From NCBI GenBank assembly GCA_963969365.1, contig OZ017749.1, positions 620,001 to 684,000 on the forward strand: 64,000 bases of DNA. Direction: 5' to 3'. Shown in pieces: positions 1 to 64,000 of this stretch (position 1 is the first letter of the stretch; every line of letters starts with the position of its first letter). A program made the position numbers and the translations under genes. Source of the DNA: Asterochloris sp. CNOR1. Taxonomy: Eukaryota; Chlorophyta; Trebouxiophyceae; Trebouxiales; Trebouxiaceae. The notes below the pieces were generated by a model, which saw only the letters and a program-made list of their open reading frames with translations, ran no database searches and was not told where the DNA came from.

Positions 1-1
1 C

Positions 2-3000
2 ATCATCCCGGGCTTGACAGTGCTCCTGCGCCAAGCTGGCGTGCGATGCCACCCTGCACATCCTTTGCTGGCGCCCTTACGCGCCATCGACCACCTGCGG
101 CAGGTGTTTGTGCAGAACGCCAGCTTGAGACTTCAGTCATATGGGGACCAGTGGCTCTGCATCATCCCGCCAGCAGCCAGTCGCCTTCTGCAGAGCGCTG
201 TAGGCAAGCAGCTGCGGCAAGAGACATGGGACAAACACATTGCCGCTGAGAGGATTCTCAAAGACAAAAATGAGTTTTTCACCAACCCAATGGTGAGCGC
301 TGTGGCCTTGAGGTGTCCAGATCTAGATCAACCATGCTCTGACCCTTTCCCCTGCCATGTCGCAGGCTTTCTTCAAGACGCTGAGTGGAAATGAGGCCAC
401 GCCTATGCCAGTTGCCCCTGTGGTGATGCCGCCCCAGGTGCCTCTTTCCAGTGTTCAGCCTCCAGCATCCGCCAACCCCATGCCGTGGGTGCCTCTGGCT
501 TCAAAGGCCAGCTATGGTGTTACTCTGCCGCCTCAGGCCCTCAGTGCGCTGAGCCCCGGGGATGAGAGGGACTCCTTGTTGGTCGAGAAACAGGTATGCA
601 GTCAATTGCCTTTCAGCTTGAGCGCCTGTGTACTGGTCAGACCTTGTCGCCTTGTGAACTGCAGGTGTGGAAGCTCTCAGAGTTCCAGACAGTCCCAGAA
701 GCATTTGAGGCGTTCTCCAAGATCTCAGCGGTGCCTTCAGACCTCCGCAGGTGGCATGGCAGCAAGAAAGAAGCAAGGGCCAGCAGCATGGCCTTCTCAA
801 GATTCAAAAATGGCATTGCTGCTGAGGTCAGGAACCGCATGGTGGCCTTGGGAAGCACCATGGCTGCTGTGGTCGGGGCTTTAGAAATGGAACGTGAGTG
901 AATTTCCGCCACCAGGACAGTCAGCTCACTGCAGCAGCTATGCAGCAGGTACAGCAGTGATTCCAAGCTGCTTGGCAAGCGTAAGCAGAGCAGCTGAGCA
1001 AGCCTTTGATTGTTTGCTGATCTAAATCGAAATTCCTACCGCCAACTACCTGCACAGGTATATTTCTCTGCTGAAAGTCGTATCTTACTGAGCGGAGTAA
1101 CATTTCACACAGAAGGCCTAATTTCACTCCACAAAATCAGATCTCATGCAAGGGGGCAAGCCTGCAGGCTTGCACCCCCAACAGACTACACTTGAAACAC
1201 TCTTGGTCTACATGAACTGAAGATCTGCATGTCTGCGTAACCCTTTTCTCTGGGCCAATCAACTGCTTTTGGCTTGCCACTGCACAGCAAAGGTTCCAAT
1301 ACACTTGAACTACACTTGAAGGTATTACTCAGAGGGAGCTGGCCTGACCAACACATGTGGTGGCTTTTTGGACCTGGCAGCATCTACACTTGAATCCCTG
1401 GTGGCACAAGAGGACCTCCTGGGCCCTTGAAAAGGGCTGCACTTGCGCAATCTGTGCATCTGTCACAAAGTCATACGGTGTGGTACGTGGACGCACCTTC
1501 CACACCTGTGCTGTGGCATGGTGATTCAGACAAGTGCATGATCTTGTAAACAAGCTTGCATCATCTGGCCTTCATCACATCGGCAATAACTGCTGCTTCC
1601 AGATTGTAACTGACACATGCCCTTGCCGGCGCACGACCAGACGTCCATCCAGGAGGTGGGTAGTCCTTGAACAGATCGATGAATGCCTCCTCGTAGAGCT
1701 GCTTCAACTTGGGAACTGTGAGCATCCTGTTAGACTGCAACTTCCTGATTGGCTCAAGGAGCCTGAGTCTGTAAAAATCAGGAGGGTGTCCCTCCAGAAA
1801 GTTGTGCCTGACCACCACCTCCTCCCTTAGGCTTAGCCCGTCTGGCCCCTGCATTGACTTCATGGTGCGCTTCCGCTTGCTGGTTTGCTCCTGTTTGGGT
1901 AGGGCCTTGAACTCCTCCTCATCATAGGCAGGGTTGGGGACGAAGTCACCCTCCACGCGCTTGGGCACAGTACTGAAGAAGCCCGGTACCTTCGGCAAGG
2001 TACATATGGTGCAACCCACACTCTTTGCGGCGGCTTCCAGCAGACGCTGGAAATCCTCATAGTTTTTGCACTGCAACTCTGGAGTCCCTGCCCTGATGGC
2101 CGCTATTGCCACTTGCACTGGCCCCTGTCGTCCAGCACTATTCCTGGCACCTCCATGTGAAATTTCCCAATCTCCACCACACATGAACTCCACTGTCCTG
2201 TGCTCAGGATGCTTTGGGCGGTGATTCTCATGGTCGTTGTTGTTCACGTACAGCGACCTGTAGTCGCCAAGCCCCTTCAGGCCGTGAGCTGGTCCAGCAT
2301 CTGCTTTCAACTCATTGAACAACTTCACTTCCACAGAGTCAGTCTGTGTGCCAAAGGTGAGTGCCATGGAGGCAGCGATACTGGCTTTGACAGCGCTCTT
2401 GGTCTTAGGAGCCTCAGACATCACAAGGAAATGTACATGGTGGTTGCCGGACTTGTGGTGAAGAGTGCCTGAGTACTTTCTTGATGTTGTGTCCAAAGAC
2501 ATCCTTCAGAGCCGCCATGCTCTGCCGCGAGACCTGAGGCAGCTGGTCTTATTGGTGGTGATGTGGTTGACAACAATCTCAAAGTTGTGCTCTTGCCTCT
2601 TGCCACTGCCTGGCTCAAACTTCATTCTAGCCTGCTTACCTATGGTGAGACTGAAAAGCATCAAGTAGGCACACAGTCCTAAGCTCTTTGACTTTTCATT
2701 TGAAACCTCAAACTTTCATCAAGAAGTATTCCGGTGGGCATGAGCACGATGAATAGGCTCTGTGGCGGAGCAGGCCTTGAAGTATCAAGCCATGTTGCAG
2801 GGCGTCACATGGCTTACTATAGGTCGGGAGGCAAAATCAGGCACAATCACACAAATTGCCAGTGTGCGGCCAGGGTTTTGCGTAAGCGTGCTGGGGTAAG
2901 CTGCACGCATTTCATCACAAGAAAGCAACTGCAACCCATCAGTGCGGGCATGAAGGACAGCTGTCCCATGTACCTGACTGCCTGCTGCTTAGCTGTGCTC

Positions 3001-6000
3001 TTTCATGTCGTTGGCTACTACTCCTGGCTTATGAGAGCCTGACCACCCTCTGTCTCATTGCCTGCAGCCCACATCAACATGGCAGGGCCATCTAGGTTGG
3101 ATCGGCTCCAGGAGCAGCTGGACCATTTCAACAGCCTGGCAGGGGAAGAGCTCCGCAAAGGGGAAGCATGCAATGACACCCGGCTGGCGCAGTACGAGAA
3201 ACGGGTGGAGAGTGTGCTTGCGCAGATGAATCAGGCATCAGGTGAGGCTCATGAGAGCTGTGCTGTGTTGTCAAGCACCGCTTGCATCAGCTTCAGGCTG
3301 AACAATTTCATCAGCATGTATATTCATGATCTTCATGGAAGCCTTAAGCCACAGTACAGGTTTGAAGGTGCTGTGGTCCACCTGCTCAGGCATGGCTGTT
3401 TGCACTGCTTTGTGAGTGCAAAGACTCGCAGTTGCTGGGCTGGGGGTGGCGGTTTTTAGGGGTACTATGCTGGGCAGTGCCTGAATGACACATCAGGTCT
3501 GGGCCTGCAAGGGCTGACAGTGTCCAAGCGAGGAGGAGGTGCGATCCTGCTTCAGGTACAGCCACCTGCAGCGCCCACAAGGTGCACGAATCCCACTTTT
3601 GCGCTCTGCCCGGCACTCTGGCTGTATATGCTGCAGGTCCCGCACAGATCTATCCGGGGATCATGCAGTGTTGTGTGGAGTCTGTCTGCATGGTGACTGT
3701 TGCAAGCACATTGCATGCCTGACTTGCAGGCAGCACGGCCAGCTCTGCAGCCAACACGGCAGCGCTTGAGAAGCTCAACCCGACATTCGTAAAATTGACG
3801 CCGACATTGGACCAGCTGGTGGTAACCTTGTTGCCAAAGCCAGAAGCACGCAAACGGTTCCTCTCTGTCGCACCCAGCTCAGCAACCTCAGGCAGTGGGG
3901 GGCAGGCTCGGCAAATTCAGCGCCGACTGGGATGCCAGTTTGTCTCCAACGGCATGGGGCCGGACACCAGAGGCGATCTGCCAGACGTTCCTGAGTTTGA
4001 ATGGGCAGCCTTCAGGGCAGAAGATCATGCAGCTCTCCAAGCCTGCAAGCATCTGCAGGTGCACTTTGCCCCAGAGAAGTGCACTGTCATCGCAGTGCAG
4101 CGTGTACCTTGGTTGGAGGCGGAGTGGGATTTCCCAGACGCCCACCTGCACATCAAACAGGGCAAAACTGACTACCTCTTCATCTGGAAGGGGCAAGGTG
4201 GGGAATTGCAGGCTGAAGTCTTGCTTTGTACAGATGAACTGCAAACACCAGCCATGGTGGGTGCGCACAAGCTCGCAAGTCCACATCACACCCAACATGC
4301 TGGCAGCACAGCTGCTGTGTCACTGACCAAGTTGTCAGCATCCTCACAGTTTTGGCCTTAAGATACTGCGCCTGATTATGTACATGCAGATGTATATCAT
4401 ATGTTGGGGCCTGAGCCTGGGTGGAAATGTTTCTTTGCAGGTGCTGAGCAGCTGCTTGAGGACATCCAGCAAAGCCAGGCACAGCTTGAGCTGTGGCAGG
4501 AGGAGAAGACAGATGCAGTGTTGGCAAAGGAGCAGCTGGAGAGTGTCCTACAGGAAGAGTTTGGAATGACCAGGAAGCGCAGTAGGCCCAGTCACAACGA
4601 CCAGCAGGCCAGGGAACAGCAGCTGGAGCACGAGCTGCAGGCAAGTTTGCATGCAGTGCAACCTGCTGCGCATGGCAGGCCTCTGGAAGGCTGGAAGGAT
4701 TCGTTCTGAACTGATCACAGCAAGGAGCAGTCCAGACATGTCTGGTATCATGAATGCAGCTTGTGGCATGAAAGGCCCGACATCAGCAGCAACTGGCCGT
4801 GTGGTGTGGTACTGAATAAGTCTATCTCCCCAACTGGCCTGCACCCCTGTGCTGCAGGAGAAAAAACAGCTCATCTCACAACTTGCGGCAGACATAAAGG
4901 ATACGTCGAGCCGCCTGACAAGTTGTGTGGGGCAGCTGATGCTGCATTCTGTGGGCTTCTATGAGGCCAAGATGCCCAGAAACTTGTCAAGCGGCAGGAG
5001 CAAGCATAGGTGAGCCTAATGAGAGGCGCTGGCAAGTGTGCACATTGTTGTTGACAGCATCCAAGGCACCTGCAACTTTCTGCAGTGCCTAATGATGCAG
5101 CACTCTTTTTGCAGTCATGTTATGTCATTGCTGTGATTTCACACAGCCTGCTGCACTGTATAGGTGACCCCAATGTCAGGGGAATGTTCGTCATTTTGCC
5201 GGTGCAGGATTCAGACAGAGCTCTGCTGGATAGTTCTCAATACCAAGCAACACAATGCTGCTTCAGAGCACCCTGGAGCTGCAGCAGTGCTTGGGGATTT
5301 CAACCGCCATGACATCTACTGCCAACCTGACCACGATGTGGGAGATCTCTCAGAGCCTCTGTGCATTGAGATCCTTAGCTCCCTCCCTTCAGAGAGAGGG
5401 CGCGCAGCAGCTGCCCGTCATATCCAGCAGCTGTTGCAGTTATCAGTGGACAAGCTAGAGGCGCAGCAGGACTGGATATTTGAGGGTGCGTTGCAGCTTC
5501 ACCTTGCTAAATCCCAAGCTCGTCAGTTGTGACAAGAGCACTGACTTGGGCATGTGCTCCCAGGCCGCCTGTGTGGCACCCTGCATTGGTATGCAGACCA
5601 GGGGAACTACTCAGTAGTTGTCTTCTGAGCATGAAAGCAACTCTGCTGTTTTCATGGCAGCGAAACTTTTGACATTGAGGTCTGGATGCCAGCGTGACAT
5701 GATGCAAGTAAAAGGTGTGGACTTTGGAGCATTCTGTATTGTCAGCCTGCTGTTCGAGCATGGTGATCACGTTGGACATCAGAGCCCCACCAGATTTTTG
5801 GCCAATGCCAGTTCTGCTGACAGTTGCTGCAAGCATGCCTCAAAAAGCCAACTGAAGCGCCTACCAGCACGCATTTTCTAAGCGGTCCCTGTTGCTCTGC
5901 AGCATGTCCAAGCGGTGCAAGCACCCCACAGGAAGCGCAGCTGTTAGCAAGGGACGTGCCGGGCCCCAGCGGTGGGGAGGCAACTGTGCAAGGCATTGGC

Positions 6001-6207
6001 GAACGGTCTCCACGTCCATCCAGCCCTCAGACAGCACCCGTGACTGATCGTGAGCTGCACTGCTCGGCAGAGATTGCAGCAGCGCTGCAGGATCACCTGT
6101 CAAAGCCCCATGTCTATGAGGCACTGGGGCACACTGCCCCGCCCAGCATCCCAGTCAGTGCTGTGGAGGATTGGCTGAGCTCAGCGTGGATAGTAGCCAG
6201 AAGCTGA
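2..6207 (+). CDS. Unrecognised multi-exon protein with coiled-coil segments (5' partial)
   Basis: Proposed exons are <2-292, 366-593, 665-893, 3068-3241, 3730-4197, 4441-4640, 4858-5009, 5208-5485 and 5903-6207. All junctions are GT-AG except a GC donor (gcaagt) after 4640, and every phase matches, which is the main support. The 5' end lies outside the window. I recognise no domain with confidence. The exon at 665-893 (around KLSEFQTVPEAFEAFSK) vaguely recalls the GCR1_C-type DNA-binding domain found in some Crypton elements. The exons at 3068-3241 and 4441-5009 are charged, Gln/Glu-rich and probably coiled coil. The exon at 3730-4197 is a globular segment ending near KQGKTDYLFIWKG, which could be a nuclease-like fold, but that is a guess. 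The last exon may instead end at a weak donor (6185) and join 7100-7274. The third intron is 2.2 kb and holds an antisense repeat copy. A transposon-derived or lineage-specific gene family is possible. Confidence 0.5.
1187..1394. repeat. Four dispersed copies of TACACTTGAA
   Basis: The decamer tacacttgaa occurs at 1187, 1300, 1311 and 1385, the middle two being adjacent. It lies in the intron downstream (on the minus strand) of the copy A ORF, so it may belong to the 3' part of the element. Function unknown. Confidence 0.6.
1561..2502 (-). CDS. 313-codon ORF of repeat copy A, unknown protein
   Basis: The longest open frame of copy A. It begins in the conserved stretch KYSGTLHHKSGNHHVHFLVM and runs through an acidic and Lys-rich middle (KQEQTSKRKRTMKSM) to a C-terminus ending AAVIADVMKAR. 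I recognise no family. HHVHF contains a His-hydrophobic-His pattern as in HUH nucleases, but no partner motifs were found, and copy B reads HVPF at this site, so I draw no functional conclusion. The conserved segment starting at 2625 (MKFEPGSGKRQ) is out of frame with it, which suggests a decayed or frameshifted gene. The length of the open frame argues for fairly recent constraint or insertion. Confidence 0.4.
   Translation of the reverse strand: MSLDTTSRKYSGTLHHKSGNHHVHFLVMSEAPKTKSAVKASIAASMALTFGTQTDSVEVKLFNELKADAGPAHGLKGLGDYRSLYVNNNDHENHRPKHPEHRTVEFMCGGDWEISHGGARNSAGRQGPVQVAIAAIRAGTPELQCKNYEDFQRLLEAAAKSVGCTICTLPKVPGFFSTVPKRVEGDFVPNPAYDEEEFKALPKQEQTSKRKRTMKSMQGPDGLSLREEVVVRHNFLEGHPPDFYRLRLLEPIRKLQSNRMLTVPKLKQLYEEAFIDLFKDYPPPGWTSGRAPARACVSYNLEAAVIADVMKAR
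1561..2830 (-). mobile_element. Repeated element copy A, antisense inside an intron
   Basis: Roughly 2000-2830 is similar to 7270-7931, with blocks such as ggcggcttccagcagacgct against gacggcttccagcagatgct and a shared right end (around gtgggcatga...ataggtc). Both copies read on the minus strand: a start codon at 2625, a shared segment FEIVVNHIT, then YSGT..HHK.GN.HV and RSL..NNDH. Copy A keeps a 313-codon open frame (2502-1561), but the segment starting at 2625 lies in another frame, so at least one frame correction or an unseen intron is needed. No terminal repeats or target-site duplication were identified. It sits in an intron (894-3067) of a gene on the opposite strand. Element class unknown. 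Confidence 0.5.
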
Positions 6208-7099
6208 CAGAATTGATTGCTGATGTGCTCCAAGGCATGTGGAGCGCTGTCTTCTGTAATGAATGTCATCCAGTGCACACAGTCGACTGCATTGCTGTCA
6301 TGACAGGAGGCCTATATGCGCATGCTCCACCAGACAACATGTGCTTATGTCTCATCTCAGTAAATTGCGCGATTTGCTGTATCAACACAGCATTGTACTC
6401 AATTAGGTGGTCCTGTAGTACTGGTGTCATGCTGCTGTGCAGTCCTTTGGAACACAGGATTACAAGGGTGGCTACTTGACCGGTCACACGTTGCACTGTA
6501 GCATGGCTGGTCACTGAATGCATGCTACTGGCCCCAGTCTCTAAAGTGTGCACACCATTGGCAGAGGTTGCCACTAGCTGAAGATCATCTGTCACTCCAG
6601 TGTGGGTTCCCTGCCTGCTGGGGGCTGCCAGTATGTGCTTGCTGAAATGCGCAAGTGGTACACGCCTGTGAGAAGTGGCTACAGCCATCTGCAAGTAAGT
6701 CTGAGAATGTCCAAATGAAGTGACAATAATGCATTTCCCAGTGACGCGTGAAGTGATGCTGCTGCAACGTATCAGCTGCTATTGCCTCTAGAAGAACCTC
6801 GATAAACGAGAGAGCACATCAGGCCCCCCTTCAGAAGTCTGCAACCAATGTTGGATACATGTTGCAGGGTGTCACATAGCATGTGATATGGTGACCTAAG
6901 TTTTAGGTCAAAGCCTAGCGCGCCAAGTGCCCTGGATCCGCCTTCATGCAACTGTACCAGGTGCCATCTGTTGAGTACAGCAGCTACGTCCTTCATATCA
7001 TCAGTCTGGGGCTGGCTGGGACTTACATAGCACAACTGCATGGCAGCTGTTCCCCAGACAGCCCCCTTCCCTCAGAGCGGCCATCGATCAAGCCTGCAG
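6208..7099. other. Intergenic or intronic stretch without a clear gene
   Basis: I see no supported coding exon here. A short piece near 6849-6880 (around gttgcagggtgtcaca) resembles the right end of repeat copies A and B, so a third fragment may be present. If 7100-7274 is a true exon, this stretch is an intron. Confidence 0.4.
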
Positions 7100-7274
7100 A
7101 CACTTGTCTGGAGTTGTGGATGATCTCCAGCCAGTGCCGGTCTCTGCCCCTGGTGTGCACAGTGTAGAGGATTTGGGCCAGCAGAATGGAGCACCAGTCC
7201 CAGACGCAGCAGTTGGCTTGGCATCAGCCATGCTTGTCACTTCTGAGATGGAAGCTCGAGTGTCCTTTGTGTAA
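7100..7274 (+). CDS. Possible alternative 3' exon of the unrecognised gene upstream
   Basis: A good acceptor (agcctgcag) precedes a 58-codon open stretch ending in TAA, with a protein-like composition (VVDD, VHSVED, TSEMEARVSFV). Phase 2 fits a GTGGAT donor after 6185 in the last exon of the upstream gene, replacing the short tail and stop at 6207. The stop codon sits at the edge of repeat copy B, so the element may supply it. The donor is weak, so I list the exon separately. Confidence 0.35.
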
Positions 7275-7931
7275 CCCACACTCTCTGCGACGGCTTCCAG
7301 CAGATGCTCAAACTCCTCATACGGCTTGGGGCGGTGAGTCGCATGGTCATTGTTGTTCAGCGACCTGTTGTCGCCAACCCCCTTCAAGCCTTGAGCCGAT
7401 CCAGCCATCTGCTTGCAAATCATTGAACATCTTGACCTCCACCAACCCAGTTTCTGTGCCAAAGGTGGGTGCCATGGTGGGAGCAATACGGGCTGTGACA
7501 GTGCTCTCGATCTTGGGAGCCTCAAGACATCACAAGAAAAAGGAACATGGTCATTGCCCAGTTTGTGGTGAAAGGTGCCTGAGTACTTCGCGTCCATGAA
7601 CATTCTTCAGAGCCGCCACGCTCTGTTGCGAGACCTGAGGCAGCTAGCTGGTCTTCATTGATGGTTATGTGGTTGACAACAATCTCGAAGTTGCGCTCTT
7701 GCCTCCTCCCGCTGCCTGGTTTGGACTTCATCCTAGCCTGCTTTCCTATGGAGTGAGCTTGGAAAGCTCTAGGTAGGCACACAGTCCTAAGCTCAGTGAC
7801 TTTCCACATGAATCAGAATTTAGATCGAGAAGTCTTCGGGTGGGCATGAGGATCATGACTAGGCTCTGCCGCGGAGCAGGCCTCTAAGCTTGACGCTGTG
7901 TTGCAGGGTGTAACTTGGCCTACCATAGGTC
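7270..7931 (-). mobile_element. Repeated element copy B, truncated, abutting IMPACT
   Basis: Similar to copy A over its whole length but with an internal deletion: the protein reads from RSLNNNDHATHRPK directly into YEEFEHLLEAVAESVG, whereas copy A has about 60 extra residues between those blocks. The reading frame is broken several times (start at 7731, later segments in other frames), so this is a dead copy. Similarity ends at ataggtc, three bases before the ATG of the IMPACT homologue. The 5' end of the element therefore forms the immediate upstream flank of that gene, read in the opposite direction. Confidence 0.5.
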
Positions 7932-7934
7932 ACC

Positions 7935-9608
7935 ATGGACCAGATCGAGGAGGAACTAGCTACTCTCCTTGCCATCTATGGCGAGGATTGCTTGGTGAAG
8001 CCGGAGGAGAGGTCTGTCGAGGTAAGCTCACTAGCCAAGGTGACTGAAGATGCAGGCCTTGAAGACTTCAACGCTGCAGCAGCACACTGGAGTGCAGGCC
8101 AAGGACTGTATCTGGACCACAGGCGGGTTGCATCAAGAGTAGAGTGCTCAAATGATGTCTCACTGGGTCTCAGAGCCAGATGACGCTGCTGGTTGCACTC
8201 AGCGCAGGCAATGCATGTCAGTGTCAAGCATCGATGCCATCAACGCAGGAGCTGGTGGCTGCTGTGTGGATAGCAGCAGTACATCGGTACCTTACCAATC
8301 TGCTGTGTGCATGCTGCAGGGAGCTTCACTTCTGCTTGATCAGTCCAGCCTTGCTCCTTGCAGGTCTACATCCCCAACAGAGCTGCTCAAGCACCTCTGA
8401 GGCTCCAAGTGTTCCTCCCTATCAACTATCCTGGCAGGGCGGCCCCCGTCGCAGAGCTCACTGGACAGAGATTGCTGGACGGGGAGCGCTCAAATGTCCT
8501 GCAGCACCTGCAGCAATTGTTCACACCAGGAGAAGTGGTCCTGTTCTCTTGGGTTGAGTGGCTGCGTGAGCAGGAGCACCTCTGGCACGATGAGGAGAGC
8601 AAGCAGCAACAGCAGGCAGAGGAAGAGGAGCCAACAGCAGGCCAGGCAGAGCCTTTGGCAGAGGTGTGCATCCTGCCATCTTCAGGGGTGTGGGCTGCAA
8701 TGTCTGGTGATCCCACTACCTTTGCACAACTTCATAGCTTCCTGTTGGCTCAGGCAGCTTCCGCGTGCTGCAGGCTGTTGGTGGCACTCAGCTCGGGCCA
8801 AGTAGCGCAGGCATGTCTGAAGCAGACATCGTGCATGGGGAGGCGTTCACAGAGCGGAAGTCCACCTTTCAGGTGAGCTGCCGCCTGTGACACTCTGGTA
8901 CATTGACAGCAGTAGGTCCACACAGCGCCTGTCAGCACTCTTGCCAGGCGCCTCCAGGCCCCTCAAGTTGGCAAGCCAACGGCAGGCACCCATGGGCCCA
9001 TTCACAGCAGATGACGTCTCAACCTGCTTGCAGGCTCATCTGGCTCAGGTGACCTCGGTGAAGCAGGTGGAGGCAGTGATGGCTCTGCTGAAGCAGAATA
9101 GTAAGATTGCACGAGCCACACACAACATTCTGGCATATCGCATCAAGCTGCCCAGCTTAGGCAGCTGGATCTCTGATGCGGACGATGATGGAGAGGCACA
9201 GGTGACTGTGCTGCCCCTGCTCTTGCCTCAGACTTGCTGCTGGCACTCTTCTTCGAGCAGCTTGGCGGCCTTCATCTATTTGTCAAGTTTCTTTGGCTTG
9301 CAGGCAGGAGGGAGGCTGCTGCATCTGCTGCAAGTCGTCAATGCTTCTGATGTCATGGTGGTGGTCAGCAGATGGTATGGTAAGACTGTGGCACAGTCAC
9401 TGTGCCCTTTATGAGCGCCATGCAGGGCATCTGCCATGTGAGCGATTGTACCCAGCCACTGACATGCACTGCAGGGGGAGTGCTGCTGGGGCCAGCCCGC
9501 TTCCAGCACATCAACAATGCAGCACGAGATCTCCTGGACAAATGTGGGCATGTTCACACAGGCCCCGCAAGCGGCAAAGCGAAGGGCACGAATGAGGACC
9601 AACCCTGA
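7935..9608 (+). CDS. IMPACT: IMPACT/YIH1-like protein (RWD plus UPF0029 domains)
   Basis: Exons 7935-8021, 8364-8706, 8811-8872, 9034-9201, 9304-9379 and 9475-9608 splice in frame to about 280 aa, near the usual family length. An N-terminal RWD domain (MDQIEEELATLLAIYGED, then VYIPN and FLPINYPG) is followed by a charged Gln/Glu linker and a C-terminal UPF0029 domain: GEAFTERKSTFQ, KIARATHNILAYRI, DDGEAQAGGRLLHLL, VVVSRWYGG and GPARFQHINNAARDLL. In yeast and animals these proteins bind GCN1 and keep it from activating the eIF2-alpha kinase GCN2, so a role in translational control is expected by homology. The donor after exon 2 was chosen because phase 1 at 8706 is the one that restores the frame. 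The start codon lies three bases after the end of repeat copy B. Confidence 0.92.
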
Positions 9609-10021
9609 AGACTGTCAGCATGAATGAATGATTCGGAAATGCATCAGTGACCCAAACAACCTCCACGGTCCCTGGACCGGGCGGCTGCTTGAAATCAACA
9701 AAGTTGTGCTTCTCTTTTAGATTGGTAAACTTACATTTAACTTCCAGGCTTTCCGTACAACCCTGGAGCCGCTGTAGCAACACTTTGGGGAATGTGTCCT
9801 TGTCTGGTTCGGTACTTGCTGTCTCTTTGACTGCCACGAACTGAGAGATTCATCTACAGGACAGTATGCTGCCCTGAATGCATCTGCCCATTTTCCACCC
9901 TCGTGTCCATGACTGGCACCAAGCTCGCCAGGCAGCGGGCTTTGCAGCCCTCAGTGCAGGTGAGCCCAGCAGGCACTCATGGTCACCCTCAGGCCTAATC
10001 TGTGTTCACCATCCAGCCAGC
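9609..10021. other. Intergenic region between IMPACT and RSH1
   Basis: About 410 bp between two genes on the same strand. It should hold the 3' flank of IMPACT and the promoter of RSH1. An open frame from 9878 runs into the first RSH1 exon, so the true start of RSH1 may lie further upstream. No other coding signal seen. Confidence 0.5.
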
Positions 10022-13000
10022 ATGCCTGCTGCAGGCCTGAGGCATTTCCATAGGCAGTGCACAGCGTCTCAGGGGACCTCCCTGCACAGATGCGAAGGGC
10101 AGCAGCACACCTGCCATGCCACCCTCAGTGAGTTTGCAGATGGCGACAAGCAGGGCTCTGGGTCCAGCCACCGCAGCAGGGCAAACAGGAAGCGCAAGGT
10201 GAGCAGTGGTGCCACCGCTACATCTTGGTGGTCTTGGAGCGCTGTCTCCTGCTGTAAAGCCAGCCATCTGGGCACAGTGTACACCATGCTTTGGTTTGAA
10301 TTGGGGTGCACTCTTCTGCCATCTTGTTTGGCTGAAGGAGTATCCCCTGAAAACCTTGAACCATCTGGGCCTCGCATTCATGACCTCGCTGGCGATGTGC
10401 ATCTCTCAGCCTGACGCCACCAGCAGCGTGTAGCCTGACTAGTTCTCTGCTGTGCTGCAGATAGACTCAGCCTTCAAGAGACCTGCCATTGCGACAGGCA
10501 CATATTGCATACAGAAAGTAGATTATTCGGTGAACGCCTGCTCTGCACGCCTCCATGTCAGCCTGCTTTAGCCTGCTGTGGACAGCAGCAGCCAATGCTT
10601 TTCCTGCCAGCTGCTTGCATGATGTGCCCACAGCTTTGTTTGCTGCCGTCCTGTGCCTTTAGTGTCACAAGGATATGCTGATCAGCAACTTTTCCGGCAA
10701 ACACCTTGCCCCTTGCTACTGATGCCCTCCCTTGCCCTGCCTGCAGTTCTACAAAGAACTTTCTCCCACTGAGATCACCTGCGACTTTCTGTGGTGCCAG
10801 CGTCTGGCGCCTAGGCTGAACTATCTGCCAGGGGAGCGACGAGAGGTGGTGCGTGCCGCGCTGGCCATGGGTTTTGCTGCCCACCAAGGGCAAACTCGTA
10901 AGAGTGGGGAGCCCTTCATCACCCACCCTGTGGAGGTCACCCGCATTCTTGCGGAGCTGCACGTCGATTTTGAGTCCCTGATAGCAGGTAGGAAGCAGGG
11001 GTGTGCTGCACCTGGTCCTGTGCTGGGACATCTCACCTCGGCGCCCGAGCAGTGCTGACTTGCTTGGTGACTCTGAATGCCCCTGGCGGCAGTAAGAAAT
11101 GTCTGAGTCCGTCCAACATCTGAGACGCCACTTGACAGCAAGGCTTGACACAAGGCTGCCACCTAGCATGCACTGGGCTGGCTCTAAAGGGAGAACTTTC
11201 AAAGTAGGCATTGCAGCATGGAGCACAACACCAGGCAGCGTGCTTGGCTGCAGCTCTCCTGGTGCTGCAGCCAGCTTACTGCTCCTGACATGTCTGGAAG
11301 CCATCATGCGTGGCATACACATCTGCAGGCAGCACCATGGGCACTGTTCAGAACCTACCAGGGAGCTACAGCATGCAGCAGGCACAATATGCGGGCTACC
11401 ACCTGCAGAATGCACATCTGCAGGCGGAGCCCGGGGTAGTAAACGACTGGTCTGGGAGCAATGCCATGCAGCCAGCACACTTCCAGCTGGAACACTGGCC
11501 AGCACTGCGCACACTGGGGCTGAATTGCCTCCTGCAGGGCTGCTCCATGACACAGTTGAGGACACGCAAGATCACTCCACGCCGGCCTCCTTCGAGCAGA
11601 TCGAGCTCACTTTTGGGAAGGCAGTGCGCCGCATCGTTGAGGGCGAGACGCGTTTCAGCAAGATCAGCAAGGTGGGCTGCTGTCATGCTCTTCCTGGTGA
11701 TCTCTGGGGACTGCTGCTGCAGCCGCATTGCGCAAGGGTGTCGGTGGAGATCAAAGTAAGTACAGGGTGTCTTACAAGCTGGCCTGCTGTAGTGGGGGCC
11801 CATGCAAGCTTTCACTGCACCTCAGATTGCAGAGGCAACCTGCAGCTTCTGCAAGACCAGCGTGATGGCTTGTGCTGGTTGGTGCGCGGGTCAGCTGTGT
11901 GTGGCAGCTCTGCCAAAATGTGCCTTTGCTTCCGTTGGCATGCTGCTATGGTCCTGGAGGCACATCATCTCTGTGCTTCAAGCTTTGCATGTATGCAGTA
12001 TTGGCGGCGCCTGCAGGGTGGACGTATGTTGTCTGTGTGCGCTGCAATGGAGGGACTCGGGAAAGTGCATGTCAGCCGTCAGCTGCGGCAATGACATTTT
12101 GTAGCCAGGCTGTGACCTGCAGCAAATTAGCGCATGCTTTGTGCAGGTCCAGCAAGCGGCCACTTTTTATTACGGCAAAGTAAGGCACTAAATGGTTCTT
12201 GTGGCTGGTGCAGGTGTCTACCTGCATGGACAAGGCCGACCTGAAAGCAGTTGACCTGCAGCAGCTGTTCCTGGCAATGACTGAGGAAGTCAGGATCATC
12301 GTGGTCAAGCTGGCAGACCGCCTGCACAACATGCGGACACTGGGCAGCATGCGGCCAGAGAAGCAGCAGAAGATTGCCAATGAGACTCTGCAGGTGGGCA
12401 TGTATGTGGCAGATGGTCAGCAGCATGGTACTCAAACAGCAAGGATATCAGGTCTGGTAATACATCAAGGGGCCTGTCTGCTGCACAGCACCCTGATGCT
12501 GGGGAGCACTGTGAATGGTGTTCCTCTAGCAGGCCTGATGGGGCTGTGCAGCAGCCTGCCAGGGGCTGTGCAGCATCAAGCCAGTCCCTGGCTCCTCACC
12601 TAAGCTCTCTATCTGGTACAAAGCCAAGGGCATGCAGAGCTTGTGGCAGAGCTTGTGGCAGAGCTTGATTGGTCAAACACCAGAAGGTGTCAAACGCGCA
12701 ACCTTGGCTGCAGATTTTCGCCCCCCTGGCGCGCCTGCTGGGGCTGTACAGCATCAAGCAGGAGCTGGAGGAGCTGTCCTTCATGTATAGTCAGCCCAAG
12801 GCCTATGCTGCAATGCGCAGTCACCTAGATGAGGTGGCTAAGCAGCAGGAGCCTGTGGTCATTGAGGTCAGTGCCATGTTAAAGCTCAGGCCTTTGTCCT
12901 GGAGGTGTGTATCTGGTGCCATGGCAATGCAGGGGGGTCCTCCACTGTTTGGCAAGGCACTATGCATGAGGCAAGCAGGAAGCAGCAGCCTTGCGTACTG

Positions 13001-16000
13001 GGATCAGCGACCTGCTTGAAGCCTTTTCGGCTGTCCTGGAGGTGTTCATCTGGTGCCAGGGGTGCCTCGATCAGGGAATGGAGAGACGCACTGGTACACC
13101 TGGTCAGCCATTTGAGCCAGTGCCTGCGTGCCTCCTTGGCTGGGCTGTATTGGGCGGTCCGCTGGAGGGGGCAGCTATGTAGCAGGGGCCTCTGATCCAG
13201 TGGAGGAATGGAACACGCTCACAAAGTTGTATCGGGCCTGGCACCCCGAGCATAGCTTCTGCACACTGTTTTCTGCAGTTCAGGTTGCGTGTGTGCCTGC
13301 GTCACACCTGCTCCATCCTCTGTGAGTGTGCGATGCGCCAGCGGCCTCTTGCCTGCGCTCTGCTTCTGGCCTGGCAGAGGGGTACCATCTGCTCTTCCTG
13401 CAGGCTCAGAAGGCGCTGGAACGTGCCTTGCGGGATGACCAGTATCTGCAGGGCATTGGCCAGCAGGTGGAGGTGCAGGTCCACGAGAAGGCCGCCTACT
13501 CCATTCACAAGTGAGTCTGCCTGCTTCAGAGTGCCTGCACTGCTGCGGCTGGATGGCCCTGCCTCCGAGCACTGCTCAGCTGCACAGGGCACCCTTCATC
13601 TGCTGCTGCACCCGCCCACAGCCAGAGCGCCTTGCACTTTCTCATGTGTGGCCCTCCTGGCCGTTGCACAGGTTCAGGCCGTTGCACAGCTTCAGGCCAC
13701 TCCTCAGGTGCTGCTGTATACACACAGGGCTGGCCCTTTGCGCAGCAGCAACCCTCCTCACCTGCCAGTCAAGCGCTGAGTCAGAGCGGTTGGTTGCCTC
13801 CAGCGGCCCTGCTTGCAAGAAGCTTACGCAGTCTGCCTCCTCATCTGTGCCGGCACTGCCTGCACGAGGTTTTTGCCACCTCGGTGAACGAGGTCCATTG
13901 AAGAGCACCTCACTGTGCCCAGCCTGCCTGCAGAAAGCTTGAAGTGGGCACTGCATTGCTTCCAGCCCTGCTTGCAGGAGCTGAATCGGGTTGCCTCCTC
14001 GGCACTGCTGGCACTGTCATGCTTGGCAAGCGGGGGCCAGGTGCAGGTCTGCCAAGGAATCCCAAGGCACCACCCACCGCCCTGCCTGCAGGAAGCTGCA
14101 GGACAAAGGGGGCCAGGTCAGCGATGTGCGCAACATCGCGCAGCTGCTGGTGGTCATACACCTCCCCGAGGACCACAATGCAATGCTGTTCGGGTCTGCA
14201 GTCCAGTACTGCTACCATGTCATGGGGCTGGTCCACGCCAAGTGGGCGCCCATCCCTGGGGCAATCAAGGTGGGTTCTGGCCAATGCTCAGGCAGGCATA
14301 TCGGACATTGACTCTGACAGCATTGCCCGCACCCGAGTGCTGCTCATGCTGGTCCGCAAATGTGGCTGCACAATCTGAGCCAATGCTGCTACCTGTGCAG
14401 GACTACATTGCCACTCCCAAGGCCAATGGTTACCAGAGCCTGCACACCACTGTGCTGCCTCTGGGGTCAGAGAGCCTGTTCCCGCTGGAGTTGCTGATTC
14501 GCACCGACAAGATGCACCAGCTGGCAGAGTATGGCATTGCAGGTTTGTGGATGCAGCTCACACCTGCCCCCGGTGTGGCTCATGCTGGTCCTGTGTCCAC
14601 AAACAGGCCACATTGCATGTGGTGCACTACTCTGCTGCGCCCTTTCAGTGCGTGCTCTGCAGGCTGCCTGCTGCAGGCCTGCTGCTTGTGTGGGGATGGT
14701 TTCGCCGGCCTGATTGGAGCAGTGTTCCTGTACCTGCATCAGCCTGCAGCTGGTTGCCAGTGTTCTTTCAACACAGCCATTGCTGGGCTGCTGCTTGTGT
14801 GGCGTTTTGACAGGGGCCTGCCTGTCGCTGATGCAGGGGAGAACTGGGTGGCGGCCGGCACTGTGGGCTCTGATGCCCTGGCTGCCACAGGGCCTCCACC
14901 TCAGCTGCTGCAGGGGCCAGGCATGCCGCTCAGCATGCAGCCCCTGCAGGCTGGGCTGAACAGCAGCTTGGCCAGCCAGGATTCAGACTCCAATCCAGCA
15001 TCTTCCTCAGATGAGGCTGAGTGGGATGGGCTCCAGGGCGGTGGCACCTCCCCGCATCATGCAAGGTGGGGTTCTGCTTCTCTGCGATAATTGACAGAGT
15101 AGCAGTGCATCCATGTGCGGCAGCACTGGATAACATCATGAACAGTCTGCACAGGACTTACAGTGCAAGGTTGCACACGCCTCCAATGCTGTGGTGTAGC
15201 CTGGCTTGAGCAGCACCGTACCTGCTCCGTGCCGCACTGGAGATCATGAGGCGGTGCATTGCATGTGTGTGGTGATGTCCGCTGGCAGGTGGTCACGCAC
15301 AATGTGCACAGCGATGGCAGCCTCACCTTCTGTAGCCTGGCCCAACGATCATGGGCCAATTCCTCATCTGTGCCGCACAAACTGCTGCGGGGTAGTGCAC
15401 TGCGTGCCCAAAGGAACATGAGCAGCGCACCAATGTGATGAGCTGGCAGCACTGGCAGACGCTTAGCACAGTGCCCACAATATTTTCACCTCACGTGGTG
15501 TCTGCATCAGCCTGGCTCAAGCACCACAATGGGAGCAGCACTCCCACCCTGGGCCAGTGCATAGCAGGCATGTGCTGGTGGCACCAGGCAGGCCCTGTTC
15601 ACAGTGGCTGCAACTCAGTATTCCCACCATCCTGACTTGAGGCCCCAAGGTCATCAAGTAGACATTTGCAGCCAGACACAAGGTTTACAGCTGTTTGTTG
15701 CTGTGCAGGCGGCACAAGCTGCAGGGGTATGCAAATGGCAAGGCAGTGCCCGGGGCTGCGCAGCGGCATGGTGGGCGGAAGCTCAACATGCAGGTGAGGC
15801 CAGCGCAGAATCTGAAAGGGTGCTCGCGCAGCATGGAGTTGGTGGACAGGATGCCATGAACACCCACGGGCATGTGGCCTGCCCGGTTGCAGCAGCTGGC
15901 TAAGTGCAGACAGCAGCCGGGGGGGGGGGGGGGCAACTGCATGCACCGACGTGAAGCTAACTGCTCATGCAGAGGAGTAACCTTGAGCAACATAGTCTGC

Positions 16001-19000
16001 ATGCCCAAAGCATTCAGCCTGCTAGGGCGCTGCTGCCCAAGTCTGACAGTTGCACACGTTTCACCCAGAAGCAGTTGCATTGGCGGTGTGCGGCCCAAGC
16101 CACCCTGCCAACAGTCGCTTCCCATCGGCCTGCAGATGATGGCACGTCGCAGAAACTGGCTGACGTCCATCAAGAGCTGGCAGGAGGAGTTCCTAGGCAC
16201 GCTCTCTGCTCAGGAGTTTGTGACCTGTGTCACTCATGACCTCTTGGTCAGCAGGCTGGTGTTTGTTTTCACCCCATCCGGCGACCTGATGCGCATGCCC
16301 AAGGTCAGCTGTCTGAGTGCCCTGGCTGGGCTGCCGTGAGAGTCTGAGTCCCCTCATGCTGCTGGTGTCTTTGAGACTATGCACTGCCTGGACGTGAAAT
16401 GCGCTCAGCAACTGCATGTTGTGGGCAAGGGCTATGTTGCAGTACGCTTCAGCCTGCATAAGCTGCTGGGCGCCAACCGTGCTGATGAGGCATGGTGTTG
16501 GCTGTGCCTGGGGTGGAAGTTGCCTGACCACCTCTTTGTCTGCCCTCAGCTGACCTGCTTTTGCATGCATGCTGCTACTGTCTGAACTTCCAGCATCCGT
16601 TGCCCTGAGTCTGCCCCCATGTTTGTATCTACACTATCAGAGATCCCCTCCCAATCTCCTATCAAGCTCTGCATGTACCAATCTCCTGTGCCCCAACACT
16701 CCCTCATGGGGAGGACCGCCCAGCTTGCCTTGCAGGCCGCCGACATCATAAGGTCTACCCACCGCGATCACACTGCTGTGGGCTGGCAGATGCTGCACCT
16801 GTCTCAGCCTGAGTCTTGTGGCGCTGAAGCTGCCCTGTGTGCTATGCAGGGCGCCACCGTGGTGGACTTTGCATACCATGTGCACACTGCTGTGGGCAAC
16901 CAGATGATCGGCGCTCGCGTGAATGACAAGATGGTGGCCCCCAGCCATGTTCTGGTCAACGCAGATGTGGTGGAAATTGTCACCTACAATGCAAAGCCCT
17001 CGCCACAGCACATCGCGAGGCACAGGGTGAGCTGCCTGATGACTTTCCTTGTGTGTGCTTCAGAGTACAGCCAAAACATTCCGCACAACAACTTGATGGT
17101 AATGCGTAGCAAGAAGCTTGTTGCTTTGCAATTGCTGTGCACGCTGCTGTGCACGCTACCTTTCCTGAAGACCCTGGTGGCCACTCCGCATCACCAGGCA
17201 GGTCATCAAGAGGCTGATTGAGGTTGTGTAGATGATGATCAAGGCTCTGTCAAGATGCCGCACTGAAAGGGCTGGCTTAGCTACCTTCAGCTAAGCCTGG
17301 CAATTTGAGTTTTGCGAAATGAGCTGCATCAGCCTGGTGCATGATGTCTGGCTTTGCTGCATGGCTGGAGTTCCTCAGCCACAAGCTGACAGCACTGTGA
17401 TGTGTGCAGGCCTGGGCAGACTATGCCAAGACGCGCAGTGCAAGGCATAAGCTTCTCAAGTTTCTGAGGGAGCATGATGAGCCCCAGAACCCTGCCCCTG
17501 GCGAGGTGAGCTTGTCCTGCAACCATCAAATCCTTCTTGTGTTGCAGCCTTTACAGCTTGGGTAGAGCAGCAGCCTCAAGCTGTTGAGTCAGGGTTGTCT
17601 CCCATGCTCAGCAGCTCTTTGACAAGCAGGTTTTGAAGTTGAGGACGGCAACCTGCAGTGCTTCACATGCGCGCAATTGCTTCTGGGGCCGGTCCTTTGG
17701 ACCGTTGTCACTCGACTAGATCCTGCTGCTGCTGCAGCAAGCACAGAGCCATGCGGCACCTTTAGTCAGCCTTCTGTGGATGGGCTCTCATGCCTGCCCC
17801 ATTGCTGTTCCCTTTCCTCGATGCAGACAGATGAAGTACTTGACCCTAGACAACAGGCTCCTGCCAAGCGGCTCCGGGCCTGTCTGTAAGCTTTCCTCAT
17901 GGCTGCTGTCTGTGTTGATGCAGGCCGGCGCCAATGGACCTGCCGAGTCTGCGCGGCAGGGGCTGCAGAGCCATGCCAAAAGACCTGCCGAGTCTGCGCG
18001 GCAGGGGCTGCAGAGCCACGCCACAGTGGATGACTGGGGTGATGAGATGGATTCTGATTGGGGACAGGAGACAGCCGTATCAGACCCTGTGGAGGCAGAT
18101 GCAGGTGAGAGTGCTGCACAGGCCACGGGCTCCCGCAGGCTGGCAGCAATACCTGCCAAAAGTGTTCTGCAGCTATCATGTGGCTGCCACGCAGCAAGTG
18201 TAGGGTTCTAGCCAAGCCTTGCATGTCTCTCTGTCGCAACTGCTGGGACACAGAGTCACACTGGGATGCCAGCTGCTTTGTCAGGGCTCACCAGGGCTCT
18301 GCTGTGGTGTCTGCCTTGTGAAAAGTGGTCGCACTGCTGTGATGTGAGGCCTCTGTGGCCATGCAGGTGACACACAGCAGCAGCCGCCAGCGGCAGAAGC
18401 TGCCAGACCTGTGGCCCCGGCGCGACATCAGCCTGTGAATGGGCGCCAGCATCCTCCCCTCCAGCTTCAGACAGGCAGCCAGACAGTCCTCTCATGGCTG
18501 GTGAGCATTGACACCAGCCTAGCTGGCGCTGCCTGGCGGTCCCCCCCCCTCTGGCTTGCACCTTGCCATGGCAGCACAGCTGCTGTGATCCCCTGTGTGT
18601 TACTGTGCGCACCTAACCTGATAAGCACTTGCGGCTGGGGCACATGTGTTTGACTTACCATGTGCTTTTGTGCTGCAGGCTGTGTCCTGTAGCGACCATG
18701 CTGGCCTTCTGGCCTCGGTCGCCAAGGTCATCTCTGATCACGGATTCAATATTCAGGTGCCTGCACAACCATCTACTGTGTTGCCGGTTTGCTGCTCTCA
18801 TGCTATGTTGCCTTTGGTCATTGCAGCTGCTGACAGGGGCTTTGCTGTGCCCTGCAGTCTTATTCTGGAACCGCTGGGAGCCGCCACAATCAGTTCGAGA
18901 TGAAGTTTCAGATTTTTGGCCCTGCTGCAGCAATAGATGAGTTGTGTCAACTGGTGAGCAAAACAGCAGATTCGCATGCTGTCATGTGTTCCAGTGCATG

Positions 19001-19180
19001 TGTGAATTTTGTGCAAAGCTGCCAGATGTGTGTTTTTGGCCTCTGCAAGCCAGCTTCTCTTCTCATTGTGAGCAAGCCTCAGAAGTGTACTGCAACAGTA
19101 TGTGACTTCTGCTGCAGATGCGAGCGACTCCTGGCGTTGAGCACTGCACTCTCGATCCTGGGGAGATATCTAGAGCTTGA
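10022..19180 (+). CDS. RSH1: RSH1-type RelA/SpoT homologue, plastid (p)ppGpp enzyme
   Basis: Nineteen exons: 10022-10198, 10747-10987, 11538-11671, 12214-12393, 12714-12866, 13404-13510, 14092-14269, 14401-14542, 14837-15065, 15709-15793, 16136-16303, 16850-17026, 17410-17505, 17612-17629 (tiny, tentative), 17924-18104, 18367-18500, 18679-18756, 18858-18953, 19118-19180. Phases agree throughout and give about 878 aa, close to plant RSH1. Order: a His/Arg-rich putative transit peptide; an HD hydrolase domain (FITHPVEV, LLHDTVEDT, VKLADRLHNM) with its metal-binding His/Asp residues present; a synthetase-like domain (YCYHVMGLVHAKW, DYIATPKANGYQSLHTTV); TGS (GATVVDFAYHVHTAVGNQM, VEIVTYNA); an acidic linker with a 15-residue tandem repeat; and a C-terminal ACT-like domain (SCSDHAGLLASVAKVISDHG). 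The usual arginine in the synthetase segment is replaced (VRNIAQLLVVI), as I recall for plant RSH1, so hydrolase-only activity is likely. Confidence 0.9.
12634..12669 (+). repeat. 12-bp tandem repeat, three units, in an RSH1 intron
   Basis: Three units of gcagagcttgtg, the last ending gat, lie just upstream of the exon at 12714. They are perfect apart from the last unit. Confidence 0.8.
15919..15933 (+). repeat. Run of 15 guanines in an RSH1 intron
   Basis: An uninterrupted G run between the exons ending 15793 and starting 16136. It is on the sense strand of the transcript, so it could form a G-quadruplex in the pre-mRNA. Homopolymer length may also be a sequencing error. Confidence 0.8.
17938..18027 (+). 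repeat. 45-bp tandem duplication inside an RSH1 exon
   Basis: Two 45-bp units (17938-17982 and 17983-18027), nearly identical, encode a repeated 15-residue segment containing PAESARQGLQSHA. The frame is kept, so the linker before the ACT-like domain is lengthened rather than broken. The near identity suggests a recent event. Confidence 0.85.
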
Positions 19181-19748
19181 GCTGCCCTGTGACATTCCTG
19201 CTCATTGTTGCTCTGGGCAGCCAAGACGCCAAGTGGGCGGTTTGACGCTGCCTGCAGCCTGTTGCAATGGCCATGCTTCTTTCTGCCAGCAGTCCCCGCT
19301 TCCAACTCAGCGAAGGCCAAATGAACCCGATGAAGTCAGCACCCCACACAATACCTGGTCACAGTGCCCCCAACAGATGCCCCAGTTGTGATAGCTCTGG
19401 TCAGTGCGCATCCCGAGACCATGTTCAAGTTGACTGCCCGCCTCTACAATGAGAGCACCTGTAAACAAATGACCACCTGCAGCAGCGTTGTCACTCACCT
19501 TGCCATAGTGAGTCTTGTCTGTGCCTGCAGCATGGCTGTCATGCCACACCAGCTTCAAGCCAGCAGCATGACGTGCTGTATGACCCTTGGGATGGGCATC
19601 CAGCGACTCCGACACTTTCACAGCAGCTCTCTCATGAGCTGGGGCGCTGCTACGCAGCTATGGGGTCTATAGTTTGATCACGACCAGTGATGCCAGCCTC
19701 GCACCAGGCATTTTTGCTTCCAGCTCTGGACTGCTGGCACCCAGAGCC
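19181..19748. other. Intergenic region between RSH1 and GH1
   Basis: About 570 bp between two genes on the same strand. Short open frames occur but none matches a family or has splice support. An upstream GH1 exon coding for a targeting sequence could be hidden here, because the frame before 19749 is open. Confidence 0.45.
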
Positions 19749-25665
<5,917 letters not shown>

Positions 25666-25947
25666 TCCGTGTAAACTGCCCATCTTTGTCGGTGGCCTCC
25701 CATCTCCCAGCTGCAACGCTTACAGAACGCATGACTTTCTAAGCGGAATGAGGCATCAGCATGATGCTAAGGCCAAGCAAAACCCTGGCATATAATGAAA
25801 CACAGAAATACATACTGAGTTCATCAAGACAGATGTCACAGCAAAGTTGGCAGGGAAAAGGGAGTGTTCTCGAAAACCTGCTCAAATTGCCTGTCCTGAT
25901 GATGCTACGCTGCCATGGCAGGGTTTGTGTGGGTGGCACATGCTGCT
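25666..25947. other. Convergent intergenic region, GH1 and CinA-like gene
   Basis: About 280 bp shared by two convergent 3' ends. TGTAA at 25670 could be the GH1 polyadenylation signal of green-algal type. No coding signal seen. Confidence 0.5.
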
Positions 25948-28015
25948 CTAGATGCACCGCAGTACCAATTTGAGGGCTTCCTGGGCAAAGAATTCCTTGT
26001 GCTTCACTCTGTCCAAGGGGTCATGCCCATCAGCGTGCACCTTGACCACTGTGGGCTCCCTGCCAGACACTGCGCATCCCAGGTAGCACATGCCTGCAGA
26101 CAAAAATCTCTAGGGTGTGGGCACCCTAGTGCATGGACCATCACAGGTGGCATTTAGCATGGATGGCCTGGCCAGCATTAGGCTGCAGCTTTGACACTGC
26201 ATAATGACTCATGGACCAGGAAGCTGCAGCGGGGTCCCCTGGCAGTGCAAGGAGGTGAAGCAGGCAGTCCTGCACCTGAGTCTACCCTTTGGCAGGTTGC
26301 TGCAGCAGGGTTCTGCTGTGGCAGAGTAACAAGGCACAAGAAGATGACAGCATGGACCAGGCCAGCAGCACGCCTGGCTCCTCCTGACAGCAGGGCGCTG
26401 CTGCAGCAGAGCATGCATTCACTGCAGGGGACTCGGCAATCACTGCAGCCCTAAACATGATCCACACATCACTGCGCCACAGGTACAGACAACCCATGCC
26501 TGCCACAGAATTGCACTCACCTGAGTCCTCCTCTTTAGGCGCCCCGCCTGCAAAACCTGTGGTGCTGACACACACATATTTGGACGGGGTCTCAATATCG
26601 CTGCACCCCATTCGCTTCTCATGGGACTTGACCATGTTCTCTAGGCCGCCCTCAGCCATTTCCCTTGCCACCTGTGGCAGACAAGGAATGATTGGGCACA
26701 CGTATTGCGCACACAGAGAGGCAGGTGAGTAAGGCAGCACTTGAAAAATGATTTGGGCGCCCACAGCTACCTCTTGTGACAAAGGAGCATCAAAAGCGGC
26801 ACTGGCGTGGCAGGTGAAGTCCTTATCTCAGGCAGGCATCTACCAAAGTCAGAAGGCACGCCATAATGTCATCTCAGCAGGTTGGCAGGCCAGCAGGGAG
26901 CCAGCAATGTCCACCCCACACGAGCTCTGCTTAAGACCGGAGCACAAGACAATAGAGCAGGTATTGCTCACCAGCTCAGTCACTGTTCCAGGGGAATCAA
27001 TGTGGCAAGCAGGCACAAGGCCCCACTCGCGCTTCAGGCTACCATCGTATGTCACCTGCAAGCACAGGCGGCATGTGCTCGGCACACAGACGGCTGCAAA
27101 GCTCTTTGTCTGACACAGGCTAGATGCTTGAGTACCTGGCACATCTCACATGCTGGCAGGCAACATGGTGGGTGTCAATGCCCATGCTGGTGCAGGATCT
27201 CCCTTAGCAATGGCCCTGCACTTGCGTAGCTAACAATGCAACAGGTTTCAGCGATGAATAATGCAGCTGACATGAAGTCCTCCACACAGGCATGCACTTA
27301 AGGTCCTGCATGACTCAAAGCACACAACTGAGGGCCAGCCACCAGCTGGTGCAGGCAATTGTCTGGGCAGGAAGGAAGGAGGGCGCGGCTGTAGCCTCTG
27401 CACTGCGGGCATGTTGCGGCTGGTTTTGTCCAGGCTGTCCCTGGTGCCATCGTTGGGGTATTGCACATGCTGCAAGATGTGTCAGATGATGTGCAGCTGT
27501 AGCCTGGTACTAACAAGGTAGCCAGGTGCATGCAAATATGGCCAGCAACCAAGACAGGCAACTGCTGCAGGCATTAACTCCACGACGCTTTGCGTGAACA
27601 GTGCAATCTGCAACTTTGCCAGGGAAAGGGTCCAGTTGTGCAAACAGCCCGCTATAGTCACAGCATGGGTGGCTCTCGTTCTGCAGCTGTGCCAACCTTC
27701 ACCCACCACTGAGCCCCAGTAGACGCTTGCCGCGCCCCGCACATTGGTCAGGAGGTGCGCCAGCAGGCCGCCGGTGCAGCTCTCGATGGTAGAGATGGCT
27801 GTGTGGGTCTCCTTGCACTTGTCCATCAGTATCTGGGCATCCTTCTGGGCTTTCTCATGCTCTCGCGCCTCGTCCACCTTGCGGGGGTCCCCTGCGACCC
27901 CATGCTGGGTCTCTGGCTGCAGCACATACAGCAATGCAACATTAAGCTTTGAGCACACATGACTGCTCATGCCCTCATGCCCCATCCACTCTGCAGGCGT
28001 ATTCTGAGGCCCCAT
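25948..28015 (-). CDS. CinA C-terminal domain protein (PncC-like NMN deamidase family)
   Basis: Exons on the minus strand: 28015-27707 (start uncertain; an acceptor at 27917-27919 allows an intron upstream), 27055-26972, 26671-26521 and 26093-25948, in phase and ending with TAG. About 229 aa from the chosen ATG. Family signatures: TIESCTGGLLAHLL, YWGSVVTYDGSLKREWGLV, DSPGTVTELVAREMAEGG, TTGFAGGAPKEEDSGMCYLG and a C-terminus RVKHKEFFAQEALKLVLR. In bacteria this domain converts nicotinamide mononucleotide to nicotinic acid mononucleotide; the Ser of ESCTGG, the Lys of SLKREW and the Thr of TTGFAG match the conserved positions of that family. The N-terminal molybdopterin-binding half of bacterial CinA is absent. 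Whether the algal protein keeps the deamidase activity is inference. Confidence 0.85.
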
Positions 28016-28264
28016 GTAGTAACGCTGACTGTGGCATATACAGCAATCAATCTAGGCAGTACAGAGCAAGCAAGGGACCAGTGTGCTGGATGCATGTGCT
28101 TGCCAATACTGAGGCATGCATTGTGTGGAATGCGTGCGCCACAGAGAGCCACATGACACGATCTGCTGGCGAGCCCAAAAGGTGGCTATACAAGTCCCAA
28201 GCCTTTTGCTGGCAGACCCTCAATGCTTGAGCAGCACAAGCAGCCACCAATGGCACTCTCAGAT

Positions 28265-28429
28265 TTAGGGGGAAATGGTTGCATGAGCAAATCGTCCCAA
28301 TCGCGTCAGAGGCAGCATCCGACCTTTCCGGACAGACGCATTAAGCTGCCATAGGCAGCTAGACCGACCTTCATCTCTGGTGACAAGGATGTATGCACCC
28401 GAGCAGGCTGTGCGTAGGATCTCTGTTGC
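28265..28429 (-). CDS. Orphan terminal exon, unknown protein
   Basis: After a plausible acceptor (ttctcccag) a 54-codon frame opens, EILRTACSGAYILVTRDEG, continuing SSCLWQLNASVRKGR to TAA. It looks protein-like but matches no family I recognise. It lies between the stop of DCAF13 and the CinA-like gene, on the same strand as both. No upstream exon could be placed in the 250 bp available, so it may be a remnant, an alternative 3' exon, or chance. Confidence 0.3.
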   Translation of the reverse strand, partial: ATEILRTACSGAYILVTRDEGRSSCLWQLNASVRKGRMLPLTRLGRFAHATISP

Positions 28430-28677
28430 CTGGGAGAACAGAAAAGGCGCGCAGGTGACTGCACACCAAGGCGTCTAGCAACGCCAAGCATCGATGAAAA
28501 GACTGGCTGCGTTCAGATTCCAATGCATTTAACTGCCTGATTAATTGTTGTGTGTCACTTGCTGGCTGCCTAGAAGTGAGTGAGCAAGTACATGTCCATC
28601 CAGTCTGAAACATTTTGGGACTTCAATCAATGCTGTCGGCTGAGCTGTGAAAGCAGGGAGGGGGGATGGTCCAGGAC

Positions 28678-31600
28678 TCATTCAACCTGCGCAACAATCT
28701 TGCGCTTTCTGGCGGGCTTGACCTCAACACTGCCAGGGGCGCTGTGCTTGACGCGATTCTGCTGCTTGACACGGTCAGCATTGATCATTGTCTGCCGAAG
28801 CTTGGTTGCCTGCAAGCGGAGGTCAGGGGTTGAGCCTCGAGCTGACCATGATGGCAACTAGATCAAGAGGATATACGCCAGGCAGCCTGCAGTCTGAACA
28901 CGGACGCATCTTGCAGATAGGCAGGGGCAAATTTGTTCAGCTCTGTTGTACAAGACTGCCAGATGCAAATCACAAATCGGATGAGACCTCACGCACCTTG
29001 TAGATGGGCTTTGGTAGGTGCTTGTGGCGCACAATGCGCTTGACCTCGGGCAGGTGCTGGTAGCGCTGCACCAGGGCCTGACTGTACTCCTGCTTGGAGC
29101 GCTCGCGGGGCAGCTGCACTCCCAGCTGGGCAGAGGCTTCAGCCTGCACAGGCAGCAGCCCCTATGCCACGGTGCTTGAAATACGCAGCAGGAATGACTC
29201 TGGAAAAAAGGTTTGGCAGGGTACTTGCGCTTGGCCAGGCCACATCCATCTGCAGGTGTTTTGGAGGCCAGCAGCAGGGTGTACTCTGTAAGAAAAGCTT
29301 GGCGAGGTGCCAGCGCTTGGCCAGCTTCAACTGGCTGGTCAGACCACCAGACAGTGTGCTACAGGTGCTGAGGTCACAAATTGCCTTTCGACATGCAGCA
29401 TGTTCACGGCAGAGGCTGTTGTGTTCAAGATAGAAGAGGAGTGATGGACTGGACGCAGACAGGCGGGTGCAGCCCAGTTGCAGGCAGTCAAGGCTGCAAA
29501 GCCAGCTGCAGGTTTCCAGCGATCATGGTCAGACACCCCACCTGACATCATAAGCAGCATTGGGTTGTGACCACACACCACCACCAGGTTGAGCCCCGAG
29601 TTCGCCCAAGAGGGGCATGGCCCACCCATGGACACACTCTGAATCGGAAAGGGGTTCCTACTAGGAGTGTGACCAGGCGTTCTGGTGTCCAGGCAGACTG
29701 CTCATCCTTGAATGATGTGACGCATCTGTCACCTTCCAGATGCGGACATTCATGTCGTCGCTGCCCGAGAAGACGTAGGAGCCGTCGCCGCTGAAGCGCG
29801 TGGCAAACACGCGCTGCATGCGCTTGGTGTGGTACACCTCGCGGCTGTGGCCACCGTTGTGGGCAAAGATGCGCACAGATCTGCAAGCAGCGTGGTGATT
29901 GTTGTTTGTGACATGGCGGCGGCAGCTGCTGGGTTGTAGGGCTGTGGCTGTCCTTGTGGGCAGAGATGCGCACGGATGAATTGTGAGGCTGTGCATGCCA
30001 GTTGGGCAAAGTTGAGCAGGCACTGGTGTGTGTGGTTGCTGTCGGTGCTGTGTGCCAGCGCAGTGGCTGCGTTGTGAAGTGTGATGTGGTTCGGGCATCG
30101 AGTGACACAGACCTGCAGGCAAGCTGCATCATCTGTCCTCAAATTGAGGCAATCAGCCTCTGTCTTGAGAATCTCTGCATGGCATCACAGAGTGAAGAAT
30201 GCAAACAGACCTGCAGGCAGCAGATGGCGGGTTGTTGACATCTGCGGGAAAGCCCCAGGGTCTGCTGTGTGCTGGGCTCAGCCTGCAGGTGTTGCCAGTT
30301 GTGCGCATGGACATTCAGAAGGGTGCGAGACCATTTGCTGTACTGGCCAGGTCCTCACTGTCTGCTGAGGAGATGGCCTACTTCACCAAAACTGCCATGC
30401 TCACCTGTCATAGCCGCCGGCCACGAACTCGCGCCCAGTGGGGGAGTAGTCGACGTCCATGACTGCCGACACAAAGTCCTGGTGCACACACGCAGCGCTG
30501 TCCAGCCGCCGCATATCGTATGTGTACAGGCAGCAGTCCTCGTTGGCAACCGTGAAGTTGAATGCCTCCATGGGGTTCCAGGCTAGGGCATTGCTGCGCG
30601 TCTGCAGATCAGACAGATGTGAAGCAATTGCTGAGCCAAGCTAGCAGTGCTTGCACTCAGCACAGTGGAGGGAGTGCAGCACAGGGCCTGCCAATGAAAA
30701 GCACAGCAGCACCACTGCCTGTGCGCCCTGGGCCCTCAACAGCAGCAGATGTGCCGCTGCTAAGCCAACACAGCACTGTTGGGGGCCAGACAAAATCACT
30801 CTTCCGAAAATGAGCAGGGTCGGGGAGCAGCACTCAAAGTCTGTCCAGCCAACAGTTCCTTTTATTTTTCACACCTGCATGACCAGCTTGCGGATGGGGG
30901 TGGCGCTGCGCAGGTCGTACAGCGCAATGCCCCGGTCACTGCCTGAGGTGGCAAAGACGTCCCCCTCCACCTGCAGGGGAGGTGAGTGCTTCAGTCTGCA
31001 TGTCTGAAAGTGATCAGGTCTGCCAGCAGGTGCGCCAGCCACAGGACGAGCAGACAGCTTTGGCGATGCAGTGCACAGCCTGCCAGACCAGATGTATGAG
31101 GGAGGAGGCGTGTAGCCTAGGGATATTGCTCTTCTGCCCTTGACCAGCCGAGAGGCCTCATCTGGCACAGGGATTACATTTGGGCTGGACAGGCTTCAAC
31201 GGAGCCCTACCGGTGGGAGCAGACACTGCTCCGCACAAGAGCTGGGCCGGCATCGCAACATGCTCACCAGGTCGAAGCAGCCTAGGTCAGGGGAGGACCC
31301 AGGCAAGCAGCACAGGGACCTGACCAGGCCGAAGCATACGCTGATGAGCAGGAAGCCCTGGACATGCACCACAGGAGAGACTCACCGGGTTGAAGCGGAC
31401 GCTGGTGAGGCTGTCTGCACCCCACGAGAAGCTGTGCACAGGCTGGGAGCGGCTGTGGTCCCACACATCCACCTGCTGCCCGGCTGTGGCAAAGGTGTCC
31501 CGCTGCCAGTGGTGGTCGATGCCCCTGCATGGGAGCAGAGAGATGGGTAGACTTGCAAAGACGTTGCAGTCTGACATGCCCGCGGCCGCGGTGCAAGCCC

Positions 31601-33244
31601 TCACGTTGGTGCAAGAGCCCAGCTGAGCGCAGCATGCACTATTGTCACAGCAGCCCTACCTGAAGGCATGTTTGCCGGTCCACTGCAGCACAGGCTGGCT
31701 GTCCTCCACGACAGGCCCACCCTCAAAAGGTGCAAAGGGCACCTGCAGGCACGCGGTAGCGTCTCTCAGCAAGTGCTATCGCATGCTTGAACCACACCAT
31801 GAAGACCGCTGGCAGCCAGCCCTGTGCATCTTCACATCCCAAGCAGCGTGCGACTTCAGCATTTCAAAGAATGAAAAGCAGGCCGCCAAGCAGGCAGTGC
31901 AGCAGGCATGAGTGCAGCCCTTGCCTTCCACAGCTTGATGGTGCAGTCTGAGCTGCAGGAGACTGCAGCGGTGCCATCGCGTGTGAGGCTGACCCCACGC
32001 ACAGCTGCCGTGTGCCCCAGCATCTTGCGCAGGGCTCGATGCGCAGCCAGGTCCCACAGTCTGCAGGCGGCAACCAAGCACAGCAGCTCATTGAGGGGTT
32101 GCACATTGCTTGAAGTCAAGGGCTGAGCGCAGGAGGTGAGCCTCTGTACAGTGTGGAGTCTTGGGCATGTGTATGCAGGGCACCTGGCAGCCAGGTTCCA
32201 CAGTCTGCAGGTGTAAGCATGGCAGCTCAGGCAGAGCTTGTGCAGGCAATAGCCTGAACATGCTTAGGGCTGAAGGCAGGGGTTGAGGCTCCAGACAGAG
32301 TGAGTTGCAAGCTGGGTGCTAGGGCCCAGCGCAGTCACACGGGCGGGGGTGCGCAAGCAGTCCCTGTGCCAGACACAGTTCAGCCACGCTAGTGGCCCCG
32401 GCAGACACGCTGAAGGCTGAGGTCTGCAGCCACCAGGTCCTGTCTGCCTCTATGCAGGACTCTGCCTGGAGCATGAGGTGGCCGTGAGGTAACCTTTCAA
32501 GCCTCATGCTCACCTGATCTCGCCGTCTGCACATCCTGAGAGGAGGCAGTTGATGCTGGTGGGGCTCCTTGCCAGGCAGGTCACCCCGTCGTCATGGGGC
32601 AGCGCCGCCAGGAAGGGCTTTGCAAAGACCTTGTTGAGCTTCACAGCATTCAAAGCCCTGCAGGCAAACAGGTTGGAGCCTAGCGCGCACGGCATATCCT
32701 AGAAAGTGCACCGGAATGGCCACAGTGCAGCCTTACAGCATTCAGGTTGCTGCAGACATGGAGCCCTTCACTCATGCAGTGTGCCGCTTTTATCTGATTG
32801 GGGTCACCGCCAGCATTACATGCCTTTAGCATGAGACATAGGGGCAGTTTAAAAAATCCAGCCTCTGCGTCCTGGGCGTGAAGCTTCACTGCGCTGCCTG
32901 TCGCTGGCAACTCAGCAGGTCTTCAAGCCACAGAGAAAGCAAGCGCGATGTGCAGGCACAGGAAGCCAAGCAAGCCGCTGTCTGTTTGCCATCTGTGATG
33001 GCTTGAATACCAGCTGCCAGGTCTGCTCCTGGCCGACAAGGCTCAAGGCGGCAGTGCCACAGTGACTAAGGTGATCTTGCTGTGCCCTGCGGTGCTCTGC
33101 AGTACTACAACTGCACCTTGTATACTCAACCGCCTTCTCAAAGGGGTGCAGTGTTGGGTCCAAGTTCTTGTGCACCTTGCGCAGGTCTTGTGAGCGTTCC
33201 CTGGTGAACTGCTCAGGGTCTCTGTTGATGACCTTGAGCTTCAT
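28678..33244 (-). CDS. DCAF13: DCAF13/SOF1 WD40 ribosome-biogenesis protein
   Basis: Ten exons on the minus strand: 33244-33117, 32657-32514, 32060-31925, 31742-31660, 31524-31386, 30970-30875, 30601-30405, 29880-29733, 29143-28997 and 28809-28678. All phases agree, giving 449 aa against about 445 in animals. Nearly every block matches the family: MKLKVINRDPEQFTRE at the start, FAKPFLAAL, SGCADGEIRLWDL, TAGQQVDVWDHSRSQP, TSGSDRGIALYDLR, AWNPMEAFNFTVANEDC, DYSPTGREFVAGGYDRSV, SREVYHTKRMQRVF, SGSDDMNVRIWK, LPEVKRIVRHKHLPKPIY and a Lys/Arg-rich tail. The protein works in the small-subunit processome in the nucleolus. The intron after the exon ending at 31925 uses a GC donor (AAG|GCAAGG). Introns hold decayed copies of neighbouring exon edges. 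Confidence 0.95.
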
Positions 33245-33719
33245 CTAAGAGCCTGTGCCAGCACTGGGCGTGACATGAGAGGAGTGCCAGGCCATAGGCC
33301 TCTCTAGCTTACTTCTGGGGTGTAAATATCATACAGGTCTTGTCTTGCTTCTCCGATGTTTGCTTGATAACTGCTTGATACTGCAGAAATGCACCGGCAG
33401 CTGTCATACTTGACGATCTAGGTCAGCAAAATCTTGGAGGCGATCGTGAGCTGCTTGTCGGCAGCAGCTTGACCCACACGGCTTGATGCAAGTCACAGGA
33501 AGCATGCTGCATGGTCTGGAGGCCAGGCTGGGGGTGGCAGGTGGACCTGGTCCTGTCTGTACAAGTGCCTGATATGCTGCCACAGCAAAAGCAAAATCAA
33601 TTGCCCACACACATGCAGGCGTCAGCTGCCAGCACCTGCGCTGCAGCTCTTGGCGCACTTCCGCTCCCACGGTGCCCCCCGCGCCCTGCCGTGTCAGAAG
33701 GTGCAGCAAGAGGGCCAGA
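33245..33719. promoter_or_regulatory. Divergent promoter region, DCAF13 and Gln-rich gene
   Basis: 475 bp between two start codons facing away from each other. It should hold both promoters and 5' leaders. No specific motif was recognised. Confidence 0.5.
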
Positions 33720-36700
33720 ATGGCTCCACAGGCTGGCATCAAAGCCATAGAAAGCTTTGACGCCACCTTTGAGCTGAACGAGGAGCAGGATGGAGCGTTG
33801 CGGAAGCTGTTAGCCACAGAGCCTTTCTGCCAGCAGGTTGTGCGCGAGACACAGCAGCCAGAAGGGACCCAGCTGGAGTTCACGGGTGCGTGCTGGGCTG
33901 TCGATAGTGCTCCTGCAGGTGGTACACTTTGATTGGCTGTCGAAGTTGCACTTCTTGGTCTGTTCGGAAGCTTGCAACTTATGTGTGCTGCTTCTCATGC
34001 TTTGCAATCCATTTGATAGGTTCCAGCCTGTGCGTTCGATGAGCTGTGGCGCTCTGCTGGTCTGCTTGATTGATTGCGCTTATGCTGGCCTGGCGCAACT
34101 GCATGCACACCCCAAGCCTCTGCTGCTGCTCATTCAGCAGTCTGTCTGCAACGCCAGGCAGCAGTGGTAAAACAGAGATGTCAGTTACAGTTCACAATGA
34201 CCAGTCAACTCCACATCTCCGAGTGGCAGGATCTGCTGCATGTGGCTGCAGGCATGCTGTTCCAGCCAGTTCCGTGGAGCGTGAACACAAAGCGGGGCTG
34301 CCCGCCACAGTATGAGCAGTTCCTGGACAGCCCATCGCATGTGGTCATCAATGTGCCTCCTAACTTCATGTTCCAGGCAAAGATCTTCAAGCCCAGCAGG
34401 CTTTGCACCATCTACAAACATGTGAGGTGTGTCTGCAATGCAACCCCCTTGGTAGTAGCCCAGATCAAGTCGCTTGCCTGCCTGCAGGGATGAGACGTGA
34501 TCGTCAGGCAAGCTGAGCAGCTAGAAGAACGGATGCATCTGAGACGGGCCTGAGGCTTTTAACGCAGCGCGGCAAATCTTTACTGTAAGAAGTAATATCG
34601 GGGCATATCAAGAACAGCAGCCGAAGGGAACAGGCGTGTCTTGGGAAGACGCCTGCTCGCAAGTGGCCGCGGCCCATTATGAGATAGGAAAAGAAGGATC
34701 AATGGAACGCGCTAGCCTCATTGTCACGACTCAATCAGAAAGCTCTGCCGGCCAAAGCTCATGCAAAGGCAGCAGGGTCCTTCCGAGTCACAAGCAACAG
34801 AGACCACTAAGAAGCCTCCACTATTAGAAGCGATTTGGTCAGCCAGCGTGTAGCTCACGAATGTTATAGATGTGACAGAGCTTAAGGTGACGGAGCCCTG
34901 GCTGTGGAGTACATGTCCATGTCCATGCAGGACGATGGAGTCAATCGAGCAGGTGAGCTTGCGTTGTCGATCAATTTTTGTGCCAAAGAGGAGATTATCT
35001 CTGGTGATGTGTGGGGGCCCGAGAAGAGGATGCAGCCTGTGCATAGATGAGGGCATGGGCATTTCATAACAAATTCACAAGAGGCATCCAAAGAGGCACA
35101 GTACTTCAGGGAAATCCCTGGTAAGATCCACCTCTTCTTTGTGTGAGCCATGCAGTCTTTTTGACCTGCAGGCTGCAAGAGGAAGCAGCCGGAGGAGGCT
35201 TCCGGCCTAGAAGATGCGCCGGCGCCCCCATCAGAGAGCGCTGCATCTGGGGAGGCAGGGCCCAGTGGCTCCCAGCCTCCCCCAGCCAAGCGTGTTGAGA
35301 CTGGGGCCGTGCTTCTGAGGCAGGACCCTGCCCCCAGCTCAGTGGCCGCTCCAGCCATGATCCCAACTGCAGCAGTCACCTCAGGGGCTGCCAGAGCAGC
35401 AGGGCCCCACCCAACCTTCAGCTCCAGGTGGGGGCCGCATGCACAGCTCTCCCGTCTGCGGCATGCTCCGTCTTTTGTCATTTGGCTGTGGAGGTGTTGC
35501 CTTGCCTCACAGGCTGCTCTGCTCTGTGCAGGGTTGGGAGCACCTCATTGGCAGGGCGCAGAGTCGTCAGCAATGCCTTCAGAGGGGATGGGCGCCCTTC
35601 CGGCCAGACGGTGAGCTTTCAAGTGGAAAAACGCCGTCCAAGTGATGTCACAATCACCTAATCATGTCACCGGCCCCAGCCTCAGTCACTGTGACTTCCC
35701 AATTCACCTGCCACTGCAGGAGTCCATGACTTCCACAGCCTCAGTGTTCAGCCCAGTGCCCAGCAGCAGTGAGCAGCGCCAGTCCTCCAGTGTCCCCCTC
35801 TCCGTGCACCAGCCCACACCCACCATGCGGGTTTCCACCAGTCAGGACCCAGTTGGTGTTGCTCGTCTGGGCTCGCTGGGGCAGCAACTTTCAGACCTGA
35901 CCTCTCGGCATAACCCCACAGGAGCAGGAGCAGCAGCAGCAGGGCAGCATGACACAGGCAGCAGGTGGACATCTTGGGCCTCCCTCTGCATGTGGCCCTC
36001 CTTGTGGAGCAGTTTGGTGTTGGCGTGACCAGAGGTTCAGTTGCTACACTGAAAAAGGTCACTATGTTCCTCAAGGAGGTCTAGAGCACGCACCTTTGCC
36101 CCTGCTACTAAACCCACAATCTGGTTTAGGGCTGAGCCTGCCATAGTAGTGGGAGGGTTTGCAGCTGTGCTGTGCATGATGAATTGGAGTCCCAAGGGTG
36201 CTGTGGCTCTTTGAGTGAGCAGTACTCTGCTGCCTGCCTGCAGGCCAGGCACTTCACAGCAGATCACCGCCCTTCAGGCCTTGCAGCTGCTTGTCTTCAT
36301 ACTGTCTTCAGGCGCTGTGAGCACACTGCAGCAGGTGAGTGGGCACTGCCATGAGATGGCAGCTCGCGCCCTGACCTGTTCTGCTCTGCTTTCTTCTTCT
36401 TTTTCGTGCTCCCCTCTGGATCTGTCACCCCACAGGAAGTGTGCCTATCTGCTGGCTCCAGCAGGGGAGTCCAGGTGTGGGCAGCCTGCACCTGGCCGTC
36501 ACACTTTGCTCAGCAGCATACTCTTTTGGCTCTAAAAATCTGGTGGGTGGCCTTGGGCTAAGAGAGCTGCGCTTGCTGTGGTGCAGGCCCAGCTCCCACA
36601 GACACAGCCTTTGGCTGCCCCGGCATCAGCCCAGGCCTTGCATGTACCGGCCCCAGCCGGGCAGATGCAGGCCTCAGCTGCGCAGGCGCAGGCGCAGACT

Positions 36701-39700
36701 GCACAGGCGCGAGCTGCAGCCACGCAGGCACAGGCACAGGCCCAGCTGGCCGCCGTGCAGCTGCTCCAGCGGCGCCAGCAGGAGATGCAGGCGGCCCGCA
36801 CCAGCCAGGCGCCTCCAGCAAGCACCTCCATGGCTGCCCTGCAGCGCCTGCTGGGTCAGGGAGCTCTGAGTACCCTGCTCAGTGGCGCTGCAGACCGCTC
36901 TGCAGAGGCCGCCAGGCAGCGGGAGGCCCAGGCAAGGTCCGGCAGCCCTGCTGCCCCCCTGCAGGTGGGCATTTTATGTAGGGTCACACTGACCAAGTTT
37001 CCTCTAAGACCTGGCCAATGCCCTGCAGCTTGGCAGCCCTGCAAGGAATGCACGTGTGTCGCTGAAGGGTGCAGGCATTGGCAGCCCCTTGCGATGTAGT
37101 ATTTGTGATAGAGCCCCTGTGAATGCGCTGGAATTCCTTCAGCCTCCCTTTTGGCTTGGTCAGTGCGCTTTGAGGAGCACCCTCTGCAAGGGCTGGAGTC
37201 CTGAGTCTGGCAAGAAAGCACCACCTGGCCCTGGCGGGTGTGGTGTGTTTCTGGGTCATCAATGCCTTCCGAGCGCCTACCACATGCTCAGCTACTCACA
37301 CCTCAAGGCCCACCCTGTGTGCAGGCTCAGGCAGGCAGCCTCAGCATTCAGGACTTCGTTCTCCCCACCAGGCACGCCGAACCACCTCCAGCACAGTTCT
37401 CTGCCAAGCAGGCCAGGAGGGCAGCTGAGTCAGCCGAGGCGGCAGGTGAGCCACCTGGTGCATCCTCTGTCAATGCCTCTCTTTAGCTCAGCCAGGCACC
37501 AGAAGGGGCTGCTCTGGCCGGCTGAGGTGCAGTGGCGGTCTTTATGCAGTCCGTGGGCCTGGGAAGCAGCCCTGTATGGATGCCTGCATCCTCTTCATCG
37601 CATACTGCTTTAATGGCACCTGAAATTGCCATTGCCGGCTTGTGGATGGCAGTCGGTCAGCACAGTGCTGCCTTCACGCGGGTTGATTGTCAATTTCCTC
37701 CTCATTCTGTCTGTTTCCTTTATTCCCCTTCTGCCCAGGCTGTGACCCCTGGCAGGGACAAGTGTGTTGGAGGATGAGCGGTCACCTGCATGTGGTGTAT
37801 CGTTGCTTGATGAACATGGAAGCAGTCAGTGTGGCATTCGGAACTTTTGGGCTGGGTCTGAGCACTGCTCAAGGAGCAGGCCTGCTGGAGACTGTCTGTA
37901 CAGCTGCTCCCACATGGGCTTGCGCAGCCCCACTTGGGCTTCCCTGACCCCCCACCTGTTCAGTGGCCTCCCAACACACCAAACACTGGGTCGTTGTCTT
38001 GGCAGGTGCCAGTGCTGGGGTTGGAACCCTGGAGCCAATGCTGCTGGGCAAGGGGGGCGCCCAGGGGAGCTCCAATGCATCCTCCCTGCAGCAGCAGTTC
38101 CTGGCCCAGCAAGAGGAGGGCGTCGTGCCAATGCTGCTCCGGGAGCTGACCGCCCATCGCTCCGGTCAGTCAGTGGCGTGCTGTGAGCACGCCTGACACA
38201 AGTGCACTGTCGCAGCCTGTGCATGTGGCAGCCTGTCTTGCATCCAGCCCTGGCATGGTCTGACCTTGTGTGCCTGACACAAGTGCAGCGTCACGGCCTC
38301 TGCCTGGCATCCAGGCCTGGCCATGAGTGCCCATGTTGTTGACAAGAGGTGCGGGTGGCAGTTGCTTTTGCTGCATGGGGCAGCAGGACTGACAGCGCTC
38401 TGCTTGTTGGATGCCCCGCCGTTGCCAGGAATCATGCCTGCTGCAGGGCCAGACGGTGTTGGCCACGCGCTGTGGCAAGAGCCGGTGCCCCCAGGGCTGG
38501 CCTCGCTGATGCAGCTGCAGCAGCCCGCACCCCTGCGGCGGCAGCCTGAAAGGGCAAAACCACCCGCAGAGCCGTCAGGGGCCTGGGACCTGCACTCCCA
38601 AGCTGAGCAGTGGAGCTCTAGCAGCCACGATGCTCGCAATTCCCAGGCAGCCCGACCTCAGACGAGTTCTGGCGGTGTGTTCTGGATGTGCATGCAGGCC
38701 ACTGCTGATGTAGGGGAGGCTGCTCTGCCATCAACAGCACCAACTTGAGCTGGTGGGGTCTTGCCAATGTTCACTTCCAGGTTCAGCAAAGATGTGCGCA
38801 GGGCACATGCAGCATGGGCACAGATGATTGCTGGTGGTGTGGGCGGGAAGCGTCCATGCAGGCATTGACGTGGGGGCCTGCGTTGTCACTGATGGCACCT
38901 TACGTCTTCACTAGGCTTACCAAGCCAGATTACGTTGCACTCTCAGCATGATGCATCATTGTGGCGTGGGCGCCATGGTGTCAGAGTGATGCCATCCGGC
39001 TTATCAATGCAGCATCTTGCCGCTTGCTCATCAAGCATCCCAGCCTGCAACTTCTGAGCCAGGGTTTGAGTGGCAGTCTTGCTGGTCTTTCTGGCGGGCT
39101 CATGCCCTTTCTTGCTGCTGGGGTGACCCACTTTGGGTGCCTGCCTCTGCCTGCAGGCCCGGTCATGGCTGACCTGCTACACAGCATGATGCAGCCCCAT
39201 CTGCAGCAGCAGGGCCAGCCTGCAGTCGCTGGACCAGGCGCCGCTGCCTCCGCAGGGCTGCAGGTGCTGGGCTTGGCTCCGCGGTGGGCGCCCTCCGCAG
39301 CTGCAGCCCGGCCCCTGGGACCCGCGCTGGCAGCTTCGTCCTCGACCCCCGGGTTGACAGGCATGGGCCAGCCTGGTGGCCTCCCGCGGGCTGCAGGGCA
39401 GGCTGGACCGCTGTCGGCCTTGGCTGGCCAGACTGGCGCTCCGGCTGCCCCTGGGTGGGCGGCCGCGGTGCGGCCGCAGCAGGGGCCGGTGCGCCCTCAG
39501 CTGCAGGGGCGGGGCCGCGGGCTCGGGCGCCGACCGTGGCAGGCGCTCGGCCCTGAGGCGCTGGCCCATCTGCCGGGTACGCAGAGTCTGGGGCCGGGAC
39601 AGCAGCAGCGCCCGCAGTCGTCACGAGGGGCTGAGGGGTTGCAGGCGCTGGTGGAACAGGCCCGACGGCAGCACCCGGCACGGTTTGGTGCTGGGTCAGC

Positions 39701-40995
39701 TGGGGCGCCTGCTGCTGCTGCAGCGGAGCCTGAAGACTCTGACATGCTCAGGTGAGGCTGCCAGCAGGGTGCTTCTGGGGCACTCCCGTAGCACCTCCTG
39801 GGGTGTCTTCCTCCTTGGCTTGGAATCTGGAGCATGCAGAGCGCGGTGGCTGCATGACTGGACTGACTGCCTGAGTGTGCCTGGCTGTGTAATTTGAGGC
39901 AGCAACTTCATCAGGGCGGGGTCTTCAGCTGGGCTGCTGCCAAGGTGGCTCATTGCCACATGTGGACCTGCCCTTGAAGTGCTCGACAGGCCGTCCTGAC
40001 AGACTCACTGCTTGGCAGGCACTGGCTTGCTGACGTCACAGCACTAGGAGGGCTTCAAGGGCGTGAGATGTTGCCATGGGCTTCCCAATCTTCTCTCGGT
40101 GGCGCCCTTACCAATGCTGCAGCCCATGCTGCAGGCAAGCCCGACCATCAACTGTGCTAATCACCTGTGATAGCCTGCCAAGGAGGGTGCCATTGCCAAG
40201 TTGGCCTTTGCCTGAGATGGTTGGGCGCCACCAAACATGCTGCCAAGCCCCCTGCAGCCCTGGTAGCAGCACCCCTGCGCCGACCAGTCTGTTGTCACTC
40301 TGTCGTGTCCGGTGTTGCAGGGTCATGCCTAATGCTGGCCCTCGTCGCAGCCAGCCTGTCAGTCTCACACGCTATATAGACAGCTGACATCACACGTCCT
40401 GCTGCAGGCAGGTCACAGAGATACTGGCAGCTTGCGGGCCCATGTTGGCGCACCCTTTCCTTCATGTGGCCTTTTGCCCATCCTAACAGCACTTGAGATG
40501 CTACAGCAGACCCATATGCCTGTCAATTGACATGTTGCCCTTCTGAAGGCCCAAAGTCCATGCTGCAGGCAGGCCGCAGAGACGCTGGCAGCTCTGGGAG
40601 CGGTGCCGCTGCGCCCAGCCAGCCCACTTGGCCCCAAGTCTCCCAGCCTGGTCCCCCGCAGGCAGCGCACGCAGGTGTACCAGGGCGCCCCTGGCGAGCG
40701 CCGCGGTGGCTCCCAGTTCATGATGGTTGGCTCAGACGTGGTCCACCTAGCTGCGGGGACCTCCCTGCACTCAGTGCTGGGGGTGCCCTACACAGTCAGG
40801 CAGCGGCGGGGCAGCCTCACTGGTGGCCAGGCTGCTGCCAGGCGAGGCGGGTTCTGCGTACGTGGGGGAAGGGGAGCAGCCAGCCCTGGCACCAACCCCC
40901 AGCGGCAGCAGCTGCCAGCGGCGGCAAGGGCAGAGGCCGTCTGGATGAACGCGGTGCTACCGCCACGCTTCCATGACCCCGGCAGAGGGGCCTGA
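33720..40995 (+). CDS. Unrecognised Gln/Ala/Pro/Ser-rich protein, about 920 aa
   Basis: Exons 33720-33885, 35172-35427, 35532-35610, 35720-35964, 36244-36334, 36587-36964, 37325-37445, 38006-38164, 38429-38674, 39157-39751 and 40569-40995 join without frame conflict. The N-terminus is a small folded-looking segment (ESFDATFELNEEQDGALRKL). The rest is low complexity: Pro/Ser with a basic patch (PPPAKRVE), a hydrophobic helix (ALQALQLLVFIL), an Ala-Gln alternating tract (QAQAQTAQARAAATQAQAQ), and long Gly/Ala/Pro/Gln stretches with Arg-Gly (RGRGLGRR). Such composition is common in nuclear co-activators and RNA-binding scaffolds, but no domain supports a specific call. The antisense strand is open over much of the low-complexity part, which is a composition effect. 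The first intron (1.3 kb) may hide another exon (see 34190-34430). Confidence 0.6.
34190..34430. other. Segment open on both strands within an intron
   Basis: The plus strand reads MTSQLHISEWQDLLHVAAG and continues to a GTGTGT-type donor. The minus strand reads GLEDLCLEHEVRRHIDD and LEQHACSHMQQILPL. Both look protein-like and neither matches a family I know. It could be an extra exon of the Gln-rich gene or a fragment of another gene. Confidence 0.3.
34500..35090. other. Stretch of different base composition in an intron
   Basis: This piece is visibly richer in A and T than its surroundings (for example ttactgtaagaagtaatatc near 34580) and lacks the frequent TGCAG and CTGC words of neighbouring introns. 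It may be an inserted element. No repeat partner, terminal repeats or coding frame seen. Confidence 0.3.
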
Positions 40996-41778
40996 CATGG
41001 CAGTCCCAACACCTCTCTGCACACACCACGCCGCACACGGGGGAGCTGCACTCAGCCGCAGGCAGCGCCGCCCGACAACATGTCGGGCGGCGTGCCCGGG
41101 CACAACGCAGCTGAGGGCACCCCTGACCGCCGGTTTCCCGTCACTTACAAAAAGCTCCGCCTTTTCACTCAGAGGAGCTCAGCCCCGCAGGCCCTCAACA
41201 GCACGGTGTATAGGGTGCAATGAGGGGGTTTGCCCGTTAGCATTTGGGTATGGACGTCTGGCTTGAATGACAACCTCAACCTCTGGAGGACACACAAGAC
41301 ACCTCCCGTATACGAGCAGTGGTAGTAGTAAGAATAGAACAGTATGTTGTGCATTTGACTGCTTCTTATGACAGACACATTGGGGATGCAAGTTTTGCAT
41401 AACATGTGCAGCCGTGGTGAGCTGCTTGGTCTATGTCCTGGACTTCATGGCCCCCTTCACTGCTGTCCCACATTCTGTTCCTCCTGCTGGCCTTGCCATC
41501 ACTGTTAGGTTCGTCCTTGTCCCCGCAAAAGCTGCGCATCCTGTTAGACAGGCAGCACTGAAGTAGCCTGTGAGACTCAGCTGATAAGATTTTGTGCTCT
41601 TGCCCCGTGGTCAATGTCTACCAACCCCTGTTCACTTGATCTAGTAATATGATACAGCTCTAAATGACAGACGGGACACTGCAAAACTGCTAAGGACCGT
41701 CGCAAATGCAGCTGACTCAAGCAAATGGTCATGTACCCAAATTCATAATGCAAGACATGCAAGACTCAAGGCTACAAA
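40996..41778. other. Convergent intergenic region with hairpin
   Basis: About 780 bp between two convergent stops. It holds a strong hairpin at 41066-41092; from about 41300 to 41760 it is lower in GC than the genes. No supported gene. Confidence 0.5.
41066..41092 (+). other. Perfect 11-bp GC-rich hairpin in 3' flank
   Basis: CGCCGCCCGAC pairs exactly with GTCGGGCGGCG around the five bases AACAT, whose outer A and T can pair too. It lies 70 bases after the stop of the Gln-rich gene and would be in its 3' UTR. It could be an RNA-stability or 3'-end element; a DNA-level palindrome is also possible. Confidence 0.75.
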
Positions 41779-44700
41779 TCAGACGTGGCCCTTCTCCTTC
41801 AGCTCGCCGATGAGCTTCTCAAGGCTGCGCTGGTCCTTGGCAAAGCCTGCAGCCAGGACGAAGTCTCACACGTGCTGCTTGCCCTGCCAAAGGCTGCAGG
41901 TCTGTGCAGCGTCCAGGCTAGCCAAGCCTGGAGTGCAGCTCACAGAGGCCGGAACGCTGTTGCCCACCAAAGAGCAGCTCACTGCCAGGCCAGACACAAG
42001 TGCGCAGCACTGCGACCCTAAGCAGGACTGCGGCCAGGTTGCAGGAGGGGCATCTGGGCAGCGCCCAGCAAAGCAATCCACAGGCAGCATAAAACCCTAG
42101 GGTTCACTTGAACCCAGCAGGCGTCTCCCATCAGCAGGCCACCGCCAGCCCTGCACAGACAGCACAGGACTGACGAGACGCAGAGCGCTGCCTGCCCGTG
42201 CAAGGTAAGCTGCCTCCCCACCATCTCAGACCTGCTTCTCTGCCGGCACACTTGAAGGCTCCCCAGGCACAGGCAACTTATGCTGGGCAAGGATGCAAAG
42301 TGCTGAATGATGCCCCGCGTCTCTTTCCCAACACTTAGTCGCCCGCCCGGGGGCAGGCAGCACACCAGCATTTTGTTTCAGCACCCTCCTGCAGCTGGCG
42401 CAGTAAGCTGGTCCCCATGGAGCACGCCCCACAATGCAGCTCAAACTGCACTTCTTCAAACACGAAGCACTCTGGCAGGCTGCACAGCCCTGCTTCCAAC
42501 AGATCACAACCCACAACGCAGGATGGCTTGGCGCAAATAGTCCTACTCCACCATTAGTGCCCCCCTGCAGCTTGTGCAGAGTTCCCTCCAACTGCCCTCC
42601 TGCAAGCTTTCCAGGGAAACAGCGACAGCATGTCACCCTGAAGCTCTGTCTCCTGGCCCCAGAAGGCAGGGACGGTGCATATCTGGTGCTGTCGCTACGG
42701 CAATCATCCAAATGCTCGTCCTTCTTGCCCTCCTGCAGGTTGCCTGCAGCTATCTGGTCCTCCCTGTGCATCTGATTTCACTGTACACATGCCCAGCCCA
42801 CCCTCCAGAGCCCTCCCAGAGGCGCACTGTGCAAGCACTTGGCAACACGCTCACTGCTTCCCCAGACGCTGCGCCTGCAGACCTGCCAGACTCACTCCAG
42901 TACAGGTCCTCTCAATCCTGTCGCACTGGCAACATCCCGCAGCCTCCCACCCAGCATCTGGGGACACTTTTCACAACCTCCTGCTGAAGTTCAGACCCTC
43001 CAACAGCATGTCAGCAGCACGACCCACCCTCGATGCCCTCCCGGAGCTTGTCCACCGCCATCTGGTCCTCCCCATGCATCTTGTCAAACAGGTCCTTCTT
43101 CTCGGCGTGCAGGTCCAGGTGGGGCTCGTTGCAGCCGCCCATCTTGGGCCACAGCTTACGGGGCAAGGGGTCCTTGCAGGCCTCCAGCTGCCCCAGCAGA
43201 GCGGGGGAGATGGTGATGTTGTCGCACCTGCAGCAGGTGACATGCCTCTTGCTGTGTTTGGCCAGGTCTGCACATGCACAAGGGCTCTCGCACAGATGCT
43301 GCACACTTACAAGGGCTCTTGCACAGCTTCTGCTGAGGTACAAGGGCCAGCGTGCCACATCTGCAAACGAGGCGTGCTGCTTGCTGGCTTGATCACAACC
43401 TAGCCATGTACAAGAGGTGGACAAATGGTGACGATGTGCTGCCCAGCAGGATGGGCGGCAGCATAAAGGCTTGTGGATGCTTGCAGAGTGTCTGGCAGTG
43501 GTCCAAAACGCTTGATGCTGACCGACCAGGGCCTCTGCATTGGTGCAATGGCAGCTACATGCATCCTTGTTGATAACAAGAGTCTCCCAGAGTACTTGAT
43601 GCTGCAAGTGTCAGGGGTCCAGCCTGCTGACTCCCCGCACTGTCATGCTGACTGCAATAGTGAGAAGTGTCGCTGTTGGCATATGACCTGAACAGTATGA
43701 ACTACAAGCTACCCTGACAGCTTAGGGTACTGACAGGCAGCACCCAGAGAGAGTCCCAGCATAGAATGGCGGCTTCAACCACATCTGCAGTCTGTGCAGG
43801 TGCGTCATGAGCGCTCACCCTGCCAGCTCAGTGATCTCGCCGACATTCCTGAAGGAGGCTGCCATCACAATGGTGGGGTACCTGCAGGGGCAGCAGCACA
43901 GCATCTCAGCAGGCTGTGATTTGCTCGCCCCCACAGCAGCACTGATCAGCGTGGCATGCTGCATTGTGCGACTGGAGACATACTCTGCAGGTGCGGCCTT
44001 CACAGCCTGCTGTGCATTCAGGATGGTGGCAGGTGCTCACTTGTAGTGCTTGTAGTACTTGTAGATGCGCTGCACTGATTTGACACCAGGGTCCTGCATA
44101 GCAGCGATGCAACTATTGATTTTTATCTACGGGATCTGCCACAGGCAGCGCAGCAGGCCAGCAGACCTTGTGCCCCCAGCAAAGTCCCACACGCCTGCCC
44201 TCTGCTGCCATTGCAGCTGGCGTAGCAGGCCAGTAGCAGCCTGAGTCAGCACAACATGCACCATGCAGTTGCAACCTGCTCAGCCAGCATCACCAGCTCC
44301 TCAGACTGCACACAGGCTGCATGCTGCTTCATACCACATCCCCAACATCTTTGTGTTGTGGGCAAGCTGCTGTCTGCAAGCTCTCGACCGGGGGCAAGTC
44401 TGCAGGCCCGTCCCCAAGAAAATCACCTCGGGGGACCTCAGAGAAGGTTTGGGCCCCACTTAAAATTAGCGACGGGGCATGCCCTGCTTAGGTGCCGCCT
44501 CATCTTGTGTCTGTAGTGGCCCTCCCTTACAGTGATTGTGTCATGCAGTGATGCAGAGCCAGCGCTGACCTGCTCGGGAGAGTACCCGTCCACCCCCTCG
44601 GCCTTCTTGTACCAGTCCATGATTCGCCCCACAAAGGGAGAGATCAGGGTGGCGCCGGCATCAGCACAGGCCACGGCCTGCAGGCACGAAACACTTCTCA

Positions 44701-46543
44701 TGAAGGGGGCTGCCGGGCAGTCCGCGCCAGGACTGCCACCAGTTTCCCCCTAGCAAGCGGTGGCCACTTGCTGTGAAAAGGAGTTCTCCAGGGGCAGCTG
44801 CCTCTGTCTGAGGGCAGCTGCCTCTGTTTGAGAGCCCCTGCACTTGCTTCATTCTGCGTCAGGGGCCAGAGACTCACCTGGGCAAAGGAGAAGAGCAGGG
44901 TCATGTTGGTGTCAATGCCCTGCTTCTGCAGGACCTCGCATGCCCTGATGCCCTCCCAGGTGGAGGCAATCTGCAGCAGGCACCCACCACCATTGCCAGT
45001 AGCCTGAGTGATCACGCTGACTGGGCAGACAAGGGCAGCTGCAAATTTGAGTACGCTAAGTGCCTGGTTGGTCCAGGCACTAGTAAAATGGGTGCAGACC
45101 ATTGTTATACAAGACTACTCACTAGCAACTGGAATGCAGAGCCTATGTGTGTGTTTGTGTCTGGCCCACATGCTGGGTGGCAGGTAGTGTGTTGAGCCAA
45201 TGTGCTGGCACCGAGGCAGGGTTGCTGGTCACCTTGATGTAGATTCTGCTGAGGTCGATGCCCTTCTTGCTGTACAGGTCTACAAGGCGCAGCCCCTGCA
45301 CCAGTGAACACTTGGGTGGTAAGCTTGACAATTGGCAGTCCCCCGCAGCAGAGCCACCTGCTGTCTCCAAGGCGTCACTCTGCACAGTTTTGAAGATGCA
45401 AAGCCACTGCAGAACCAGGGGGCTGTTGTCAGCCACTGCTGCACGTCCACCAGACTTCCCCACCAGGCACACAGTCAATGGAATGCCCGGCTGCCGGCAG
45501 CTCACTTTGTCAATGGTGGCTTGTGTGTCATAGCTGAGGTGGGCGTCGCATTCTGTGGAGACCTTGCCAGGCACGATGCCCAGCAGCTCTTCTCCAATGT
45601 TCACGGCCAGCCTGTCTGTGATTCCCTGGTAGGGCCTGCACAGTTGCATAAGCATGTGACCTCTTTGCAGTCAGGAAGGCAGGACGGCCAGAGCGTCAGA
45701 ATGGAAGTAGACAGGCATGCTCAGCAGCTGGCTGCAGCAAGGCCGGCTGCTGCTAGTCTCCTGGCGACTGAATGTGACAAGGGCGCTCAGCATGTGGCCC
45801 CCACAACATAGAAGCAATGCGCCGCCACCAGATGACTAAAGATGGGCACAGTCCTTCAATTTTGGCCCCACCAAGCCCACCATTTGGCTGCAGCAGCTGC
45901 TGCTTGGGTGCAGGCCGCATGCATGCATAGGCACAGCACACCTTTCCGAGTTGCTAATGGGGCCATCCTCTGCATCAATGGCCTTTGGAAGGTAGTGTGC
46001 ATACTGAGGGTTCTGCACGGCCTTCAGCACCAGGGAGGGGTTGGTGGTGCAGTCCACCGGCCTGAATTTGCGGATTGACTCAATCTCTCCAGTGTCAGCC
46101 ACCACCAGAGACATCTGCAGCGCGGGTATGACATGCTGCAACACCAAATCGACCATGGCAATGTAGCAAATGCATACCCAGCTACTACGGACTGTTGAGG
46201 TGATGCAACGGGAAGTTTCGTGCAAAATGTTTTGCTGATGCTGCATGCTGATGCAGGCATCAGGGAAATCTCCGGCAGCATGGCTTACAGCAGAAGGACC
46301 TCTCATGTAAGTAAGGCCACATCCGTGACACACCTGTTTGAGGGCATCCAGCTGGTTTTGAGCTGTCTGAGGTGATTGCTGGGACTTCTCCAGGGTTGCA
46401 GCGAAAGCGGCATTGGCCTGTGCTTGAATCCGCTGGGGCTTGCGTGAGCATGTTTGCGCCCTCCTCTGCAAGGGCAGCCTGGTACCAATAGGCAGCGTCT
46501 GTGTGTGCATGCCGGATCTCCTGAAGCTGTTCAGAGCGGCCAC
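41779..46543 (-). CDS. TAL: Transaldolase, probably plastid-targeted
   Basis: Ten exons on the minus strand: 46543-46334, 46114-45942, 45635-45506, 45295-45233, 44970-44878, 44677-44570, 44093-44041, 43881-43819, 43227-43028 and 41846-41779. Phases agree, total about 386 aa. The first exon (rich in Arg, Gln, Ser, with [12 protein letters not shown]) looks like a transit peptide. Core marks: [41 protein letters not shown] (the Schiff-base lysine position) followed by [58 protein letters not shown] and [13 protein letters not shown]. It moves a dihydroxyacetone unit between sugar phosphates in the non-oxidative pentose phosphate pathway. The last intron is 1.2 kb and contains a decayed copy of the end of the preceding exon. 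Confidence 0.94.
43278..43350. repeat. 31-bp tandem repeat in transaldolase intron
   Basis: The word acaagggct or acaagggcc recurs at 43278, 43309 and 43340 with 31-bp spacing, the first two units sharing most of their length. It lies immediately upstream, in the direction of transcription, of the exon starting at 43227. Confidence 0.75.
44792..44831. repeat. 20-bp tandem duplication in transaldolase intron
   Basis: Two units of gggcagctgcctctgtctga, the second with one change, lie just downstream of the donor of the exon ending at 44878. Confidence 0.85.
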
Positions 46544-46605
46544 AACTGACTAGTTTACAAATACTGAAAAGAATCCTAATTTGTTGGGCAGAATCTGGGA
46601 GCGCC
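46544..46605. promoter_or_regulatory. 62-bp divergent gap, transaldolase and bicupin gene
   Basis: The two proposed start codons face away from each other with only 62 bp between them, so promoters and leaders must overlap or the first coding exon of one gene is misplaced. The gap is AT-richer than its surroundings (tagtttacaaatactgaaaa). No named motif seen. Confidence 0.5.
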
Positions 46606-49600
46606 TTGATGCAGCGATGCATGCCCCAGGGGCGGGCCTGTTGTCACAGCTCAGCAAGGGTCAGATGTGCTCAAGCCCCAGCTGCAGTCCCCCCAAGAGA
46701 TGTGCACAAGGCTGAGCAGAGTGGGGTGCCAGCCCAAGGCACAGCCATCAGCAAGTCCCTGACAGGCTTGGCGATCCATGATCTTGGAGGTTTGCACCCT
46801 GCACTTGCCACCAGTGCATCCTGTGTGCATCCCACATACTCCAAGCTCTGGCCGGGGGTGCCTGCTGTGCGCTGCAGCAAACAGTGTAACATAGCTCGCT
46901 CACCCTGGTTCAGGCGGCCATTATGTGGCGCCAATCCTGTATCCCCAGAGGGATGGCGTCCCATTTGCTGTGGCACTGAGCCTGTTCAAAAGACAGCCAG
47001 AAGGCGCAGCAGCAGGACAGCCGCCGGACTGGGAGCCAAGCCTGCACCAGCTGCAGTACGTCTTGGATGGCAGCGGCTTGGTGGGCGAGCAGTCTGTGCC
47101 TTTCTCAGCTGCGCTGATGCTGCCACGTTGCCTGGCTGCCTGTGCCGGACTGCACCAGCTTTGCTGTGGCACTCTTGGGGTGACTGCCTTACTAGCAGGC
47201 AGGGCAAAGATGCTCAGTCCACCTGGCTCTTGAGCTAGTGCTTGGCGAAAAAACATGGGCGTGCAGGCTCGCCGGGCACAGCTGCTGTCACCTGCTGTGT
47301 GCCGACAGCTTTGTGCGCACTGCCAGATCAAGAAGCCTGCACACTGATGGCCTTGCCACTTGTTGCCCTACAAGTGTGTTGCCGGGTGTGCAGAAGCATG
47401 GTTCAGTCCCTCAATGGCCCATCTGCGTGCTAATTGCGTGCACTGTCAGCGCCTGTGTGCCAGATCAGGCCCCAGCTTGACACCTGCGTGCTGACTGCTT
47501 GCACTGAGTGCCTGCACCTGAATGTTGCACTGCGTGCCAAAACAGTCTGCCAAGCCATCTGCATGCAATGCCTGCAGGTGCAGGAGCGCAACGGGGCAGT
47601 TCAGCCCCTGGCTGCAGGCGACAGCGTCCTCATGCAGGTTGGGCGTGCCTGGTGCGAGGTGGCTGCTGAGGCTGTAGCAGAGCCTGACAAGCGGCAGCCC
47701 GCCTGGGACATGGCAGCTGTCACCCTGCTGCTGCCAGACGAGCTGGTGGACTGCGATGATGGTGAGCTGGGTGGCTGTTTTCACCCAAATTACCCAGTGT
47801 GATACCCATGTTATGTGCTGCCCAGCGTCACCGACAAGCGACCTGTTCTGGAGACGGGTGCGCTTTTGTCAGCAGAGACTGCTGTCTTTGTTGCACCCTC
47901 TCAAGTTCAGCAGGTGCCCTTCGGGGTCTCGCATTTGAGGCCCTTGACCTCCTGCAGGTCAGGTCTACAGCAGCATTGACAGCCCTGCAGGCTGCTGCTG
48001 TTGTGGGTGCACCTGTGCACACTGACGCCCTGCGCTGTGTAGAGTCTGACATGCAGGCCCAGGACACAGGTTCCCCATGCCCCAGACCTAGACCACTGTC
48101 AAAGCGCCTGCAGTGCATCCCAGTTGGTGGTGCAAAGAGTGTTCCTGCAAAAATTCCCTCCTCCAGGCCTGGGACAAAAGCTTGAGCAGGGCTCACAGCT
48201 GGTCCTGTGCCCTTGCGCTCGCCCTCTGTGATGCCGCCTCCTCAGCTCATGTTTCTTTCTGCTGCCCCGCAGTGTCTTGCATCCAGGCTCGGGACCAAGC
48301 AGCAGCCCTGCGCGCCACCAGCCGCTGGGTGACCGCCCCTGTCTGCCAGGTTCTGGATGCTGTCACCATGGAGAGCCTGCTGTTGGGCGCCAGCAGCCAC
48401 ACCGAGCAGGTGCGCTGTCAATGCAAGCATGAAACATTTTGCAGCAAGCCGTCAGAGCAGAAGCCATCAGCAGGGCCTGTGGAGTTGCTTGGGAGCGCTG
48501 CAGGGAGCGCCTGCATTGAGCCCTGCTGTCAGGACTGCTGCCGACACCTGTGCAGCTCAGCAGCGGCACAGTTGGGCACCCTCAGGGAAACGAATGTGGT
48601 GGACTGGGGTCCATGCAGGCTGTGCAATCAGCAAAACGAAACCGAGCACAGAGCAGGTGGGCTATAGATCTGCTGGACTCTCAGCAATCTGGAACACTCT
48701 CAGCGGGATGAAGGATGAAGGTGAGCAGGCAGCTATGTGATTAGATAAAACAAATCAGTTGCGCCTGATCGTGCTTTCAATGGCCACTTATGGCTTGCAG
48801 CTCTGACTGCGGGCGACCCTGTCAGCCTGCCAACTTTGCTTTCCAGCAGTGGGGGCGCTCAGGACCCCCCAGGGTGCACAGCCTCATCCCAGAATCACCA
48901 CCTCTGTCTGCAAGGCAGCTTTGAAATCAACAATGTTTTCTGCCTGCAGTCCGTGAGTGGGTGGAATGACGCCAACTCGCCTTCTGGGTTGCGGTCTGCC
49001 GGGCCCCTGCCCCCAGCCCGCCTTCAGAGGCTGCAGGAAAGGGCGGCTGCCGTGCCCCACACTGAGCCAGCAGGCAACCACCAAGCTGCAGCTGCACAGG
49101 ACGGTCGCCGGCGTCTGGTTGCAACGGCTGATGATGGGGCAACACAGCAGCAGGCTGGGCCCCTGCCTGGGAGCCAGCAAGTGGGGGAGGACAGGGCACC
49201 CACCGCCGCCGTGCAGGAGCAGCAGCACAGTCCTGGCGACAGGCTCTGGAGTCGGCTACAGAGCGGCGTGCAGGGGGGCCTGCACTGGGCGTCACAGCTG
49301 CTGTGGCCTGACTCGTGCATCCTCAAGAGGCAGCTGAGCGAGCTTGACGTTTTCCGACTACCCAATCAGACGAATCGCTTGGCTTTGATCTTTGACCCCC
49401 TCGGCCACCACATTCCCTTTACATTTGGAGTTGAGGTGTTTGAAGTTTCCCACAAGACCACACCCCATGTGCACACCCGGGCCCATGAACTTTTCCTGAT
49501 CATGGCCGGGGATGGGGAGTCCTTCTGCAATGACCACAGGCAGCCTATCAAGGCTGGCGATGTGGTGGTCTTTCCCCCCGGCTCTGTGCATGGCATTGAT

Positions 49601-49762
49601 AATGGGCCAGCCTCCCGCATGTACTGCATCGAACTCATGCTGCCCAACCAGATGTTTGCTGAACTTGTACACTCTGGCAGGTCCACAGGCGGCCTGGATG
49701 ACCTTGACCTATGTGTCCTCCTTGCTCAGGGCTGCTCCTCAGGCCCTTTGATGAATACATAA
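46606..49762 (+). CDS. Bicupin protein
   Basis: Exons 46606-46789, 46914-47080, 47578-47761, 48273-48409 and 48950-49762 join in phase to about 494 aa. The first exon (Cys/Arg/Ala-rich) may be a targeting peptide. An N-terminal cupin-like half spans exons 2-3 (PSLHQLQYVLDGSG, then PLAAGDSVLMQVG) but lacks the usual metal-binding histidines. After a Gln/Ala-rich linker comes an intact cupin: TPHVHTRAHELFLIMAGDG (motif 1 with HxH and Glu) and GDVVVFPPGSVHGIDN (motif 2). Function and substrate are unknown. The end is uncertain: splicing out about 49 bp near 49680-49729 would expose another frame ending RPFDEYINVQFDM, although the phase does not quite fit. Confidence 0.7.
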
Positions 49763-49884
49763 ATGTCCAATTCGACATGTAATTTGAGTGGTCGCGAAAT
49801 TACAAAAATCCTTGAGTGGCTGCTGAAATCACCGGTGCACAGACTTTCACCCCATAGGTTGCTCACAGTCACACAGTCTCCACC

Positions 49885-51102
49885 ATGATCAACGCCATGA
49901 ACGTTAGGGCTCCCTGCATGCAGCTGAGAACCCAGGTCAGTAGCTTATCCCTTATGATGCATCTGCCTGCTGGTCGCCCAGAGCGTGACCTGTGATCTGT
50001 GGACTCGCCAGATCATCTGTGTCAGCCTCCTGGGCAAAGCATGCGGGCCTTGCGCCTCAGCACGAACCCCAATCCAACATCTTCTGGCTGCAGAAGTCCT
50101 GGTGCACAGGCACACCCGTGAGCGCCCGTCAGGTCGCCAGGTTGTCTCAGCGGAGCAGTGTGATCGTCCGGGCAGGAAAGGTCCGCCTCAAGCAGCTTGA
50201 CGTTCCTCTGAGCTGCTTGCAGATGAACACAGTAGGCACTGACCCTGGTGCTCCTTCGAGTGCTGCAGGATATCAAGGAGGTCACCAAAGACGTCCGGAA
50301 AATTATTGCAGAGCAGCTCGGCACAGAGGAGGACAAGGTGCGCCTGGTGTGCACCTCTGATGCGCAACTTTTCCAGCAAGGGGATCCAGAGGCATCACTG
50401 GCTCAGACACCATACGTCTAAGCTGACATGCGCCACATTACTTGGCGTGCAGGTCCAGGCAGACTCCAACTTTGCTGACCTGGGGGCCGACTCACTGGAC
50501 ACCGTGAGTCGAGCTGCCATACACAGCCTGTGACGCTCCTTTCTCTTTTGGCCTCTGCATGCCAGGCTTGACAATTTTCCTCTCCTGCTGCTGAACTTTG
50601 ACCACTGGCCCACAGACACGTCACTGGCACTTTCGCAGGTTGAGATCATGATGGCACTGGAGGAGAAATTTGACATTCAGCTGGACGAGGAAGGTGAGCT
50701 TTCTGTGTCATCCTGCACCTGACGCTTTAGTCCCTGCGAGCTGCACCAGCTGCACCTCCCGTCTGCCATGCCACTCACCCCTGCTGTTGGGCGCAAGAGT
50801 AGCGCTCACGCTTCTGAGCCTGTCATGGTCCCAGTGCTCACAGCCGCCGCTGCTGCTGCTGCTGTAGAGGCCCAGAAGCTGACCACTGTGCAACAAGCTG
50901 CTGACAAGATCGCCTCGATGGCCAACTGACTGGCCACCCCCAGTAGCAGCAGCGGCGGCTGGATCAGTGACGTGCCCTCCCACCATTCTTCACTGTCGCT
51001 TTGACCTCCCCAGGGGCTGAGGGCGTCAGGACCATCCGGGACGCTGCTAACTTGGTCCTTGGCGGTATCGAGAGAGTCAGTCCAACAATCCCATATCGTT
51101 AG
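49885..51102 (+). CDS. ACP: Acyl carrier protein, plastid type II
   Basis: Six exons, 49885-49935, 50094-50180, 50269-50337, 50453-50503, 50639-50693 and 51014-51102, in phase, total about 133 aa. The first 46 residues (MINAMNVRAPCMQL, then basic and Ser/Thr-rich) look like a chloroplast transit peptide. The mature part is a typical ACP: DIKEVTKDVRKIIAEQLG, DSNFADLGADSLDTVEIM (with the Ser of DSL that carries the phosphopantetheine arm), LEEKFDIQLDEEGAEGVRTI and DAANLVLGGI. It shuttles acyl chains in plastid fatty-acid synthesis. The C-terminal extension after GGIE is slightly unusual. Confidence 0.95.
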
Positions 51103-51705
51103 CTACACGGGCAGCTGCAATGGTTGCATCCCGCTTAAGCCCCCAATCCTGTTATGAGTGTGCCTGTGTGCGTTGTCTTCATGTGATTGAGCTAAACCAA
51201 GTCCAAAATCAAGTGGAGTTGAGTGAGGGGTGAACTCTCATCTGGTTGCTCTCAACACCCTTGTGCTACGGCCTTGTCCATTGCTGAGGTATGCTGCAGC
51301 CAGGGGGCCAGTGTCTCGGGGCGGCTTTGACGCAGAAGTAGGCTGCCTTGGCCGGCCTGTTGCAGCCAGCTGCGCAGCGCCTGTGCCTGTATGGCAACAC
51401 AGCTTGCCTGCCCCTGGGTGCAGCAGATACATCTGTCCCTGTTTGAGTGGACTGCTGGTGCAAAGCTTGACCTTGCATGTACCTCTGCTGCATCTAAAAT
51501 ATTGCCGAGCTGATGCTTGAGCACTGCTTGAGGAAAAGTGCTGTGAGATTGTTGGAGCACACCAGCAATGCTCCCTTGAAGCTGCCACACGAGTCTGGCG
51601 GGGACATGCACCAGCAAGCTGCCTGGACGGTGCTGCAGTGTCAGGCTTGCTGGACAACACCTCTGCCAACCAAGCCTTGTTTATGCCTTGGCTGCTCCTG
51701 GATAA
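51103..51705. other. Convergent intergenic region, ACP and coiled-coil gene
   Basis: About 600 bp holding two 3' flanks. Open frames exist on both strands but none has splice or family support. Confidence 0.45.
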
Positions 51706-54700
51706 TCATGTGCTGCAGTGCCAAGCTTGATCAGCCTTGCAGGTGTGCATGAAGGGCACCACACCAGCCTGGCAGGGTGACGCTCCTGCCCTTGGGGCCG
51801 CGCCGCTGGTTCTCTCAGAACCGCTGCATATGCTTTGGGCCCCGCTGCTGCTGCTGCTGCGTGCTTGCTGCCCCGGCGGCAGGGCGTCGAGGCTCTGCAC
51901 GGTCTGCACAAGGGCGTGCAGGTCCTCAGGCTCCCAAGAGGCGTGAGCGCTGTCTGCCAGACGCCCTGCTGAGGCTTGGGCGGCGCCGGGGCCAGGGGCT
52001 GTGCCCTTAGCTGTCAGCTTTGCTGGCAGGGGTTGGCCAGGGGCTGGCTGACCTTTTGCTGCCTGCATGGGGCAGTGATGGGTCCCTCGGGCACAGCGAC
52101 CAATGCCTGCAACTGGCCTGACTAGGGTCCAGAAGTCTGCCGCCTGCATGGGGTACTGGTGGGTCCCTTGGGCGCAGCAGCCTTTTGAGTGGCTTGTGTG
52201 TGGTGTGTAGCCCATCAGGGACAGGTGTGCGCGGAGCTTATCGTGCAAGCAGCATTGCAGCCTCACTCTGGCAGGCGGGCCTGCCAGAAGTGCTTGGGAC
52301 GACTGGACAACGGCTGCATAGTGCCTGACTTCCAAAGACCTCTGCCAACAGCTGCACAGGCGCCACAGAAAAGTAACAACAATTTGATTTAGCTCACCTG
52401 CATCCTCCCAACGGCCTGACCCACCGCCTGCAGCCCCAAGCTGTCTGGCGCAGGCTGCGGCTGCCCTGCTGCGTCCCGCTGCTGCTGCAGGCCATGTGCC
52501 TGCCCCAGCACGACAGGCTGCAGGGTGCCTTCGCGGTCGCTACCCTCAAAGAGGACGGCGCTAACTGCGTGCTGCAGGCGCTGCTTTATACGGCGGTGCT
52601 CTGCCACCTCGGCCCTCAGCGCCGCCACCTACAGACAGGACGGGGCTGTACGTTGCAGGCATTGCATTACCTGATGGTCCGCAGCACTCAGCATGGCCAC
52701 CTGCAGGCAGGATGGGCTGGGGTGCTGCAGGAGACCATTGACGGAGTCCTAAGATGAGCTGCGCGCTGCAGAGTTAGCTCACAGCCCCGCCTGTTGCAGC
52801 TAAGGGCGGAGTGCAATGCTGCAGGATAGAATTTTGAAGTGGCCTGAGCTTTGCTCTTGTGCCTCAGCCCTGCCTGCCACCTTCTGCCCCTTTCAGGGCA
52901 CTCATGACTTCCTGCCACATCGCAGCATGCCCTCAGCACAGGCATCAGGCTCACAGTGTGCATGCCCCGACTGCTGCTGCCACAAGCAATGAAGATAACA
53001 CAACAACCTTCCCGTCCAATGACGCTCCAACTCGCCGTCAGCTGCACTGCAGCGCCCGCTCAGCGCCGCTACCAGCTGTTGTACTAGAAAGTGCTGCGCC
53101 CAGCAAGCTGCAGCTGCAGGGTCCATTGTAGGAGGCCAGTGGACAGACTTCCTTAAGAGGGCCCACCTCACTCTCTGCCACCGTGCAGCGCCCACTGAAC
53201 GCCTCCAGCAGCTGTTCCTGCTGGGAGGAGCTGCGCCCCACCTGCTGCAGCTGCTGGTCCTTCTGCTGCGTGGCCTGCAGCAGGCCCTGCACCTTTTCCT
53301 GCAGCTGGGCTGTGGCCGCTCGTAGCTCCTCAACCTCAGCACCCTCTGCCTGCAGTCGGGGATGCAGGGCAAGTGAGTGTAATTTCGACAGGGCTGCACA
53401 GCAGCCTGTTGCAGCAGCTAACATAATTACCCATGCATGCTCAGCCTGAGAACAGGAGAAGTGAGTTGCCAGGTTACTGCAGTCTGAACACACACCCAGC
53501 GGTGCCGCTTATGCTCCAGCCTAGACATCCTTGTGAGCTCTTGTAATTTGATCCCAGTGCACAAGCAGCTCTGCCGCCTTTCACTCGAGCCTGAACAGCT
53601 TCCTGAGCTCTTTCATCTGGTTCAGTATACAGAAACCATGATAAGAGTCTGTCGCACTGCAGCCCTGCAACTAGACATTCCAGCCTCAGGGAGCAACCAT
53701 CTTTGCAGAAGCTCTGCTGCAACACAGACAGACAAACAAACACACGACCACACAAACACACAGGACGCCTTGCAAGCTGAGGGCACCTGCAGCTCCGCCA
53801 GATCCCGCTGCAGCCCAGCAACTCTCTGCCCACGAGCAGCTGCCTCCCCTTCAAGCTCCTGCACTCGCGCCTGCAGCCCCTGCGCAGCCTCGACCTGGGC
53901 TGCCTCCCCCTGCCTGGCAGCATCCAGCTGCCCCAGCAGGCCCTGTGTATGAGCTGCCCCCTCGGTCAGCTGTGCCTCCAGCTGGTGAACCTGGTGCTGC
54001 AGCGCCGCCTGCCCGTCTGCAGCGCTGCGCTGGGCCTGCTGCAGAGCTGCGCGGGTGCTCTCCAGCTCGATATGGGCTGCCTGAGCCTGCTCCTGGGCAC
54101 GTGCCTGCAGAGCAGGACCCCTCAACTCACCCTGCATGGCGCTTTGTGTGGCAGTGTCTGGACCTGCTGTGGGGCTGTGTGAGTCGCCACCTGCCCTGCA
54201 CAAGTAAAGATTGGAGTGACCTCAAATGTTTGTGCCCAATGCTATCATCATATCTTGTCCCAAGTAACCCGCAAATAAGCTTCCTGAGGCTAAAAGAAAC
54301 CAAGGGGAAGCCATGCCTGGCGCTGCTCCGGGGAGTGGGCATACGCCGACAACCATGTGTGGCATACCTGCATCATGCCGGACCTGCAACAGCACTGCGT
54401 GTGCCGCAACCAGCTTGGTGTGCACTGCCTGGCCCTGCACAGCATGCCGCCGCAGCTGACGCCGACAGCTTTCTGTGGCACATTTGTTGCACGCTGGCCC
54501 TGCTGCAGGGCTGCACAGGCCGCCTTCAGCTTGGCAAGAGCTGCCTGGCCCTGCTGCTGGGCCTGGGCTTGGACCACATAGGGTGGTGCCAACCGCAATT
54601 GCAGCTAGAGAGGAAGGAGCCACGTGGGCCGCTTTGACCTGCCTCAGCGTGCAGCTGCACGGGGCAACCTAGCTTGCACATCATAGGTCGAAGTCAGCCA

Positions 54701-57700
54701 CTGCGCGACAAAGTCACCTCATCCCTGCCTGGCCACATGGCTCATCCCTATGCACACCTCTTGGCAGGCCAATCCGTTTGTATAGCCCATACCGCAGCGT
54801 CATTCCCAATAATGCTTGCCTGGCCTCCCTGCAGAACCTCCACCCGCTGCTGCAGCACCCCAGCCTCTGCCACCGCCGTAGCCCTCTCGCTCCTTGCAGC
54901 AGCCAGCTGACCCTCCAGCTCGTCGCACTGCTGCTGCAGGCTGCGCTGCTGGGCAGCGGCCTGCTCGCCTGCAGCCGCCAGCTGTGCGGCGGCAGCCTGT
55001 GCTGCTGCCGTGCTGGCTGCCTGCACCTGCTGGTGCGCTGCCCGCAGCCCCTCGGCTGTGGCAACGGCTGCCTCAGCTGACGACTCAGCTGCCTGCTGGC
55101 GCTCCTGCAGGCACGGGTCTGCAGTAGTTGACAACAAAGGGACGAGCAGCAGCAACCACCTCAGCTGAGGGCCACGGGCTGCCCACGCGCACTCCTATTA
55201 CCATGCAGGGCCTCAGTGCTTCAGGTGGAGCCAGCCAAGCAGCAGCATCCGCTTCAGCTGAGGACTTGGCTGCCAGCAGCCGCTTCTGCAAGCGTCTTGT
55301 ACTGCCTCCTTGCGCAGCTGACTTAAAACTGATAAGGGCACGCGTGCCAGGCAAGACTGGTCAGCCTCGTCAGATTCCACCTGTGCCTGGGAAATCTCCA
55401 GCAACAAGCACAGCACTGCCTTCCAACAAAAGAAGCTGGTACAGTCAGACGCGCCAGGCAATGTTGGTCAGCCTTGCCAGCTTCCATCTGTGCCTGGGCA
55501 GGCTCCTGCCGCAGGCCATACAACGCCTGTTGTGGACATGCAGTTGCCAGGGCCCACAAATGGCCAAAGTGCATCGCGCAGCCCTGCAAGCCCCCACCTG
55601 TGCCTGCGTCAGCTCCTGCTGCAGGCCACGCGCTGCCTCCTGCGAGGCCTGCAGCTGTTCAGCGATCTCCTGGTGGGCAGCATCCCTCTGGCCGAGCACC
55701 TCCTGGCTCTGCTGCTGCGCTGCCGCCTGGGCTTCCGCCAAGCCGGCCTGAGCAGCCGCCAAGCTGCCCTCCAGAGCGGTGACTTGGGCCTGGGCAGCTC
55801 TCAGTTTGCGCTGCAACTCTGCACAGTCCAGATTGGACTGCGAGGTCTCCTCCTGGGCTGCCCTGGCAGCCTGCAGCTTTGCAAGGGAACGTGGTCTGGC
55901 ATTTCTGCCCCGGCACCAGCCCAGCAGTGCAGCAGGGCAGGGCCGCAGCTTGAGTCAGAAAGCACCTGGCACCTCACTCACATGGGCACCTGATGTGCCA
56001 CCTCAGAGGCCGCTTTGGCGCAACAGCTGCAGCACATACACGGCCAACATTAGAAGCAGCACCCCAGCCAAGAATCATGTGGGTCATCTCAACCTGCTGC
56101 ATGGCCTTGGAGGCCAGCTCGGCTGCACAGGTGTTGCGCAACCTGCACTTTCAGTCAATGCACATCATCAGAGCTGACCCCTCCAACCCATGCTTCAAGT
56201 GTCCCTACCTGCTGCGCTGCCTCTGACACCAGCTTAGAGTCGAAGGCCTTTCGTTGCAGCTCCATGATGCGGGCAGCCTCCCCCCGCAGCTGCTCCCGCA
56301 GGTCCGCCACGTCCCCGCTCCTGTGCTCCAGGTCACGAGCCAGCTGCTGCACTTGCCGCTGTGCCTGCTCCAACTCAGCTGCGCGTTCCTTCAGCTCTGC
56401 GTCCTGCAGGTGTTTGTGGAGATGAAGTTGTGTTCCTGTCCTTCCGTGTGCAGACTGGAATGACACTCTGTGAATGCAATCAGCGTATGAGGCTGCACAC
56501 TAAGGGCAGACCGAGAGCACATGGCGATGGTTACAGGAATGGACGCATGTGAGGTGCGCAGGTGCAACCAACAAACCCAAAGGGCAGCATCAAGTGTCAG
56601 TGGACTTGATGCCGGCTGCAAGGGTGCCTTTTGTGCTGCAGCCCTATTGTGCCCACCCTCTCACGACATTGGCGGGTCCAGTTGCCTCCTTCAGCCTGGG
56701 CTGCCACTGTGGACTCTACCTGCCGCTGCAGAAGCTGCTGAAGCCTGCAGGGCCACCACAGCAGCATCAGACACAGGCAGCAGGGCAGCAGCATACATTT
56801 CGCGGAGGCAGTGGCAGCAGAGCTGCGCCAGGCAGGGCTTGCCGAGGCCCAAGTTCAAAGGCTGCCAGACACATGGCCCTATAGGCAGACCCAGCTCATG
56901 TGGTAGTAGCCATGTGCACTGGGATTGCAGTAGACCCTGATGTTGAGTAGAGGGGGCCAAGGGCTGCATGCCCCCAGCTGCACCTGATGCAACTGACAGA
57001 CCTTGCTGCCATTTGCAGCTGACGACAGACTTTGCCGCCCAGCGCAAGCCCACCTGCTGAGCTCGCTCTGCAGCTGCAAGCTCTCTGCAGAGGCTGCCCC
57101 CTTCTGGCGCTCGTGCTGCAGCATCAGCTGCTGCTGCTCCTGCTGCTGCTGGCGAGCAGCCCCCAGCTCCTGCCTCAGGTCGCGGCACTCCTGCTGCAGT
57201 GCGGCAGCCTGCTGCTGGTGGGCACTGAGCTCATGCTGGGCCCGCTGCAGCCTGCGGGGCACACACCAGTTATTCAGTGTATCATGCGTCGGCACCTCAA
57301 CATAGACCAGTGGCTGCCGCAAGCCAGCCGATGTGCATGCCTGGCACGTCTCCTGCAGTGCGGCAGCCTTTTGTTGATTGGTGCCCAGCGCGTGCTGGGC
57401 ATGCCGCAACCTGTCAGGTGCATGCTGAGCTCCTGAACTGCTGTGTGCACCCAAATGCTAGCGTTGCAGCTACGCCATGTGCTGCAGCCTGCTGCAGGGT
57501 GGCACACTGCTGATGGGTGCCCAGCCTGTGCCAGGCCTTAGGAAGCCTGCAGGGCACCACAGCTGCTATGAGCAGCCACATGGTTTGGTCGCATGATGCC
57601 AGCAGGACATGAAATCCTGAGCTGAAAGGTTGCTTACAGACTGACGCAGAGGTTGCTAGTGGCAAGCCAGGGTGCATGCTGCAAGCATAACAGATATGTC

Positions 57701-59578
57701 CCTGAGTCAACTGTGCCCCCAAAAAGGAAGCTTCCCAGAGGCTTGCTGCTTTGTCACATGCAAGCCTGCGAATGCATATTGCCTGCAGAATGCACCTCTG
57801 ACTGCATTCCTGACATGTCCAGACCAGGCACCAACAATCAGGCTCGCCCTCACATCAAGGTAAGTAGCACATGCTCGAGGATAGGAGCCCTGTCAGATCA
57901 GCAACCAACCTCTGGTTTACAAGCTGCGCCTCGTGCTGCGCTGCGCTTTGACTGGCCTGACCCTCTGCCTGTGCCTGGCGTGCCTGCACAGACAGGAAAG
58001 CAACAGTGAGGTGCTGTGCAAGCCAGCGGGAGGACCAGCAGCAGCACTGCCTCAGGGCTGTGCTCAGTTACACATTTTGAACGCTGTACGTGGCTACACT
58101 CCCAAGGCTGCCACAATGGCTGCTGGCCCAGGCATCAGGTGCAGCTGTTGAGCCTGCGCTCAAGCACATGTGCACTCGCACTTCAGCTGCAGTGCTAGTG
58201 ACAGCTGTCCATGTCATCAGGTGGGCACCTGGTGAAGCTCATGCTGCAGGTCCTGGCAGGCGCGCTCTGTCTGGGACAGCTGATCCCCCTTGAGCTGCAG
58301 CGCTGCACGTACAGCTGCCAGCTGCGCTCTGAGCGCCTCCAACGCATGGTGGGATGCCATGGGAGCAGGTGGGCCCTGCTGCTCTCCAGCATCTGCACCC
58401 AAGCAGATCTTTGGGAGCAGTTGGTATTGCCCAAAAGCTGGCTGGGTGCTTGTACATGCTCAGGCAAGCCCAGTGTGCCAACCCTGGCTTGCTGCTTGCC
58501 TCAGCAAATGCAAGTGCAGTGCTAGGGTCTATACAGGGAGATGGTTGACTCTAGCTTCAGGGAAGCTGTAGGGCTGCACTCTTGCATTCTCCAGCATTCA
58601 CTTGCGTAATCGCATCGAATGTGACCCTCAGGCACGGTACTGACTAGGCAGCAGCATCACCAGGCCATATCTGCGCATCCGGGGCAGCCAGAATTGTGCT
58701 GCGCCCCACAGCCCCCTCCAGCCAGGAGCTGCACCGCCAGTCATTCCTCTCCTTCTGAAGGGCTGCCAGCTCCTTCATGCACCAGTCCAGCTCCTGCAGT
58801 AGAGGAAGTGGCAGAGTCATTGCACCACAAGGTGTTGCAGCAGAGGAGTGGCCAAGTCATTGCCACACAAGGTGTTCAGCCCCTGCAGGCTTGTTCTTGG
58901 CTTCACAAAAATTCATTGAAGCATGTGAAAGCAAGGGTCAGCAATGCGGCCCGTTTGGACGCAGGGCGCTTGCATGTACCGAAGCAGCTCCTGGTGGGGC
59001 CAAGCAGCCGTATAGCAGGCGGCAGCATCCTCCGTGCAGCCATTCTATATTGTGGTCGGGACTCGACACCAGCTCAGGCTTTGAAGTGGCTCGGTCAAAA
59101 TCGAAGAAGGGAGCCACACTATCAGGCTGCCAGGTCAGCTGGAAGGATGATGCATTGCCAGCATGGCGCGGGACAGTACTGCAGTCCGGCCGACACTGGC
59201 CGGTGCAGCCTGGTGCCCTGCCAGGTACCTGGCAGAGGCTTGCAAAGCGTCCTGATGAGACAGGATAGCGCAATAGGAAAATACCCAGATGCCAGCAGTA
59301 TTGCACACCTCCTTCATCTCCTCATTCTGCTCCCTGGCATCTGACAGAGCTGCATCAGCCACGTCACGCTCCTGCACTGCTGCGCTCAATGCTGCCTGCA
59401 GCACAATGAAGCGTCACGGAGCTGCACCACCGCGGCCAGGGGTGCAGCCTTGCTGACAGTACACCAAGGACCTGCGCCAAACACAGTGCACCGGCAATAA
59501 ATGAGCAGCTCAGCAGGAGCGGACCCTCAGCTTCTCCACATCTGTTCGTGCTGCTCCATGTAGCAGTGTAGGCCTCAT
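51706..59578 (-). CDS. Long coiled-coil protein, about 858 aa
   Basis: Exons on the minus strand: 59578-59525, 59395-59309, 58793-58661, 58392-58229, 57983-57910, 57251-57054, 56744-56720, 56403-56209, 55870-55598, 55104-54820, 54104-53787, 53349-53167, 52628-52398 and 52062-51706. Phases agree, and most junctions are phase 0. Almost the whole product is heptad-rich Gln/Glu/Ala/Leu sequence (LRAQLAAVRAALQLKGDQL, LARDLEHRSGDVADLREQL, LQARVQELEGEAAARGQRV), with a Ser-rich C-terminal tail. This fits a structural, golgin-like, centrosomal or tethering protein, but heptads alone do not identify an orthologue. The start could be further upstream (in-frame ATG at 59658 or 59722). The intron after 54820 uses a GC donor (AG|GCAAGC). 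Introns contain several decayed copies of neighbouring exon edges. Confidence 0.7.
52138..52180 (-). repeat. Decayed copy of terminal-exon acceptor region
   Basis: The 43 bp starting tgccgcctgcatggggta repeat the sequence around the true acceptor 80 bp away (from 52058, tgctgcctgcatggggca). Both retain the minus-strand CAG. Confidence 0.7.
54290..54600 (-). pseudogene. Decayed copies of a coiled-coil exon start
   Basis: In the intron upstream (minus strand) of the exon at 54104-53787, the minus strand reads AQAQQQGQAALAKLKAACAA and then LQQGQRATN, closely resembling the true exon start (ARAQEQAQAAHIELESTRAA, then LQQAQRSAADG). A weaker copy follows nearer 54360-54440. Both run into stops or lose the frame. 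Confidence 0.6.
57340..57560 (-). pseudogene. Two decayed copies of a coiled-coil exon start
   Basis: The true exon (57251-57054) begins around LQRAQHELSAHQQQAAALQQ. Plus-strand sequence near 57358-57430 (tgcggcagccttttgttgat) and near 57483-57560 (gggtggcacactgctgatgg) repeats the same order of words with substitutions, including the acceptor region. Neither keeps a full frame. Confidence 0.6.
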
Positions 59579-59843
59579 GTTTTCGCAGCTTTGAACATCA
59601 ACGTAGGGGGAATGCTTGGATTGCTTGCTGGCTGTGCGCTTGGCAAACATGGCGCCTGCAGGATAGGGCTCCTCACTAGAGGGGCATGGCCCAGACAAGT
59701 CCTGTCCGCATTGGGAGGGCACCGCAACGGCTCAAAGGCAAGGTCAAGGGGGCAGGTCAAGAGTGCAGGTCAAGTAAATCTTCATTCGCTGGGCTCCACA
59801 GTGCACATTAGCGATCTTGGCAGTCAGCTCGGTGCTCGCCAGT
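59579..59843. promoter_or_regulatory. Divergent flank, coiled-coil gene and FTR variable subunit
   Basis: About 265 bp between the proposed starts of two divergent genes, containing ggtcaag repeats at 59741-59774. Either gene may in fact start within it. Confidence 0.4.
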
Positions 59844-60891
59844 ATGTCAGCAGCCATGAGACTGGCTTCCCCAGGATGCCTCTGCTCCAGTCAAACCTGC
59901 AGGACTAAAGCACAGCCAGTGCAATGCTGTCGGGCCACCAGCCAGCCTCACAGACGATGTGCAGTGCTGTTCAGGCAGGCAGCCTGCGGGCATGCATGGC
60001 CTGCCAGCGGACCCCACGCCAGGCAGCAGCGAGTGGGCAGGATGCAATGTCAGGCCTCCCTGGGCATAGGCGATGAGGGGGAGACCATCCCAGGCGTGGA
60101 GGCTGGCACAAGAGTCAGGATCACAGCGCCGGTCAAGGTGTACCATGCCCCCAAACAGAAGGTGCCCTGGCTGCTGGACCACCTGCTGGCCCTGCCTCCA
60201 CACGGCGGGGTTGTCGGGCACCTGTATTGCTGTATCATAGCATGAGAGCACGTCATGCACCGCAATGATCTAGCTGATGCCCTTCACACGCTACAGCGGT
60301 GCCCAGCAGATGCTGTTGCATAGCTCACAACACTTGAGCAGTGGCAGCTGGCAGTACTGTCAAGTTGTGCAGACTGGCACCCCTTCCCAAGCGACCCTGC
60401 CTCCGTGGGTTGTGATTGTTTGTGTCAACAGATTCATCTTGGCAAGCCTCAACAGGCCTGTGACTTGCAACTGGGCTGCCTCATTGCTTGCTTGCGTGTG
60501 CCCCTGGTGCAAAAGTGGCACTCTCAGGCCAGCATGGTCCCTGCTCTCAACCAGCATTTGTTGCCTCAATGCCACAGTGCTTCTGCAGGATGGGCTATCG
60601 CTGGAAGGGCTTGAGGGTGAAGTGCTGGAGGTTGTGAAAGAATACCAGGGCAAGAACCTGACAGCCAACCTTCCCTACAAAGTGCAGTTGCTCTTAGAAA
60701 ATGATGGGAAGAAGACGAAGTTCTTTGCCCACTTGGTGAGCCCATGCAGCCCTGTGCATGCCATCTGTTTGACGCAGTGCTGGCCAGAGTTTCTGCAGTT
60801 CCTTTGTAGGCCACGCCCAGATCCAGCACCCGTTGCTGTCAGCTAGCTGTGTGCCGTGCAGGCCGCCAGTGAAATTGAGCCCCTGAAGTAG
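59844..60891 (+). CDS. FTRV: Ferredoxin-thioredoxin reductase variable subunit
   Basis: Exons 59844-60161, 60589-60735 and 60862-60891 join in phase to about 164 aa. The first 70 or so residues (Cys/Arg/Ser/Ala-rich, MSAAMRLASPG) look like a transit peptide, and the mature domain starts near GDEGETIPGVEAGTRV. Family marks: GTRVRITAPVKVYHAPK, LEGEVLEVVKEYQGK, LTANLPYKVQLLLE and KTKFFAHL. This small SH3-like subunit supports the catalytic Fe-S subunit that passes electrons from ferredoxin to thioredoxins in the light. The start could be an internal ATG, for example the one before QCQASLG; I chose the first in-frame ATG that gives a plausible transit peptide. Confidence 0.88.
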
Positions 60892-61155
60892 CTCACCTGT
60901 TTGAGAGAGAGCTCTAGCTTAACTGAAATGGGCCAGTTCCACCCATACAGCTCTTGCTTGAGTGTGAAGGGCCTGCATTTCTGTACTCGAAAGATATAGA
61001 CTTTTTGTATAGCTTCCGGGAAGACATGACACGGCGGAGACAAATCCCCAACCCACAAAGAGGGTGGCTATGAGGGAGGCACTGTCAGCCTGAGGCTCAG
61101 CTTACTCAGCAAGGCTCTTGCAAGGGCGACACAGAGGCCCTGGAGGCCAGCAGCG
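60892..61155. other. Intergenic region, FTRV to histidine phosphatase
   Basis: About 264 bp between two genes on the same strand, with no coding signal seen. It must include the FTRV 3' end and the phosphatase promoter. Confidence 0.5.
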
Positions 61156-63269
61156 ATGGCTGCGGTGGCCTCCCCTTTGGGAGATGTATGCAGCACGATG
61201 ACTGCAGAGGTCATCACAGATGGCCAATCAGGGCGAGTATTCATAGCCAGGCACGGCGAAAGGGCAGACTTTGCGGATGAAGACTGGCTCAAGCAAGCAG
61301 AGGTGACATGTGATGCACTGACTACAAACAGCATGCCTGCCACAGCCATGCCCCAGCAACAGCAATTAAGGCTGCCTACAGCAGGCAGCATGCCTGGCCA
61401 TGAGCTTGATGCTGGCAGCACGATCCATGCCTTCTTGATGACAGCTCTCTGACAAAGCTCCTGCTGCGCCTGCAGAGTCCACATGACCCACCCCTCACCC
61501 CCAGCGGACTGCAGCAGGCCCACGAGCTGGGTGTGCGTCTTCGGGTGGGCAGTGTACCTCTCAATTGCAGCTCTGGGCACGTCTGGCCTTATGCAGATGC
61601 ACAAGCTGCTGTGCATGACCCCTGCAATATGACAGTAATGCGTCCTGGCTTTTGCATCTGCTGCCGGGGCTCAACCGCAATTGGACAAGTGTGCGTCCTG
61701 AGCTTGTCTGCATGTCATGGTTTGCCCATTGCAGTCAGGTCAGGATAGCCAACCTGCATAGCAGCCGCCCAGTGGCCAACTGCCGCTGCAGGCAGCTTGA
61801 TGCCACCTGTCCTGACTTGTCCCAGCACCACAACTCCAGGGATTCCATTTCATTGCCGACATGGTCCCTGCTGCAGGACTCCGGCCTGAAATACATCTAC
61901 TGCTCTCCCTTCCTGCGCACAGCGCAGACGGCGCACCAGGTTGCGCGGCTGATCAACGTGGCAGTTCGAGTGGAGCATGGGCTCTGCGAGGGCCTCCTCG
62001 ATCGTGAGTAATGTTGAGGGGACAGCCTGCAAGGCAGGGGCTGGACTCCGTAGGGCAAGTTGGGCCTCTGTCTCTGGCACAGGTGTTGCTGCTTGACACA
62101 CGACTGAAGGGTAGAGCACGCCCTCTGCGAGGCGCCCCTCAGCTTACTTACTTCTGCCTAGCGCAGCCGGACCTGCGGCGCTGGCGCTCCGGCTTGTGTG
62201 ACAACTCACTTGTACAGCTGAGACGTGAGGCTCAGGTGGGAGACACAGCCCGGAGCAATGCTGGGGTTGCAAGGAGGCAGCTTCTGCAGAGCCCAGACGG
62301 CTGCGCACAACCCCTCTCTGTAGTGAGGCCTTCCTATGCCAGACAGTGGGTTGCCTGCTGCTCCAAGCTGCCTGGCTGGGCTCCCGTGGCATGAGTCTGG
62401 TTGCCATAAGAGGGTCTCACTCCTCAGGCAACGTCACCTCAGGCCTCTCAGCAAGGTGTATGCTGCCGTGCAGGGCTCTTTCCCAGGGGTTTGCCCACTT
62501 TCCAGTCGCCGGAGCAGCTGAAGGAGTCCCTGTCCCTCATTGACCCCTCCTACAAGTCCTTCTACACCCTGGACAAGTTCCCAGAAACCTACGCAGATGC
62601 CAAGGCTCGCTGTGCCCATGTGGCACGCGGACTCGCAGGCCGCCACCCTAGAGACAATTTCCTTATGGTCGGCCATGGCCTCTCAGTGGAGTACTTGGTG
62701 AGCTGGCAGCTGTGATGCACATGAACTCTTGACAGTGCTATTGCAGTCCCTACAGCGTCATTGGTGCTTGTTCGCGTCACCAGCAGCTGATGGGGTGGCC
62801 TGCAGAGTGTTGCAGCAGTCCCTGCAGAGTGTACTGTGCATCTCTGTGCCACCAGCAGGCGTTTGGGACTCTCAGCATGCCAGTGCTTTCTGAAACGCTG
62901 GTCCTGCACAATGCAGCTGCTGTAGGCCGTCACCTGCTGCACACTGTTTCATGTCTTATTCAGTGCAGCAAAGCCGTGCACGCATCAGCTGCTGCCTATA
63001 CCCCAATTGGCCCCGCGGCATGCACAGTATTCCCAATCCAAAAGATGGGAGTTCTTCTTCTGCTGCTGCAGGCCACTGCGCTTGTCACAGACGAGCCCTG
63101 CAGCGTGCACATCCCCTACTGCTGCCTCACAGAATGCATCAGGGTGCCAGGCGGCAGCGAGAAGTGGCGGTATGGGGCCCACATGGAGCACAGCTTCCTC
63201 TCAGTTCCGCAAGAAAAGACAGAGGCCGATAGGCAGCGTGAGCTCTGGTATGAGACACAGGAGGTGTAA
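61156..63269 (+). CDS. Histidine-phosphatase superfamily protein
   Basis: Exons 61156-61302, 61476-61544, 61877-62003, 62474-62697 and 63072-63269, all in phase, total about 254 aa. The signature VFIARHGERADF carries the catalytic His, followed by DPPLTPSGLQQAHELGVRL, YIYCSPFLRTAQTA, VEHGLCEGL, NFLMVGHGLSVEYL with the second catalytic His, and the C-terminus HIPYCCLTECIRV. The arrangement resembles the phosphoglycerate-mutase-like branch that includes UBASH3/STS-type domains and the TFIIIC tau55 subunit. The substrate cannot be told from sequence. No targeting peptide is obvious. The exon at 62474 was placed at its acceptor because only that one restores the frame. Confidence 0.88.
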
Positions 63270-63640
63270 CCTCAACACCAGCCACACTGCACTTGCGCAC
63301 TTGCCCAGACCCTAACATTGCAGATATGCCTAGACAGCAGGTGGCAATCCACTGATTCGCTTGACCAGGCAACCACCCTGCCTGGTCCCAGCCTGAGACA
63401 ATGAGCAGCCCCTATTGACGCTGTCCATGTGTGATGCCTCTGGTTGTACTTGTCAGCAGCTGCACTGCAGCCAGGAGGCTCTCATGGAAAGAGCCCAACA
63501 TTGCAACTTTTACTGTGCATTACAACAGTGCAATGACCTGCCAGGCAGTCATTGCTACACACAGGCTGTCCACAAGTCAGTCTTGTAAGCTCAACTGTTG
63601 GCCTGGGAAAGCTAACATGCTGCTGAGAAGGTCACCAGTG
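63270..63640. other. Convergent intergenic region
   Basis: About 370 bp between the stop of the histidine-phosphatase gene and the stop of the minus-strand WD40 gene. No coding exon recognised. TGTAA overlaps the upstream stop codon. Confidence 0.5.
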
Positions 63641-63808
<168 letters not shown>

Positions 63809-64000
63809 TCAGGCACTGCATGCTTTCTCAGCAGTACTCCGCCACATCTAACACTCGATGTACTCCTGGCAGCATGGTATATACTGAGGCGCAGAGACTG
63901 GCCCCAGCGGCAACCACCACAGCGGCAAACACAGACAGCCATTGTGTACCTGCAGCGCGTGACCGTATGGGCCAATGCTCCTGTGGGTGAAGGCAGTCAC

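Follow-up and report, generated by a model that had tools for sequence, protein, structure and literature searches.

Tandem duplication of exons and internal duplication of genes, involving whole exons or introns, were reportedly treated by Gao and Lynch in 2009. In Daphnia, internal direct repeats occur in 55 of 90 new and 100 of 617 established introns, and they have been attributed to repeated staggered double-strand breaks that passively lengthen introns (PMC4202315). The potato RdRp gene contains a tandem duplication across an intron–exon boundary and another, of 83 bp, inside an intron (PMC4974935). CST and Pol alpha-primase make small tandem duplications at break ends, and such duplications have been described as the most frequent kind of short insertion (<100 bp) in human DNA (PMC8355091). 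Novel intron positions in Drosophila have been ascribed to sliding or tandem duplication (PMC2891723), and direct repeats near splice sites have been used, by comparison of the two borders of one intron, to argue for insertion (PMC11782384).

In a 64,000-nucleotide stretch of the genome of the green alga Asterochloris sp. CNOR1 (the window; coordinates below are positions within it), the initial annotation proposed that introns of at least six unrelated genes carry imperfect copies of the adjacent exon edge and its splice site, and that introns grow, and splice sites perhaps shift, by repeated local duplication across these junctions. This proposal was examined in 314 kb from three contigs, including the window, corresponding to 0.56% of the 56-Mb genome. 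The GC content of the genome is near 0.58. Gene models were produced by a self-trained gene finder with exon-length costs. For each exon–intron junction, a 40-mer (25 exon and 15 intron bases) was compared with its own intron and with 300 length-matched intron pieces from other genes, and a junction passed this strict test if its own-intron score lay above all 300 controls (chance expectation 1 in 301). A second control used about 100 dinucleotide shuffles of the junction's own intron, where about 1% of junctions are expected to beat all shuffles.

Self-alignment of introns revealed that 63 of 1,037 junctions (6.1%) scored above every other-gene control, with similar contributions from donors (33/516) and acceptors (30/521). 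Reverse-complement queries passed at only 9 of 1,037 junctions (6/516 donor and 3/521 acceptor), and exon-interior 40-mers at 15 of 758, barely more than the 9 of 758 obtained when these 40-mers were reverse-complemented. A mid-intron class passed in 10 of 413 cases; its target is only half an intron, and it was therefore excluded from the intron baseline, which becomes 45/1,295 when it is added. Among the passing copies, 52 of 63 cross the junction in register, and aligned lengths in the 40-bp junction test range from 12 to 40 bases. The spacing of the 52 junction-spanning copies is 26–414 bp, so that the lower end of the proposed range, 26 bp, holds while the upper end extends beyond the suggested 300 bp. 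Overall, 61 of 535 introns (about 1 in 9) retain a recognizable copy of their own exon edge. The window by itself yields 14 passes among 208 junctions; the proposed exon-edge copies are confirmed as a general pattern that extends outside it.

Base composition might produce such matches, since no 6-mer is more frequent in the window than CTGCAG (500 occurrences, both strands), which belongs to the acceptor consensus. Introns of other genes, which have the same composition, match far less often, and the dinucleotide shuffles, the control on which the proposal had been staked, agree with them: 37/516 donor and 39/521 acceptor junctions beat all shuffles, well above expectation. With other-gene controls, shuffles and the local scan described below all exceeded, chance or composition was rejected for this sample and is hardly credible as an explanation.

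Within the window, the following copies are distinguished.

23797..23868, plus strand: GH1, 26-bp unit in about 2.8 copies (Tandem Repeats Finder)
22324..22360, plus strand: GH1, copy in the intron of the end of exon 22054-22245 (22216-22255), 33/40, spacing 108 bp
22914..22937, plus strand: GH1, acceptor and first bases of exon 23021-23132 repeated in the intron, 20/24, spacing 92 bp, AG intact
12966..13061, plus strand: RSH1, degenerate intronic copy of 12829-12924, 69/100, spacing 137 bp
12523..12591, plus strand: RSH1, exon bases 12723-12768 repeated twice in the intron, with the copies overlapping, 35/46 and 31/38
13923..13939, plus strand: RSH1, acceptor of exon 14092-14269 repeated over a short stretch of the intron, 16/17, spacing 158 bp
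32133..32216, minus strand: DCAF13, exon 31994-32060 repeated in full, together with its acceptor, as a decayed copy within the upstream intron
31320..31348, minus strand: DCAF13, exon end with its donor repeated in the intron, 22/29, spacing 61 bp
28904..28922, minus strand: DCAF13, exon end repeated in the intron, with AT in place of the donor GT, 16/19, spacing 87 bp
29954..29977, minus strand: DCAF13, intronic copy of an exon start from the junction on, 22/24, spacing 97 bp
55263..55512, minus strand: coiled-coil gene, donor-edge and acceptor-edge copies within one intron
52684..52715, minus strand: coiled-coil gene, acceptor with the adjoining exon start repeated in the intron, 25/32, spacing 72 bp
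57343..57413, minus strand: coiled-coil gene, start of exon 57054-57251 repeated in the intron, 53/71, spacing 159 bp
40396..40439, plus strand: Gln-rich gene, acceptor region of exon 40569-40995 repeated upstream, 38/46, spacing 160 bp
42726..42773, minus strand: transaldolase, intronic copy of exon segment 43034-43081, 38/48, spacing 308 bp

Four of the six genes named in the initial annotation contain junctions that pass the strict test. The merged UPF0029/RSH1/GH1 model has 6 passes in 68 junctions, five in GH1 introns (three of them junction-spanning) and one, also spanning, in RSH1; DCAF13 has 4 in 26 and the coiled-coil gene 3 in 30. Transaldolase (0/20) and the Gln-rich gene (0/24) offer near-copies only: the transaldolase copy ends 6 bp short of the donor and does not reach the splice site, and the Gln-rich copy forms an acceptor-spanning pair whose upstream member was called a 36-bp exon by the gene finder. 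The GH1 repeat at 23797..23868 begins 10 bp inside exon 23605-23806 and crosses the donor into the intron; its donor junction beats 300 of 300 controls, with an ungapped match of 42/46 at offset 26. The GH1 copy at 22324..22360, derived from an exon backed by a Pfam match, has its donor GT changed to GC. An own-intron copy at GH1 acceptor 20677 was not significant against the 300 controls and was not counted. In RSH1, the source of 12966..13061 is the end of exon 12714-12866 plus the following intron; the strong core of the match lies inside the intron, and the junction alone is not significant in the strict test. The two copies at 12523..12591 match approximately exon bases 10–55, do not detectably include the acceptor, and together form a 22-bp repeat. 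The DCAF13 copy at 32133..32216 matches at 24 of its first 25 bp with the AG intact and at 60/89 over its whole length, with several indels; it is the only copy examined for tandem exon duplication, and a genome-wide search found no further copy of it. In the coiled-coil gene intron, the donor-edge copy occupies 55475-55512 (31/39) and the acceptor-edge copy 55263-55293 (24/31). Rfam gave no matches within the window.

Many of these copies could be unannotated or alternative exons, or reflect locally wrong gene models. The exon call in the Gln-rich gene points in this direction, as does the DCAF13 model, which lacks part of one exon, and among copies with intact dinucleotides, 9 of 16 donors and 7 of 20 acceptors score no lower than the site in use. 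Against this reading, 37 of the 52 spacings of spanning copies are not multiples of 3, the DCAF13 copy carries several indels, and the outcome is the same when only introns that carry a stop or shift the frame, and exons no shorter than 60 bp, are admitted (47/746, gene32 left out). We consider it very unlikely that many copies are of this kind. GT or AG is retained in 36 of the 52 spanning copies, where the mismatch rate outside these dinucleotides would predict about 39, and the splice dinucleotides of copies are hence lost at about the background rate.

A simple model would account for these features: the copies are probably scars of small local, mostly tandem duplications placed more or less at random on genes. 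Such duplications, with spacings of roughly 20–200 bp (median near 108), would usually be removed by selection when they fall wholly within an exon and be retained when they fall wholly within an intron. A junction-spanning duplication could persist because splicing may keep using the outer, exon-side site, leaving the protein unchanged; the duplicated edge and splice site on the inner side would then become intron sequence and decay neutrally. Junction copies would be conspicuous because their exon-side partner is constrained, so that the pair could be recognized for a longer time than a pair lying wholly in introns. As by-products, introns would lengthen passively and cryptic splice sites would be supplied. 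Staggered-break repair is the presumed molecular cause, and the outer site is presumably the one used in the cell.

The local origin of the copies is indicated by a scan in which 327 of 31,208 scan windows had a partner scoring at least 32, compared with 10.5 in distant sequence and 17 in inverted orientation. The excess is thus in direct orientation only, as for the junction queries. Of 88 hits, 43 have flanks that are also similar when aligned at the hit's own offset, compared with about 4% of controls. Because soft-scored refinement over-extends many events, event classes and unit completeness were taken from separate analyses. By these, 15 of 120 events are complete head-to-tail units (at least 0.9 of the spacing covered by an ungapped match), an example being a 79-bp unit of 41 intron and 38 exon bases matching at 74/79, and 35 of 120 match ungapped over at least half of the spacing. 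Orientation, complete units and similar flanks together make local duplication the likely source, as had been proposed; for events lacking a complete unit, a tandem origin is deduced. Weighing against the model, most events with a spacing of at least 60 bp show no complete unit, with ungapped matches over 0.9 of the spacing in 2 of 95 and over half in 13 of 95. Such copies are islands far shorter than their spacing, as would be left by short insertions templated nearby, for instance in error-prone end joining, with no whole-unit tandem duplication. Templated insertions should also produce inverted copies. Inverted copies are not in excess, however, and the similar flanks also speak against this alternative, which appears quite unlikely.

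Other sources of repeated intron sequence were also considered. Introner elements, dispersed near-identical whole introns, were rejected: of three loci examined genome-wide, two match only themselves and the third, in GH1, has one extra 80% match of about 70 bp on C20. Rogers-type intron gain by AGGT duplication was rejected as well, since donor and acceptor edges of the same intron are not alike in excess (a single intron out of 460 outscored all 300 controls, where about 1.5 would be expected, and 8 of 460 had at most two controls above them). The GH1 paralogues, at 43–68% protein identity, are too diverged for an empty-site comparison.

The suggestion that duplication is specific to junctions is unsupported. 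Intron/intron pairs are as frequent as intron/junction pairs (44 and 41 of 120 events), and the junction share is near that expected of random placement. Modelled random placement of 60–160 bp units gives a share of 0.49, and a decay model in which exon-anchored pairs stay visible 1.4–1.6 times longer raises the expectation to about 0.57–0.60; at spacings of 60–250 bp the observed share is 40/66 with exon/intron pairs counted as junction and 30/56 without them. Exon/exon pairs make up 1 of 80 at these spacings, whereas 15% of random placements would be exon-only. Two observations nevertheless run against purely random placement. First, 7.8% of donor-edge and 8.4% of acceptor-edge windows have a partner, compared with 2.6–5.4% in introns; in the positional profile, exon edges reach 1.6–2.4 times the intron interior, where 1.3 was modelled. 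Second, pairs are rarer per base in non-genic sequence (3 in 48 kb) than in introns (44 intron/intron pairs in 169 kb), a deficit that a uniform process would not yield unless UTRs are constrained; the non-genic part of the sample is, by inference, mostly UTR. Both would follow if duplication favored junctions, or spliced, transcribed sequence, and copied exon edges beyond random expectation. Given that event classes lie close to random placement and that the junction-to-intron ratio of 1.59 has a bootstrap interval over genes of 0.98–2.65, we regard this as unlikely, although a modest preference for junctions may exist, as exon-edge windows exceed the simple model.

Consistent with the proposed intron growth, a visible copy goes with greater intron length (median 417 bp compared with 239 bp), and copies occur in 32 of 85 introns of 450–700 bp but in 10 of 156 of 100–200 bp. 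The exon-edge pattern is real and countable, and a special intron-growing mechanism seems unneeded. More speculatively, much of the intron length of this lineage might have been built by recurrent local duplications of about 100 bp that affect chiefly transcribed introns, favor exon edges to some degree and leave cryptic copies with near-full-strength splice sites. The scarcity of non-genic pairs, the exon-edge excess, the distribution across intron lengths and the scores of intact copies are leads toward this reading, which we hold to be doubtful; if true, exon-edge copies would continually provide material for alternative splicing and for later shifts of splice sites. More generally, the copies form a countable record of intron lengthening, and with about 1 in 9 introns carrying one, comparison of relatives could yield the rate, size and fate of such duplications. 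Predicted alternative splice sites are directly available in the 36 spanning copies whose GT or AG is intact. Exon-edge copies also call for caution in annotation, as a copy can be mistaken for an exon, which may have happened in the Gln-rich gene.

Like the events attributed to Gao and Lynch, those in Asterochloris are internal duplications of gene pieces, here mostly exon edges. The potato RdRp gene shares the boundary-crossing tandem duplication, but there a new intron arose, confirmed by RNA reads, whereas the Asterochloris copy apparently stays within the old intron (PMC4974935). The CST/Pol alpha-primase duplications are likewise direct, local and small, and were obtained at engineered nicks in mammalian cells (PMC8355091). 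In Drosophila, gene structure is also altered by tandem duplication, but it is exonic sequence with a proto-splice site that is duplicated, after which one copy is intronized (PMC2891723). Direct repeats near intron borders are common to the study that argued for insertion, yet border-to-border similarity is not in excess in Asterochloris introns (PMC11782384). For Daphnia, intron growth via staggered-break repair is already published, and direct repeats also lie within introns; there, new introns were compared between populations and repeats shared with the adjacent exon span 4–12 bp, whereas the Asterochloris copies are longer, at 12–40 aligned bases, and carry the exon edge together with its splice site (PMC4202315).

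Decayed intronic duplicates of a neighbouring exon edge and its splice site (copies) are a sound observation, and their most likely cause is ordinary. Each of 31,208 windows of 40 bp was searched for a partner scoring at least 32 no farther away than about 600 bp; 327 windows had one, whereas distant sequence yielded 10.5 and the opposite strand 17. In the junction test, a 40-mer of 25 exon and 15 intron bases was compared with its own intron and with 300 length-matched pieces of other-gene introns; the introns covered were 100-1,000 bp long, in genes scoring 25 or more. All controls were outscored at 63 of 1,037 junctions, but at only 9 of 1,037 with reverse-complement queries, and by 35 of 882 intron windows; exon-interior queries did so in 15 of 758 cases, slightly over their own reverse complements (9/758). 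The junction excess was present in each block (window, 14/208; contig C1, 41/662; contig C2, 8/167); matches occurred in half the genes (32 of 64) and in 61 of 535 introns. A dinucleotide-shuffle control, suggested in the initial annotation, agreed with the other-gene controls.

The sequence analysed comprised the window, 200 kb from C1, and 50 kb from C2, from a genome of 56.38 Mb in 21 contigs (GC 0.578). A self-trained gene finder predicted 69 genes and 667 exons in the three blocks, with the splice consensus AG|GTGAG at donors and TGCAG|G at acceptors. CTGCAG and kindred words are extremely frequent across the window (500, both strands), in line with the strong acceptor consensus. Homology checks covered the window models. 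The GH1 model matches its own Pfam family over residues 5-474, the DCAF13 model aligns with DCAF13 chain 7mq8_LU over residues 1-423 (an exon part is absent around residues 116-143), and the transaldolase alignment covers residues 49-359. In RSH1, the HD, RelA_SpoT, and TGS domains pass the cut-off and ACT falls slightly under it; in the gene-finder output, RSH1 shares a single fused model with GH1 and a UPF0029 gene. The DCAF13 model (25948-33244) carries, beyond its DCAF13 part, a CinA-like domain at residues 451-535 (PF02464 in Pfam), through either a genuine fusion or a gene-finder merger of two genes. Among intron-rich genes lies an intronless long open frame on the minus strand (1561-2505, 314 codons stop to stop; gene-finder model, 1561-2367). 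One repeat-rich model, gene32, on the minus strand of the C1 block (L003-L022 joined) at about 122000-124500, was dropped from sensitivity tests. It has several short exons that resemble each other, and local repeats overlap there in large number, which suggests either an exon-repeat gene or a region rich in repeats. Without it, 47 of 746 junctions remained positive when introns had to contain a stop or shift the frame and flanking exons had to be 60 bp or longer.

The junction was spanned in register by 52 of 63 matches: 25 at donors, spaced 26-261 bp, and 27 at acceptors, spaced 72-414 bp. The median spacing of all events, or pairs of local direct copies, was 108.5 bp. The clearest long unit, in C1, is a head-to-tail repeat of 79 bp (41 intron and 38 exon bases) matching at 74 of 79 positions. 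An ungapped match covered at least 0.9 of the spacing in 15 of 120 events and at least half in 35 of 120. Units reaching these marks were mostly short: at spacings of at least 60, 2 of 95 events reached 0.9 and 13 of 95 reached half, indicating that older copies are islands. Flanks were similar at equal offset in 43 of 88 matches, versus about 4% of the mismatched controls. This makes decayed tandem units likelier than short templated insertions, but falls short of proof. A genome-wide search with two copy loci returned only the loci themselves. A GH1 intron piece (23961-24031) is matched at 80% on the minus strand of contig C20, at 60689-60764; this was the sole non-local match seen for a copy-bearing intron in searches with the two loci and one GH1 query.

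Copies were present in 78 of 591 introns, distributed by length as follows.

Copy-bearing introns by intron length
Below 100 bp: 0 of 54
100-200 bp: 10 of 156
200-300 bp: 15 of 159
300-450 bp: 19 of 126
450-700 bp: 32 of 85
Longer: 2 of 11

The greater length of copy-bearing introns (median 417 bp, versus 239 bp without a copy) fits growth by duplication, a relation confounded in that long introns give more room and are more often mispredicted. Lengthening through local duplication is well supported for introns in the sampled blocks. Within single introns, the donor edge resembled the acceptor edge no more than expected by chance (1 of 460 introns at the strictest level), so that no intron creation by such duplication is visible.

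Why junctions stand out was addressed with a positional profile. Along the gene, the share of significant windows was 6/350 for a position 80 bp into the exon, 33/425 for the exon's final 40 bases, 35/450 over the donor, 38/453 over the acceptor, and 11-20 per 379-460 in the intron interior. Similarity is lost more slowly where one pair member sits in an exon; in a decay model with an exon rate 0.25 that of introns, a window anchored in an exon remains visible 1.4-1.6 times as long. This raises the junction share expected among junction and intron events from 0.49 (random placement, 60-160 bp units) to about 0.57-0.60. The observed share at spacings of 60-250 was 40/66 counting exon/intron pairs as junction events and 30/56 otherwise, near the corrected expectation, and aiming at junctions is therefore not needed. 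The profile peak, however, is 1.6-2.4 times the intron interior, above the modelled 1.3, which speaks against purely random placement; with a bootstrap interval of 0.98-2.65 for the junction-to-intron ratio, duplication may have a modest preference for junctions. Of the earlier proposal that duplication across junctions grows introns, the lengthening stands and a junction-driven process is not established.

Exon/exon pairs made up 1 of 80 at spacings of 60-250, where random placement gives 15% exon-only, and exon/exon events with spacings of 36, 45, and 69, each divisible by 3, amounted to just three cases. At 17929-18023, within an RSH1 exon, a 45-bp unit is duplicated in tandem (about 2.1 copies, matching at 92%) and inserts 15 in-frame codons, the repeated stretch being visible in translation. 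Spanning copies showed no frame preference, 37 of 52 spacings not being multiples of 3. GT or AG was intact in 36 of these 52 copies (about 39 expected). Among the intact ones, 9 of the 16 at donors and 7 of the 20 at acceptors equalled or outscored the used site, in predicted splice-site scores biased upward by the choice of similar copies. Splice-site movement in these introns is not established. Across the three blocks, non-genic sequence had 3 local pairs in 48 kb, a lower density than the 44 intron/intron pairs in 169 kb of introns; constraint may explain this, as unannotated UTRs would count as non-genic.

The literature search, in which subscription papers were mostly outside coverage, turned up no study counting junction-spanning copies across an algal genome. 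Published work presents intron sliding as contested (PMC7730772) and describes small tandem duplications yielded by fill-in at broken ends (PMC8355091), a tandem duplication crossing a boundary in potato (PMC4974935), and, in Daphnia, staggered breaks proposed to lengthen introns passively (PMC4202315).
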